A stretch of 64,000 bases of DNA from Prorocentrum cordatum (taxonomy: Eukaryota > Sar > Dinophyceae > Prorocentrales > Prorocentraceae): assembly GCA_963575745.1 (NCBI GenBank), contig CAUYUJ010016349.1, positions 198,902 to 262,901 of the forward strand, in the 5' to 3' direction. Under the pieces are notes generated by a model. It did not search any database and was not told where the DNA came from. It saw only the letters and a list, made by a program, of their open reading frames with translations. The translations under genes and the position numbers were made by a program. Of this stretch, positions 1 through 64,000 are shown piece by piece; position 1 is the first letter of the stretch; each line of letters starts with the position of its first letter.

Positions 1-739
1 TGGCCGGGAGAAAATTATGATGAATTGTTGGAGAAGATAGTGAACAATGAATCAGTCGTGCATAGCGACGCCTACAAACGTCTGCGCGCGCCATCGGGCG
101 GAGAAGCGCGGTTGGCGGTGTGTGCGATGGTGCAGGCCTGACAGGCGGTAACACCTGCATAGCTCTACCTCTCACCTCGCGGCGCGCTGCCCTGAAGGCG
201 CGCGCGTCTCTGGGGGGCATCCCGACTTATCGTGCGGGCGCTGTCCTTTAGGGGGGGAGGGGGGGGCATATGTTGGTTGGTTCTTTGGTGCGATCACGTT
301 TCTCGCAGGTTATCAGCCAGTTTTGCTTTGCCCTCTGGGTCATGTGACCGTCGTCGACTGTTCCGGTCGGAAGTTGAAAAGTGGCAAAGTTGCATTCGTG
401 GGCAGCTCACCATCCTGTGTCGGTGGCAACGCCCACATAGATCAACGCGCCGATATTTGACGATTCCTTAGCGGAAGAGATATTTCGAGTGCCTCCCCAT
501 TTTGTGTAAAAAATGACTCATCCATCGCCCTTTTGCTCATCCTAACCATATTGCTTCTGTGCCCCCCATCCATGTGTCCACCCCTCACTTGTCTTCTCTC
601 ACTTCTTCGCTTCTGTGTGTGCGTGTTGCCGCCGTGCCCACATTCATGTTGGAGCGTATGTTGCGACATGCTGCGCGTTGTCGAACAGGGCATCGCTCGG
701 CGCTGCGACGCATCTGACGTGCGCGCGGGCATTGCTTCC

Positions 740-1094
740 AGGACATCAATTATGCGATCGTCTGCGGATTTCCGACGCACTGGCAGAGTTGCATGATGTG
801 CGGGCCCAGGCTGGCCAGTTGGCGACCCGACTTCGGTTTGGGCCGTCGCCCCCACAGGCGGCGGACCTCATGCAGGACGCATGTGTCACTTATCACAGGC
901 TCGAAAGGGATTCGATGGTCAGGGGTGCTGAAGAGGCGCGGGTCGAGGACTTCCTTGCCCGTTCGGGCCGCAAGCAAGTCGCCCAGCAAACAGGGGCCAA
1001 TTTCTGCGCTCGCAGACGATTCCATGACTTTGAGAAGGGGCCATACTATGTATTCACTGCGGAATCATGTCTTCTGGAATTGTTTTGTGGATGA
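740..1094 (+). CDS. possible exon, unknown protein
   Basis: An open frame follows a plausible 3' splice site (TGCTTCCAG, ending at 739) and runs to a TGA at 1092-1094. The peptide has ordinary composition with mixed charged and aromatic residues (for example RLERDSMVRGAEEARVEDF), unlike the shadow frames around it. I recognise no family. No start codon or upstream exon can be assigned. It may be a decayed fragment of the mobile-element debris that fills the first 13 kb. The case rests only on composition and the splice-like border. Confidence 0.22.
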
Positions 1095-1535
1095 AAGGTT
1101 GTTCGCTGTCTGTGCGTCGCGCGTAGAAGTGAGGCTTGTCTTCTCATGCCTCTTCTCACTGCAGGTGCATGGGCACAGGTGTCTCCCATCAGGTGGGGTT
1201 ATCCCCACTTTCCCCCCGTCTTCCTCCCTCGTCCTGCCCCGCGGCCCCCGGGGGTCGCGGGGGCCTCCCCCCCGCGTCTCTCTGCGGTCGGGTCTGGCCC
1301 CTCCCCTCTTCCCCTGTCAGGTGAGAAACCTCTTGCAGGGGGGTCGCAGCTCTGCAGTGACCTCTAGCTGGGTGGTCACAGCCCTGCAGACACCTCTAGC
1401 AGCGGGGTCACAGCCCTGCAAGCTGGCACCCCTTCACAAGTGCAAGTAGGACGCGCTCGAGGTGGCCGGCGTTCGATCCGCGCCAGGGCTCGCATCCTTC
1501 GGGGTGCGCGCCTGGTGATCGCGAGATCAACATCC

Positions 1536-1575
<40 letters not shown>

Positions 1576-1978
1576 TTCTCCTTCCTTTCCGCGACGTCTC
1601 GCGTCGGGGGGGCGGCGGTGCCTTCGACGCCCCCCCCCGCTCCGGGCAGCCGGGCCCTGGGGGCCCCGGTTGCCGAGCTCACTGCGATCACGTTGTTCCC
1701 GCTAACCGGCCCGTGCTTGCGGCATATGTCATTTCTGCATCGGAGTGCGCCCGTCGGGCAGACTGGGGAGAGTCCCGCCCCCCACAGGTGCGCGTCGATA
1801 TGTTCCTTCTCTCGTGCAATCTCACAGTCTTGACATCTGTCTCTGTCGTGGGATGCGCGCCTTGCTCTTCCCTTACATCAGTCGCGCGTGAACAATCCTT
1901 CTGCCCGCGGGTGTACATCGCGACGCTTCTCTGCGACCGCCTCTCTCTCTCTCTCTCTCTCTCTTTGACTGCTCTCTC

Positions 1979-2009
<31 letters not shown>

Positions 2010-2015
2010 TTCTCC
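1095..2015. other. non-coding stretch with two CT microsatellites
   Basis: About 900 bp with no convincing gene. It holds C- and G-rich runs near 1200-1300, a short near-repeat of 'cagccctgca' type near 1340-1430, and pure CT tracts at about 1539-1573 and 1941-2015 (the second interrupted twice). Confidence 0.6.
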
Positions 2016-2440
2016 ATGCTAGTGTGGATTCGTACTGACGAGACGCTGACACTGCGGTCAGACTTTAAGGACTGGCCTGAAAGGGCAGCTGAGTTCATCC
2101 GGTCCGTCCCCTGGGAGGACGACGGTCGGTTCCTCTGCTCGGAATTGCATTGGGTCCGCGCTGGCTTCGGCCGTTGCCCCTTTTGCAATAACGCAGTGAA
2201 GTACAAATACATGGCTGCGCACAATTATTTGCTTCAGTCATACCAGTCGCGGACCATTGCCAACTCACTGTGGTATAATGGCTTCGAGCTGACCGCTCAC
2301 GATTCCGACAGTTTGCCCTGCCGTCAAGATAAGTATATTTATGGGAGACGACAGCGGCAGGGCAAAGCGTCAGCGGATGTCATGGCGATCATCAATGTCA
2401 GCTTGAAGATGGAGCGTAAATTGGCGAACGGTCAATGCAC
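2016..2440 (+). CDS. possible coding fragment with a CxxC motif
   Basis: From the ATG at 2016, directly after a CT tract, the frame encodes a peptide beginning MLVWIRTDETLTLRSDFKDW and later a CPFCNNAV motif followed by aromatic-rich residues (YKYMAAHNYLLQSYQ). The frame stays open to 3158, but composition after about 2440 becomes Pro/Arg/Ala rich and less protein-like, so the real segment probably ends there or is spliced. No family is recognised; the single CxxC could be half of a zinc site. It could be an exon or a relic. Confidence 0.28.
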
Positions 2441-3066
2441 CGTAATGGCTGCTGCAGGTCAAACCTTTGGCAACAGCCGCCCTGGTAGTTGTCCTGCCTG
2501 GGCCCCTGACTGCGCCGCGGCCCAGCCGCCGGCGCGCCGTGGGCCTTTCTTCCAGCACCTTGAACCTCTCAAGAGGAGTTTCATAAAGTGGCTGGAGTTT
2601 CTGGCGCATAGAGCACGGGCTCGCGAGCCAACGATTGCAGAGTGGCGGCCCCTAATCTGGGCCACAGACATCGATCAGTACGCGCGCCCGTGTTCGCGCC
2701 CTCCTCTGGCTGCTTTTGCCTGGCCAGACGAAGACGAATTGTGCACGTGCCCTCGTGGAGGTTGGGCAGAATGGGAAAGCGCCATGGAAAGGACAAGTAC
2801 CTGTGCACCGCCTCTCCAGACGGTGTACAATGCACAGGCTGGAGTAGCGGCCTGGATGCCCGATGCAGAGGATGCCGGCGCGGACGCCACAGGGCCCAGC
2901 CCTTGTGGACGTCCGCTTGTTGCCTGGGCGGAGCAGCTCACTGCTCGCCCTGCCCGCCCATCCAGGTCAGTATCCAGGCGCAACAAGATTTGCTCCGGGC
3001 ATCCTCCTAGCGTTGTGAAACCTGTCGCCGGCCAAGCCGAGACGACAGGAGACGAGGCCTGCTCCA

Positions 3067-3710
3067 ATGCCCCTCGATTTTACTGCTGTCTGCGGGTCCC
3101 AGACCCAGCAGTGGCTGGAGGGGGAGATCACCATAGATCCGCCCGACGGACAGGTTAACACTCAGCGTGAGGATGGCACACCGCGCGTCGCAACGACGCC
3201 GCAGGGCGCCATCAGCGTCGCGGCGCAGTATGTCATGGAGCACATGTGCCGTCACCCGGGAACAGGTGCGGCCGACAGGTCGCGCCTGACGGGAGAGCTG
3301 GTACATGTGGTTCCTACAGAGGTGAGATAGGCCATTGAGCAGAATTGGAGGATTCCCGTTGGAGAGCTCAATCTGGACCTCCGAGTCATGCGTGTGTTTG
3401 TGATTGTTCGCGAGATCCTCAATTGTTTTCTCGCCGAAGGATAGCGCATTGCATATCCCACGCCTGGCATCTACTTTCGCGATAAAAACAACGGGTTTGA
3501 CTTTGAACAGCGCCGCGCCGACGCATATGCGCTGGACACCCGTACTCGTTCGGCCGTCAACACAGATGACCTCGTCGAAGCATGGTCTCGCGATCTTTGC
3601 ACTCAGCGTCGTGCCGAGCTCCGTCGCCAAGGCGTTAAATTGCAAGAAGCTGTTTTTTTCTGTGCCCATTCTTGGCATCCAACCAAGATCAGGACAGTGA
3701 CGTAGGCCCA
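3067..3710 (+). pseudogene. decayed coding fragments upstream of tandem copy 1
   Basis: Successive plus-strand frames look protein-like but do not connect cleanly. One ends at 3330 (GAISVAAQYVMEHMCRHPG). The next, from about 3331, reads AIEQNWRIPVGELNLDLRV and hits a TAG near 3442. After that the frame continues with DLVEAWSRDLCTQRRAELRR to a TAG near 3705. A minus-strand frame (3007-3780) is also open but has a less natural composition. I read this as one degenerate plus-strand gene, possibly the 5' part of the copy ending at 4464. Function unknown. Confidence 0.3.
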
Positions 3711-4464
3711 CTTTGCACTGCCAATGGGCGCTACGGTCCCTATGTGACGACTGCCGCGATGGGTATTGTGAGATATGCAAAGTCGCAGCATGATATGCGT
3801 CTTCGTGAGGAGAGAGCCGCTGACGACCCCTCCGACGGCCCAGCCGGTTCGGGGGTGGCTTCTACCGTGCCAGCCAGGCCAAGCCCTGCTGGCCGCCCGG
3901 CCCCACCTGTCCCGCCTAAACCGCCCAGCGTCCAAGACGCTCGGGCCAGTGATGATGTCGCGGAGTCTCCACGCTCCGCCGGCGGCCAAACCGCGTCGGC
4001 GGGTGAGGAATTTTCGCTGCGTTCCTCTGACGGGGACGCGCGGGATCGGCCAATGACCGCGCGCGGGCGCGGCGGAGCCATGGCTGCCGGCCGCGGCGAT
4101 GGTGCTTGGGACCCCATGCGCCACTGCCCGCAGCACTCCGAGAATGAACGGCGAGGTGGTGGGATTCTGGGTGCACCGCGACCTAGTGCACTGGAAGGAA
4201 CCCAGAGATTCCTCAAGTCGCGTGTGGCACTTTGCGTTCCACAATGACTACACCCGCTATTTCCCGAGAGACCAGGGAAAGGGGTACAACAAGAACAAGG
4301 ACAAGTCCAAGAACGTTCGGCCAGCTCCATATGCTGACCCTGGCAAGGGAGGCAAATCAGCTGCGCCTCATCGGCCAGCCTGGCAGAAGGGAGGTTCTTC
4401 ATCCTCAACTCCAAGACCCCCTGCCCCACCTTCGCCTTCGCAGTCCTCCTGGCACAAGAGGTGA
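3672..4464 (+). pseudogene. tandem cassette gene, copy 1 (3' part)
   Basis: Two overlapping plus frames. The first, from about 3672, encodes a Pro/Ala/Ser-rich acidic-basic linker. The second carries the recognisable block NGEVVGFWVHRDLVHW (about 4144-4200), followed by a Lys/Gly tail (DQGKGYNKNKDKSKNV) and a Pro/Ser-rich end, stopping at 4462-4464. The NGxxxGxWVH block followed by a K/G-rich tail recurs in copy 2 (about 5660-6124), so these are diverged tandem copies of one gene. The frame change in the middle means a frameshift, an unseen intron, or decay. The family is not recognised. Confidence 0.4.
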
Positions 4465-4885
4465 GTGAGGATGCGAGCTGAACGACCCAGTCGTTTCGGC
4501 GAGAGAGGTTTTATTTTAACTATTGGTGGGTTCGTCGGGTTTCTTCGGCTTTCAGCCCCCTGGCAACCACCGTTGAGCGGTAAAATGCTTTTGGGGTTCG
4601 CTCCGGTGGGTGTAACTATGTACAGGCCTGGTGGGCTGTGGCTGGAGTTGCTTTATGTAACACGCCGCGGGGGGAGTAAATATGCCCCTCTCCGCCTCAT
4701 CTTATAGTTGCCTCTCTTGCCGCCTGCCTTGCCTCACCTTGACATTGCTGCAGCACTGTCCTGCAGCTGTTTGCTACTCAAGTTAGAAAAGGAGCGCGCC
4801 TGCCCGCGTCCTGCGCACGTCGTCGGTCGTCGGCCGGCCGGACCTCCTCCCTTCCCATACTTGGGTGCATTTGCTTAACGGATCG
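4465..4885 (+). other. intergenic cassette between copies 1 and 2 (3' UTR-like plus 5' leader-like)
   Basis: 4526-4586 and 4661-4700 match the sequence after copy 2 (6265-6325 and 6401-6442): a TCGGGTTTCTTCGGCTTTC-like block, a GGCAACC..GTTGAGC block and GCCGCGGGGGGAGT. A CTACTCAAGTTAGAAAAGG segment near 4780-4797 corresponds to the DinoSL-relic region at 6550-6594 of the next junction. It is followed by a GTCGTCGG..CCTCCTCCC leader ending at the ATG of copy 2 (4886). Layout: 3' UTR, degenerate leader relic, 5' UTR. Confidence 0.45.
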
Positions 4886-6124
4886 ATGTCTCGTCCCAAA
4901 CCCTCTACCACTGAGCGCATTGATCATGGGACTTTAATTTCTTTGGCATCTTACCCCGGTTCTCACAGTAAAGACTCGTCAGGTCGGTGATTCAATCCTC
5001 GGACTTGTTGGAGGAGTGGACGGAAGGCCTCGGCCCGGGGGTTTGTCGCGAGGTGCGAAACTTCTGCGGTGAGATCCGGGGTGCCATGGCGTTCCTCGTC
5101 TCGGGTGGCATCGCCAACCTCGTGGCGAGAATCCACATGGCTACTGGTCATTTTGGCCACTTCGTCGTCGTCACGGCCATTGGTTTCACATGCAGCATAG
5201 AGAGGGGCTCGGCGGCGGTCGGCTCAGCCGACTTGCCCGCTCAAGCCCCCGGCGGCTCTGCCGCTTCGGGCGGCGGCGCCGAAGACCCCGGTAGCTCCGC
5301 CGCTTCGGGGCCAGCGTGGATATGACATCAGGGCCCATGGCACCGAAAACGCCCGATCATATAGGCAAGGGCGAAGGTGCACGCATGACCGCCACACCTC
5401 CACGACGCGCCTCGCAGACCCCAGACGCTGCGCGGGCGGGTTGGAGTCAAAAGACAATTCGCAGATCCAGCCCGCACGGCCCGGCGTCCACCGGCTCAGC
5501 CGCGACGGTCGCCGAGCTCCCAAGGGGCGCGAGGTCGGCGGCGTCTTCCGCGAGGTTGGATGAGTGGGATCAGCCAGCGCGGGCGGATGAGCCTGCGAGC
5601 TTCGAGGGCAGCTACCGCGACGGTGGCGGCTGGAACTCTTCGCGGGACTCTGCCGACATGGACGACAACGGCCGCATCAAAGGTCACTGGGTCCACGTCA
5701 ACCGCCACTGGCCAACGACTGGGAGTTCCGAAACATGGATGCGGTTCGACTTGTTGGAGCACAATGAACTCTTCGTGAACGAGCCCAAGGGCGCCTCCAA
5801 GGGTCAAGAATGAGGTCCAATCGCCCAGCCTGGACTTCTGGGCAAGGATCGGCGCCCGCGGGGGATCATGTGCCAGAATGGCAAGCCTGTGCGGCACTGG
5901 AGGTGACTGCTGCTGCATTGCCCCTGCCGCCGCCGCCGCCACCGCCGAAGGCGAGGCCGGCAGACGAAGGCAAGGACAAGGGCAAGGACAAGGGCGCTGA
6001 CAGGGGTACCGGAAAAGGCAAAGACCACCGTAGACAACACCCACACGAACAGCCCCAGTGGAGTTGGCAGTCGGACCGCGACTGGAGCCATCAGCGACGG
6101 CGTGAAGATCGCTTCTGGGAGTAA
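4886..6124 (+). pseudogene. tandem cassette gene, copy 2
   Basis: The candidate start at 4886 encodes MSRPKPSTTERIDHGTLISL. The reading then needs several frame changes: 4987-5325 (QSSDLLEEWTEGLGPG... then a Gly/Ala-rich stretch), 5316-5813 (acidic linker, then NGRIKGHWVHVNRHW and MRFDLLEHNELFVNEP, the block shared with copy 1), and 5810-6124 (Pro-rich, then DEGKDKGKDKGADRGTGKGK and a W/R-rich end, TAA at 6122-6124). The K/G tail again follows the WVH block. The shifts could be decay, unseen introns, or errors in GC-rich runs. Function is unknown; a basic tail could bind nucleic acid (inference only). Confidence 0.4.
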
Positions 6125-6458
6125 ACAAACGCAGGTGATCTGGCGCGACTTAGCCGCCACCAGGCCAACACCGCTTGGCTTCGCCGGCGCGAAATGCGTG
6201 AGAACAGGTGAAGAAGATCTTCGAGATGTGACCTGGCGCCTGAGCTGGCGCGCGAACATAGCTCGGGTGGGGCGCGTCGGGTTGCTTCGGCCCATCGCCC
6301 CTCGGCAACCTCGGTTGAGCTGTGATTTTTTCTCTGGGGTCGGCTCCCGAGGATGCGCAGCGGTGCGGGCCGAGTGGGCGCAGGCCGACGCGGGCCTATT
6401 CGCGCCGCCGCGGGGGGAGTGCAAATGCTCCTTGCCGCGCCGCCATCGCGCCGCTTTT
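6125..6458 (+). other. 3' UTR-like cassette after copy 2
   Basis: No gene. It repeats the arrangement seen after copy 1: GTCGGGTTGCTTCGGCCCATC (about 6275), CGGCAACCTCGGTTGAGC (about 6302) and GCCGCGGGGGGAGT (about 6406), in the same order and at similar spacing. Confidence 0.5.
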
Positions 6459-6594
6459 GTTATCACTCTTTATGCACTGATTGGCTCAAGCCATTTTGAT
6501 TCGAGAAGAATTAGAAATTTGATGTTGTTATCACTCTTTATGCACTGATTGGCTCTAGCCGTTCTGAATCGAGAAGTATTAGAAATGGGAGCGA
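6459..6594 (+). repeat. 68-bp tandem duplication carrying a DinoSL relic
   Basis: Two units, 6459-6526 and 6527-6594, begin GTTATCACTCTTTATGCACT and end ...ATTAGAAAT. The first unit contains TTGGCTCAAGCCATTTTG at about 6485-6502. The dinoflagellate spliced leader ends CCATTTTGGCTCAAG, so this is the head-to-tail junction of two leader copies, as known from recycled, repeatedly trans-spliced mRNAs. The second unit keeps a more diverged version (TTGGCTCTAGCCGTTCTG). It lies where the 5' end of copy 3 is expected. Confidence 0.6.
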
Positions 6595-6793
6595 GCTGGC
6601 GCGCGCGCGCCGAGGGACATTCCCTCGTCGTCGTCGCGTCGTCGGCCGGCTGGCCTCCTCCCTGCCGCGCATTTCTCTTATCCGCTTGACGGACTCTACC
6701 TTCCAAGCCATGGCCTTGTTGAAGCCCTTGAGCATTCCTCGCGAAACCTATCTTCAGGGGATCAGGAGACCGTGTCGGAACACATTGCAGTGA
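6595..6793 (+). pseudogene. leader and truncated start of tandem copy 3
   Basis: After the DinoSL relic comes a GTCGTCGGCCGGCTGGCCTCC leader similar to 4821-4850. An ATG at 6710 then opens a 27-codon frame (MALLKPLSIPRETYLQGIRR...) that stops near 6793. The position matches the ATG of copy 2. The frame is too short to judge function, and the copy is probably broken or spliced. Confidence 0.3.
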
Positions 6794-7446
6794 TAGCTAA
6801 TATCCAGTCAAGAAGCTGATGAAGACTTTCGAAGACGGTTCGGGCGGCGAATCGAGTGGCGATGAGAACGAAGCGGGGGGTCTCAGACGAGTGTTCAACA
6901 TCCGCTAGAGCCTTGTAAGCCTAGACAAACCAAGTAAGTGCAGGCCGTTGATTATGATCTGATTGATTTCTTTGAATCACGCGTTCTTCTTTCCGCGCAG
7001 TTCATTGGCGCTCGCCCCAATGCGTACCTATAAGCAGGTGCGCCTGTCGGACCCGAATTGGTCGACCTGGAGGATGGCAAAGTGGGGCCTCGGAGAGGAA
7101 TTATTCCACCGGCAGAGGAAGCGCAGGGAGAGGTGCTAAACATTTCAGCCCCCGCTGGCCCGCCAGATAATGGCATCGCGGCCCCCGGGTGACCCGCGGG
7201 ATCAGCGGTCGACTCCCTGCGCCCACCAGCGCCGACGGGGGTCTTGCAACCTATCGCGGAGGAGAAGCGGATGCGCATGTCGCGCGGAGCCCGTCGAGGG
7301 CAGTTTGTCACGCGGTCAGTTGCGTTATCAAATGGACAGGGACGCAAGACGTGGATTTGTTTCGTTTCGATCGCCACAGCGAGACCGCGCGCCAATATCG
7401 CGCGGTCTCGTGGGTGGGGGATAATGATTGAAATGCAGGTTCGACG
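6794..7446. other. no confident gene
   Basis: About 650 bp. Plus and minus frames are open only over short distances, and I see no domain or repeat. Confidence 0.5.
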
Positions 7447-7791
7447 GTGCTCCGACGCAGGCCATGCCAGTTATGCGTTCACTCATCGCAGCGCCAGCGC
7501 GAGCTCCTGGATACCCTGGGGGCCCTGGGCGAGGGCAAACCAGAGCAGGGCTTCACGAAGGCAAACCTGCGTCTCTCAGAGTGCGCTGGCAGCCTAGATG
7601 CGGCGGCCGATCTGGCCCTCCGCGCGGATTTGCCGGCGCCTCTCCAATTGCGGGAATGTTTTTGCAAATGGGCCCAAATGCGCGTTCATGGCGGGCGATC
7701 ATGCTTCGCGCGCAGTCATCGAGCCGGAGGGGCCCCAGAAGCTGACGCATCTCCTTCGAGCCCGAAGGATCGATGCCTTCGCCGTCTCTGA
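7447..7791 (+). CDS. possible coding fragment, unknown
   Basis: One plus frame reads as ordinary protein (QRELLDTLGALGEGKPEQGF, then a Leu/Ala-rich amphipathic stretch and LRECFCKWAQMRVHGG), ending in a Ser/Pro/Arg tail and stop at 7791. The frames around it are Arg/Pro-rich shadows. It may be an exon or a relic belonging to copy 3. The family is not recognised. Confidence 0.2.
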   Translation: MLRRRPCQLCVHSSQRQRELLDTLGALGEGKPEQGFTKANLRLSECAGSLDAAADLALRADLPAPLQLRECFCKWAQMRVHGGRSCFARSHRAGGAPEADASPSSPKDRCLRRL

Positions 7792-9643
7792 GCAACTCAG
7801 CCGAGGCACTGTTGATTTGCAGCATGCTCGACTTCAGCATGTGTGGATATTGGGGCGAAACGGTTCATTGAGCCCATGTTTCGGGCCAAGGGCCAAGTTT
7901 TGCATCCAGTTAACGCTGCCCCGTCAAAGTTTTGGGGCGCAGCTGCATTCCGAGATCATTTCGTTTATTTTCAAGGGCGCCCTCGAAACCGAGGGGGGTT
8001 CTCGAGCCGCGCGTTAGCCCCGAGGCGGCGGCGCGGCCTGGGGCAGCGGCGCCGGGCCAGATACTATAAAACGAAGCGCGCTGGCAACGGGGAGCCTGCC
8101 ATAGGGCAGATAGCTACATCGCTTCCGCCCGTCGCTGGTTCAAATGGCGGCACCGCGGCCGCGAAAGTTGAATCAGTGGCCGCCCCCGGCTCCGGCGGGG
8201 GGGGCGGGGGGGCCAGGGTCTTTGGAAAAGCACCAATATACAATGATCGAGCCACGGAAGATTGATACTAGAGTTTTGCTGCAGCGATCACAACGATAAC
8301 GGTGATCCCATGAATCTTCAGTATGATAATTGCAAGGCCGTCCACTATGCCGAAAATAGGGGGCGTGATTCAATGATAGTTCAAAGGCAAACGCATGTCC
8401 CCAAGGATCCCCGCGGCGGCATGTGAACGAGGCTGTTTACTGCCATGACGGGGGCCATCGGGGTTTGGGGCGTTTGGGGGACCCGTGCCGCGTTTCGACA
8501 GCTGTTGTGGAGTTTTCGTGAAATCGCGGTCGCTGTCCTTGAGAGGCGATGTCAAGTTTGTTTGGCGCGGCATTCCGCGCGCCAGTAATGGCGGGGCCCC
8601 CAAGCGCGTGAAATCCTCAATGCCGATCAATTTCACGACGGCAAGTTGCGCGGATGCGCGCGCGGGGCGAAGGACGCGCGGGGCAATTTCATGCAAAAGC
8701 TTTGCTTCTGAGTAGCGCCCACTTGCCATTCAGTGGGCTGCTTTCGCAATCCGATTTGTCATTGTTTTGTGAATTGCTACAACTCCTCAACTCGCCACTT
8801 GATTTTTGGGTACTCTCATCGCAAGTCCCCCGTTAATTTTTCGCAACTCATCACGAGTCCCCAGAAGGGGGCCGCAACTTTCCAACGTGTTTTGCCGCCG
8901 TGTTGAGCGCCATCCGAGCCAAATTCGCATTGCGACACATGTTCGGGGAACTGTCCCGGGCCCAAGAAGGCCCCCAGTTTCGCCCGCCGTCGCCCGCGCG
9001 GGGACCGCCCGCAACCGCTCGAGAACCGAAGACATTGAGGCACCAGAGGCCTGCGTGGGGAGGGCGCGCCCGAACGTTCATGGGAAATTGTCGACGAGCA
9101 AAGGTCCAGGATATATTCTGCCCGAAAGGTTTCCATGATATCGCGCCCGCTGCCAGGGTGGCCGCTCGCCTTGAGGGCCCCCCGAGACCCCCCCAGCTGC
9201 GGGCGGGGGCCCGTCGAGCCCCCCCGGCCTCGAGATCGCGCCCGAATGTAGGGGGGCCTCTCAGGCGCCCCCCCGGGCCTGCAGGGGCGCGCCCACGGGG
9301 CCCGCCCTGGCCCGCCAGAGACGCGAGGGGCCCCGGGGAAGGCGGGGGCGTGCAGAACGAGATCGACTCGAGAAATCCAACCTCCCCTCCTGCCCCCTCT
9401 TCGGTCCACGCGGGCCCGCCTCGCGCTGCCGCGCGGCGTTCTGACGCAGAACGGGCCGCTGGACCGGGAGTCCGACGCGGCCCGGCGAGGAAGGAGTGGC
9501 CCGTGAGGACGGATGGGGGCAGGAGGGGAGGGCGGTTTGGGTGACGGGAGGAGAGGGGGAGGGGGGAAATGCGGATCCCAGGATGAACGAGGGGGGGAGG
9601 CAAGGAATAATGGGGGTGAGGAGTAAGGGGGATGCGCGGGCCT
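7792..9643. other. unassigned, GC-rich
   Basis: Nearly 1.9 kb without a supportable gene. 8133-8158 (CTGGTTCAAATGGCGGCACC) matches 28,761-28,793, so a dispersed repeat is present. 9150-9640 is extremely G/C-rich with long open frames on both strands that I read as compositional artefacts. Confidence 0.45.
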
Positions 9644-10308
9644 TCAGTGCCCCGCGCGGTCGCGCAGCGCCTCGTCGGAGGAGTCGCGGTCCGAGTCGCG
9701 GCCGCCGCCCTTGCCCTGGCCGCCGTCCGCGCCCTTGCCCTCGCCAGTGGCCTTGCCGCCGTCCGCGTTGTTGCCGCCGCCCCCGTCAGCGCCCTTGTCG
9801 GTGGCCGTGCCCTTGCCGCCGTCCGCGCCATTGCCGCCGCCCGTGTTCTTGCGGTCCGCGGTCGCGCTTGAGTCCGAGCCGGCGCCCGAGCCCCCCCGTG
9901 CAAGTCCCCGCCGCCGTCGGCGCTATTGGCCTCCTGCTTGGCGCCCTGGCCCCCCTTCAGCGGCTGGGCCCCCGCCGGCGGCTGTTGTTTTCGAAGGGTT
10001 TGCGACGTGGTCATCTTGGGGGCCTCCGCGATCTCCCGCAGCAAGGCCCGTGGGTTCGAGATGACTGAATCCCTCTGGAAGACCGTCTTCTGCCACGCCA
10101 TCGCCTGCTCCGCGAGCCAGGTGGTCTTCTCACCGAAGCTCTCCAGCTCGGCCCGCAGGGCCTGAATGGTTGTGTGTTTGATGTCGTCCTCGTCCAAGGC
10201 CAGGGTCTCGATCGCGCCCACGTGCTTCTTGATATCGCAGACCGCCGCGCGCGCCGCCGTCGCCTGAGCCCGAGCCTGGCTGCGCTGACATGGCCATGAT
10301 GTTCCGTC
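9644..10308 (-). CDS. minus-strand coding segment with Gly/Asp/Lys repeat tail, frameshifted
   Basis: Read right to left, a probable 3' splice site (GATGCCCAG) is followed by a frame encoding DDGTSWPCQRSQARAQATAA, a helical acidic domain (LALDEDDIKHTTIQALRAEL, then WLAEQAMAWQKTVFQRDS) and a Gln/Pro linker. Then comes a repeat tail of GADGGKG-type units ending GRDSDRDSSDEALRDRAGH and a stop at 9644-9646. The tail is in a different frame from the helical part; the switch falls at a run of seven G (C on the plus strand) near 9892-9899, so it may be an assembly error. This is the only convincing minus-strand coding segment. It resembles a gag-like or structural protein, but I do not recognise the family. 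Confidence 0.42.
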
Positions 10309-10507
10309 GTCTGGGGCTGGGCATCAGCAGCGAGTTAAATGGGGTTTGTTCGAACCGAAACCTCTACGTGACTTGCCTGCGAGGTTTGCATTGCCCCGTT
10401 GCGTTGCCAACGCTGTTTGGATCCGCATTTCGTGATTTGTTTATATATATATATATAACCTTTCGCATTATGGACATGGGCGCGCCGCGGTGTGCGCGTG
10501 CGTGTCA

Positions 10508-10510
<3 letters not shown>

Positions 10511-10565
<55 letters not shown>

Positions 10566-10610
10566 AAGAGTGCGTGTGTGTGTGTGCGTGCGTGCGTGCG
10601 CGTGTGTGTG

Positions 10611-10651
<41 letters not shown>

Positions 10652-10652
10652 G
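10511..10652. repeat. compound GA/GT microsatellite
   Basis: A GA tract (about 10,511-10,570) runs into a GT tract (to about 10,652), broken by single-base changes. A short AT run lies just upstream (10,443-10,456). Confidence 0.95.
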
Positions 10653-11264
10653 CGCGTGCGCGTGGGCGCGCACGTGATGTGCGTTTTGTCGCGTTGCCCC
10701 CATCCGACCTCCAATCTGATTTCTTCGTCGCGGATGGCAGTGCAAGCACCGGGGTAGCTTCGCCGAGCCGAACGGAGGACGGGCCAGGCTGCCGAACCTG
10801 AACTTGCAGCGCGCGCGAGCGCCGCAGGCATGGCCTGCGCAGAACTGGCGCAGACAGTCCGCGCAGGGCGACGCCTCGCAGCATTCGCGGCCTGCCCGCG
10901 CAGAACTCGCGCAGAAAGTCAGCGCGGGGCGACGCCCTGAAGCATGGGCGGCCTAAGAAGACTAACCCGGTCCCCAAGCTGAGCTAGACTGACCCCAGAG
11001 TTACCGGCCATGAAAAGACGGCGTCAACTATGTCACCGATCTTACGCGCCAGCGGCCAGAAGGCACTGACGCGTAGATCCACGCCCCCTGCGTGGGGCGC
11101 GCCGAGGCGCGTCGCGATGGCACTGCTCGGGGCCATTCCACCTCGTCATCCCCCTCGCCCTCCGTAGCAGCAACGCGCGCCCTCCTGCCCCTACGACGCA
11201 GCCCTCGTCGCGTCTCCCAACTCTGGGGCCGTCGGCGGGCCCGCGCGGCAGCCGATGCTTCTGC
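10653..11264. other. unassigned
   Basis: No supportable gene. 10,830-10,945 contains a two-fold imperfect repeat (GGCCTGCGCAGAACTGGCGC / GGCCTGCCCGCGCAGAACTC), each followed by CAGGGCGACGCC or CGGGGCGACGCC, about 75 bp apart. Confidence 0.45.
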
Positions 11265-11848
11265 GTGCGAGCCGGGGCCTCGGGGAACTTCAAGCTGGCC
11301 AGTGCGACCGCGGGCAAGGATATCATTTTCTCGACGAATGGCCATCCCGAATATTTCAGCGATCCGTTGACTGAAAGGGAGCTCCCCCGTTCCCCCGGCG
11401 GCAATCTTCCATGGGTGGCTCCAGAGTTCGAGGGGTTCATGCAGAATGATGAACCCAGGCTCGCGGATTGGGGGGAATACTTCCAGTTTCTTTTTCGCGC
11501 TGGCCCAGCGCTCATTCCGGGTGCGCCCCCCCGGGGGGGGGGCGGCGCCTGATGGCGATTTTGATCCGCGCCGCATGGCTGACAACATGTAGGAAATCAT
11601 TGAAGCGATGCGGCTCGAGCACCAGTGCTCGGAGCTGCCGGCGCCGCCGCCCGGTTCGACCGCGGGGGCGGCCGACCGCGCGCGCCCGATTCCCGGGGTG
11701 CTAACTCGAGCGGTTCGCGCCGATCCCAACGCCGCGGCAGCCGACGCTTCGAACAATGGCACCGCACAGGCCGGGAACAGCCCAGCTGCGACCAGCGTTG
11801 ATTTTCCTGGCAGGAAAGGCATGACAGAGCTAGAGTTCCAGGAATAAT
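11265..11848 (+). pseudogene. decayed coding fragments, unknown
   Basis: Two plus frames look like protein. 11,265-11,552 reads GKDIIFSTNGHPEYFSDPL and then an aromatic/acidic stretch (FMQNDEPRLADWGEYFQFLF). 11,608-11,847 is Ala/Pro-rich and ends FPGRKGMTELEFQE at a stop. A long minus frame covers the same bases but is richer in Ser/Pro/Arg. The frames do not join without a shift or an intron. I see no domain. Confidence 0.25.
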
Positions 11849-12700
11849 GCATCCGACGCTGATGCAAACGTGAAAAGAAGTGGATCAACATTCTTGGATA
11901 CCCCAAAAAGAAGTAAGGAGCTCAACGGTGGGCTCTGCTATCTTTCCGCTGGGGTTGGTCCGAATCACACAAAAGAAAGCGATTGCTTCCGCGATTGGCC
12001 GCTATGCCATCCTTTGAAGCAAACCGTTGAGTATAAGAGAGAAGCAGTGCTTCGCTCCATGAGTGCTCAACAGCTGATTCAGGGCCGACTATGCAGCCAT
12101 GCCGATGTCTGGCCTGGAGAGAGTTATGGAGAGTGAATCATACATGCCAAATCCCGGACTGGATATTTGCATGCGAATGAAGACAGGCCGCAGAGATGCA
12201 ATCGCCACTTGTTGCCAGTTGAGAACTCGAAGCCCCCGCCACGGGAAGCATTTTACCTGCTGATTATTTGGGCGCGTTTCTTCGGGGTCAGACGAGGTGC
12301 GTCGCCCGAGGCGAATTTATCCTACATGGCAAAGTCCATTGGGCATGGGCCAGCGCGAAGCAATTCTCGAACAGACATCGCTGCGCGAGGGCGAGGATTC
12401 CCTTTTGCGGTCCTGATTTCAAGACGGAACGGATCAATGAGGAAGGTCGGTCGCGCTACGCGCATGGAACAACCGTTGCCGACGTGCGTTCGAGCGTCGA
12501 GGGGCGCGCGCCCTCGCCGTCGAACCCTGAATAGGGGGGGGGGGGGGGCGTCCAAGCGGGAGGGGTCGGGGTCTGCAGCCCCCCCAAGAGCGCGACGCGC
12601 CCCCCCGGCACTTGGCGCGCGCGATGGCGGAGGAAGCGCTCGCGGACGGAATTTGCTAGGCGGCGGAGATTATCTCGGCCCGCCCGATCAGTGCAAAACG
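11849..12700. other. unassigned
   Basis: 850 bp without a supportable gene. A run of 16 G occurs near 12,533-12,548. Confidence 0.45.
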
Positions 12701-13456
12701 CGCGGCGCCGAGTACTCTAAGCCGCAGAAGTGCCATTCGGACCCAACTAAAATCGCGCCGTTGGAATTGCGTCTATGCGCATGGGCCCCGGCGGCGCCGC
12801 ACCTCGTGGACGCTCGGGCATTGCCGCGCCATGCTTTGAGAGTCGACGAAGGATTGGAGGCATATTCCCGGACAGAGTACTATAGGAGAAAAGCCGAGGC
12901 CGATGCTACTCGCGCTGCCCAGTCGGAGTGGGTCCCAGGCCTTGGTGGTGCCGCGGGCCAAAGGCGCTTCGATCGGCCCCCGTCATTCCGCCGCTGTCCA
13001 GAGTTTGACCGCATTGAGGGCGCGGGCTCCTTTCTGAGCGCTGGCCCGGAGAAGTATTAGACATTCGACTCTCGCAAACTTTTGCCAGACGTGTTGATGG
13101 GCACTCAGCCAGATGAACAGCTTGCTAGGGTGCCTTTGGTGCCCGAGGCCCGAGGTGGACTGCTGCTGCTCGCGCAGCTCATGCCGCTTGATGCGTGTAA
13201 AGAGGATGGCCCAGGCGGAGAGCTTTTTGAAAGGAAGCAAGCTGAAACATATACAAAGACGGAATTGTCGGGCGCGGGCCCACGGGCCGCTGGCCCAACC
13301 GGCGGTCGCGAGGGGCCTCGGCAAGATCCGGCAGCGCCCCCGGCGGCGCTCGACGTTGCCCGCATGGGGGCGACGGCTCTGACGCAGGCGGCCGCTGCTG
13401 CAAGAGTCGACGATGCGATGGCGCGAACGCAGGTTGTCCATCAGGGGATCATGTAG
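12701..13456 (+). pseudogene. decayed coding fragments, unknown
   Basis: The frame ending at 13,060 carries a charged helical stretch (LRVDEGLEAYSRTEYYRRKA) and ends at a stop. After a short gap, 13,082-13,456 encodes LLLLAQLMPLDACKEDGPGG, an ELFERKQAETYTKTEL segment and a Gly/Ala-rich C-terminus ending AMARTQVVHQGIM. They may be pieces of one gene. The family is unknown, and no catalytic motif is visible. Confidence 0.25.
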
Positions 13457-14012
13457 CATTGATTTTGATAGTTTTCAAGATTTCCAGGTTTTCCTGTTTC
13501 TCCGCGCGGGCTACAGGTCGAGCGCATTCCGTCGCGCAGGTTCTTTGCGCGATGTGCGCGGTGCATTTTTCGCGCACCGGAGCGCCCTCGGAGATGCCAA
13601 GCTGCATGCTGCGTTGCTCTTGGGGAGTCCGCGGGTCGCAGCTGCCGTGGCGCTGTTTTCGAGGCGGCCCCTTCGAGTGCTGTGCGCGGGCGCAGCGCGC
13701 GGCGCGCGCCGCGCCCACTTGCGCGCGGCGCGGCGCGCGAATCAGCCGGCCGCGCCCGGCTGACCGCCCAGAAACTATTTTTGGATTGTAGAGCGTTTCA
13801 GACAACGTCTTTCTGGCGCAAGCGGCCCCGGAATTTTTCAAGAAGGAGCCCGGAAAATTTCCGAGCAAACAACAGTTGAGGGATGGAATTCGCCCGCCGC
13901 GCAGGACATCTGAATAATTCTGAAATCCGGAATTTTCCAAAATGGATTTCGGAGTTTTTCGAAATCGAGCCCGGAATTCTTGAACATCGATTTTGCTATT
14001 TTTCCAAAAGTA
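13457..14012. other. left flank of the YR retrotransposon
   Basis: No gene. From about 13,810 the sequence turns AT-richer and contains several imperfect copies of a GCCCGGAAxTTTTCxxAAA-like word up to the element border. Related GGAGAATTTTTCCAGAG words occur in the right flank (22,375-22,420), so the element may have landed in a repeat of this type. Confidence 0.4.
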
Positions 14013-14379
14013 GTAGGCCCACGGCGGCAAGTCCGCTCGCAGACGCGGACGTTCACCGTTGTGGGCGGGCACAAATCGGCCACGGTTGCGCGTAGGTCGC
14101 GCGCGCGGCTGTGCGACGCGACCGCGGCCTCGCTGCGCAGGCGCGGGCCATCGCGCCGTCGCGCGCCAGGGTTGCGCGTCGCGGGGGGGGGGGTCGCTGC
14201 CCCGCGGCGCGTGCGCTTCGCAGGTGATTTGCTAGCGCCGGGGTTGCGTCGCCGCGGGGGGGGGTCGCTGCCCCCGCGGCGCGTGCGCTTCGCAGGCGAT
14301 TTGCATTTGGAGGAGGCGCCGCGCGCGCGCCCCGCGCGCGCGCGCGCGGCGGGTGCCTCCCTGGCGCGCGTTCTTTCTC
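14013..14379 (+). repeat. YR element split direct repeat A1
   Basis: Starts GTAGGCCCACGGCGGCAAG and ends GCGCGTTCTTTCTC. It differs from A2 by about one substitution, one base in a G run and four bases in a CG run. It contains an internal two-fold repeat of about 65-70 bp (TTGCGTCGCCGCGGGGG.../GCTTCGCAGGYGATTTGC). Confidence 0.93.
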
Positions 14380-14385
14380 TTCTTG

Positions 14386-14408
14386 TGTGTGTGTTGCGTG
14401 TGTGTGTG

Positions 14409-14487
<79 letters not shown>

Positions 14488-14505
14488 GCGTGTTTGTGTG
14501 TGTGC
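14386..14505. repeat. GT microsatellite just inside A1
   Basis: A (GT)n tract of about 110 bp with TTGCG interruptions at both ends. It is absent from the A2/B2 junction, so it belongs to the internal region of the element. Confidence 0.95.
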
Positions 14506-15331
14506 GCGCGCGCGCCGCGCGCGCACTCGCGCCGCCGCCGCTCCATCGGCGGGCCGCCCTCCCTCTCGCGCAGGTTCCTCTCCCCCTCTGCCCCGCTGAT
14601 TGGCCGCAGGCAGGAATTGGGCCGCGCCCCGCGCTCGGGATTTGAGCGTGGGGCGCGCCGCGCGCGCGCGCCGCCGCCGTCGTTCGCGGGCTCCTCCTCT
14701 CCTCCTCTCCTCGCGGGTCGCCTCGTCTCTCTCTCGCTCTCTCCTGCTTGCCTGCCCTCCGTGCTCGTCCCTCGTGGCCTGTTCGCTCCCCCGCTGCTCG
14801 CTTGTGCTCGTTGCCCCTCGTGCCCTGCTCGTGCGCCGTGGCTGCCCCTGCTCTTCGCTCGCCTGCGCGCCCTTGTGTTTGCTCGTCGCCGCGTCCTTTT
14901 TCGCGTCCGCCTTTGTCGTCGCCTTGTCGCCCTCGCGTTCGGCTGTCGCTGTTGCCTCGCGTGGGGTCGTCCTGGCTTGTGCTTGTCGGCGTGCTTGCTC
15001 GCTCGCTCGGCGTCGCGTTGCCTCGCTTTTCCCGTCGCCGTCGCCCCTGCGTGCCCCCTTTGCTTTCCCTTCCGCCGCCTGCCGCTTGGCGCCTGCCTTG
15101 CTGCTTCTGCCTTCGTGCCTGGCGGTTGCCTGCTTGCCTGCCTGCTCGAGCTCCCGGGCCTTCTCTTGGGTTGGGCGCAGGCCCCTGGTCTTCCCCCTCT
15201 CGTGAGGGGCGCAGGCCTGGTCGCCACCTCTTGGGGTCCCGCGCAGTCTCCGTCCTGTGCGCGCTCGCGCCGGCAGCTCGCCGAGTTCGGGCGCCCAAGC
15301 TGTCTCGCGCCGCGCGGCACCGCTCTTCGCG
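14506..15331 (+). other. YR element internal leader
   Basis: About 800 bp between the GT tract and the gag-like ATG. It is C/T- and CG-rich with long open frames on both strands encoding only Leu/Ser/Arg/Cys-rich sequence. I read it as an untranslated leader or promoter region of the element. Confidence 0.5.
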
Positions 15332-16884
15332 ATGGGCGACCTCGGCAGTTTTCTTGGCGCCTTGGACGGCGCGTCGGCGCACGAGGCTGGTTGGCTCGAA
15401 GCCACGGTGACCGCGCTCAAGGGCCAAGGTGTGGCGACGATCGCCGATTTAGAGGGCGCGGCATTCGAGGATTTCTCTTTTGCCGACAAGGAGCTCGACG
15501 CCGCGCAGAAGCGCCTCGTGCGCGCGGGGATCGCCGCGGCGAGCACGCCGGCGCCGGTGGCTGGGGGCTCGGCGGCGGCCGCCCCTCCAGCGCCCTCGGC
15601 GGCGGAGAGCGCGGCCGCCCTCTTGGCCGCGCTCAAGACGGGCACCAGCGAGGCGCAAGCGATCTCGACGCGATCTCGGGCTCGCGTGGCCCCGCGCGGC
15701 GCGTTCGCAGGAAAAGCCGGCCCGCGTGCTCTTGGGCCCTCTCCTCGGCAAGGCGTCGCTGGCCAACCTCCCGCAAGAGTTCTGGCCCAGGCGCGCTCGC
15801 GCGCGCGCGCTGGTTCTCGCATCTGGTCCCGTGCGCCGGTAGCTCCGACATGCTTGACGCGTTGAACGCGGAAGTCTTGAAGCGGCAGAAGAAGGAATCC
15901 AGCGAGGAAGCGCGCGTCTTCCTGTACTCGGACATCCGCAAGTGGGTGCCCGAGTGGGCCCGCTCGGGCCCTCGCGATTTCGAAGAGGAGGCTGACGGAT
16001 CGTCCGGCGCCAGCAAGGACATTCGTGACCTCGCCAAGGCTCGTGCCGCGCGCGCGTTGCCTGGCCCGCGCGCGGGCGCTCGCCCCGCAGGAAGTGGCGG
16101 CGGTGAAGAAAGGGCCCGAGAAGAAGGCCTACTTAACCCTCTGCCAGTGGCAACTGGCTTGGAACCGGCGCCACCTGCCCGTCGCGCGCCCCCCCCGCGC
16201 GCCTGCCTGTTATCGCGCCGCGCGCGGCAGGTGCATGGTCGCGCTGGTCGCCACGGGCCAGCTCACGTGGGCTGAGGTGCAGGCGCATCGCGACAACTGC
16301 TTGAAGGTGGCGGTTCAGGCTGCACGCGCGCGATTTCTCGTCGCTCTCTGTTCGCCGCGCGTTGCCGCGCAGGCGGCGGCCTCGAAGCGCCGCGTGCACC
16401 TCGGTATCGTGTGCGACGAGGAGGCGCGGAAGGCGCGCCCCTGCGTTCGTGCTTGCGCGGCGCCCTGCGTCTGTGCCGGCGCGTGGCAGCTATGGGCCGA
16501 GCAGCTACGCTCGGGGGACCCAGATTTCAAGCTGGGGAAGACGATCCTGCGGGTCGACCCGCGCGCCCTACAGCTGGCGCGGGATGCTTGCGACAAAGAA
16601 GACGGCGCCACCCACGCGACGGCGAGCGTCGCGCCGCGCGGTTTCGCTTCTGCCACCTTTCTCCGCCGTTTCCGCGCGCGCAGGCACCGGCGGCCCGCGC
16701 TCCCGAGAAGGCGCGCGGGGCGGGCGGCGCCAGCCAGCCGTGGCGCGCCGCGCAGAGCTGGAGCAGCGGCTCCTGGGGCAGCGATTGGCCGAAGGGCCAG
16801 AAGCGCGAGCGCTCGCGGGGCAGCGATTGGAAGAAAAAGGACACGAGGAAGGTACGGACGCCGCCGCGCCCGGCGCATCGCTGA
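15332..16884 (+). pseudogene. gag-like ORF1 of the YR retrotransposon, frameshifted
   Basis: The ATG at 15,332 gives MGDLGSFLGALDGASAHEAG and an N-terminal helical domain (EDFSFADKELDAAQKRLVRA), then a Pro/Ala linker. The frame changes near 15,670 and 15,850. There follow MLDALNAEVLKRQKKESSEE and FLYSDIRKWVPEWARSG, then after another shift AYLTLCQWQLAWNRRHLPVA, GQLTWAEVQAHRDNCLKVAV and SGDPDFKLGKTILRVDPRAL. A Trp/Ser/Gly tail (SWSSGSWGSDWPKG) follows, with a stop at 16,882-16,884. Position upstream of RT and lack of catalytic motifs fit a nucleocapsid role. I see no CCHC knuckle. Shifts fall in CG-rich runs, so decay and base-calling error are both possible. Confidence 0.6.
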
Positions 16885-17414
16885 GCGCCGCCCTGGCAGG
16901 GCGCGCGCGAGCCCCCGTAGGGGTGGAGCCCCTTCAGCCGTCAGAACGGCTCGCGCGCAAAAGCCTGCCTCCGCCCGCGCCGGGTCGGGGCCGTGACCCG
17001 GGCGCGCCCGATAGTTCTACGCTTTGTCGCTAAAAATGGCCCCGTGCGCCGTGCGCAGGACCCCCACTCGCGTGCTGGGACATGCCGCGTGCGCTGTTGC
17101 CGCGGAGGCCGCTTCGCTTTCCGCGCCGCGCTGCGGGTGCCCGGCTTGGCCGCGGCCAGCCTGGGCGGGGCGTGCGGGGGAGTTCCGCGGGGCAGCGTGC
17201 GTTCCGAGGGCGCTTTTCGCTACGCTTTGGCGCCTTGTCCACGTCCGCGGTTTGCAATCTTGTGCAATGCCTGCCGTGCCGGTGCCGCCCCCGCCGCCCG
17301 CATCTGGCGCGCGAAAGCGGGCGGCGCCTGGGGCTGCATGCGTCGTCGCCAAATCTCGCAAGGCGCGCTTTCCCGGCTCTCGGTCGCGCGCGAGCCAGCG
17401 GCGCGCGTCAGGTG

Positions 17415-19851
17415 ATGCCGTCGCCGCCAGCGCCACCAGGGCCGCAATTCAGGAGCGATTGGTCTCGGCGTTGTAGCGACAGCGCGTGGCGCGACATCTG
17501 CGTCGCGGCCGGCGGCTGCGGCGGCGGCGACGCGGAGAAACTTACCTTTCTGGCAAGGGCGCTGGACGGCGACCCCGCGCTCTGGGGCAAGTGGCGGCCC
17601 GCCGCGGCCTCGGCCTTGCCGCCCACGGCCGCTGAGGCAGTGCGGTGGGCCGCGCAGACCGCCCCCGCCGACGTGGTGGCGGCGCTTCGCGAAAGGGATC
17701 GGGCTCTCCGGGCCAGTGGCGCCGTGGAAGAATGGTTCCGGGGGGTGGGCCCCGCCATGCGGCGCGTCGCACAGCACGTGAACGGGCCTCTCTGCGCAGA
17801 GATCGCGGAGCGCATTGCCTTCTGCGACCCAGGCTGCGTGGAATTCTTCAGGACGGGGGTGCCCCTCGTCGGCGAGCTCCCGCGGTCGGGCCACGGCAGC
17901 CCAGAGGCGTTCCCTCCCCGTCTGGGCGTCGCGGAGCTGCTCGGCAACGCCGAGTCGACAAATCGCGACATTTCCTGTGGCCTCCGCGACGGCGCGCACG
18001 GCGACGCCATCCTCCGCAAGACACGGGACGAGGCCGAGCTGGGGCGCATCAGTTGCCCGGTGCCGCTCCGCGACGCGTGCCTGGACGGGGCCGTCATCGC
18101 TCCGAGGTTTGCGGTTGAGCAGCTCCGTGAAGACGGGTCCTCGAAACTCCGGTTGGTCGACGACATGACCAAGGCTAGGATTAACGAGGCGACGCGGCCT
18201 CAGGAGCGGCTCCACCACGATGCCGTGGACGCGCTTTTCGAAGCAGCTCGCATCTTCCAGGAAGTTGCGGGGCGGGCACCCGCCCTCTGGAAGGCAGACA
18301 TCGACGCTGCCTTTCGTCGCGTGCCCATTCGCGCTGAGCACCGCCGGTTCGCTTGGATCGTGTTCAGCGCCGCCGGGCAGGTCTGGGCGGCGCAGCACGC
18401 GGCAGCGCCCTGCGGGGCCACGTCGTCGGTGCACAGCTGGGCGCGAGTGGGTGCCTTCATCGCGGAGGCGGCGCGCGTGCTCTTGCGGATCGCCGCGCTG
18501 CGATGCGTGGATGATTATTGTGAGCCGGATCACCCCGAAGTGGTGGAGCACGCAGCAGCGCAGCTGGCGGAGCTAATTCAGCTGATGCTCGGCCCAGGCG
18601 CGGTGGCGCCGGACAAGATCGCCTGGGGGGCCCAAGCTGGTCATCCTCGGCCTCGAAATCATGGCGGGGCGGCCTTGGCGCGACGCGCCGGCCGGCCGGC
18701 TGCGCGCATCGCCAGGTGCTGCCGCGCGCGTTCTGCGCGCGTCCCGCACCCGCGAAGACCGCCAAGTGGCAGCGTGTCATCGGCGAGGCGCTCGCGACGC
18801 GCGCCCTCGCGCCAGGCGGCTCGCGCGCCCCCCCTAATGTGTCGGGACCTTGCGTTCGCTGTGCAGGCGCATCGTCCAAGCTGGCCGGGGGCTTGGCCTG
18901 GGCAGCGTCGCATCTCTTCCGCCGCCTGGGGCGCGCCCTCCTCAGGCGCGGCGCTGCCCCCGCGCGCCCGGGGGGGCGGGGCGCCGCGCTTCGTGCTCGC
19001 AGGCCGTTGTACGCGCAATCGCATCGCGGGGCATCGAAGGCCCATGAGCCGTTGATGCTTGCCCTGCAGTGGTAGCGCGAGGTCTTGGCCATGGACTTGT
19101 GCCAAGCGCGGCCGTGGGCCGACAAGGCGCGGCCTCGCGCAACTCTCTTCGCGGACGCGTCGGGCCAACCACTGTGCGTGGCCGCGGTGCTCGTCACCGC
19201 CACGGGCATCCGTTTCACTTCCATGGTTCCTTGATGGCGTCGTTCCAGCGTCGCCGGGACAACCAGATTCAGGGGCTGGAGCTCCTGTCTATCGCGCTGG
19301 GCATGTGCACCTTTGCAGGCATTGCTTTCGCGTGCGACTGCCCGCGCCGGCGGGCAGGTCCGGCCCCTCGTCTTCGCTGCGCTCAGGGGAAGTGCAAGGT
19401 TGCGACTTGCATGTTTACAGCGACAATACCGGCGCGGAGTCTTGCCTGCGGAAGGGCGCCGCGAAATCTTTCGACCACTCGTGCATCGTCCACTCCATGT
19501 GGAGGCGCGCGGTGGAGCTCGACGCGGTTTTCCGCGTGCCCACGGCTGAGAATCTGGCCGATTTGCCTTCTCGGCGCGCCCGTGCGCGCCGCGCGGTGCT
19601 GCGGGCTGGCCGCGGGCGCAGCGTGTCGCAGGGGGGACGACGAACTCCTGCTACGCATCGGCGCGGTGCGCGCGCGCCCGTGGCTCGACGAAGAATTCTG
19701 GCACGCGGATGCCTGGGGCGCTCTCTCTGTGGCCCGCCTCTTCGGCACGCGCCATGTCGCGCCCGGGTGCCATCTTGTGCGTCGGGGCGTCGCGATACTT
19801 AAGTTTGGGCGCGGCAAAGCGTTCGGCGCGCCGCCGCGCTTGTCATCCTAG
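17415..19851 (+). pseudogene. reverse transcriptase - RNase H of the YR retrotransposon, frameshifted
   Basis: From the ATG at 17,415 one frame is open for about 400 codons through the RT fingers and palm. It has SSKLRLVDDMTKARINEAT, motif A LWKADIDAAFRRVPI (Asp near 18,298-18,306) and motif C CVDDYCEPD (DD at 18,510-18,515). At a run of six G (18,625-18,630) the frame shifts to GPKLVILGLEIM, then again to KTAKWQRVIGEAL and ASSKLAGGLAWAASHLFRRL (connection region). RNase H follows in three frames: LFADASGQPL (Asp 19,154-19,156), NQIQGLELLSIAL (Glu 19,279-19,281) and LHVYSDNTGAESCL (Asp 19,422-19,424), ending ENLADLPSR. All three acidic RNase H positions are present. It would copy element RNA in the cytoplasm or nucleus if a full protein were made. 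Confidence 0.82.
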
Positions 19852-19936
19852 GGTCCCGCGTTTTGTCGCAAGCGGAGTGCACGCGGCCAGTGCCTCAGGC
19901 GCGTCGCTCGCATTGTCAGGCGTGCCGCGCGGCATC

Positions 19937-21495
19937 ATGTCGTTATTCCTTGAATTGTGTTCCTTGCGCCCGACAGCGCCCAGGACGGCCGTCGCCTGGG
20001 CTGCTGATTTCCTGGCTGAGAACGGCTTCGCACGAGCCTGCGAGCTCGCCAGTGCAGACGCCGCAGACCTGGAAGGTTGGCCGGTCACCGCGCAGGCCAA
20101 TGTCGAAGTCCTGCACGAATTATTCAGAGCCGCGAAGATTGCTGCGCGCCGAGGCTCGGCTGCGCGAGGGTTTTTGGCGCGCGCGGCCCCCCCCCCCGCC
20201 GCGCGTGCGCCTCGCAGGCGCGCCCGTCGCCGTGGGCTCGGCAGTTGGAGGGCGCGCGCCCGCCCGCAGCCGGTCGCCGGCGAGACGCGCGGCGCCGAGC
20301 GCCCCGGGGTCACCCCCTGGGCCGCCACAGGCGCGCGTCATCGGCCCCGCGCGCTTGCGCATGCCCGCGCGCCGTGGCTCGCGAGGCGCCCGTCCCGAGC
20401 GTCCTCGACCAGCTGGGCGCGCCGGTCGCGCTGCCGATGACGCGCGGGCCCCGGGCGGCGCTCGCCGAGGCCGCTGCTCGCCTCCGCAGTCCGGCGGACG
20501 CGGCCCGCTGGCGGGAGGAGGAACGCGTTCGCGTTATGCTGCAACCATGCGCACGGTCGCTCCCAAGCGTGAGAAGCGGCCTCAAATGCTGGGAGGCCTA
20601 CTGCATCAGAATGTTGAAATACCCGCGCATGCAGCTCCCGCCAGCCTGCGCGGACCTGGTCGCCTGGAGCGCCCTCTTTCGCTGCGGGGAGACGTACGCA
20701 AATTACTGCAGCTATGTTAAGATCGGCTGCCTCCTGACTGGGGTCTGCGTCGCCGTGTTCGACCGCCCCGAGGTCAGGCGTGCGCGCGCCGCCGGGCGCG
20801 GGCCGATTGGACTCCGCGCCCGCGCTTGTTCATCCGTAAGAGCGCGGTCGTCGCGCTGGTCGAGTTGGGCGCGCGCCGCCCCGAGTGGCTCCGCGCGTCG
20901 ATGCTTTTCCTTTTCGCCTACACGTTCTTGTTGCGTGTTCCCAGCGAGGCGTTGCCGGCCGTGCGCGTGGCCGACGCCGGCGACGCGCCGCCCTTTCAAG
21001 TGGCGCTAGTGCCGGGCAAATCGGAGCTCACGCTGCTGCTGCGGCGGCGGAAGAACCGGCCGCAGGGCAGTCGCCTGTCGCGGAAGTGCTGGTGCTCATC
21101 GTGCCGCGCCACGTGCCCCGTGCACACCCTGGGCCCCTGGGTGGCGCGTTGCGGGCTGGGCCGCGGGCTCTTCGGAGGCATCTCGGCGGCTGCTGCGCTG
21201 CGGACCCTGCGCGAGATGCTCGCTGCCCTCGGTGTCCAGGGGGCGAGCCTGTTTCGGTTGCATGACCTCCGCAGGGGCCACGCCAAGGACCTGCAGGAGG
21301 CTGGCGCGACGCTGGCCGAGATTCTCGCGGCCGGGGAGTGGCGGTCCTGCGCTTTCATGGCGTATCTCGACCGTGACGATCTGGAAAGGGACGCGGTCGT
21401 GGAGGCGGGGCCGCGCGCCCTCCGCCCGCGCCGCGGCGCGCTGCTCGCGCCAGGCGCACATGCTGGAGTCGGATTCGGACGAGGATGCCTGCTAG
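19937..21495 (+). pseudogene. tyrosine recombinase (integrase) of the YR retrotransposon, frameshifted
   Basis: The ATG at 19,937 gives MSLFLELCSLRPTAPRTAVA. After a shift comes the core-binding domain (SVRSGLKCWEAYCIRMLKYP, then GETYANYCSYVKIGCLLTGV), then another shift into the catalytic domain. Visible catalytic residues are Arg in FLLRVPSEAL (20,934-20,936), Lys in LLRRRKNRPQG, HDLR (21,261-21,272) in RLHDLRRGHAKDL, Trp in GEWRS and Tyr in FMAYLDRDD (21,363-21,365). A CWCSSCRATCPVH insert lies between Lys and HDLR. The end in the third frame reads HMLESDSDEDAC, stop 21,493-21,495. The protein would join the circular cDNA to the chromosome by strand exchange instead of a DDE integrase. Confidence 0.85.
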
Positions 21496-21640
21496 GCGCC
21501 GGCGGCCAGCGCCGCCACGTTTCGCTGCTGTGCGTGGGCGGGTGCGCGCGACGGCGCCCGTGCTCTGCCCCGGCGCGTTCGGCAGCGGGTGGGCGCGCGT
21601 TGCCGGCCCGTGTCGCCTGCGTGCCGTGTGGCATTGGGTA

Positions 21641-21794
21641 TGCACGCAGGCGTGGCGCGAGGCCGCCCAAGCGGCGGTGCGTCGGGCCTGGGCCCGTCGC
21701 AGCCGCCCGCGGGGGGCAGCCTCGCGCCGCGCCGCTCCCACCGACGGCGGCAGCAGGCGGGGTCGAGGCCCTGCGCGCGCGGCTCGATTTGTGG
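21641..21794 (+). repeat. YR element split direct repeat B1
   Basis: Begins TGCACGCAGGCGTGGCGCGA and ends GGCTCGATTTGTGG, with about three mismatches to B2 over 154 bp. It abuts A2 directly (TTGTG/GTAGGCCC), giving the expected circle junction. Confidence 0.93.
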
Positions 21795-22155
21795 TAGGCC
21801 CACGGCGGCAAGTCCGCTCGCAGACGCGGACGTTCACCGTTGTGGGCGGGCACAAATCGGCCACGGTTGCGCGTAGGTCGCGCGCGCGGCAGTGCGACGC
21901 GACCGCGGCCTCGCTGCGCAGGCGCGGGCCATCGCGCCGTCGCGCGCCAGGGTTGCGCGTCGCGGGGGGGGGGTCGCTGCCCCGCGGCGCGTGCGCTTCG
22001 CAGGTGATTTGCTAGCGCCGGGGTTGCGTCGCCGCGGGGGGGGGTCGCTGCCCCCGCGGCGCGTGCGCTTCGCAGGCGATTTGCATTTGGAGGAGGCGCC
22101 GCGCGCGCGCCCCGCGCGCGCGCGGCGGGTGCCTCCCTGGCGCGCGTTCTTTCTC
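21794..22155 (+). repeat. YR element split direct repeat A2
   Basis: A near-identical copy of A1 (14,013-14,379), lacking the GT microsatellite that follows A1. A 20-bp unique spacer (22,156-22,175) separates it from B2. Confidence 0.93.
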
Positions 22156-22175
22156 CCACCCTCCGCCCTGTCTGC

Positions 22176-22330
22176 TGCGCGCAGGCGTGGCGCGAGGCCG
22201 CCCAAGCGGCGGCGCGTCGGGCCTGGGCCCGTCGCAGCCGCCCGCGGGGGGCAGCCTCGCGCCGCGCCGCTCCCACCGACGGCGGCAGCAGGCGGGGTCG
22301 AGGCCCTGCACGCGCGGCTCGATTTGTGGG
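22176..22330 (+). repeat. YR element split direct repeat B2, right end of element
   Basis: A copy of B1. After ...GGCTCGATTTGTGG the sequence changes to the flank (GCCGGACATGTTC), which fixes the right border at about 22,330. Confidence 0.92.
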
Positions 22331-22569
22331 CCGGACATGTTCAACAAAGTTCCCAGAGTTTTTCACATGCACCCCCGGAGAATTTTTCCAGAGTCGCGCG
22401 TGATTTGCCGCGCCAGGTTTTTGGAAATCCGCCGAGGCGCGCGGCGCGCGGCGGCGGGCGAGGGGGCGGCGCCCCGCCGCCCCCCCCGCGCTCGGCAACG
22501 AGAAGGGGGATCAGCAAGTGCCGCATAGCCCCCCGCGGGCGACCGCTCGATTGCGAATGGGTGACCGAC
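22331..22569. other. right flank of the YR element
   Basis: No gene. It contains TTTTTCxxAGAG-like words similar to those in the left flank. Confidence 0.4.
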
Positions 22570-23140
22570 CGGCGGCGCCAGCCAGAGCAAGAAATACTCG
22601 ACGCAAAGTGCACCCCAGGCGAAATCCCGGAATCCCTGGAACGTATCAATAACACGCTGCGTCAATATATTCTTCTCGCCCTAGTCCAAGAGCAGGCGAA
22701 ACATCAACTAGAGGGGGCTAATCCCGTCTATGAGGCGCCTCCTCCTGGCATCCGCACCAGCGCGCGCAGGTCGCCTGGCCCTGCGGCTCCTCCGCAGGCA
22801 AATCCGCCCGACGTTGGCAGCAGCGCCGGCGCGTCTAAGCGTTGGCCAGCCCCGCCAATGCCCGCCACCTGTTCAATTGGAGGTCGCGCTGCAACGGATG
22901 CGGGGGAAAGGATTGCCATGGGAAATGGCGCCGATCCTGGTTTAACCAGGGCCGGCAGCGCTGGCTCGAGCACGGGGCATGCAGGGGGCCCGAAGGAGGT
23001 CCAACCGGCAGTGTCAGGGCAAGCAGTTTGCTCGCCATCGATATTGCCACGCGCGGCTGACACTCGGGATTTGGGGGGAACGCGCGCAGCTGCGCTCGAG
23101 GAAACGGCTCCCATGATAAGGTCTCTCGTGGCAGTGTAGA
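22570..23140 (+). pseudogene. gag-like coding fragments, unknown
   Basis: One plus frame encodes a helical segment (EIPESLERINNTLRQYILLA, continuing VQEQAKHQLEGANPVYEAPP) followed by a Pro/Gly/Ala-rich region to a stop at 23,137. An overlapping frame near 22,880-22,920 carries RCNGCGGKDCHGKWRRSW, which resembles a damaged retroviral-type zinc knuckle (Cys and His present, spacing not canonical). Helical domain, Pro linker and Cys/His/basic tail fit a gag-like protein of a retroelement. I see no RT nearby. Confidence 0.3.
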
Positions 23141-23980
23141 CGTTGCAATTCCCTTGCGCGAGGTTGGGCGAAGTTAATCGGGCGCAAATAGCGATGCCGA
23201 GCGTTGTCGACTTCGTCCTTGACCCCCCCTGATGAAACGCGAGGAAATTCAGGTTGTTTCTGCCAAGTCCGCCCAGCTTTACAAAAAGAGACTCCTGAAG
23301 GCCATCGGCGGCGAAGGAGAAGGGGAACTTGAAAGCAGCGCGGCGCATTTGCATTCGAATCTTCCGATCAAAGAGTATATGATTTGTGAAAGGCTCGTGC
23401 CGGTAGGCATTTAAAGCGCGTTCGAAGAGGGGGCCGTTCTCTCACCTGATGCTCGAAGAGATGAAGGAGGCGTTGAAATGCTAGTGTCTGCGTCTGCGGA
23501 CGCGCCCAGTTCGGCTTCCGATATCGCGGGGCGCCGGACGTAGAGGGCCCGGGGCTTATGGCCGCGGATGAAGGGGGCGGCGCCGGTTCAACAGGCGATG
23601 CGCGCGGCCCAGCAGTTGATGCCCCGTTGGGAGTGAATGCGGGGGTCGGGCGCATTGCCCCGGCAATGGTGTCTCTATCGGCCATGCCTGGGCGACGCAT
23701 CCTCGATTGCCCTGTTCGGCGGGGGAACCAATTGAAGCTCCCCACCTGCGCCCGAGCGCGAGATTCGAGGGTGAACGAAGCATGGGGGCGGGGGGGCGGG
23801 GAAGGGCGACGAAGGCAACTTGCGCTGACGGCGCAAGAAGAAACAGTTTGAAGAAACGAAATCGGCAAGGTGAGTGTCAAATCTGCCCAGCCAATCTGAC
23901 GCGCGGAACGCTGCGCCTCAGTTTCGGGGATCTTGAGGGCCAGGGCGATATGGGAATTCGCATGATGAGGGAAAGCAAAG
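23141..23980. other. unassigned
   Basis: No supportable gene. A short frame at 23,232-23,414 (KREEIQVVSAKSAQLYKKRL) looks protein-like but is isolated. Confidence 0.4.
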
Positions 23981-24160
23981 TGTGAGTTCACATTCTGGGA
24001 GAAGGGGAAATCTGGATTCACATGTTGGGAAATGTGTATTCACATGTTGTAGTTTTGAATCGGAATCTTTATGAAGTGGCCAAAATGTGAATTCACATTT
24101 TGAGAGCAAGGAGAATGTGAATTCACATTTTGGGAACAACGAACATGTGAGCTCACATGT
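23981..24160. repeat. array of TGTGA/TCACA palindromes
   Basis: At least four near-perfect palindromes spaced irregularly: TGTGAGTTCACA (23,981-23,992), AATGTGTATTCACATGTT (24,031-24,048), AAAATGTGAATTCACATTTT (24,082-24,101), AATGTGAATTCACATTTT (24,114-24,131) and ACATGTGAGCTCACATGT (24,143-24,160). A half-decayed copy (TCTGGATTCACATG) is at 24,011. The spacers are AGAG/GGGA-rich. Confidence 0.85.
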
Positions 24161-24879
24161 TAGGGGCATCGCGGGGCCCATTCCAAATCTGTCTCAGGGG
24201 TAAACAAGTCATGAGTTGGGAACGCACGCGATCATCAATCGCACAAACAAGACACACTTGCATTCCACTTCGCCGCCCCACGCGCGATATGCAAGAACGC
24301 CCGCGCGCGTGAACGATCATGGATGGACGCCGCGTTTGCTCGCGCGGGCAACGCGCGGGCACGAGCGACTGGCCATCCATGACCTCCAACATTGGATGCT
24401 AAGCGTACCCGATCACATGCATGAGGACCCATTGCAGCCATTCAGACTCCATTGCGGATCCCCCGTTGCAGACCCCTTCTTTCGCCCTCCAACCCCGAAG
24501 CCTGCGTTTGTGTACCCGGCTGAATCACTGGCCAGAGATGCAAGCGACGTGGCGCTGGGCCGGGGTGCTGCCCCGGGTGCTTCTGCGGGTCAACCGCGCC
24601 TGGGAGAGGTTGTCAAGTCTGGAGAAAAATTTCGCATCATATCCGTCGTGGATCGCGGCGAGAAGAGGGCATGGGCCCCGGGAAAAGGGCTCGCAGCAAT
24701 CAGAGCGACTCCGAACCAAACGAAATTGAGCGCTGGTTGGGCCCTTTGTGTTGGGCCCATGTCCAATGATTTTACAGCCATCAGGAAGATTGCATTCCAA
24801 GCGTTGCGCGGTGCAGCCCTTCTTGCCCAGGGCCCCGCATTTGCATCATTGAACATGCATTCGAGAGAGAGGGATAGAA

Positions 24880-24880
<1 letters not shown>
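24161..24880. other. unassigned
   Basis: No supportable gene. Plus frames over 24,216-25,070 are open but lack domain features. Confidence 0.4.
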
Positions 24881-24964
<84 letters not shown>

Positions 24965-24972
24965 AACAGAGA
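24881..24972. repeat. GA microsatellite
   Basis: A (GA)n tract with AAAG and AAACAG interruptions at its right end. Confidence 0.95.
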
Positions 24973-25617
24973 GATATGTACTGTCCAGAAAGTGGTTCGA
25001 CACATTCGAGCATAATGGGGATCTGACGAGATTGTTGACGACGATTGGTGCGACAAGCTGGCGGGCTTAGCCCCGCTCTCTCCCTGCCAATCTCGCAGCG
25101 ATAATGAGAGGGGGCGCTGGCGCGGAAGAGTTTCGGGGAACGCTCGGCCAACGGGAGAGCGGGAAGGCCAGGTCCATGGAACATGTATTGTGCATCTTCT
25201 CAGGCGCTGTTCGCGCCGTGTCAGAAATTCGGGGTGGTTGTGTTCGCACAGTGTCATCCTGTGTCAAATCCACAGGGGTAGATCGCCAGATTTCGGTTCT
25301 GGCGATGCGCGGGATATCCTGGCCATCGCCAAATTGCGCCCTGATTTGGGGTAACCAGGCAAAGGATTATCATTTGCTTGGCAACGACATGCGACAGTTA
25401 TGGGCGCATGCACGCGAGAGCAAGAACTTGTCAAATTACGCATTGCGGAGGACATGGGTCGAATGTTTGCGACGCATCCACATAACTACATCAGCATGCC
25501 ATCTTCTCGCGGCCGGCTGTTGTATGTCACGTCGAAGAATGCCGCGTTCCAATCGCAATCGGCTGGCGCGCGCTGCCCTGCGAGGAATGATGGATTGCTT
25601 GCAAGCCTGATTGCAAC

Positions 25618-26669
25618 TTGTCGCGGCTGCTTCCCGCGATGGAATATGGTTCATCCGAGGTCGATAACGGCGTGATCCCCCGCTGGCTTAGCTCGCGGGG
25701 GCAATCCGTCGATGGCGGCCCACGGTCAGCAGCTGCACATTCTGAGCGTACCGAACGTTCGTTGTTAGGGGAATTGGACCCAGAGATGGCTGGCGAGTTT
25801 TGGATCGCACGCCCTGAGCACCAAACACGGTGGGAGAGCATTCTGGTTTTCCACGACAAGGTACAACTGAACAAGATTCCGGGCGACTCCAGACAGGGCG
25901 TAAGTGGGTTTATGTTTCCAAGGGTGTCGCCTTTCAACGCGATGAAGATGCTCCGGGGGCATCGCGGGTTAAGTTGTTCGACCTTAGTTTGGCCAACTTA
26001 GAAATCGTGTTTGATCCCGATTCTCATTCTAACGCTGATCTTCATTCCGACGATCAAATCCGCCCGTCTGGCGGCGATGGCTCCATTCAGGATGCAGAGC
26101 GCGAGTTTTACAATCGTCCATTGACTGATGACGGGGCGATATGTCTGCGCGAATTTGTTAACATTTCCCGCCGCGCAACACGACCGTCTCGAGGCCCCGA
26201 AACGCGCGCGCGCGTCGCGAACCGCAGCCGATGGCAAAGGCCGGTTTCTGTCGAGAGGCGAGGTCTCGCGCGACATGTTCAATCCAGACACGCGAATTTT
26301 ACAGTCACGAAGAGGCGCGCGCTGCGGGGCAACTCTTCGCCGGTTGCCAATTTCAATTTGCGGGGGCATGACGAACGACGCCAGAGGCGGTGGACTGCAA
26401 CATTGGACGCGCGACTCATACAATTCAGAGCAGGTATTACTCTCTTCGCCAAAGAACCCGGGTCAGTTCCATCGTGGAGGGCCGGGGGAGCTAACGACAA
26501 GCCGCCCGCGCGCCGCGAGTCGCGCTGCCGTTGCCGAATGGAATGGGGGATCTGGGAGGGGGAATTGACGGCGGATGGCGCTGCCCCCCCGCTGCCACCT
26601 GGCTGGTGGGGAGTCATTAGCGGGCCCGACAGATCATGTGGGCGAGGCTCATCCATCGCCTGCGCTTGA
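25618..26669 (+). pseudogene. decayed coding region, unknown
   Basis: A frame from about 25,618 (SERTERSLLGELDPEMAGEF, then WIARPEHQTRWESILVFHDK) hands over near 25,880 to a second plus frame. That one reads GRKWVYVSKGVAFQRDEDAP, VKLFDLSLANLEIVFDPDSH and REFYNRPLTDDGAICLREFV, then an Arg-rich stretch, with a stop at 26,667-26,669. Both have natural composition, so a frameshift within one gene is likely. I recognise no domain. Confidence 0.3.
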
Positions 26670-26701
26670 TTCGCTAACGGGTTGCCCGGTAGTGAATATA
26701 A

Positions 26702-27369
26702 ATGGGGTTTCGGGACCGCCCTCGTCGCGCGTCGAAATCAATTGCGAGGCGAGAAGATGTTTTGACGGGCCTGGGGCCCATTCAAGCAATCTTTTATGGA
26801 AAAGACATGTCTTCGATGAGTCCAGATGCGCAGGATGCTCAACATCCCGCGGTTGTCCCGCTCGTCGAATCACGAGACGACGGGGGCGACATACGTGATC
26901 AGTTCCTATTCAATCTTGCCCGTGCGGAGGCGAACTTTGCCAAATGTAAAACAGTGGTGGATGATCTTGATGACAGAGGACACGTTGAGACTTGATGGCG
27001 AGATCCAGTGGTTTTTTTTTCTACTGACCACACTGCGGTGGTTGCCGCTAGAACATATGCAAATGCGGCAGAGAAGGTTGCACGTCAATACGTGGAATAC
27101 CTATGTCGCAGCTTTCTATTTGACAATGTCTTTGACAGAAAGATCAGTGATCATCCGCGTGAAGTGAGGTCATTCAGGACCTCTGGCAATTTTTGCGGAC
27201 ATGCATCGCAGGCTACATTGCAGGGCAACGGTGCGTGGCTTTCCTGGACGGACCAGTCGACTCGGACGATTTACGCGGGCCAGGACATTGTCCCAGACAG
27301 AGGAGGAGAGGCGCTCTTTTCAGTAGACGCAGAGATGAGAGGCGGTCCGATTTTTCATTGGGTAGAGTA
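26702..27369 (+). pseudogene. decayed coding region, unknown
   Basis: From about 26,702 the frame encodes MSSMSPDAQDAQHPAVVPLV, then DQFLFNLARAEANFAKCKTV and VDDLDDRGHVET before a stop near 26,993. A T-rich run (27,010-27,021) follows. The next frame reads STDHTAVVAARTYANAAEKV, then ARQYVEYLCRSFLFDNVFDR, to a stop at 27,367-27,369. Composition and alanine-rich helices suggest one gene with a frame shift at the T run. Function is unknown. Confidence 0.35.
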
Positions 27370-28659
27370 ATGCAGACATGCTTTGGGGTCTTACTTTAAG
27401 ATCTGAGATGCGGAACGCCTCGCGATTGATCCAGGCCTGAATCATCGCATTCGAGGGCCAGGTCGAGTCGGAGGAAGAGATGACTGGCGAACGCGCTGAA
27501 TTTTGGGATACATTGATAGCCGAGCACGATCACAATGCCAGCGCGGTTGCATTCTGACTTTCGCGAGCGTAGAGAATGCGCGGATTACCCGATATCGGTT
27601 CAACCGGTATCGGAATTCAACGGATGTTGAGATGCAAGTTGGCACAGTTATTGCGTAAGTTCAGGCGCACATTGACCTTCGAGCTCAGAACTCACCCAGT
27701 GTTGTTGATGCAGAACCAGCGGTGCAAGCTGGCGGAGTGCCCATTGATGGTAGCATTGGGTCGATGAGCGCTATGGGGGGCGCTGCTGGCTCAGCCAGCG
27801 GCGCCACTCATGTCGGGCCATGAGAAGCAATGGAAACACTGCCTGCAGCTAGCGAGGCCGCGGCTCAGCCAGTGACCACCTGTCTTCCAAAATGCTGCGG
27901 CGCTGCCGCCTGCGCCGATGGACGCGGCCGCTGATGGGCAGCACCTCCAGCGGCCTTCGCCGCCTGGGCAGCTGCCGCGCCGTTCTGCGCTGCCGACGCC
28001 GCCGTCGGCGCCAAGGGGCCGGCGCTGCGGCTCGCGCGCGCGAGGGCATGTCGCCGCGCCCTGGCCCCCTTGGCGCCGCTGCCCCCAGACGTGGCAATTG
28101 GGCCGACTATGCACATGCCGAAGCAGATGAGTTGTGGGCAGGAAGACGGGGACGTTCCATGCATGCCGATGGAGCTCATGCGCGCCGTCGCCGAGCTCGC
28201 TCAGATATTCGCAGGCACCGCGATTCCACGAATGCTGGTAGCTGGGACACATCCCTGCATTATCGCTCGAGAAACAGAGATGACTGGGTCTTCGGCACCA
28301 CTGGGCAGAGAAGGCAGCTTTGGCGCGCCATCGACTGCAGCGGGCATGTCAGCCGTCGGTGAGCGCAGAGAAAGAGACGAGTCCGGTTCAACCTGCATTT
28401 CCCCTACCTGCCCGAAATGATCGCGACAAAGTCTCAGATCCCGAACATTAGCATTCCCTTTGAATGCGGAGCGCTGTTCAGGCGTGGGATTCGTCGGTCT
28501 GCTTCGGCCCTCCTGAAGGGAGCTCTTGCGATAGTAGCTAGCACCCCGCTCTCGGCGCCGCGAAAGGTTTTTGGGGGTTGGCGCCGGGGGGGCCAAAGTG
28601 TCCGGGGGGGCCGCGAACGCGCGGAGCTCCGAAGGGAGTCGAATACATGGGCCTACGCA
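27370..28659. other. unassigned; weak coding traces
   Basis: A plus frame near 28,070-28,420 (MELMRAVAELAQIFAGTAIP) looks protein-like for about 50 residues. The rest is G/C-rich without structure. No domain. Confidence 0.35.
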
Positions 28660-28880
28660 TCCCGCCGCGGGGGGAGTTGATTAGCATCTTCCTCAGCTGC
28701 CCCTGTGCCGCTGCCGCCGCTCGCAGTCGCCGCGCCATTTTGTGTTTCCGCAGCTATAGCCGCACTGGTTCAAATGACAATTCTGGCACCGCGGGCCAGC
28801 CGACGCGCGCAAAAGGGAGCGCGGCCGGTCGTCGCCGCGTCGTCGCCCCCATTTTCCCGCGTGAACTTATCCTTTACAAA
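28660..28880 (+). repeat. further copy of the 4.66-4.85 kb intergenic cassette
   Basis: CCGCCGCGGGGGGAGT (28,662) followed by GCATCTTCCTCAG, and later AAAAGGGAGCGCGGCCGGTCG and GTCGTCG..CCCCC. The order is the same as at 4661-4850 and 6401-6660. 28,761-28,793 (CACTGGTTCAAATG) also matches 8133-8158. Confidence 0.4.
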
Positions 28881-29159
28881 ACCGTTTTCCGGATATCACC
28901 GCCATGTCGATGTGACAGGCCCATAGCAGAAACGATACCGTTATTGCATCTTTTTCAAACACCACATTTGCTGAGGATCCCGGTCTTCTGCTAAATATTT
29001 GACCGAGCTATGAGGTTCCCTCGGAGCTTCGATTCTGGCCCCGATGCCTGGCATGGGGTGGCGAGGAGAAGGCTTGGGAAAGGGGGGGGCGGCCCGGTCC
29101 CAGCGCACTCGTTGGAGGAAACGCAAGCATGAATCACGGCGCGCCGGGCGCGCCTTTCG

Positions 29160-29445
29160 GGGGCAACGATGGGGCGACAACGACGAGAACGACGACGAGA
29201 ACGATGACGGTGACGAGGGCGAGGGCGACGACGAGGACGAGGACGATGGACGGCGACGTGGACGATGTCGGCGACGTGGGCGACGACGAGGACGAGGACG
29301 ACGGCGAGGACGACGGCGACGACGACGACGACGAGGACGAAGCCGAGGACGGGGGCGAGGGCGAAGGCGAGGGCGAGGGCGAGGGCGAGGGCGAGGACGA
29401 GGGCGAGGGTAGGACGAGGACAACGACGACGACGACGACGACGGC
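29160..29445. repeat. GAC/GAG-GGC minisatellite
   Basis: A degenerate trinucleotide/hexanucleotide array (GACGAGGACGAC, GAGGGCGAGGGC). It produces long Asp/Glu/Gly or Arg/Pro frames on every reading that I do not treat as genes. Confidence 0.9.
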
Positions 29446-31620
29446 GCTGACGGGTGTGGCTTCCGTGCGGACTCGGCGCATTCCATCCCCAAGTTATGCG
29501 GCATTGGTCTCATGGTTCGGGGTAAATGTTTCTCGATGCGTGGATCTGCTGCAAGGTGCCAGATCCACGGATCCGTAATATGTCCTGCTGTTTGGTGGCC
29601 CACTTTCGCTTCCTCGTCACACATGTATGTCCACGTTTCGATCCGGTCGATGCTTGGCACGCCCTTTCTGAGGGCGATGACCTTGTTTCCAGCAGAGGGG
29701 TCGATTCGATCCATATGCGATCAGTGGCAGCTTTGACATGCTGGCAGCCCTTTCCGTTTTCCTCCTCGATCCTGATGCGCGTCTTGAGGCTGATTTTGGG
29801 TTCGTGTATTTTCAATGACGCCATACCCAAAGCGATCAATCTTCTTTTAAGTGCACCCCAAAAACCATACCCAAACCGACCATACCCAGAACAACCACTC
29901 ACCAATGATTCGTGCATGGCCCAAAGCATTCGCCGTACATTTTATTCGCACGCCCGACGACCCCACACGCCCGCTTTGCGCAATCAGGCTTCGCATGATT
30001 TCCTCAAGGGAACCCACGCCTGATTCACAGGCATGCCGCTGATACTCCTTCTGCCAGTTGTCCTTGTCGGGGGTTGCTAAAGGTGCCCCTGACCCAAGGA
30101 ACCCCCAGTTTTTCGCATAATTTTGGAGCCCCTGGAGGCCGTGGGGCCCTCCTTGGAAATCCTCGGGGCACCTTGGACCATGGTCACTTCTAGCATCTAG
30201 CAACATCCGATCCTGCGGCCAAATCCTCCCACGGCCCACCCTTGGCCGCCGCTCCTGGCTTGGGCCTGGGCCCCTTCGAGCGGAGCGGCAGGGGCTCGCC
30301 GACTCCATCAAGTGGCTCGGGAAGAACGTCAGCGTGAAGACCTGCAGCCCGCAGTCCTTCCCTCCAGGCTCCTCCCCTCGCGCGCCCCAGGCGCGCATGG
30401 GAGCGGGATGGGGGGGGGAGATTGGCGGAAGGAGGGAAGCGAAACGAAAGCACAGCCCAGACGCTGAAACAGGGACCGTTCTGGCTGAAGGATGGTCTCT
30501 GGTTGGAGTCGGCTGGGGGTTTGCGGTGGGCTGGTTTGGGTCAGCAGGAAGGGGGGCAGGTTCGAGGAGCTGGGTTCGACGAGTTTTTTTTGATTCCGGT
30601 CTCCAGTGGCCGTTCTCGGGCCCACAGATCGTAAAAAACGGATCCGGGGTAAACGCTGCTCCAGTTGGACCCCTAGAGGGGAAACGGGACACATTTTGAG
30701 TGGATTTGCCTTCATCCCTTCCCCCCTCTGGACCGATTGATTCCGTCGAGACCCAACCAACTCAGACCCGCTGAAAAAGTATGGTTGCCTGGCCGTTTTT
30801 CAGATTTCGGCAGGGGATTCTGTTCGTGGCCGATGCTCGCAGTGGCCAGAAGCGCTCGTTCGCTCCTTATTCAGCGTTCCTGATGGCAGCACGATGGCGG
30901 TCGGGGGAGGGGGATGGAGGAGGGGAGAGACGAGGGAGGGGTCAGCTAGGTGTCCTACCTCTCCCACCCATTCCCTCCCATTGCGCCGACTTTTTCCCAA
31001 ATATCCTTGATTGGGTATTCGTTTTGAATAGAGCACTGCGGTGGCGTCCTCCTTGGTGGCTCAAGGCTCAAGAGGCTCAAGTGACAAAATTGCAGTGCTG
31101 CAGAGGCCTCTTACGTGTACTTGCCTCACGTACCCATACATCCCCACACTTCGTTTTTCTACCGCACATCTTGATTCCGCATCCACAGTTGTTCTCGGTA
31201 GAGGAACATCGTATCGCTTCTCCGTTCTCTTCCAGTTTGCCGGCAAAACCTGCAGCAAAAGCTGCTCTTGTTCACAGCCCGTTGAGCGAGATGGATGGGC
31301 TGGACACGGAACGACCGGAACCAGCAGGACCACCACGCCCAGCAGTAGAACTTGGATTGCCAGCGATGGCCGCCCACGCGCGCGCCAACGGCAATTCAAG
31401 CAGGACATCGTGACCGCTACCGGCGCCGAGGGACCCTTGACTCTGGCATCTATTGGAACGCACACCTAAGACCAATCCAGCAAGACATTGCGGCGACTAA
31501 GCGTCATGGCGTGTCCCGTCGGGACATGCAAGAAGCCACAGAGCCACTCAAAGCTTCAATTGAATAGATTTCCACGCAATTCGAGAACGAGAACGAGGAT
31601 ATGCAAGTACAGCTACCAAT
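29446..31620. other. unassigned
   Basis: 2.2 kb without a supportable gene. 30,890-30,960 is G-rich. 31,058-31,081 contains three GGCTCAAG-type words (GGCTCAAGGCTCAAGAGGCTC), which could be a very worn spliced-leader relic or chance. Confidence 0.4.
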
Positions 31621-32241
31621 ATGGAAAACAGTATGAACGAGCGTTTCGACAAGTACACGCACGACTTGGAACACATAGCATCTTTTACACCACGATCGGC
31701 TTCGGGGAAATCGCATAACTCTGCGGATAATTACCATTACAGTGGCAAGCGCGCAGTTACTGCTGTCCTTTGTAATTTGGACAAGCTTGACGATGACACT
31801 GCGGCTGTCGCTTTTCTCCGCGACAGGTTGTCCATGATGCAGGGCCCCATTCCCAAAAACATTTATTCGAAGGGCGAGTTCAAGAACATGACTTTCGCTG
31901 AATATGCCGACATGCTGGACCGCGACACTGCAGTTGCATTGTTACGGAGGGGGAACATTACGCGGGGCGCAAATCCTGTGTGGGCTTCGCAGGACAGGGA
32001 ACCAACGGAGCGCGCAGCCCGCAATTTCTGTTCTGGCCTCAAGCACATCTTGAATAATGTGTTCAAGAACATCTTGAATAATGACTTAGGCAATCCTTAC
32101 GCGATCAAGGTCACAGATCAGGCCCCCTATCAAGTGTTTGTGGGAGGTGAATTGGCGGTTGCACCGACATCGAAAGGGAGTGGGAAGGCGAATGGAAGTC
32201 CTGGGCCGATCTGCGCAACCACCACCAAATTATCGACCTGA
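31621..32241 (+). CDS. LINE ORF1-like protein
   Basis: The ATG at 31,621 opens a 206-codon frame. It contains GKRAVTAVLCNLDKLDDDTA, IPKNIYSKGEFKNMTFAEYA, RDTAVALLRRGN, NPVWASQDREPTERAARNF and APYQVFVGGELAVAP. The layout (a beta-strand-like VLxNL, YxKG.F.F.EY, VWAS.D, then Y.V.V.GEL) is what I associate with the RRM-like RNA-binding ORF1 of dinoflagellate LINEs. This rests on my recollection of the family. A 24-bp duplication (32,046-32,084) repeats the residues NILNN. ORF1 would package the element RNA. Confidence 0.5.
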   Translation: MENSMNERFDKYTHDLEHIASFTPRSASGKSHNSADNYHYSGKRAVTAVLCNLDKLDDDTAAVAFLRDRLSMMQGPIPKNIYSKGEFKNMTFAEYADMLDRDTAVALLRRGNITRGANPVWASQDREPTERAARNFCSGLKHILNNVFKNILNNDLGNPYAIKVTDQAPYQVFVGGELAVAPTSKGSGKANGSPGPICATTTKLST

Positions 32242-32437
32242 CCCACAAGTGCGACTCTTTGGTACAAAGGGCGTCTTTGGGACTGAAGGGTGGAGGGGAA
32301 AGGAAATCCAAATGAGGCAATCGGAAATAGGAAGCACGGCGGGCATATGCCACCCTGCCGGGGGCCTATGCCACAACGCCGCCAGCGATACAGTACAAAT
32401 TCAGGCATGACGCACTTGCGAGGAGGACTTCGGTGCA

Positions 32438-32700
32438 GGCGAACATGCAGATACAGTTGACAATTCCAACAGATTTCCCGGGTCACGGCAAAGCTACTTA
32501 CAAACCGCTTGTCTCGCCACCGCTTTGTTCTTCAAGATCTTCTCGGGAGCGTATTTTGCAGTATGGTGTGGGCGAACATGCAAATACCATCGACCACCTC
32601 AACATATTTCCGGCTAGGGCAAAGCTACCTACAACCCGGTTGTTTCACCGCTCCTTTGTTCTTCAAGATCTTCTTGGAGTCTTTTTTACATGGACGAGAT
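32438..32700 (+). repeat. 133-bp tandem duplication between LINE ORF1 and ORF2
   Basis: Units start at 32,438 and 32,571 (GGCGAACATGCA) and share AAAGCTAC(T/C)TACAA and TTTGTTCTTCAAGATCTTCT. They are moderately diverged. Confidence 0.85.
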
Positions 32701-33984
32701 CCACGCTTTCATGGAGAAACCTACTCGCGCAGAAGCTTCTGCAAGTATATCTACAGTGGATCAATATTACCTCCCTTCCTCCTCGGGATCTGCTCGTGCT
32801 GCCAGCAATGCTGCTGCAGCTGTGGCTGGAGATGACCACGCCTCGAACAGCATGCAAACTCATCGGGGCAAACCTCGTAGAACTTGCCGTCCGCTGCGAA
32901 CGCGAACTCTTGCCACGTGGAACGTGGAAGGCCCCAGGGGAGATTCGAGTATCAGACTTGTGGAGCTCAGGGATACGATGATAAGAACATGTATCTCTGT
33001 TCTCTGCATCCAAGAAACTCATCTCCACGGTGCGGAATATTTCAAAAACGCCAGTGGCTTCTTAATTTGTCTATCCGGGGAGCTCGACGACAAAACTCGC
33101 TCAGGCGCAGGCGTTGGTTTCGTAGTTTGCCCATGGGTCCGCTCCGCAATAGTGGCATTTCGGGCATGCTCGTCGAGATCAGCATCCCCACGAATCAAAG
33201 TATTGGGAATCGTGATCACACTACTATCTGCGCACGCCCCGCATGGCGGACACGACGTAGAGGGCCGACAGGGTTTCCATTCCAACCTCCAGGGTATAAT
33301 CAGACCTACGACGCCGCATAGCACCACTGCGGCGTTAGGCGATTCCGCTGCAAGTCCATTGAAACGGAGGGCTGGGGAACACAACATTATTGGGGAATGC
33401 GTTTTCGAACCAACTATTCCGAAGATGACGCTTAATGTTGTTGCCAACCGCCATCTATTGTTAGAATGTTGCGTAAGTGCTGCCATGGCCATTGCAAATC
33501 GATTCTTCCCCTTACCACCTGACGAATTGGCCGCCTACCGCGATCTTGGGACATCGCCAGCGAATGCTGCCACACCGGATCGCTTTGCCCAGTTGGACTT
33601 CGCATTGCGCCATGAATCGATACTTCCTTCAAACAGTCACCACTACTTGTTGGAAGCGGACGTCGCCTTCCAACTCTCCACCGCGCGCGCGTCGCATGTT
33701 CCGCGTCGCGACGTTTCTCCTTTGGCTGACCCGGACGTGGAAGCAGCTGTCGTCTCCAGATTTCCCGAAGAGAGTCCACAGGGGATTGTGCTACTTTGGA
33801 TTCCATGGGGGCCAACTTGACTTCTGCGTTCGCGACGGCGTCATCAGCATTGCGAACGCGCGCGGTCGCATCTCGGCGCCCATGGATATCTCAATCGAGA
33901 CTCAATTTGATCGAAGAGAGGAACGTTCACCGTCGCGCGCAGGATTACGACGAGGGGAACGCGGTGAACAAAGCGATAAAGTAG
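32690..33984 (+). pseudogene. LINE ORF2 N-terminus: APE endonuclease and linker, broken
   Basis: The ATG at 32,690 starts the frame. Visible endonuclease motifs, in order, are LATWNVEGPRG (Asn), ISVLCIQETH (catalytic Glu), SGAGVGFVVCP, LSAHAPHGGHDVEGRQGF, LGDSAAS at the GDFN position (Asp kept, Asn lost) and FAQLDFALRHES. The terminal SDH motif is not recognisable. Near 33,800 the frame changes to RPWISQSRLNLIEERN and RRAQDYDEGNAVNKAIK, the linker before RT. The protein would nick target DNA. The GDFN change, missing SDH and absent RT say it is dead. Confidence 0.68.
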
Positions 33985-34004
33985 GCAGGCCAAAAATTGT
34001 GTAG

Positions 34005-35029
34005 CCGTGGGGGTCAGAGTTCGGTGTTTTCTATAGAATGGAGGAAATCGAGGAAGTTGCAGGGTCATTTCGCTCCACCATCCAACTTCTTGGCATGCGA
34101 ACTACATGCAATATTCATGTGTTTTTCGTTGCAACTTGCATGTTTGTCTTAGAAGCAGCGCGATCTGATCCACGTTTGCCTGCGATTCGCATGTGTTGTG
34201 CGAGCACGAGCCACCCGTTTCTATTTGCAACTGCGGCGCGCTTGCTACGAGACGCGAGCGTGTCGGTTGAGTTCGGGGCAGCGTCTCGTTGAGAGTCGGC
34301 GCGCGCCGCCCCCTCGCTCGATGCCTCTGCCGCCAACGGCGGTAGGGGCGCCGCTCGCTGGCGCGACTCTTGTCTTCTGCGTCCGCCCTGAATGACAGTG
34401 GCATTGGTGCTTCGACTGTCTACCCCGCCCTTGCGTCTGACATCCGCTAGCTGTATCGCAATTGATGCGCCAGTTGTGTAATATGTTCGTGAATTGTCTG
34501 CGGGCGATCCTCGCTGCTCGCGGCGTCGGCACTGGTTTGTGCGGTTCGTGGTCAAGTTTTGCGATGGGGGCCGCGGGTCTCAGCAGAGTCGCGCCTTAGT
34601 TGCGCGGAACGTTATCGTTTGTTTGCCGTGGGCGCGCGCGCCCCACCCAACGCTTGGCCGCTCCTGTTTGTTTGTGCCCCGTCGCTTTAGCAGGGCAGCG
34701 ACGCGGGGCGCGACGCTTTGTTTTCGTCGCGCAGTTGCGCCGCACTTGCATCATTGCAGCCGCGTTGTTCCCGCGGCCCGCTTGAAACTGCCGACGTCGA
34801 AGCCGCCGTGCGCGGCGCGCAGGGTGGCGGCGCCAGTTGAGTTTTGATTCGGTTGACAAATGGCAATCCCTTGCGTTCCGCGTCGGTGCCCTGACTGCTG
34901 AGCTACGCGACCTCTCAAAAAAAAGAAAGAAAACAACAACTAGCACCCCTCGCATTGCGCCCCCCTGTTCCCTCGTTCATCCCCGCCCCCCGTCTTCGCG
35001 TGCCCAGTGCCCCAGTTCGTCTCATTATT
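34005..35029. other. unassigned
   Basis: About 1 kb without a supportable gene. No repeat stands out. Confidence 0.45.
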
Positions 35030-35602
<573 letters not shown>

Positions 35603-35639
35603 TTTCAACCAACGTTTCCTATGTGTAACACTTCCCCAA

Positions 35640-36097
35640 ACAGATCTTACAACATGCCCCAGGCAGTCCTTGCAACGTGTCTCAAACAGTGCTTGCAGCT
35701 TTTCCAAAAACAGCGCCTGCAGCGTCCTCGGCAACAGTGCTTGCCAGTGTTCCCCTCTCAGTGCTTGCAGCGGCTCTTCAAACAGTGCTTGAATCGTCCA
35801 GGCTGTGCTTGCAACGTCTCACTAGTGCCTTTCAGTGCTTGCAGTGTCCTGCGGGGCGTGGAACGTCTTACAGCGTGCGCAGTGTCTCTGCAACCCAGCG
35901 GTGGAAACAATGCCCCCGTGGCGCTCTCAGAAGGACTCACCGTTAACATCGTTATAACCACCATCGTCACCATCGTCATCATCACCGTCTTCCGTCTCCT
36001 CCTTCCCCTCCCCCATTCCCCCCCCGTTCCTTCTTTTCCGTTGCATCATCCGTATCCTCATCCTCTTCCTGCTCCTCCTGCTCCTCCCCTTCCCTCC

Positions 36098-36132
<35 letters not shown>

Positions 36133-36415
36133 CCCTCAGTCCCAAACTCTTTATTGGAATCCTCGCCCCCCTCCTCATCCTCCTCCTCGTTCACATGCCC
36201 CCCCCCGCCAGCAGTCGTCAATCAGGCACATGTTGATGCCTGCCAAAGTGGGCGTAGTCTACATTGGCGCAGTGTCCGAGCCAGTGCTTGCAATTCTACT
36301 ACAAAACGTCGTTTGTACTCTGTTCGGCGCAGTGCTTGCGGCGTTTCCCCATGCAGCGCTTGCGACCTCTCCTGAAACAGTGTTTGCCACGTCTCGGCTG
36401 GGGGTTCGGCATGGG
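35640..36415 (+). repeat. CAGTGCTTGCAGC minisatellite upstream of gene A, with C-rich insert
   Basis: Imperfect units of about 20-30 bp built on CAGTGCTTGCAGCG occur at 35,640-35,860 and again at 36,270-36,400. Between them are TCC-rich sequence and a poly-C tract (about 36,099-36,129). A GTGATGTGACGATGTGATGG stretch follows. Confidence 0.75.
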
Positions 36416-36485
36416 CAGCGGGCAACGACCATGCTCAGATGATACGTTCAGTGTTGATGTGGTGATGTGACGATGTGATGGTATT

Positions 36486-36500
36486 GCCGTTTTGGCTCAA
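36486..36500 (+). promoter_or_regulatory. relic spliced-leader (DinoSL) sequence upstream of gene A
   Basis: GCCGTTTTGGCTCAA matches the DinoSL core GCCATTTTGGCTCAA at 14 of 15 positions and lies 84-98 bp before the gene A ATG (36,584), in the sense orientation. Such genomic leader relics mark genes that were reverse-transcribed from trans-spliced mRNA. Confidence 0.62.
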
Positions 36501-36583
36501 ACCGAGGAGCTCCTGCTTCCAGCTTGCAGCGCTTGGGGCCCTCTGTCCTGTGTTGAGGCTTCAGTTTCTGTGTCGCACACAGC

Positions 36584-38393
36584 ATGGGCCAACACGTCGA
36601 GGATGTGCCGATGCCGTTGGCGATCGGGGGTTCGGTTGCAGGCGGCCCTCCAGATGCAGACGGCGATGATCACATTGCCGTGCCGCCGCCTCTGGCGCCT
36701 CCGGCGCCAGCGCCCCCTGCCCGCCTCGATATCAAGAGAAGGACGCCCGAGCTCATGAGCCACGCTCGTTCCAAGAAGATGTTGTTGTGCGCCCAGAGCC
36801 GCGAGTCGAAGCTCCGCCAAGACTTTGAACAGCTCAAAGGGGACATGCACACGGCTTGTACGTTGATCCCTGCATGTGCCCAATTGTTCGGGCGGCCCGT
36901 GAAACGCGTCGGCAGGATCAAAAAGGACGACCTCGGACCAGCACATTTCACCGTCTTGGCCAGGATTGTCTTTGCCAGACGCCTGGGCACGCTGAACATT
37001 GGCATCGACATTCGGCGGTTGGTGTGCGCCGCAGCCCGCGTGATCAAGGCCAGACAGGATGATGGCGTGGAGCACGTCCTCCGCGGCGGTGAGAAGGCTT
37101 TGCAGCACCCAGGTGCCATTAATCGGTTCGCCCACGTGTCATATGCTCATTTGTGGAACGAGGTCAACTGCAAGTTCGCAGCATATCCGAAGATGGGGCG
37201 CCGCCGCAGGAAGACGACCACGAGCATTCGGACGATCTGCCAGCGAGGTTACGCCAGGCTGACCTTGGCCAACCACATCAACGACGAGAGCGCGATCAGC
37301 AGATCGTTCTGCGAGCAGATCCTTGTCAACCCGATGAAGGTGAGCGGCACTTCAGCCAATGCGATCCTACCCGCTGTGTTGAAGGCAATCCCGCGGCCAT
37401 TCCAGTTCAACGCCGTGGAGAATATTGATCGGTTGTTGCGTTCGTTCTCGTCCTTCACGATGTCTCTAACTGGTGACAAGGCGTCTGGGAACATCCTCTT
37501 GATGAAACAATTCTGTCACCAATGGGAAACGATGGTGCTTCCGCGCAGCAGTGGTCGGCTTCTTGTGTTCCCAGAGACGTGTGGCGTGCACTTAGAACAT
37601 CGCACAACATTGCAAGTTGTACCGCTCAAGCACCACACAATGCGCCTCTTCAGCTTAGCCAACTTGCTTCGCCTTGACGGTGTGCGGACCAGCATATGCG
37701 AGTCGATCGAAGTGCTGGTGCAGAAGATGCTCAAGCGACGGGTCCTCGGCCCGCCGCCAGACGGCATTGCCTGCCCGCTGTCCAAGTGCATCAATGTTCT
37801 CTTCCGCCCAGATGCGGACCACCACAAGCGCGCCAACGGCAAGGTGTCTCGCAGGGTACAGGACCTGGGTGAATTGATGAGAATGGTCAACGGGGATCTC
37901 CACGGAGATTGGGTGCATTATTGCTGGGACGAGTCAACTGGCAGGCCGCGTTGCAGGGACGCCGGCACTTGCTACGACAGAACAGTTCGTTCGGTCACGA
38001 ATGCGCTGTATGGCGGCGGGGACCCTATTCCAGCAGAAAGCAGATGGACGCACACCTTGGTCAATATGAAACAGTTGCTGCTGAGGCGAATCGTGTGCAA
38101 TATCGGCGTGAAGGCGTTCCCGTGTTCGATCAGAAAACCTGGCGCCGCCAGCGAGATGCCGCAATCCGCCGACGGCGAGGCATGTCAATCGCACGTCGCT
38201 GAGGTGAATGCGTCGCGGCTGTCACGGGTGGGCGTGTATTTTGATGACCCCAAGACTTTTCCAGAGCTGGCCTTGCTCACGGTTTCCGTGGACATCATCG
38301 ACAGGCGTTTGTTGTACCCACTTTTGGGCGACCCATGGCCCGCGGATGACGACACCCGCAGCAAATTCGAGTGTCTCCTGGACCCAGATGATA
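36584..38393 (+). CDS. gene A exon 1, large unrecognised protein
   Basis: The ATG at 36,584 opens 603 codons without a stop. The N-terminus is Pro/Ala-rich (PPPLAPPAPAPPARLDIKRR), followed by a folded-looking region: HARSKKMLLCAQSRESKLRQ, ARIVFARRLGTLNIGIDIRR, HLWNEVNCKFAAYPKMGRRR, TGDKASGNILLMKQFCHQWE, then CGVHLEHRTTLQVVPLKHHT. Cys and His residues are frequent towards the end (CWDESTGRPRCRDAGTC). I do not recognise the family. Acidic and His residues in conserved-looking contexts would allow a nuclease or transposase, but that is speculation. The exon is broken by E1; the last clean codons are PDD before the insertion. Confidence 0.75.
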
Positions 38394-39563
38394 TGATTGC
38401 CTGCGGCTGCTCCCGCCACCGTGCCAGCCCAGCCGCGTCGGCGGTTTTTGCGCTAGGGGGCGCGTGCGTTTTACAAGTGACGCGTTTGGTTTTTCAAACT
38501 ACGATAATACCTCTGCAGCCATGACGGCCACCACTGGTGATTGTTATGACGGCAGGGGTATTGCATGTGACGAAGACGGCGGGGATGATGATGATGAGGA
38601 TGATGAGGATGATGATGATGGCCTCTGCTGCTGCGAAAACGGCAACCGCGGCGATGACGATGGCGATTCTCCCGCGAGGGAGGCGCCGAAACAGTAGCAC
38701 GTGACACTTAGTCACTTCGGCTGCTTCAGGAAAGCGACGACGGCGACGACGACGGGGGGGAGAAAGGGGAGGAGGAGGAGGAGGAGGAGGAGGAGGAGGA
38801 TGGGGAGGAGGAGGGGGAGGAAGAGGAGGAGGAGGGAGAGGAAGAAGCAACGAAGTAGACATTCGCCCGTTTCGCCCGAGACATTCTCTGACGCATGCGG
38901 CATTGAAATCTAAGGCCCGGCCATCGGAACGTCGCACAGGGCGCGGGGGGGGCGGGGAGGGGAGGGGGGCGGCGGGGGGGGGCAAGGAGAGAAGAGTTGT
39001 CATATGCGGCCCGTCCGTCTTCACTTTTCCAGGGGCCGAAGTTATTATTAGGTGGTGTCTCAGGCGAAACACGTATGCAGCACTGGCGGTGTCAACGCAC
39101 ATTGGCGTTACAATAATGCCACGTTCTTCTGCAATATTGGAGTTCATCTCGGGTCGGTTTGAAATAGACGCCTGAACACTGGCCTTTGGAACTGTTATTT
39201 GTTTCCACGGGCCGAGGCGACGCGGTCCCCGTGTTCGCCCGCCTCGAACGGCCGATTCGTCACACATGACGGCGCTGGCGCCTGCCCCGCCCTCGGCGCC
39301 TCTCCCGCTCAGACGCGGCGGAGGTACCGCGCGTGACGCTCCCGAGACGTGATGTCGAAATGTGCCATTGGTGTCACATGTGACAAGGCGTGTCCCCTCC
39401 CCCTACGCAACTTCCCGATGTGGCGAGGATGTCTCAGGCGATGCGCCCATTTCCAGGGGGGGCACGCGGGCGCGCGGAAGCGCGTGCAGAGGGGGGTAGA
39501 AGACTACCATCAACCGCACCAGACAGCACGACATCGCGGCCCAAGTGCCAGCGGTGGCGGATA
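38394..39563 (+). mobile_element. E1: introner-like insertion in gene A (body family 1)
   Basis: The left end region is GCCTGCGGC..CCCGCCACCGTGCC (TIR 38,412-38,425), the right end GTGCCAGCGGTGGCGGA (39,545-39,561). The body has GAT repeats (38,583-38,620), a GGA tract (38,766-38,845), a block 38,551-38,579 and a block 39,001-39,030 that match E4, and GAGGATGTCTCAGGCG (39,425-39,440). GATA occurs at both borders (38,390-38,393 and 39,560-39,563). Removing one GATA and the insert joins ...PDD to SLLGHC in frame. A GTGCC...CCAG excision (38,421-39,550) also keeps frame, so the true splice borders are open. Confidence 0.7.
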
Positions 39564-40408
39564 GTTTGCTCGGCCACTGCTTGTCAGAGTTATTGCATGT
39601 ACTTGAATCGTGGCTTCATGGCGGCGAGAGGGATCCGCTGGTTATCCTCGATGCAGTCCAGGCGCCGATGAGGGACCTTGGCTATGCGCGCTTCGCGCGT
39701 TCATGCATCCTTCGCCTGAGTTCTGCGATCAGCCGAAGGTGGGATCTTCGGCACTCGAGCTGGCCGCGCCCGCTCTTCACGCTTTGCAGCGCCCGCTCAT
39801 CGGAAGAGCAGCGCAGGGATGTTGCGCGGCGACTGCTCGATGCATCGCGCGAGGAGCTCGGCGTGTACGCGTACGGCGTGAAGCACCGCTTCAACACCGT
39901 GCCTCTGCTGATGAGTGAGGCGCGCAGGAAAACATTGCTGGCTGATGTTCGCACGTTCGGATTCTCCACCGACATCATCGAGAGGCTCAACGCGGAGATT
40001 CAGGCTGGTCGAGTGCATCGTGCGCCAGGTCGCGTCTTCGGCGGGGCGTCCAGGGAGCAGCTGCTGCAGCAGGCGCTCGCCGTGCACGAGAAATGCGGCG
40101 GCGTCGACCCGTTGAGCACGAAGCGAGACGCAGCCCTGAAGTCGTCGGACCTTCGAGTGCAGGCGCAGCCATTCATTGCCGCTGTTCGGCCTGAGTTTCT
40201 TCCAATTGCAGGTGGGCCCGATGGCGCTGCTGCGAGCGCCGCGGCGCCTGAGCCTGTGGCCGTCGACCGCCCCGTGGAGACCGTGCTGGCGAACGCCTCC
40301 ATCCTGCCGGGCGCGAGGGCGGTGGGAGCTGGCGGGGCCGATGGCGGCGGCGGGCCACCTGGCGGCGGCGACGGCGGCGGACCTCTGCCCCCCGTCGGCG
40401 CGGATTGA
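39564..40408 (+). CDS. gene A exon 2
   Basis: This continues exon 1 in frame after E1 is removed: SLLGHCLSELLHVLESWLHG, GVKHRFNTVPLLMSEARRKT, FSTDIIERLNAEIQAGRVHR, EKCGGVDPLSTKRDAALKSS. It ends in a Gly/Ala/Pro-rich linker and a TGA at 40,406-40,408. The protein clearly goes on in another frame from about 40,400, so the stop is probably bypassed by a short intron or is a frameshift (a run of six C lies at about 40,386-40,391). No known domain. Confidence 0.62.
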
Positions 40409-40755
40409 GCTCGTGCATGCTGGAATTGAACCAGACGTTGGCGAGTCTGAAGAGGGCGAAGGGCTCCGCCTTGACGCCCGAGGAGCTGAGCACGGCTCGC
40501 AGCAGGTTCAGGGAACAGTGGCAGCTCATGAATCATGACGCTCGCCACGAGGCCTTCGAGGATTGGCAGAACACGCCTGCAGAGATGGTGCCCGCTGACG
40601 CCCAGGCGCCCGCGTATGCCACTTCCTGGGGTCGAGGTTGCCGCTCGTCCCCGATCTCCTGCGAGGAGTTCTACGAGTGGCATCACTTGCACGGTTGGCC
40701 GACCAAGGACATGCGGGTGTACAATTTTGCAAACTTCACGGTGGCATGGGAGGAG
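40405..40755 (+). CDS. gene A exon 3 (frame +1 relative to exon 2)
   Basis: Encodes SSCMLELNQTLASLKRAKGS, LTPEELSTARSRFREQWQLM, NHDARHEAFEDWQNTP and CEEFYEWHHLHGWPTKDMRV, ending FANFTVAWEE as the sequence turns into a GGA repeat. The helical, charged composition is unlike the other frames. The link to exon 2 needs a one-base shift or a tiny intron. Confidence 0.6.
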
Positions 40756-40915
40756 GGAGAGGAGGAGTAGGAGGAGCACGTGGAGGAGTAGGAGGGGGGA
40801 TGGGGGGGGGGGGGATCGAGGCTGGATGGGAGGGGGGAGGAGGAGGAGACAGAGGAGAAGGAGGATGAGTAAGAGAAGGATCAGCAGATCGCATTCGGAT
40901 GCTTCCGCCTAGCAG
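40756..40915 (+). other. gene A intron made largely of GGA repeat
   Basis: A 160-bp GGA/GGGGGG-rich stretch ending in a clear acceptor CCGCCTAGCAG at 40,915. No GT donor lies at the left edge, so the donor is non-canonical or lies within the repeat. Confidence 0.55.
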
Positions 40916-41218
40916 GAAGACTTCGAGTGCGATGCTGCCGACGACCTGGTCGTCCGCGCTGAGCCCATCCCTGACCTTCCAGACTTCAGCCTGTGGGGCT
41001 GCGGCAGGAACGCTCGGCCTGTTCCTCGGGCAACGGTGCCAAACGTTCAGCAGTTCCATTTGATAGAAAATGGCATTCACAACCTCATGGCACGTTTAAC
41101 GAGACCCGCCGCCGATGCCGGCGACGTGATGATCATGGTGGAGGGCCACTCACTGGAGAACCCAGCCAGCCGAATGCGCTTCGTGGGTATCATTTCGGGC
41201 ACGTTTTACAATCCGAAG
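40916..41218 (+). CDS. gene A exon 4
   Basis: Follows the CTAGCAG acceptor and encodes EDFECDAADDLVVRAEPIPD, LPDFSLWGCGRNARPVPRAT, VQQFHLIENGIHNLMARLTR, VEGHSLENPASRMRFVGIIS and GTFYNPK, then a canonical donor (AAG/GTGATG) at 41,219. Phase 0. No stop in this frame. Family not recognised. Confidence 0.66.
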
Positions 41219-42011
41219 GTGATGCGTCCGCTAATATGTAACCGCCCTCCCTAAGCCCATCCAGAAACGACCACTGCCCATCCAGAAATCTGATGTGCCC
41301 GACGTCCGCTAGTGCATCCCCGTCAGCCCATCCACTAACGACCAATCCCATCCAGAGACGATATTGCCAATGCCCCAGCCCATCAGAAACGACATGAGAC
41401 ATGCACCCCTGTCAGCCCATCCATGAACGACCGACATCCGAACGAGTTGCCTTGGCCACGGAATTCCACGGGGGGAGTCAAATTGTAAAAGGGGTTCTGA
41501 GCACGCTCTGAAGGCTCTCGAGGTGGCAGTCTGCGCGCCGTTTTTTTTGGGGGGGGGCTATCGGGGGGCGCCGCCTGTGACGCCGTCTTGCGACCATCTT
41601 GGGTTCTTGGGACAGCATAGCATCACAATATCACGGTCTTGGGATCCTCCTCATCTCCCTCCTCCTCCTCCTCCTCCTCCTCCTCGCCCATCCTCGCCCA
41701 TCCTCCTCATCCTCCTCCTCCGTCTCCTCCCCCTCCTCCTCTTCCTCCTCCCCCTCCTCCTCCTCCTCCCCCCCCGCCCAAGAGCACCCTCAGGCTCTCA
41801 GGAGAGCCGCGGTAGACACCAGTCTCCATGATGAATCATGCCGCTCCCTCTTGGTGACCACCCATGGCACACGGTTCGGGGAGCGGGGAGGCGAGATTGA
41901 AGCCAAGACGCCGCCTAAGAAACCCTTTCCCTTCCTCCCCATCCTCCTTCTCCGCCTCATCCTCCTTAAGGGCGCCGTGCGCTGTGCTCCTAGGTTGCCC
42001 ATCGACCCAAG
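41219..42011 (+). other. gene A intron with CCCATCCAGAAACGA minisatellite and CCT repeat
   Basis: GT donor at 41,219 and acceptor CCCAAG at 42,011, both phase 0; AAGGTG is directly repeated at the two borders. It contains 6-8 diverged CCCATCCAGAAACGA units (41,260-41,440) and a CCT tract (41,655-41,775). The minisatellite recurs after exon 6 (43,825-44,120). Confidence 0.65.
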
Positions 42012-43031
42012 GTGTTTGATATCGCACCGAACACGTTCCAAGTGAGAGCGAATGCCCACAGCGACGTGCTACACACGCCGTGTCTTGTGGAGATCGATGT
42101 TCAGAACTGTAGGAGCGCTGGTCGATTTCGTTGTATTGGCTATGAATCTTCAGATCACTTTGTACTGAAGTTGGTTCGGAACCTGATCGACATGGATTTG
42201 TACTTAGTGGATTACGACGTGGATGTCGATGTTGATAACAGTCTGAAGTGGAGCAGGATCTCAGCTGTGCACTTGCAGGGTGAGCTGTGGAGGGCGGGGA
42301 TGACGCGCCCGTTCGGGTACCAGAGCCCCAGCAGCCGTGGGCCTTCTGCGTCCGACCTGGGGAGGCTGAACACCAGCGACCCCTTCGAGACGCCTCCTGG
42401 GCGCGGTGTTGGGCGCGGCGCTGGGCGCGGCGCTGGGCGCGGCGGCCGCCGCGGAGGGGGCGCAGGCAGAGGCCGCGGCCACGGAGCCGTAGATGGCGAG
42501 GGTCTCGGCGGCGGCCCCGACGCCCACGGCGACGTCGACGACGTTGACATGCCGCCGTTGGTCGACGACTTGCTACCAGCTGGCGCGGCGATTGGCGAGG
42601 AGATGGACATGCTGGAACACGAGGCCGAGGATGCCGACCTCGACGGCATGGAGGAGCTGGGCGACACGTTCGGCTTGGAGGACGGCGTCATCGAGGGGCA
42701 CCCTCCAGGACTGGTCGGCGAGGACGGCGGGGACTTGGACGAGCATGACGATGCTCGCGGTGCTGAGCTTCTTGGGGTACCAGCTGAAGTACCCGATGAG
42801 ATCGCAGCTGGAGCGGCAGACGGCGCTGCTGACGTCGGCCTGGAGCCTGAGCCTGGCGAGGCCGAGGAGCCGCCCGCGCCTGCGGCACCGCTCCCGCCGC
42901 CGCCGCCAGGGCCGCATGATCTCGTTGGCCCGACGCCGAGTGGATACTTCCACATGGATGGTCGCCAGGTGTTGCGCATTTTGCGCGGTCATCCTGCCAA
43001 CAGCGTGACAGTGAATTGCTATCATACTGGC
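42012..43031 (+). CDS. gene A exon 5 with RG-rich and acidic linkers
   Basis: Continues exon 4 in phase (NPK then VFDIAPNTFQVRANAHSDVL). It has a globular part (CLVEIDVQNCRSAGRFRCIG, then LVRNLIDMDLYLVDYDVDVD), an RG-repeat linker (RGVGRGAGRGAGRGGRRGG), a long acidic region (MDMLEHEAEDADLDGMEELG) and a Pro-rich stretch. It ends GYFHMDGRQVLRILRGHPAN, SVTVNCYHTG at the border of E2. RG repeats often bind RNA or are methylated; here that is only a possibility. Confidence 0.68.
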
Positions 43032-43596
43032 CTTCGGCGCATCCCGCCACCGCGCCTGAGTTGTCGGTCGGGGGCATATGTCGGCAGTATGCCCCGCCCC
43101 CCGCTGCGCCTCGCCAGCGGAACAAGTACCACTTGAAGCATCTCTGCAATATGCCTCAAGTGGTACCGAATACGTGTCACTCGGGACATGGCCGTTGCAT
43201 GCCTCAAGTTGTACCGACCAAGTACCACTCGGAGCATGTCGCCAATATGCCTCAAGTGGTACCGAGCAACATACCACTTGAAGCATGTTGGCAATATGCC
43301 TCAAGTGGTACCGAGTAGGTAGCACTTGAAGCATGCCCGTTGTATGCCTCAAGTGGGACCGATGAAGTACCACTTGGGGCATGCCGTCAGTATGCTTCCA
43401 GTGGTACCGATCACGTACCACTTGATGCATAGTGGCGCGCCTGCACGCGGGTGGACCAGAGATATTTTACAAGTTGGGCGCTGGTCCCCTGGGTGATTCC
43501 TCGGGGTTGAAGCCTGAAATTCAAGGGATGCGGCAGAAAGCCCGACGGCACGCCCACTCCGTGCCTCGAGGCACGGTGGCGGGTATGCATGCTGGC
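43032..43596 (+). mobile_element. E2: introner-like insertion in gene A (body family 2)
   Basis: The left end is CCTTCGGCGCATCCCGCCACC (TIR 43,043-43,056, with a GC instead of GT after CCACC), the right end GGCACGGTGGCGGG (43,570-43,583), embedded in the palindrome CCGTGCCTCGAGGCACGG (43,559-43,576). The body is a hairpin-repeat array (43,125-43,430) plus a unique segment shared with E3. CTGGC is repeated at 43,027-43,031 and 43,592-43,596. Excision between them joins VNCYHTG to CRLCIGDSRC in frame, restoring a Cys/His-rich motif (CYHTGCRLC). Confidence 0.72.
43125..43430. repeat. hairpin minisatellite in E2
   Basis: About six units of roughly 50 bp, each an imperfect inverted repeat: ACCACTTGAAGCAT, a short loop, then ATGCCTCAAGTGGT, joined by ACCGANNACGT-like spacers. 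The same unit forms the array in E3. Confidence 0.88.
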
Positions 43597-43792
43597 TGCA
43601 GGCTGTGCATCGGCGACAGTCGGTGCCCATCGGGCGAGGTCTTGAAGACCTGGCTGTTCGAGGTGCCAGCAGCAGCCCCTGGCGCGTCCGCCGCGGAGCG
43701 GCGAGAGCTCATGCAGCGGCACGCGCAGCTGGCCAAGGACAGGTGGTACGTGAACAAGAAGGCCAAAGCCAAAGCGGCACCTGCGCCTCCTG
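43597..43792 (+). CDS. gene A exon 6
   Basis: After E2 the frame reads CRLCIGDSRCPSGEVLKTWL, FEVPAAAPGASAAERRELMQ, RHAQLAKDRWYVNKKAKAKA, ending APAPPG at a possible GT donor (43,793). The lysine-rich end may be nuclear-targeting. No stop or next exon can be assigned; the frame stays open into minisatellite sequence to 44,328, which I do not count as coding. Confidence 0.6.
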
Positions 43793-44420
43793 GTGAAAAC
43801 ATCAAAGAACCCCCATCAGGTCTTCCAGAAACGGTGGCCCATCCAGAAACGATTCTCCGATGTCGCCAGCCGTCCAGCCTCGGAACTGCAGATATTGAAC
43901 TGTCAGCCCAGCCGCTGGGACCCGAAGAACAGCGGTCGAGCCAGCTCATCCAGAGGCGATGCCAGCCCAGCCCATTCAGAGGCAATGCCAGTTGCCAACC
44001 TATCCAGAAACGATGCCAGCCAAGCCCATCCAGAAGCGATGCCAGCCTGCCCTGGCCCACCCCGAAGCGACATCACCAGCCCATCCAGAAACGGCGTTCA
44101 TCTATCCAGGAACGATGCTCCATGGAGGGGTTAGTTTCCAGAAGCCAAGTGGGCGCACGCAGTGACAATGAGGGATTCGCAGTGCCACTCATGCTTCGGT
44201 GTGCGTCTCTGTTCGCACAAATTGGGCTTGCATGTTCTGAATGCGTATGTCCGCATGTATGCATGTTTGTGCATGTAGATACATGTAGCTATATGTCTGT
44301 ATGTGTATGTGTGTATGTCTGTAGGTGATGCTGTTTGCATGTATGTGTGTGTGTATATGCATGTGCATGTAGATGTGTATGTGCGTGTAGGTGTGTTCAT
44401 CTACGGTATGTTACGTGTAA
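43793..44420 (+). repeat. second CCCATCCAGAAACGA minisatellite and GTATGT-rich tract
   Basis: 43,825-44,120 holds about ten diverged CCCATCCAGAAACGATGCCAG units, the same family as in the 41.2-42.0 kb intron. 44,240-44,400 is a degenerate GTATGTGT tract. Confidence 0.8.
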
Positions 44421-45290
44421 CGTGTAACATTCGATCCACATGACTTGCGGCAGCCCCTGTCACTGTGCCTGGGCGATGGGTCAGAGGCGTCGTGGGTGTT
44501 GGTTGGGAGCTCGTGGTTGGCCTCTGCAGGGCCCCTGCGAGGCAGACTCGAGGCATCTGGAAGCCTCTTGGAAGCAGGTGCGGTGCCTCACGGGGCCTCT
44601 TTGGCGTCTCGCGGGCGCCTCTTTGGGGCATCTTGGGGCTCCTTGGCGGTCCTCGGGGCCTCTTGGGGGGCATTTGGTGGTATCTTGGGGCGGGAGAGGG
44701 GGGTGGGCGATTGCGGCTCCCCACTCGGAGGCTAAGATCTTCGCGAGGTGCGTCGAACCATAGATCCCCCCAAACTCATGGGGGAAATGGCGCAGCGCGG
44801 CTGAGGCCGCGATCCTCGCGAGGGGTGTAGACAATGATAATCCCCTGGATCCCCCCCCCCTCAGCCACGGCCCCCGCGGGGGGTGCCAAAAAGAGTGACC
44901 TCCGCGGTTCTCGAGGCGCGCGCGTGGGGAGGGAGGGGAGGGGGGAGTGGGTTCTGCCGCATGCCCTAAAACAAAATCCAATAACTCACACAAGGAACTA
45001 TGTAATGTTTAGAGGGTTGTGTGTCTATGTGTGTACGTGTCATGTGTAACAATGTTATGTGTCAGTGGTGGTGTCTCTATATGATCGTATGCGTCCACTC
45101 GTAACTGTCATGTTATGTTTCGGTTTGCACCGTTGTACCCAATTATGTGTAGCAAACAGATGGTTGTTCCCCGTATCCCAAGATTGGGGTTGTTTCATAT
45201 CTTAAGATGTGGCCTTCTTATTACTTGGCGCCTCCTCCTCCCTCCTCCCTCCTCCTCTTTTCTCTCTCCCCTCCTGTCGGACTTACTCAT
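44421..45290. other. repeat-rich, no gene; GGGGCCTCTTGGGG minisatellite
   Basis: 44,500-44,700 consists of diverged GCCTCTTGGGGCATCTTGGGG units, related to 58,190-58,790. The rest has no supportable gene. Confidence 0.6.
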
Positions 45291-45530
45291 GCTCACACTT
45301 GCTCATACTCAGACTTACTCATACGCAGACTTACTCATATTCAGATTTACTCATGCTCAGACCTACTCATACTCAGACTTACTCACACTCATACATACTC
45401 ATACACACACTTACGCATACACAGACTTACTCACACCCATACGTACTCATACACAGCTACTCATACACAGACTACTCATCTCAGGCATACTCATACTCAG
45501 ACCTACTCACAGACTTACCCAACACATATC
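45291..45530. repeat. CTCATACTCAGACTTA minisatellite
   Basis: Units of about 12-18 bp (ACTCATACTCAGACTTACTC), more than a dozen, slightly diverged. Confidence 0.88.
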
Positions 45531-46110
45531 AGATTTGGAGGATGTCTCAGGCGGGACGCTCGTTTCAGCGCCCCTAAGGGGAGCCGCCAGGGGTGATTGC
45601 ACGGGTTCGTCGCGGCCATTTTGTGGGGATGTCTCAGGCGGTTTGCCTGTTTCCGGGCTCAACATCCTTCGCTTGGAGAGCAGATTGTGGGGATGTCTCA
45701 GGCGGGGCGCTGGTTTCAGCACCCCTAAGGGGAGCCGCCAGGGTGATTGCACGGCTCGTTCGCGGCCATTTTGTGGGGATGTCTCAGGTGGTTTGCTTGC
45801 TTCTGGCTCAACATCTTCGCTTTCGGGCGATTTGAGGGTGTCTCGAGCGAGGCGCTCATTTTCAAAAGGGTGTCTCGATCGTTGCTTGTTTTGTGGCCGG
45901 CTCGCGGCCTAAGGGGGGCCGCCAGGGGTGGTTGCACGGGCTCGTTCGCGGCCATTTTGTGGGATGTCTCAGGCGGTTTGCTTGTTTCTGGGCTCAACAT
46001 CCTTCGCTTTCGGAGCAGATTTGGAGGATGGCTCGAGCGAGGCGCTCATTTTCACCCCCCAGGTGGGCCAGATTTTGAGGGTGTCTCGATCGGTTTGCTT
46101 GTTTTGGTGG
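45531..46110. repeat. 150-185 bp tandem satellite with GATGTCTCAGGCGG motif
   Basis: Three higher-order units, aligned on CCTAAGGGGAGCCGCC at 45,573, 45,724 and 45,907. Each contains two GGATGTCTCAGGCGG half-units, a GTTCGCGGCCATTTTGTGGG block and GGGCTCAACATCCTTCGC. The GATGTCTCAGGCG word also occurs in E1 (39,427) and E4 (61,625, 61,706). Confidence 0.85.
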
Positions 46111-46129
46111 CCAGGCTCGTCGGCGCAGA

Positions 46130-46790
46130 TTCTTCTCAGGATGCCACAGGAGGCTCCAACAGGCTCCAGGAGGCCCCAGGAGACCACATGAGGTCCCATG
46201 CCGCATCATGAGGCCACAGAAAGATTCAAGAGGCCACAGGATGTCCCAAGAGGCTCCAGGAGGCCCCAGGAAGCTCCAGAAGGCCTCAGGAAACCACGGG
46301 AGGTTCCAGGAGGCAACAGGAAGCGCCAGGAGGCCTCGGAAGGCAACAGGAGGCCCCGAGAGGCCCCAGGAGCAATGGGGGGCCTCAGAAGGCAACATGA
46401 GTGGCTCCAATCCCATGTGTTTTACGCCTGCTCCTATCGATTGGGCCTCACCTGGAGCGCGCGTCTTTGATGTTCTACGTATGTTTATGTAGATGGTCCT
46501 TCTCCTGTGTGCACAATCCTAAATGTTTTACTCATGTTCCTGTATATTGGGCCTCTCCGGGGGCACGAGTCCTTGGTGTTTTACGCGTGTTCCTATATAT
46601 TGCCCTTCTCCTGTGGCTCTAATCCGCAATGCTTTATGCACGTCTGTTGCTATAGATTGCGCCTTTCCTGGGGCACGAGACCTTCCTAGGAGGTCCCAGG
46701 AGGTCCCAAGAGGCCCCTGGAGACCCCAGGAAGCCCCCGTAGGTTTCAGGAGGCCCCAGGAGGCCCCAGGCTCATGCACAGAGACGCGCT
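46130..46790. repeat. AGGCCCCAGGAGGCTCCAGG minisatellite (reverse orientation of the CCTCTTGGGG type)
   Basis: 46,130-46,390 and 46,680-46,775 are diverged GAGGCCCCAGGAGG units, the complement of the CTTGGGGCCTC arrays at 44.5 and 58.2 kb. Between them (46,400-46,620) a CCTATCGATTGGGCCTC..CTATATATTG element is repeated two to three times. Confidence 0.75.
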
Positions 46791-47159
46791 CGTACTACTG
46801 AGGCTCATTCACACTCCAATTCATTCGCAGTTAGATGGATGCCCAGACCGTCACAACTGAAGCCCGTTAAGATTCGAAAGCTCTTGCGCCTAGACATTCA
46901 CGGCGGGCAGGCCCATGCGAGTAGATGCACATATGGGGAGCTCCACGCAGTGAGTAATTGTATTTAGCACCTGTATATCATTATCCGTAGGTTTCGGTAT
47001 GTATCTATAGTGTAGCCTGTGGTAACCAGTTTCATGTATCTGTTTAGATCCGACCGTCTTGTTACCTTAGCACCCCCAATGCGCCCACTCTAAAAACATC
47101 AATTTCGTTACCCACCTACCCCTGCCCACCCGCCCATCCGCTCCCGCAACCTTTTGTCG
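46791..47159. other. no gene seen
   Basis: Unique-looking sequence of lower GC. Nothing recognisable. Confidence 0.5.
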
Positions 47160-48300
47160 CCGCTCGTCCGTCGTCCCGCGTGATCGTTCGTTCGTCGTTC
47201 GTTCGTCGGTCCTGCGTCGTTCAGCGTCGTCCGTCGGTCATTCGTCGCCCGTCGGTCGTCGCGCGTCGTCGTCGTCCGTCGTCGTTGTCGCCCGTCGTCG
47301 TCCGATCGCGCGCCCCGCGTTGGCGCCGACGCGCCGTCGGCACGACGACCGCGCACAGCGCCAGTAGGAGCAGGGGAAAGCCTTCTGGATGCAATCCCCC
47401 TTTTCTTCCTGCTCCTCCCCCCCCCCTCCTTCTCCAGTTCCTCCTCTTCCTCCTCCTCCCCATCCTCCCCCCTCCTCTTCCTCTTCCTCCTCATCCTCAT
47501 CCTCCTCCCCCCTCACCCCCCCTGCCTTTTCCGTCCTCACCTCTCCTCCCTCCGTCCTCCTTCTTCCTCCCTCGCCTCTCCTCCCTCCTCAACTCTCCCT
47601 GATCATTCCTCCAACCTTCCTCCTTTCTCCTCCTGTTCCTCCTCCTCCTCCATCCTTCCTCCTTGTTGTTCCCCGTGTCCCTGATGACCGTGCCGTGCTT
47701 GTTCCTCCTCACTTTTCCTCCGTGTCTTCCTCCTCCTCCTCCTGCTCCTCCTCCTCCTTTTTCCCTCGTTCTCCCTATCCCCCCCCCCTTCGTCTTTCTC
47801 CACTTCTTCCCCCCTCCCTCAGCCTACATCCACCATCCTTCCCCCTTCGCCCTCCCTCCTCCCTCCCCCCTCCGCCTTTTTGTATCCTCTTTTTTTTTTC
47901 CTCTATTAGCATCCCTGGGCTTTCCCCCCTCCTCCCATTCCTTCATCTTCCTTCCTCCTTCCTTCCTTCTCCTCGCTGTTCCCTCCCCCCGCTTCCTTCC
48001 TCCGTATTTTTCTGTTCCTGTCCCTCCTTGTCTCCCGTTTCTTCTTCTTCTTGTTCGTCTCCCTTATCCTGCTCCCGTGTTGTGCCCCCCTCGTATTCCG
48101 CATTCCTCGTTCTCCTCCTCCTCCTCCTCCTCCACCATTTCCGCCGCTCTCCCATGCTCCCTCGTTTTCCATCCTTCTCACTCATCACTCCTCCCTCCTC
48201 ATTCCCCCCTCCCCCCCTCGCTCCCCCCCCCTCCTCATTCCTCCATCACCGTTCGCCCGCCCCTCCCCGTCCCCCCCCCCCCATCGCTCTGCAGCCCTCG
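47160..48300. repeat. GTC-rich then CCT-rich low-complexity tract
   Basis: 47,160-47,300 is GTC/GTT-rich; 47,390-48,290 is a degenerate CTCC/TCCT polypyrimidine tract. Very long open frames (Pro/Ser/Leu on plus, Arg/Glu/Gly on minus) are artefacts of composition. Confidence 0.88.
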
Positions 48301-49000
48301 TTTCACCTGTCGACGTTCTCTGGCGCGCGCGCGCGCCACGAGGGCGCGCGCGCGCCTCGTGTGGCCTCGCGAGAAAGGTGCCGAGGCAATAGCAGAGGCC
48401 CCACGAGATGGGCCGAGGTTCGACGTCGCGATTTAGGGCCGAGGCTCGACGCCTCACGGCCTTGTCACCGGCAGTTTCGCGCTGCGAGATGGGATGGAGG
48501 TTCGGCGCCGTCGCCTCTGCGCAGCGCTTGCGCAGCGACGTTTTTTTTGGCCAGCGTGCGCTGCCGACGTCTTCCCCGCGCAGTGCTTGCAACCCATTCC
48601 GACGATGGTCCCTCGATGTCCTCAGGGCGTTCTATGTTGGGCGGGCGCGCTGGAGCAAACGGCCAGCAACCCAGCGCCGCCGCCGCCGCCGCCACAGCCG
48701 CAACGCGCACCGCCACCATCGCCACCATCATGACCGTCGCCACCACCAAAACCATAACAACAACACACGCCACCACCAATTCGCGCACTGACACGCACCA
48801 ATTCGTTTGACCCGTGCGGCCAGCCCGGCCATCAGAGGTGGCACTCTGCGGGCAGGGTCCATGGACCTCCTGCTGGACCCCCGCGGCGGCCAGGTGACCC
48901 TCGTCGACTTCGGTTGAGGGTTCGGCCTGGCTGCACTTCTGCGGGCCAGCTGCCGCGTCGGAGCTCGGGGCGCTTTGCCGCGGTGCGGCGGCCCCAATTG
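48301..49000. other. no confident gene
   Basis: GC-rich. 48,325-48,362 is a CG-rich inverted repeat (GCGCGCGCCACGAGGGCGCG). Frames are open on both strands but lack domain features. Confidence 0.4.
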
Positions 49001-49670
49001 AGGCGTTGTCGAGTTTCTTTCCGCGGTGCGACGCGCGCGTTCGGCTGGCGCAGCGCCGCGGCGACGAGTTCGAGCACGCGGTCCCACGGACGCTGCCCAA
49101 TTGGCCCAAGTGGCCCCGCCCCAGAAGTGCGTTGGGCGAACGGGGCGCCCCCAGGGCGAGCGCGCCCGTCGTCGCGGCGGCAAGCTGCGCCGCGCGGCCA
49201 GCGCGCGCGGATTCGCGCGGGGCGGCGCCCACGAGGGCCCCAAGTCCTTCTGCGCCGCCGTCGACGCAGCAACGCGCGCTCGCTGCCCCATCTACGAGGG
49301 GGTCTCATTCGGCGCCGCGAAGAGCGAGTTGGCGTGGCCCGAGGGCGACGCCCAGAGATTCGCAATCCTGGAAGCAGGACTCGCTGGCAGCAAGAACGCG
49401 CGCCAAGCGGCGGACGCATCTGCGCAGGCGGCCCTTTGAGGCTGCCGCAGGCGCGGCAGCCGCAGCGGCGGCGCTGGGCCCGCCGTGGCCGCGGCAGACG
49501 CGGCAGCGTCCGTGGGAACCGCGTTCGCGGTCGCGGCGGCAGCAGCAACCGCGGCCGCGGCCGCGGCGGCCGCGGCCGCAACGGCGGCAGTTGTGGCAGC
49601 GGCGGCAGCAACGCTGCAGAGGCGGCCATCGACGGCGCGCGGCCGATTGGTCGGCGGTCAGGGGGATAGG
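49001..49670 (+). CDS. possible RGG-tailed protein segment, frameshifted
   Basis: One plus frame encodes KSFCAAVDAATRARCPIYEG and SFGAAKSELAWPEGDAQRFA before a stop at 49,437-49,439. In another plus frame 49,480-49,670 reads RGNRVRGRGGSSNRGRGRGG, then RGRNGGSCGSGGSNAAEAA, an RGG/RG-box-like tail. If joined by an intron or shift they would make a small RNA-binding-like protein. The tail lies in CGG-rich repeat sequence, so chance is a real alternative. Confidence 0.27.
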
Positions 49671-49794
49671 GGCAGGTCGGTGATGGGGGAGGGCGCATTG
49701 TCTGGTTCTCTGTGTGTACGTTCGCGTTTCGTGCGTTTTCGGGATTCGCTGCCAGCGCGAGCCAGCGCCGCGGGAGGATGGGGGGGGGGGAACG

Positions 49795-50455
49795 AAGAGG
49801 AAAGAGAGAGGGAGGAGGAGGGGGGGGAGGAGAAGGAGGAGGAGGAGGAGAAGGAGGAGGAGGAGGAGCGCAGCGCCGCCCGTGCGGCTCGGAGGGGCGC
49901 TGGCAGGCGCAGCGCTGCTGCCGCTGCTGCCCCGCCAGGGAACTGGGTGGGCCGCGGCCGCGGGGCCCGGGGCGCCGGGCCACTGGGGCCCGACGGCGGC
50001 TGGCGCGCGCGGAGCTGCGGGCGGCGCCGGGGGCGGGCGACCGGCGCTCGCGCTCGGCTACGCCTTGCTGGGCGTCGCCGCCGTGCTCCCGTGTATGCGA
50101 GGTAGAGGCCCCGGTCGGCGCGCCCCCTCGGCTCCGGGGCTTGCTCGCCGCTGAGCGGCGTGCTTGTCCTGGGGTTGGGGGGTTGCGCCGGCCCCCAATC
50201 AATGCGCCCCCGGCGCGCGGCAGACACGCGGCCGCCGCAGGAGGAGGAGGGGGGGGAGGAGGAGGAGGAGGGGGAGACGGAGGAGGAGGAGGAGGAGAGG
50301 GGGGAGGAGGGGGAGGAGGAGGAGGAGGAGGAGGAGGAGGAGGAGGAGGAGGAGGAGAAGGATAAAGCAGGAGGGCGAGGAGAGGAGGAAGAATAGGAGG
50401 GGAGAGGAGGAGAGGGATGAGGAGGGGAGAAGAAAGGGGGAGGAGGAGCGCTAAA
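49795..50455. repeat. two GGA-rich tracts flanking GC-rich sequence
   Basis: GGA repeats at 49,795-49,870 and 50,235-50,450. Sequence between them is GC-rich with no supportable gene. Confidence 0.85.
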
Positions 50456-51370
50456 GTTTCATGAATCACGAGCCGCGCCCCCTTCAGGCACCTTCATCCC
50501 CAGAGGTTGCCACAACTTGATGCTTTCCGGAGACCGCAAGCACGCGCCGCCGAGCGACGTGGCCTCTCTCGCCGCCCAGCTTGGCGCTGCCCGAGGCGCA
50601 ACGGGCTTGCAGATGCGCTCGTAGTCCGTGGCGCACTTCCTCGCTGAGTTTGGGACTCTGTATCGGTGGCGCGACGCGAAGCCCCTGTTGGCGATCGCGT
50701 TCGGCCTGGAGAATCGGAACCACTTGGCGCCGAGACGAAACGTTGGTAGACGGTTTACTGTGCATGCAGACTGACTGCTCGGCTCGATTTGGCAGGGTAA
50801 TTCGTCGCGCGGTCATCTGGGACATGCGCGAGGGCGGGATGGAGCGGGTGGCGGTGGTGGAGGGGTGAAGAGTGGGTGGGTGGGTGGGTGGGTGTCGCAC
50901 GGGGTCCGCAACGTTCCACCGCATCGAGCGAGTTGTTGTTCAAAACTGTTTTCCGTTCTCCCCAGCAATATAGCCACGTACCGAAGCATCGTCAATCATC
51001 ATCATCATCATCATCATCCACCGTCCCGGAGCGTTGGTCGGCGCGTCGGCACCATCATCTTTACCAGGGCAGTGGTGTGCGTTTACTGTATGTCGATATC
51101 GCATTGGTGTCTTAGTGTCCCAGACTAATCGAGTCGTCCCTTCTCGCGCGGGGTCGGGCCTCTTACCATATCGTCTCAGAGTTTTCTGCGTTTCCGTGAC
51201 GATTCCTCGTAGCCGCCCGTTGTTCCCCGTGAAGTCCCATTGCCGCCCCCCCCTGCGGTCTGCTATGGTTCCCAAGATACCCTTATTACTCGCATTATGT
51301 TTATTCGTTCCCGCATGCTTCCCCATGGTAGTTGTCCCCATGTTGGCTGCACCGTGCGATTAATTAGGCT
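50456..51370. other. no gene seen
   Basis: Contains GTGGGTGG repeats (50,870-50,892) and a CAT tract (50,998-51,017). Nothing coding that I can support. Confidence 0.45.
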
Positions 51371-51384
51371 TTACTGTCGTATAT

Positions 51385-51435
51385 TTGGTATAGTAGTAAC
51401 AGTATAGTAGAAATAACAGTAGTAGAAGAAACAAC

Positions 51436-51482
<47 letters not shown>

Positions 51483-51510
51483 CGATGGTCGTAGTAGTAG
51501 TAATGTGTTA
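51385..51510. repeat. GTA microsatellite
   Basis: An (AGT)n tract with ACA and GAA interruptions; the purest part is 51,438-51,482. Confidence 0.95.
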
Positions 51511-51825
51511 CTGTATTGGTCTGTGCATGGTATGTCATGTGCGGTACCCTGTGCATGTCATGGTCGTGTGCATGCCATGTCATGGTCGCATGCGTTTGTC
51601 ATGTTGTAATGCCGCGTGCAGTGCACAGTCTTGACGTTGGGCCCGTGAGGGAAAGGGGGGAGGGATGGAGGGGTGAAGGAGTGAGAACTCGAAAAGAGGA
51701 TACTTATGACTTATGACAAGGTGGTCCTGGCCTGCCAGAGCTCCCAGGCTCGAGCTTTCCTTTCGCAGGTGCTCCAGGGAGCTTCGGTTGACTGCTCCAC
51801 GCTTCACCACGTTTTACGCTCCACG

Positions 51826-51998
51826 ATGGCGGCGCCAGCTGCAGCGGCTGCGGCGGACGCGGCGCCAGCTCCAGCAGCAGCGGCGCCAGCGAGGCCACTT
51901 CCTATGCATCGGTGGGTGATGCCTCGCCACCAGCTGACGTCGGCGATCAGCGAGGAGACTGCTACCGTTTGGGCAGCACCTGGCGAGCGCATGGCCAA
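51826..51998 (+). CDS. HU-like gene, N-terminal exon
   Basis: The ATG at 51,826 starts an Ala/Pro-rich leader (MAAPAAAAAADAAPAPAAAA) followed by PMHRWVMPRHQLTSAISEET and WAAPGERMAK, then a phase-0 donor AAG/GTGCCAG at 51,999. An in-frame upstream ATG at 51,706 would add 40 residues. A low-complexity N-terminus before an HU fold is plausible. The link to the next exon is inferred from proximity, strand and frame. Confidence 0.42.
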
Positions 51999-52160
51999 GG
52001 TGCCAGAGGGAGTGCAACAGTGCCCACGCCCCACGCCTAGTTGCAGCTGCTGCTGTAGGTATTGCCTGCCAGCCGCATCATCACACTTCGAACTTCAGCT
52101 CGAAGTATGGTGATACGGCTGGCAGGTCCCCTGTTTGTTGTTTTCCACCTTCTGTCTCCA
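51999..52160 (+). other. HU-like gene intron with a 62-nt hairpin
   Basis: Begins GTGCCAGAGG, resembling the first bases inside the E elements (GTGCCAG, GTGCCTG). 52,065-52,126 is a near-perfect inverted repeat (CCTGCCAGCCGCATCA ... TGATACGGCTGGCAGG). A pyrimidine-rich stretch follows (52,127-52,160). The acceptor is uncertain. Confidence 0.5.
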
Positions 52161-52335
52161 CCATGTGACTGCTGAAGACGTGGCGCGCGTCATGTCGGCG
52201 CTTCGGGTGGTGACCATCAGGGAGATCACCACCCGCGGTGGGATCATCATCCCTGGGATCGTGAAGCTCAGGGCGAAGCACGTGCTCCCTTCGCCGCAGA
52301 AAACGGTGAAGGATCGCACGTTTAAAGTTTCTGGG
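52161..52335 (+). CDS. HU-like (dinoflagellate histone-like) DNA-binding domain, first half
   Basis: Encodes HHVTAEDVARVMSALRVVTI followed by REITTRGGIIIPGIVKLRAK and PSPQKTVKDRTFKV. The order (two helices, an xxGxxIIPGxxxL turn, then a basic K..K..R stretch) is that of the HU/HCc family, where a G-x-F-x-I/V-P-G-x-x-x-x-K core and a KPATKAGKR-like arm are typical. Such proteins bind and bend DNA in dinoflagellate nuclei, which have little bulk histone. The basic arm is less lysine-rich than in abundant HCc proteins, so a specialised or organellar paralogue is possible. The frame then runs into a GGA/GAT repeat. Confidence 0.58.
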
Positions 52336-52455
52336 CGAGGAGGAGGGTGAGGCGGTGGATGATGATGATGATGAGGAGGAGGAGAAGGAGGATAAGGAGG
52401 ATGTGGAGGAAGAAGAGGAGGAGGGGGAGGAGGTCGCGTGATAGCTGATAGCAAC
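52336..52455 (+). other. HU-like gene intron of GAT/GGA repeat
   Basis: GAT (52,357-52,374) and GGA-rich tract with an acceptor-like GATCCGCGGCAG ending near 52,475. The borders are approximate. Confidence 0.45.
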
Positions 52456-52475
52456 GGCATCCCAGATCCGCGGCA

Positions 52476-52630
52476 GGGAGTGCACGATCCCAAGCAAGAG
52501 CGCCCACTTGCGCGTCAAGGCGATTGCGCACCAGGATATCAGCACGATTTCGCGCGAGCAGCCCGACGCGGAGGTGGCGCAGGGCGCCGCAGATCCAGAT
52601 GAGGAGACCTCGTCTTCAGAGAGCGAGTGA
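52476..52630 (+). CDS. HU-like gene, C-terminal exon
   Basis: Encodes ECTIPSKSAHLRVKAIAHQD, then ISTISREQPDAEV and an acidic tail (DPDEETSSSESE), TGA at 52,628-52,630. The HLRVKAI segment sits where the final V-x-V-x-A strand of HU-like proteins is expected. An acidic C-terminal tail is not typical of bacterial HU. The joined domain is about 85 residues, close to HU length. Confidence 0.52.
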
Positions 52631-53648
52631 GCTGGATGGTGTAGGCGGTGGCAATGTGTTGTCGAGCTGTTGGCTCGCGGATGCGGTTCAGCCTTCCCCA
52701 ATCAGCTTCAGTCGTGTCCTCCTCGGCGCCTCCTCAACTAAAGCGTGCTACCATAGCATGTCATGTTCATGTTTCTCAATCGTGTCACGTCGTTCTATCT
52801 GCTCCGCCTTGCTCCTCAATGCGAAGTGCCTCGCAAAGTGCTGACGGCATCCGCTCCAGGCTCGCTGCAGCGCCGCCCAGCCACCTGACAGCTTCACAGG
52901 AGGCATCGGTTTGAGCTCAGACGAGCTGTTTAAGTGTTTGATGAAGCCCGAGCGAGAATGTTCTTTCGCTGTGTGAGCCTAGGAGGGCGCGGGAGCGAGG
53001 GGGCGAGGAGAGGCCGAGGAGCGAGGAGCATTGAGGAGATGGGTTCTGTTTTGCTAGCTGCCGTCCGCCGCCCAGAGTTGATGTGCATTGTGTGATGCCC
53101 ACTGTCTGGGGTTCGCAATATGTGAGGTCAATCGTTTCGGGTGAATTGTTTCGGCGCCGCTCTTACTTGGTGGTCCGAACGGTTTCGTCGCTGCTCTTAT
53201 TTGGTGGTCCACGCTGCTAGTGTTTGGGGTTGTCACTGGCACTTTATACTCATAGCGTTTGGGGTCAATGCTGTTCCAGCACGGTGTTCGCGCCGTTACT
53301 GCTTAAGGTCACGCTGCTACTGTTTGGGGTCCACTCTTGCATTTGCTACTCATACTGTTTGGGGCCATTGCTTCTCCAATGTGGCGTTCACGCTAATACT
53401 GTTTGGGGTCGCCGCTGGTACTGGTTGGGTTCAATGCTGGCAATGTCTGGGGTCTGTTTAGGGCCCGTGCGACCAAACCGAACTAGGTTTAATGATGTGC
53501 AGGGTGGCCTGGCAACGAAGTACCTGGTACCCTAATGGTTTCGCAACTGATCTCCCAACTCGTAGCCCATGTTTACGGCTTAGATGTGGGCGTGTTGTGT
53601 CAGTTATTCGGCATTGCATTGTCCATCTAGCTTGCCTAAACTCGCGCA
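52631..53648 (+). other. intergenic, with TGTTTGGGGTC minisatellite
   Basis: 52,631-53,130 has no gene. 53,150-53,460 holds about nine diverged units of about 30 bp built on GCTACTGTTTGGGGTC. The same unit recurs at 56,215-56,370, in each case a few hundred bp before a gene start. Confidence 0.75.
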
Positions 53649-54469
53649 TGGCATCTTCTTCGATGGGCTTTGAGCTTGTTGGGAGCCTTCAGCTCGTGGC
53701 CACTCTTCCAGACCAGCCCGTTGGATTCGAGAAGCGCATCGACATCGAGATTCCAGCAACGCTATTGCTTGTCGGAGGAAAGGTTGATGAGCCAGAACAC
53801 GTTCCTATGGAAGTGCCCTCTGCAATCGTGGAATCGGGCTGGACTGGGAGAGTCGACAACAGCGTCGAGAGCAGTTCGAGGTATTCGGAACTCGTGACTG
53901 CAGGCCGCCTTGACCCTGCTGGGCCTGACGTCCCGACCCTTCCTCAAGTAGGACCGTTGCGATTCGATGCGAATCTGTGTTTTTCTCGTCCCGTTGCGAA
54001 GGAGCCTGAGTATCGTCCCGAGCCTGCCCAGCGGCTGCATGAGGAGTGTGCTAAGACTGATAGCGAACGATCTGATTCGCCGCAGCGGCCCTGTCAGAAC
54101 CTGAGTGACGATGTCGTGCAGGTAGAGGACAGCCCTGTCAAGGAGACGCGTGAAGGCTTCAGATTCCTCACAATTCCTCCGCCGTGTTCGGCTGAACGGC
54201 TTGAGACACCGATCAAGTTTTCGAGCTCAGGTGCGGCCCCGTCGAAGGAAGGGTGCAGCGACATGATGTTGGCTCGGTTTGCGGACGGTGGCGATCTGCC
54301 GTGCGATCCGAAGAGCCCGTCGCCTTTGCCTTTGCCTAAGAAGCGCCGCTGGACATTGCTCGGGAATGCACCCGAGGCGAATCAGCAGCAAGAGTCTTCC
54401 GAATGCCCCTTCAGAATGGCCGGCCATCAGCTAAGGGGCGCGGCGTCTCTGCCCGCGGAGTTTAGTTAG
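53649..54469 (+). CDS. 273-residue unrecognised protein with basic motif
   Basis: The ATG at 53,649 (MASSSMGFELVGSLQLVATL) is the first Met that gives natural composition; the frame is open further upstream but reads as shadow. The protein is Pro/Ser/Glu-rich and probably largely disordered, with a hydrophobic N-terminal segment (IDIEIPATLLLVGG) and a late basic motif LPLPKKRRWTLLG that could be a nuclear signal. Stop TAG at 54,467-54,469. No family recognised. It sits between the HU-like gene and gene B on the same strand, preceded by the same minisatellite as gene B. Confidence 0.5.
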
Positions 54470-54785
54470 CAACTCAGCTGCATGCTGGGTGCCAGCGTCG
54501 CCTGTTTTTTTTCTGCGGCATGGGGGGGTGGGGAGGCGGCGGACGATGAGCATCGCGAGCACGATCGCCGTATATAGCATTTAACGATTAGGGTCAGGGG
54601 TGGGACGAGGGCAGGGCGCGTGCTCACGTTCCAGTTCCGAGCTTCTCGCCATTGCCGCTGCTGGCACAGCAGTCGTTTGCGGCCAATTAGATTGGGTGGG
54701 CTGTTTGGGGACCGTTCAGCGTTCAGCGCAGGCTCGGTTGAGCACGTGATTGTCTTCCTCCTCCTCCTCCTCCTCCTACCTGCCT
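54470..54785. other. no gene seen
   Basis: Short T and G runs near 54,505-54,535 and a CCT tract near 54,757-54,780. Otherwise unremarkable. Confidence 0.5.
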
Positions 54786-55555
54786 GTGATCCGCCGCAGA
54801 ACGAACGCCCCCAAAGATCAACCAAACGAGCGCCTCCAAAAACCCGCCGCACCGAGCGCCCCCACGGATCCGCCACCCGCCGCGGAACGAGCACCCCCAG
54901 AGATCCACGAAAACAAACACCCCCAAAGATCAGCCAACACGAGCACCCCAACCATATCAGCCAAACCGAGCGCGCTACCGAACGCGCACCCCCAACCATC
55001 CACCATCAAGAGCACCCCCAACGACCCGCCAAAACGAGCACCCCCAAGGGTCCGCCACCCCCCACGGAAAGAGCACCCTCAACGACCCGCCACTACAAAC
55101 ACCATCAACGGCCAACCACAACGAGCACCACCACACATCCTCCAAACCGAGCACCTCCCAAATATCAGCCATCCGCCACGGAACGAGGACCTCAAAGATC
55201 AGCCAAAACAAACACCCCCATCGACCCGCCAAAACGAGCACCCCCAGGGACCCGCCAAAACGAGCACCCCCACGTATCAGCTAAAACGAGCACTCTCAAG
55301 GATCAGACATCCGCCGCGGAACGAGCACCTCCAACGATCTGCCAAGCCAAGCACCCCCAAAGATCCGCCAACACGAGCACCCCCAACGATCACCCAACAC
55401 GAACACTCCCAAAGCCCTGCCAAACCGATCACCCCCAAGGATCCGCCATCCGCCGCGTAACGAACACCCCCAACGATCAGCCAAAACAAACACACCCGAA
55501 GATCCGCCACCACAAGCACCCCCCCAGAGATCAGCCAAACCGACACCCCACGGCG
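54786..55555. repeat. CGAGCACCCCCAAAGATCCGCCA minisatellite
   Basis: About 25 diverged units of 25-33 bp (ACGAGCACCCCCAAAGATC, variants with AGCCAAAAC or CGCCACC). The open frames across it are repeat artefacts. Confidence 0.9.
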
Positions 55556-55639
55556 CGCGCGGTGGGGGGCGGGGGGGGGGCCTAGAAAATATGTTCAAGC
55601 CATCACAGAAGGAAACAGAAAACAGTCTAACTTCTAACA

Positions 55640-55665
55640 CGCCCCAACGTGCGAGGCACGGTGGT
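55640..55665 (+). repeat. orphan right terminus of the E-element type
   Basis: ACGTGCGAGGCACGGTGGTGGATGTT closely resembles the E3 right end (58,948-58,973), including the CGAGGCACGGTGG core. No matching left end is evident upstream, so this may be a truncated or solo end. Confidence 0.5.
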
Positions 55666-55720
55666 GGATGTTATTCATATCATTCTCAAAGGTCTTTGCC
55701 AATATGCCGTCGCCCTGAGC

Positions 55721-55848
55721 GGCCGCCTATTAGCAACGAAACGTGCCGTGCCAAGCTCGCTCTCATCATCTTCGCGCGGCGGCGACGGTGGGCGCCCCCG
55801 CGGTGGGGGCGAGCCTGGCACAGCACGCGTTGTTGCTAATAGGTCGCC
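55721..55848. repeat. 128-bp foldback (inverted-repeat) element
   Basis: Arms 55,721-55,760 and 55,809-55,848 are about 40 bp each, near-complementary and enclosing a 48-bp loop. They share CCTATTAGCAAC at the outside and GTGCC(A/C)..CTCGC inside. MITE-like, or a structured RNA. Confidence 0.8.
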
Positions 55849-56561
55849 GCAACTCGGCGCGGTTGTTGTTAACCCTCTGGGCGCCTTGTTCGGGCCAGCT
55901 TGACGCCTGCTTGGTTTTCCCTCGGAGCTCACTAAGGGCTCTTTCGAAGATGGCCTAAAGGTGCCTCCCTCCCGAGGAGGAGAGAACCCGCCCCACGGAT
56001 GCCTGAGCAGGATGCAGGTGATCTTAGCCACGCAGTCACATGTTTGAGCCAGAATGGCAAGTTCAAGCGTGACCGTGTTGGTGGCGAAGGCCCCCTCTTC
56101 GGGTCTATCACCATCACCGTCGCCAGCGCCATAATCATGCGCATTACCAACGCCATAACACAATGCACGCCATCACTGCACTTAAACCGGAGTTTGCCTA
56201 AGTCGCGCTGTATTGGATTGTGCTGTACTGTGTGGGGTCCATGCGCTACTGTTTGGGGTCGATGGTCTATGTTGCTACTGTTTAGGGTCCACGCTATATT
56301 TGTTTGGGGTCCATGATGCTACTGTTTGGGGTCCAAGCTGCATATGTTTGGGTTGACGTCGCTAAAGCTTGGGGCTAATGATGATGAGTCGGATGGCAAT
56401 GGCGATGAGAGTCGAATGAGTATGTAATAGTTGGGGGTCCAAGAGCGAGAGCCGACGTTCTCAGCGTTGATGGAAGTCCAACTGATGCAATCGAGGCTCG
56501 CGAAGTTCTTGCATAGTGACGCTTGACCGAGCGTTGTCCGCCAATTGTAGTTCTGCTCGGC
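55849..56561 (+). other. upstream region of gene B with TGTTTGGGGTC minisatellite
   Basis: 56,215-56,370 has six or seven TACTGTTTGGGGTCCATG units. No gene. The ATG of gene B follows at 56,562. No clear spliced-leader relic. Confidence 0.6.
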
Positions 56562-57693
56562 ATGTGCGATGACAAAACGGAGAGCCAGTCAGCGATTGGC
56601 GGTTTCGGCGTGGAGGATGCATTATGGTTGAATGAGGCCGATGCTGGCTCCTCGGTGGCAGAGCAGGTTGAGATGAAGAGTGAGCCGCCCACGCCGGTGC
56701 CTTGCAAGTCAGCCGTGCATCTGCCGGATGTGATTTCACCCAGGACGCCCGCGGCGCCCCCGCCTCCCAGCGCTTGCAAGCGCCCGAAGGCCGAGAAGAG
56801 GCAGTCGCCGTCTGCTTCTTCGAGGGGTGACGCATGCGCCGTAGCGGACGCGGTGCAGCCCCAGCGGCAAGGACGGCTCAGCAGGAAAGCGGCAATCGAC
56901 CTCCAGGAGGCGTTGGAGTCAGGCATCTCGATCGCACGCCCGCGGGACACCGACGACAGCGTGATCCAGCGGGAGCAGGCCCTCGGCGGTGTCGATGATG
57001 ATGGCTCGACAATTCACAGGTGGTCCATCGATGCGAAGTTGCCGAGCGGCGTCGTGTGTGGTGGTTTGAGTCGGATACGGGGCACGCTCAATGACGTCCA
57101 TTGCGTTCGACTGGCCACGATGGAGTGGTTCGACGCCTACATCCCAAGCACCATGCAATCTCTCATGCGCCGCCTCACGGACTACGAGGGCGACTGCGTC
57201 GGCGGGGTCGACCTCGAGTTGGAGATTGCCTACAAGCAGCTCGCCAGTCGCGCCGCCGCACTCATTCTGTTGCATAAGGGCCTGAAAGCTTACCTCGATA
57301 CCCGCAAGTCGTCCGAGTTAGTTGCCACCCTGAAGCCATTCAACGTCATCAGGGCGTTCCTCAAGGCTATAGATCGGGACCTGGCCCCCGACCTGTCCGC
57401 CGTGCACGCCCACGCTGTCTTTGTCCAGACCTTCATCGATGGCAATAGCATTGTTGATGCACTTGCGACGTTGGACGCCAAGGATCTCGCGATCTCCCAC
57501 GGGAAGATCCAGGAGTACTGGAAGACACTTGCGAGTGCCGACGATGATGAGAAAGGCGCCAACGCAAAGGACGAACAGCGCAGCTCAGACGAAGGCGACG
57601 ACACAGGTACGAAGAGGAGGAAACGGAGGAAGGCGACGGCGAAGAAGGCGTCACAGAAGCAGGGGGGCTCACGTCATGTTCGATATCTGACTG
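56562..57693 (+). CDS. gene B exon 1, unrecognised protein
   Basis: The ATG at 56,562 (MCDDKTESQSAIGGFGVEDA) opens 377 codons. The N-terminal third is disordered (PPTPVPCKSAVHLPD, PRTPAAPPPPSACKRPKAEK). Then comes a helical region: CVRLATMEWFDAYIPSTMQS, LMRRLTDYEGDCVGG, LEIAYKQLASRAAALILLHK, LKAYLDTRKSSELVATLKPF. The end is acidic then strongly basic (TGTKRRKRRKATAKKASQKQ), a likely nuclear signal, before RYLTG at the border of E3. No known domain; repeated helices suggest a structural or scaffold protein, but this is inference. Confidence 0.7.
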
Positions 57694-57770
57694 GCCTTCG
57701 GCACATCCCGCCACCGTGCTTGGGTGGTCGGTCTGGGGCCGATGCCGTCTGTATGCCCAAGGGGTGCCGA

Positions 57771-58135
57771 ACAAGTACCACTCGAGGCATGTCGGGGGTA
57801 CGCCTCAAATGGTATCGAACAAATCTCACTTGAGGCATGCCGCATGCCCGCTGTGTGCATGCACGTGAGGCCTGTCGGGCGCATGCCTCAAATGGTACCA
57901 AGCAAATACCACTTGAGGCATGTCGGCAGTATGCATGAAGCGGCACCGAACGCGTACCACTTGAGGCATGCCCGTTGTATGCGCCAAGCGGTACCACTCA
58001 CGTACCACTGTAGGCATGCCGTCGGTATGCCTCAAATGGTACCCAACAAATTCCAATTGAAGCATGGCGGCGGTATGCTGTTTCGGTACCACTTGAAGCA
58101 TGTCACATGTCCGTTGTATGCCTCATGTGGTACGT
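57771..58135. repeat. hairpin minisatellite in E3
   Basis: About seven units of roughly 50 bp (ACCACTTGAGGCATG, loop, TATGCCTCAAATGGTACC), homologous to the array at 43,125-43,430. Confidence 0.87.
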
Positions 58136-58189
58136 GTGCCTGGGGGAGGGCCAGAGACCGCATGGACGTTAGTTGGGATCTCGTGGCTG

Positions 58190-58790
58190 GCCTCTCGGGG
58201 GGGCCTCTGGTAGGCAAGTGTGGGGCCTCTTGGGGGTCATGTTGGAGCGTCTTGGGACATATGTTAGGCCTCTTGCTTGGGGCGTCCCCAAGGCCGTTCG
58301 GAAGCCTCCTGGGGCCTCCTTGGGGCCCCTTGGGGCCTCCTGGAAGGCGTCTTGGGGCGGAAAGCTAAGGTTTCCAGTTGCTGGTCACACTCCGAGACCC
58401 TCATTCCGCCTGTCTTGGGGGCCCCTTGGGTCGTCCTGGGCGGCTCTTGGACCGTCTTGGTGCCCTTTGGGGCCGTCGTGGGGACGCCTTGGGGGCATCG
58501 TGGGCCGCCGTGTAACGATCTTGGGGGGGCTCTTGGGCCGTCTTGGAGCGTCGGAAAGCCGAAACGGCGATGAGGGAACCAACATAGAAGAAACCAATGA
58601 AAATCAACGACTGGTGCCTGTTGGGCCCTCGTGGGCGGCATCTTGGGTCTTGGAGGCCTCTTCGGCAGTCGTGGGGCCATGTTGGGCGTCTTGGGGCGAT
58701 ATGTCGGCGACTCGGGGGCGTCTTGGACAATCCTCGGAAACCTCTCGGGGCCCTCTTGGCCAATCTCGGGGCCCTCTTGGGTCGGAACAA
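58190..58790. repeat. GGGGCCTCTTGGGGCGTCTTGGGG minisatellite in E3
   Basis: Diverged units of 18-25 bp, the same orientation as 44,500-44,700 and opposite to 46,130-46,390. Confidence 0.82.
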
Positions 58791-58982
58791 GTCACGCGGG
58801 AAGCTGCGCCAAGCCCCAGGGGGGGCACGCCAGCACGCGGTGAGCCCCGAGAGATGCTGCAATTTGGGCACTGGCCCAGGCCCCCTTGGGGCTGGGGACT
58901 GAGGCTCAAGGGATGGGGCAAAGTACTTGGGGACACGCCCACTCCATGCCTCGAGGCACGGTGGCGGATGTTTCCCGAGCTG

Positions 58983-59130
58983 CTCAAGCCGCCGCCCGTC
59001 CACGTTTTCAAGACCTTGTCCGAATGCTTCAAGCAGGTCTTCTACAGGATCCCCGCGAAGGCGATTGCTGGGCCAACTGTTTGCGTCTGGGTCGGGGCGG
59101 CCTCGTCGGGCTGTGTTCTCTCGGCTCGCG
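58983..59130 (+). CDS. gene B exon 2 (short, borders approximate)
   Basis: In the frame that also gives an in-phase join to exon 1: AQAAARPRFQDLVRMLQAG, LLQDPREGDCWANCLRLGRG, GLVGLCSLGSR, then a possible GT donor near 59,130. Other frames are open too (one reads FPELLKPPPVHVFKTL), so frame choice is tentative. Confidence 0.4.
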
Positions 59131-59465
59131 CGTGGGGCGGGGGCCTCCCGAGGGGCCCAATAGGGTGGGGCGCAGGCAGGAGACGACGCAGGTGGAGGTG
59201 GAGGAGGGAGTAGACCCAAGTCGGGCACAGGGAGTTTAACGATATGCTTAGGAGAAGTCGCCAGTCTAAGCACCCCTGGTAAAAATGCGAACGTGGGCCT
59301 CATGAGGGTCTGTCCCTCATCGAGCGTCGGGCGCTGGCTGACGCGTTCGGATCAGGAGGTCCAGGGGCTGGTGGCTCATGGGCTTCAGGCCCGTCGGATT
59401 CTGTCTACTCGTGGGTCATGGGCGATGTTGTCTGGCTATGGGTTCTGGTTTGAACATTGCTTCAG
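59131..59465 (+). other. gene B intron
   Basis: Ends in a good acceptor ACATTGCTTCAG at 59,465. No terminal motif of the E type is visible. GGTGGCTCATGGGCTTCAGG (59,369) is echoed by GGGTCATTGGCTTCAGG (59,525) in exon 3. Confidence 0.5.
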
Positions 59466-60719
59466 GGTCGTCCAATGGTGTCTGACCTGGTAGTTGACGC
59501 GTCTGATTTGTCTGAACTGATCTTGGGTCATTGGCTTCAGGCCGAGGTCAGTCCCCGACAATATGTTCTCCCTTGCCCTTGCGAGGCGATGAAGGATGCG
59601 AAGTCTGTGGATGTGTTAATCAAGGAGATCGCGGCTGTGAGCGCCAAATGGGACGACGTGATGTGCGGGCAGACCGGCGCCCAGACTTTCTCCAACATGC
59701 TTCACAGTTGTTCGGTGATTTGGCAGAGCGCCTCCCACGATGATAGGAAGAAGCCAGAGGTTGCAAAAGTTCGGCTGGCGCGCCGAGACATCATCGCGGC
59801 GGCGCGCTCGGACGCTCCTCCGTTGTCGGACTTCGCCAGGGCCATGGCGGGCCTTCCCGAGACAGGGTACGAGGTGACGAGGTTGGCGATGGGCTGCGCT
59901 AAAGAGCTAGCGCAGGCGGGCATCGAGGATGAGATCGTGGAGCAGAAGTTCAGCGCGTCGGAGGAGTACTTCATCAAGTGCATGGGCCCCGCTATCGAGG
60001 ATGGTGCGGCTTGGCTGATGAATGGCATCGAAGGCAGACGCGTGGACATGACTACCATGTGAAGGACGATTGCGCACGTGCAGTCGTACGTATCTGACCT
60101 CTTGGATTGCTCGACGAGGTGGTCGTCTGGTGCGTTGCGGGAGCACCTCCAAGATATGATGGACGGCTGCGAGAATTCTCTTCGAGTGTCGTGCTGGGCC
60201 AACTTCGTCATGGTGGCCGATGCTCGCGACGTTCTGGTGGACAAGCTGAGGTCGATCACAGATGCAAATGAGCCGAGTTCCGAGGGCAAGCAGGCCACTG
60301 CCGAGGAGTCTGGAGGCGGCGACGTCATTGTGAAGGGACAGCCCGTCGAGGAGGGCAACGTACCAGTCGTGTCTGGAGCTCCTCTCGCCCGCCACTTGCC
60401 TGCCGCGGCGCTTGCCGACATCAAGACGTTGTCGGAAAGAGTGGGCGAGTTCGGGACCGCGGCGATGGTAGTCGTTGATTGCGTTCAGAAGTGGATCGAA
60501 GTGTTGATCAAGAAGATTGGCGAGGATATCATCACGGCTGAGCTGCAATCCTTCTCAGTGCCATTGCCGCGCGAGGCGTCGGCGCAGCTGCAGCAGAACA
60601 TCAAGGTTCTCCTTGATATGGCAAGCCACCTCATCGCCTGGGCGCAGGTCTGCGAGAGCGACTGCATGTCCCCTTCAGCCAGGTTCGAGCAGCTGACGCC
60701 CGATAGCAAGTATCCACTG
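59466..60719 (+). CDS. gene B exon 3, interrupted by one in-frame TGA
   Basis: The frame reads VLPCPCEAMKDAKSVDVLIK, EIAAVSAKWDDVMCGQTGAQ, FARAMAGLPETGYEVTRLAM, YFIKCMGPAIEDGAAWLMNG, DMTTM, then TGA at 60,060-60,062. It resumes in the same frame as RTIAHVQSYVSDLLDCSTRW, VSCWANFVMVADARDVLVDK, continuing to FEQLTPDSKYPL at the border of E4. Protein-like composition on both sides says the stop interrupts one exon: a TGG-to-TGA change, read-through, base-call error, or early pseudogenisation. Helical, no known domain. Confidence 0.65.
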
Positions 60720-61965
60720 CCTGCGGCAAGCCCCGCCACCGTGCCTGTCCAGCTGCCTGCGCGAGGAAGCACTGGTGTCCGCTGCCAGTGTTCCAACTTG
60801 AGACGCATTGCGTCTCCAATCTTGATGGTGGCGGTAATGATGGTGGTGGCGGTGATGCTGAAGATGACGATGATGATGATGATAATGATGATGATGCAAT
60901 GATGATGGTGGTGATGATGATGATGATCATCATCATCATCATCATGATGACGATGGCAGGAGTGTCACATGCGACGAAGACGGTAAGGATGATTGCGGTG
61001 ATCATTAAACAAACGATGGAGGTCCGTGACGGTAATGATGATGATACGGTATGGTGGTGATCTCCAGCGGGGCAAGCGCCGAAACTGTCATGCGTGACGC
61101 CTCGGCCGTTACGGGAGAACGGAGACGGCGATGATGATGAGACAGAGTAATATGAGACCCGTCGCATGTGACACGTTCCGTCTGCACTTCTCGGAAGCGT
61201 CGCGCGCGGCCCGTCTGCCGTTTCTGAGCGGACGAAGCCATCAAAGATGATGTTGGCGATGGCCTCGCTCGACATCGGTCCCGAAACCGTCTTGCGTGAC
61301 ATCTCGGCCGTTTCGGGGCGGACGAAGACGGCGTTGGTGATGAGGGGTAGGGGGGGAGGGGAAATTGGGGAGAAAAAAAAAAGCACATGCGGCACATGCG
61401 GCATGCGGCACCTTCCGTCTTCACGCCCCGAAGACCCCGATGCAAGTTTGAGGGGGTGTCTCGAGCGAGCCGCTCCGTTGCAAACAAAACTGATGGAACC
61501 AAATCAAATGGTATTTGAAATTTGAAGCATGTCGTAATGTTCTGCCGCGTTTGATGTCATCAGATGGCGCTTTGAACGGCGTCCTAGGTCCTAGACGCAT
61601 CCCTTTACACGTCCCACGTTTCGAGGATGTCTCATGCGAAACTGCGCCTTTTAAAGTTTCGAGGGTTAGAGTTGGGTCCTCGATTTCAACGCCACCGTTG
61701 CCCGAGGATGTATCAGGCGCAACGCGCAACTTTAGCATGATGCATCTGAGGATACGGCCCCCTAGCGTGTGATCGTTGCGGGGATGTCTCCGACGACATT
61801 GTCGATCTTCGGGAGGAAGGCTCTCAAACGGGCCGAGACCCGTCTGCCGAGCCTTACCCCTCCTCAAGAGACCCGTGTAGGGAAAGCAGGTCAGGGCCTT
61901 ACCCGTGCCCAGTACGTGGCAGTCCTTCACGCCTCAACGTGCCAGGTGGCACGGCGGCGGGTCTG
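60720..61965 (+). mobile_element. E4: introner-like insertion in gene B (body family 1)
   Basis: The left end is CCTGCGGCAAGCCCCGCCACC (TIR 60,732-60,745), the right end GGCACGGCGGCGGG (61,948-61,961) after GTGCCAG. The body has GAT/ATC repeats (60,860-60,950), ATGCGACGAAGACGG (60,969) and GCGGCACCTTCCGTCTTCAC (61,405) shared with E1, and GAGGATGTCTCATGCG (61,623). CTG is present at 60,717-60,719 and 61,963-61,965, in the same codon phase; removing one copy and the insert joins SKYPL to MGLVSFAKVHVR without a stop. A later acceptor (TTTGCAAAG, 61,990) with a donor GTGCC at 60,741 is also in phase. Confidence 0.72.
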
Positions 61966-63429
61966 ATGGGTTTGGTCTCGTTTGCAAAGGTGCACGTCAG
62001 ACATGCGAATGATCAAGACATCGCCTCCAGGTTTAGCATGCGCGTTCTTGGTGAAGATATGGTCGACTCGATGGGAGATATCGTGCAATCATTGTTGGAC
62101 GCATTCGGTGGCTTTGTTCGCTCTCTGGGCGAATCTGTGTATGAGAGCCACGTGCAGACGACCATCCAGCATTGGCTTGGTGAAGTCATCGTGTCAGACA
62201 TGAAGCTAGCAGCTGTTGCGGAGACCACGTTGCTGGGACTAGACCTCGCTTCGGTCTTGCCGCGATTGTTGACCCATCCTTCCGTGGACACGGTGTGCAA
62301 CCGTTCGTGTTTCGAGCTCGTTGGCGACGATACGGATGCCAAAGCTTTCCGCTCTGTCACTCATAACGCTGCCATGCGGATGCTCCGCAAATTCTGCAGC
62401 AAAGCTGAGGTTGAGCAGATCGAGGTTTCCGCGTTCAGCCTCCAGGACGGTTCTAAATGCACGTTGCGCACCGACGTGGTCTTCGCTGTCTTGTCGGCGA
62501 TCTGCTCTACGAAAGACATTGCATGCGTGGCATGCTACTTGCATCGTGACCTCGTCGAGCCCCACGCCCAGGGAATGTGCATCTCCAGGAACATGCTGTT
62601 CGAGCGCCTGACATTCCTCCTTGGCCGCTTCTACACCGAGCTGGTGTCGCTCGAGGCCGTCGTCGTTGGCGAGGAGGCCCATGAGGTGGAGACGTTGGGG
62701 GTCGTGATGAGTACGCCGCTCTCTGAGATTCGGCAGTGGCGCAACCTCATGGCCCTCTTCAGCGGTCGGGTCACGAACGCCATCCTGGAGGCGTATTGCA
62801 GGGTGCTTCGCGCGGGCATCGAGACCTGCCAGAAGTCGATTCCAGATTGGGAGGCCGCCTTCGACGAGAATGGCGTGTTCATGGAGGCCGTCGCCAAACA
62901 GGAGGCCAACAACAAACTGAATAAGGTGATCGCTAGCCACAACGATGTCCAACGGACGGTGAGCGCCATGAACCAGGCAGCCGTGTTTCTCAAGGTCAAT
63001 CCGAAGCTCAAGGAGAATGAGATCATGAAGAATGCTGTCGCGGTGGCGCTCACCACGATGCAGAAGGCGAACGTTGCTTCGATTTTCATCGCTGGCGTGG
63101 CGGAGATGTCGGTGCTCCGCACGAGCAGGGACGGCCACACGAGGGCAGCAGATTTCCTGGCCAAGCACAAAGCTGCAGCCCCTGCCCTGCCAGCCTCGTT
63201 CTGGGCTGGGTTTCAGAGCATCGCCGATCACGCCAGTTCAGCGGCAGCGGAGAGCGCGGAGGCCGCGAAGGCGGCCTGCGCGAGCTCTGCGAAGGCAGAG
63301 CCCGCGAATGCGCAGCCAGCCGAGGCGGAGGGCCAGGCGGCAAGCGCGGCGGCCAGGCCAGATGACGCCGCGGGCGCGGGGCGGCCCAAGGGCCTCAAGC
63401 GCCCCCGCCGCGGCAAGACAACGCCCTAG
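61966..63429 (+). CDS. gene B last exon
   Basis: The frame opens with MGLVSFAKVHVRHANDQDIA and runs to TAG at 63,427-63,429. The body is helical and soluble: MVDSMGDIVQSLLDAFGGFV, FELVGDDTDAKAFRSVTHNA, AAMRMLRKFCSKAEVEQIEV, FERLTFLLGRFYTELVSLEA, CQKSIPDWEAAFDENGVFME. It ends in an Ala/Glu-rich tract and a basic C-terminus (GRPKGLKRPRRGKTTP), a probable nuclear signal. Together with exons 1-3 the protein would have at least 1,300 residues. The family is not recognised. Confidence 0.74.
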   Translation: MGLVSFAKVHVRHANDQDIASRFSMRVLGEDMVDSMGDIVQSLLDAFGGFVRSLGESVYESHVQTTIQHWLGEVIVSDMKLAAVAETTLLGLDLASVLPRLLTHPSVDTVCNRSCFELVGDDTDAKAFRSVTHNAAMRMLRKFCSKAEVEQIEVSAFSLQDGSKCTLRTDVVFAVLSAICSTKDIACVACYLHRDLVEPHAQGMCISRNMLFERLTFLLGRFYTELVSLEAVVVGEEAHEVETLGVVMSTPLSEIRQWRNLMALFSGRVTNAILEAYCRVLRAGIETCQKSIPDWEAAFDENGVFMEAVAKQEANNKLNKVIASHNDVQRTVSAMNQAAVFLKVNPKLKENEIMKNAVAVALTTMQKANVASIFIAGVAEMSVLRTSRDGHTRAADFLAKHKAAAPALPASFWAGFQSIADHASSAAAESAEAAKAACASSAKAEPANAQPAEAEGQAASAAARPDDAAGAGRPKGLKRPRRGKTTP

Positions 63430-64000
63430 AAGCAGACTTCTCGAACCTGAGCTGGAGCTGTGGCTCGGAGCGGGGAGACATGTGACATGCTATGCCACGT
63501 CCTCCTACACTCTAGGAAACTAGGAGTTGCAGCTTGGAAGAGGTACCCATGGGCTTTTGGAAGAGCTACTAGGTAAAGGAGGGGTTGGAAGAGCTACTCG
63601 GTAAAGGAGGGGTTTGGGAAGAGCTACTAGGTAAGGGAGGGGTTGGAAGAGTGTTAGAGTTCAAAACACGCAAGATATACGCACTAAGACGTCTTGGGCG
63701 AACTACTCGATAAGAGGGGGGTTAGGGGAATTGCCGTGTCGCGCCGAGACGGGGGTTTTGGAAGAGCTACTCCTTCGCAGAGGGGCTGGAAGAGAACACT
63801 GGGCGAACTAAGCCACTCGCGCCGAGTGGGTTGATGAGACCATTCGGCGAAGTACTCATTTGTGATCCTCGCATTTCCAGTCGCTGCGCGTCTCCGTAGA
63901 AGAGACGACATTGGTACTCATACTGTGTAGCTGTAGCGGGATAGGGCGAGGGTGCGAACAGAAGAGGCAGGCGTCCGACCGCTCAAGGCCGACTTAAGTC
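63430..64000 (+). repeat. downstream of gene B: GGAAGAGCTACTAGGTAAAGG minisatellite
   Basis: 63,535-63,660 holds three or four close units of 30-37 bp, with worn units near 63,700 and 63,757. No gene seen to the end of the window; the minus frame at 63,684-63,911 has no features. Confidence 0.75.

Follow-up and report, generated by a model that had tools for sequence, protein, structure and literature searches.

A family of transposon-like elements in Prorocentrum cordatum whose insertions into exons have probably become introns

Four elements (E1-E4) that interrupt two genes in a stretch of the Prorocentrum cordatum genome (contig CAUYUJ010016349.1, positions 198,902 to 262,901, forward strand; 64,000 nucleotides, hereafter the window) belong to a family whose ends recur in great numbers throughout the genome, and two of them occupy sites that are uninterrupted in relatives of the host gene. 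We consider it likely that E1-E4 are copies of a single non-autonomous DNA transposon family, abundant in this species, and that its exon insertions became introns; transposition would be the route of their arrival, and the elements would be removed by splicing.

Shared ends of E1-E4

The 5' end CCCGCCACCGTGCC is found exactly at 38412 and 60732 and with one change at 43043 and 57707. The 3' end GGCACGGTGGCGG lies at 43570 and 58955 (exact) and at 61948 (one change), E1 finishing in a more degenerate variant, GCCAGCGGTGGCGG, at 39547-39560. As the preliminary description of this DNA had claimed, all four elements share an inverted terminus, a 13-bp inverted repeat located at the ends of each and far more frequent than in shuffled sequence: at one mismatch or fewer, the window contains eight occurrences of the 13-mer, whereas 100 dinucleotide shuffles gave 0.27 on average and never more than 2. 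The elements fall into two subfamilies, A (E1, E4) and B (E2, E3), and their cores hold tandem repeats or microsatellites:

38394-39561, forward strand: E1, type A; inverted repeats 38412-38425 (left) and 39547-39560 (right, degenerate)
43022-43583, forward strand: E2, type B; inverted repeats 43043-43056 and 43570-43583; core of 48-bp tandem units
57686-58968, forward strand: E3, type B; inverted repeats 57707-57720 and 58955-58967
60713-61961, forward strand: E4, type A; inverted repeats 60732-60745 and 61948-61961

Two further ends were detected in the window: an orphan right end with one mismatch at 55655-55667 and a left end that scores weakly (12.8 and 21.8 bits) near 44424-44525.

E1-E4 had further been said to lie in one orientation at breaks between long open frames, and both points were borne out: their orientation relative to the host frames is identical (4/4), and inside each of them one long frame ends and a second begins, continuing past the element. 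In minimum-energy RNA folds the inverted repeats are paired in E2 (10/14) and E3 (13/14) and unpaired in E1 and E4 (0/14), and we therefore do not propose pairing as a mechanism; the fold of E2 has a z of -10.6 (20 shuffles).

Abundance of the family and pairing of its ends

Genome-wide, the 13-mer is matched exactly at 23,066 places and a reversed control word at 717, a 32-fold excess, and profiles of the left and right ends pick up further ends and pairs. Left-right pairs, which the preliminary description had suggested counting across the assembly, were present in only eight of 20 unselected 10-kb regions, with a weak ninth in L067. When 11 further left ends were followed inward for up to about 1.7 kb (1.1 kb in L138), the right-end profile was encountered in two (L132 and L138), and L132 carries an additional right repeat with two mismatches elsewhere. 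The outer 13-mers are separated by 61 to 1601 bp in a set of 17 pairs, comprising the four of the window, eight from the 20 regions, which were placed at listed 13-mers, four selected because both ends were listed close together, and L089; L090, the weak L067 pair and the pairs of L132 and L138 are not part of this set. An end pattern was also seen in viral contigs (56 loci, eight with a loose partner at 4 kb or less), which was taken as chance in GC-rich phage DNA.

The 32-fold excess, the conserved inner sequence that adjoins the 13-mer in both subfamilies, the pairing of ends and a family copy lying inside a TA microsatellite (L077) already contradict the idea that the shared ends are coincidental, or a motif tied to splicing in ordinary introns, with no mobile element involved. 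Neighbourhoods of splice sites can resemble each other between introns, and for many ends no partner could be recognised, yet we give this explanation practically no chance of being right.

Insertion sites of E1 and E2 in gene 1

The exons of gene 1 were delimited from open frames and paralogs:

36584-38393, forward strand: exon 5' of E1 (open frame 36557-38524)
39564-40405, forward strand: exon 3' of E1 (open frame 39500-40408)
42003-43021, forward strand: exon 5' of E2 (open frame 41994-43136)
43602-43812, forward strand: exon 3' of E2 (open frames)

The window gene and about 11-15 close gene copies are split at both sites. Paralogs were sought with intron-free queries, and 150 rows per site, from the best candidates listed, were scored and counted twice by hand. 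At the E1 site, 31 of the 150 are half-matches, deriving from the window and its close copies, and the other 119 (30-52% identity) are uninterrupted, 115 of them without stops; at the E2 site, 26 are half-matches and 122 of the remaining 124 cross in one piece, 114 being stop-free. Two paralogs, C17265 (1581 aa) and C5200 (1281 aa), run through both sites in a single frame, and P0001, a public P. cordatum protein record retrieved with an intron-free paralog as query, is unbroken at the E1 site. Protein look-ups with the joined gene 1 exons gave no match, and Pfam returned no family for the window frames (sets of ten and nine, one frame in both) or for two paralog frames.

Because relatives without the element read through the same sites, E1 and E2 look like newly gained introns; at each site the coding sequence runs on unbroken in over 110 paralogs, so that both appear to have been inserted and to be intron-like. 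Judged from sequence comparison, intron gain by insertion is thus well supported for E1 and E2. The earlier proposal of spliced mobile introns, two in each gene, is supported in part: it agrees with the intron-like insertion of this pair, which shares one gene, and lacks support for the family as a whole.

The reverse history, in which the contiguous paralogs are retroposed cDNA copies of an older gene whose E1 and E2 sites already held introns, which the elements subsequently invaded or replaced, seems unlikely to us. Gene retroposition is known in dinoflagellates, and the contiguous paralogs are numerous, several being open over very long stretches (1581 aa and more), but when paralogs are aligned the exons stop at, or a few bases from, the ends of E1 and E2, and any older intron must therefore have been very short. 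Precise excision of E1 also restores the ancestral protein length, and among the rows scored from the best candidates listed no other paralog is split at either site, except for a frame change at the E2 site in C2807. That the element ends do not fall at one fixed frame-restoring position speaks for this history.

Gene 2 and the setting of other copies

Gene 2 is interrupted by E3 and E4:

56562-57685, forward strand: exon 5' of E3 (open frame 56520-57833)
60063-60712, forward strand: exon 5' of E4 (open frames; copies)
61962-63429, forward strand: exon 3' of E4 (open frame 61750-63429; copies)

No empty site was obtained for E4, all copies recovered sharing the element. A 559-aa frame is present in 11 of the 12 full downstream matches of E4, much as a 655-aa frame is identical in 10 of the 15 upstream matches of E1. 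Gene 2 of the window has an in-frame TGA at a point beyond which the frame stays open in 12 other copies, and some gene copies may therefore be decaying.

Similar elements interrupt several coding sequences, namely those of the two window genes at E1-E4, and L089 is a further candidate according to its coding score and frames. Sampled copies of the family nevertheless lie mostly in non-coding DNA, outside exons. Coding DNA flanks both sides of one of the 13 pairs outside the window, and a coding flag was raised for 5 of 30 classed single ends (12 of 40 overall), compared with 10.2% of random stretches and 87.5% of exon stretches; since the exons of the window served to train the codon table, E1-E4 provide no independent coding test. 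The five flagged single ends are three sense and two antisense, so that a sense bias is seen in E1-E4 alone. A terminal motif mainly outside genes and unpaired, which the preliminary description had named as grounds for rejecting mobile introns, is therefore what we find in part, given these flanks and the pairs in 8/20 regions and 2/11 followed ends. The non-coding location and the missing partners lead us to regard the family as a general non-autonomous DNA transposon able to act as an introner.

The abundance of non-coding copies would fit a reading of E1-E4 as plain, unspliced insertions in decaying gene copies, the window holding dead paralogs. Besides the TGA of gene 2, constraint among recent copies is weak: in six recent copies, the exons near E2 show nine amino-acid-changing against five silent codon changes. 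We nonetheless hold this to be improbable, as E1, E2 and E4 are each present in some 12-16 copies of their locus (window included) with mostly open exons, and random death does not require one orientation in all four insertions.

Left end, candidate splice sites and flanks

The left inverted repeat is subterminal. The motif CCTKCGGC, which had been taken for a similar 5' context of the insertions, turned out to be the element's own left end, likely a hairpin:

38394-38411, forward strand: E1 left end (GCC TGC GGC hairpin), candidate splice donors GA (38395) and GC (38406)
43022-43042, forward strand: E2 left end (GGCC TTC GGC hairpin), candidate GC donor at 43037
43584-43601, forward strand: putative former exon stretch from the E2 right end to the candidate acceptor GGCTGCAG/G (43601)

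In this hairpin 145 of 190 cells are paired, against a shuffle mean of 131.5 (sd 3.4), a value reached in 1 of 2000 shuffles, with the pairs picked after inspection of the sequences and L125 excluded; L118 and L119, near-identical to L095, were excluded from the end table.

Phase-compatible GC/GA-AG pairs are present for E1, E2 and E4 as candidate splice sites; for E3, no phase-matched pair was found from 20 nt before the left repeat to 60 nt after the right repeat. With ten paralogs as reference, exact excision of E1 gives a score of 171.9; the highest-scoring splice pair, GA-AG, which requires a GA donor, reaches 166.7 and the next 160.2. For E2, compared with two paralogs, the best splice pair (GC...GCAG/G) scores 213.0, one unit above the second (212.0), and the best rule-free junction 228.5. 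Splice donors of P. cordatum are reported as GC in 51.4% and GA in 23.8% of cases, with AGG acceptors in 79.7% (PMC10666404).

Under the transposon reading that we prefer, the left-end hairpin would carry GC/GA dinucleotides usable as splice donors. A copy inserted into an exon in the orientation of E1-E4 would then offer a donor inside or beside its left end, an AG just past its right end would be recruited as acceptor from former exon sequence, and the spliceosome would remove the copy, turning the insertion into a new intron.

Over the 17 pairs, the strongest signal of target duplication comes no higher than roughly the 95% level among shuffled pairs (p = 0.15 for 16 pairs, L077 excluded), and the bases beside the element ends show an A/T preference only. 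TA adjoins both ends of E1 and of E2; a TA duplication, as made by Tc1/mariner-type MITEs, is compatible with the frame of E1, and the frame of E2 is compatible with none. Longer candidate duplications, of 7 bp in L066 (left -26/right +20) and L073 (-24/+21) and of 9-13 bp in a match surrounding E2, were discarded, since over the whole set of pairs the signal did not clearly exceed the null.

Discussion

Introners have been described by Gozashti et al. (2022; PMC9860276) and Farhat et al. (2021; PMC7789003), and in dinoflagellates by Roy et al. (2023). Inverted terminal repeats are a feature of many introner families, though not of all, and target-site duplications of some. Like introners, the present elements are repetitive and non-autonomous, bear inverted repeats and break up dinoflagellate coding sequence in an intron-like manner (E1-E4), with GC/GA dinucleotides at the left edge of E1 and E2 and intron-free relatives providing empty sites for both. 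Unlike introners, whose copies are commonly, if not strictly, whole introns between exons, the sampled copies of this family are mostly extra-exonic, its left repeat is subterminal and the acceptor seemingly comes from the downstream former exon; lengths of 61-1601 bp (17 pairs) compare with family medians of 30-654 nt (PMC9860276). Dougan et al. (2023; PMC10666404) report an enrichment of inverted repeats of 8-20 nt close to the two ends of P. cordatum introns; their survey concerns any intronic inverted repeats, and the part drawn on here specifies neither a family nor its ends, copy number or empty sites.

Read on the opposite strand, the ends of the E1-E4 family resemble those of Helentrons and HINEs such as DINE-1 (Thomas et al., 2014; PMC4067079), a resemblance that is unproven: 13-bp subterminal inverted repeats (12-15 bp in that group), a short inverted repeat, one of whose arms lies within the 5' repeat, and a stem-loop adjoining the 3' repeat. 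Further likenesses are the high copy number and the tandem repeats or microsatellites of the E1-E4 cores, whereas the distance from the 3' repeat to the end is about 16-22 nt, against 38-60 bp in mite elements. Helentrons and HINEs insert into TT without target duplication (PMC4067079). Helitron_like_N had at least 151 matches in the P. cordatum genome, among the best 150 of 1615 candidates scored. We know of no report of Helentrons as introns. That a DINE-1-like Helentron family is the intron maker, its 3' stem-loop carrying the splice donor on the opposite strand, is a tentative and rather doubtful proposal; if it held, one-way exon insertions would become introns without target duplication.

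The origin of new introns is a long-standing question. For two insertions, one genome offers insertion-bearing gene copies beside more than 100 uninterrupted relatives, with thousands of same-family ends elsewhere, mostly outside exons in our sample, a system suited to asking with what frequency ordinary transposons turn into introns, which orientation they take, and what their splicing requires. Were the Helentron-like ends confirmed, rolling-circle elements would join the intron makers, and, if the Helentron reading is true, rolling-circle transposons would be one way in which dinoflagellates gain introns.

Uninterrupted counterparts of the E1 and E2 sites

The four insertions, with their host genes and left-end types, are as follows.

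38394..39561, + strand: E1, in gene 1, type A
43022..43583, + strand: E2, in gene 1, type B
57686..58968, + strand: E3, in gene 2, type B
60713..61961, + strand: E4, in gene 2, type A

The comparison with empty sites called for in the preliminary description was made in paralogs of gene 1. With the 96-aa protein joined across E1 as query (best 150 of 168 candidates scored), 119 of the 150 matches crossed the E1 site at 30-52% identity, 115 of them without a stop, and ten aligned paralogs read LLD...SLIG or similar, against LLDPDDSLLG in the window minus E1. The public P. cordatum protein P0001 is also continuous across this site. The 16 downstream and 15 upstream half-matches were the window and its close copies (81-98% identical, halves 1.13-1.34 kb apart), and E1 lay at the identical place in the ten close copies whose edges were read. 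At the E2 site (best 150 of 234 candidates scored), 26 of the 150 rows were half-matches, the downstream ones starting at query residue 25-27 and running into the element. Of the remaining 124 rows, 122 crossed the site, and 114 of these had no stop; the two non-crossing rows represent a single locus, on contig C2807, with a frame change.

E1 and E2 do lie in the same gene, as had been proposed, since both sites fall inside one open frame on two contigs with gene 1 paralogs, C17265 (1581 aa) and C5200 (1281 aa). The gene 1 family (36584-43812 in the window) comprises over 100 paralogs, and in many of these the frame exceeds 1000 aa; no Pfam match was obtained among the frames tested. E2 was present in five close copies read through, with 98.4-99.3% identity across 1251 bases; a sixth copy matched over 500. 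Comparison of six recent copies beside E2 gave 9 amino-acid-changing against 5 silent codon changes, which points to weak constraint.

Predicted splice sites

Candidate splice pairs were phase-matched GT/GC/GA-AG combinations, scored for E1 and E2 by their fit to intron-free paralogs; all sites given here are predictions from sequence. The best pair predicted for E1 (GA donor 38395, AG at 39564) scored 166.7 over ten paralogs, the next pair 160.2 and precise removal of the element 171.9. For E2, scored on two paralogs, the GC donor 43037 with GCAG/G at 43601 reached 213.0, the next pair 212.0 and a free junction 228.5. A predicted pair keeps phase for E4 (GC donor 60726, G/GCAAGC, with AAAG/G at 61989). 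For E3 there was no phase-matched pair in the scanned range (20 nt before the left repeat and 60 nt after the right repeat); by eye, donor 57701 is predicted to be phase-compatible with CAG/G at 59047, further downstream.

Gene 2 and the larger repeated unit

No empty site was found for E4: the 27 matches (43 scored), spread over the window and 12 other loci, are all pieces or half-matches. Gene 2 in the window carries an in-frame TGA at 60060-60062, and its upstream frame is 279 aa there versus 386-490 aa in the 12 other loci; the TGA may be a nonsense mutation, an editing site or an assembly error. Both genes belong to a unit spanning 25 kb or more (36500-63430), found on about a dozen contigs and 98-99% alike in six stretches read; it would be either a large mobile unit or the product of recent segmental copying.

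Size and genomic setting of the family

The shared inverted ends reported for E1-E4 were confirmed as four end pairs in the window (61.4% GC), where the 13-mer repeated at both element ends occurs 8 times at up to one mismatch versus 0.27 expected. Across 4,128,499,153 bases in 21,875 contigs (the CCMP1329 assembly is described as 4.15 Gb in 22,724 scaffolds, the largest of 3.56 Mbp, with 59.7% GC; PMC10666404), it occurs 23,066 times, versus 717 for the same word reversed. An end profile matched at 25 bits or more in 30 of 40 further exact 13-mers (19 left and 11 right ends); scaling by 19/40, left ends would be on the order of ten thousand genome-wide, in a sample of the first contigs listed rather than a random one. 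Left and right ends in correct order and orientation were found in 8 of 20 10-kb regions around listed 13-mers (L067 being a weak ninth), and a right-end profile match in 2 of 11 further left ends traced inward, so ends often lack a partner or have one that goes unrecognised. The 17 pairs analysed span 61 to 1601 bp.

The window also holds a weak left end at 44424-44525 (TTGCGGCAGCCCCTGTCACTGTGCC), whose inner sequence is of type B, and at 55637-55677 an orphan right end (GGCACGGTGGTGG). The two may bound a single element of 11 kb or be separate remnants; eight frames lying between the two or close by had no Pfam match.

Coding scores were computed on 90-nt flanks with codon usage from the window's exons. 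On either side, the flanks of E1-E4 fall at the 87th-94th percentile, which is no independent test as they belong to the training set. Outside the window, both flanks were coding-like in one of 13 pairs (L089, 91st and 89th percentile), whose upstream flank scores equally high in antisense. With 150-nt scoring and a threshold of >0.1, which flags 10.2% of random stretches and 87.5% of those from exons, 5 of 30 classed single ends were flagged, 3 of them sense and 2 antisense; for all 40 ends the figure was 12. The sampled family is thus mostly in non-coding DNA, a class that lumps long introns with intergenic DNA. The outcome earlier named as adverse, a motif mainly outside genes and unpaired, is therefore partly borne out by the sample. 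E1-E4 themselves interrupt open frames. Several type B copies (L068, L086, L098, L120, L122) have in common an extra hairpin-bearing left flank (e.g. CCCCTGCAAGCAGGGG) and may have landed in a single other family of repeats.

Anatomy and affinities of the element

The two ends are unlike each other in a comparison of 14 A and 25 B left ends with 35 right ends. The 13-mer is preceded by TATCCAGCTGCCTGCGGCAAGCC in type A left ends and by TGGCCTTCGGCCCATC, with a weaker TCTAA ahead of it, in type B. CCTKCGGC, previously read as the 5' context of the insertions, belongs instead to the element's own left end, because conservation there extends ~16-22 nt past the 13-mer; at the right end it stops after 2 nt. 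Judged from its sequence, the left end can form a hairpin, GCC-TKC-GGC: 145 of 190 cells over 38 ends are paired, versus 131.5 (sd 3.4) with partners shuffled within subfamily, for pairs picked after inspecting the sequences. The outer pairs are T-A and C-G in type A, replaced by G-C and T-A in type B; the last of them contains a bulge, and only 7 of the 14 A ends show it paired. A further hairpin, CCGTGCC-nnn(n)-GGCACGG, lies at the right end and has one arm inside the inverted repeat. Cores hold tandem 48-bp units in E2 and E3 and GATGAT tracts in E1 and E4; of the four elements, only E2 and E3 are predicted to pair their inverted repeats in RNA. A 34-bp motif like GGATGTCTCAGGCG occurs at 39422 (E1), at 61449 (E4) and at 45535-46107.

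An element with terminal inverted repeats and a TA target is possible, and a TA duplication is consistent with the E1 frame; no duplication fits the E2 frame, the best duplication signal over 17 pairs is near the 95% level of shuffled pairs, and 16 pairs with gaps allowed give p = 0.15.

Both dinoflagellate introners and introns with inverted repeats in P. cordatum have already been published. In the literature searched, from which subscription titles like Roy et al. 2023 were absent, no paper combines Prorocentrum, transposable elements and Helitron, and the two that combine Helitron with introner deal, by title, with fungal genomes and plant MSH1.

Helitron_like_N has at least 151 matches above cut-off in P. 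cordatum (best 150 of 1615 first-look candidates scored) and none in 14 control genomes; many of the matches lie in long open frames. By analogy, the architecture of the element on the opposite strand resembles that of DINE-1-like Helentrons, as presented in PMC4067079: in that orientation the family has in common with them subterminal repeats, here of 13 bp, and a stem-loop adjoining the 3' repeat; one arm of a short inverted repeat is nested in the 5' repeat, as in Helentrons, and their microsatellite or tandem core is also matched here.
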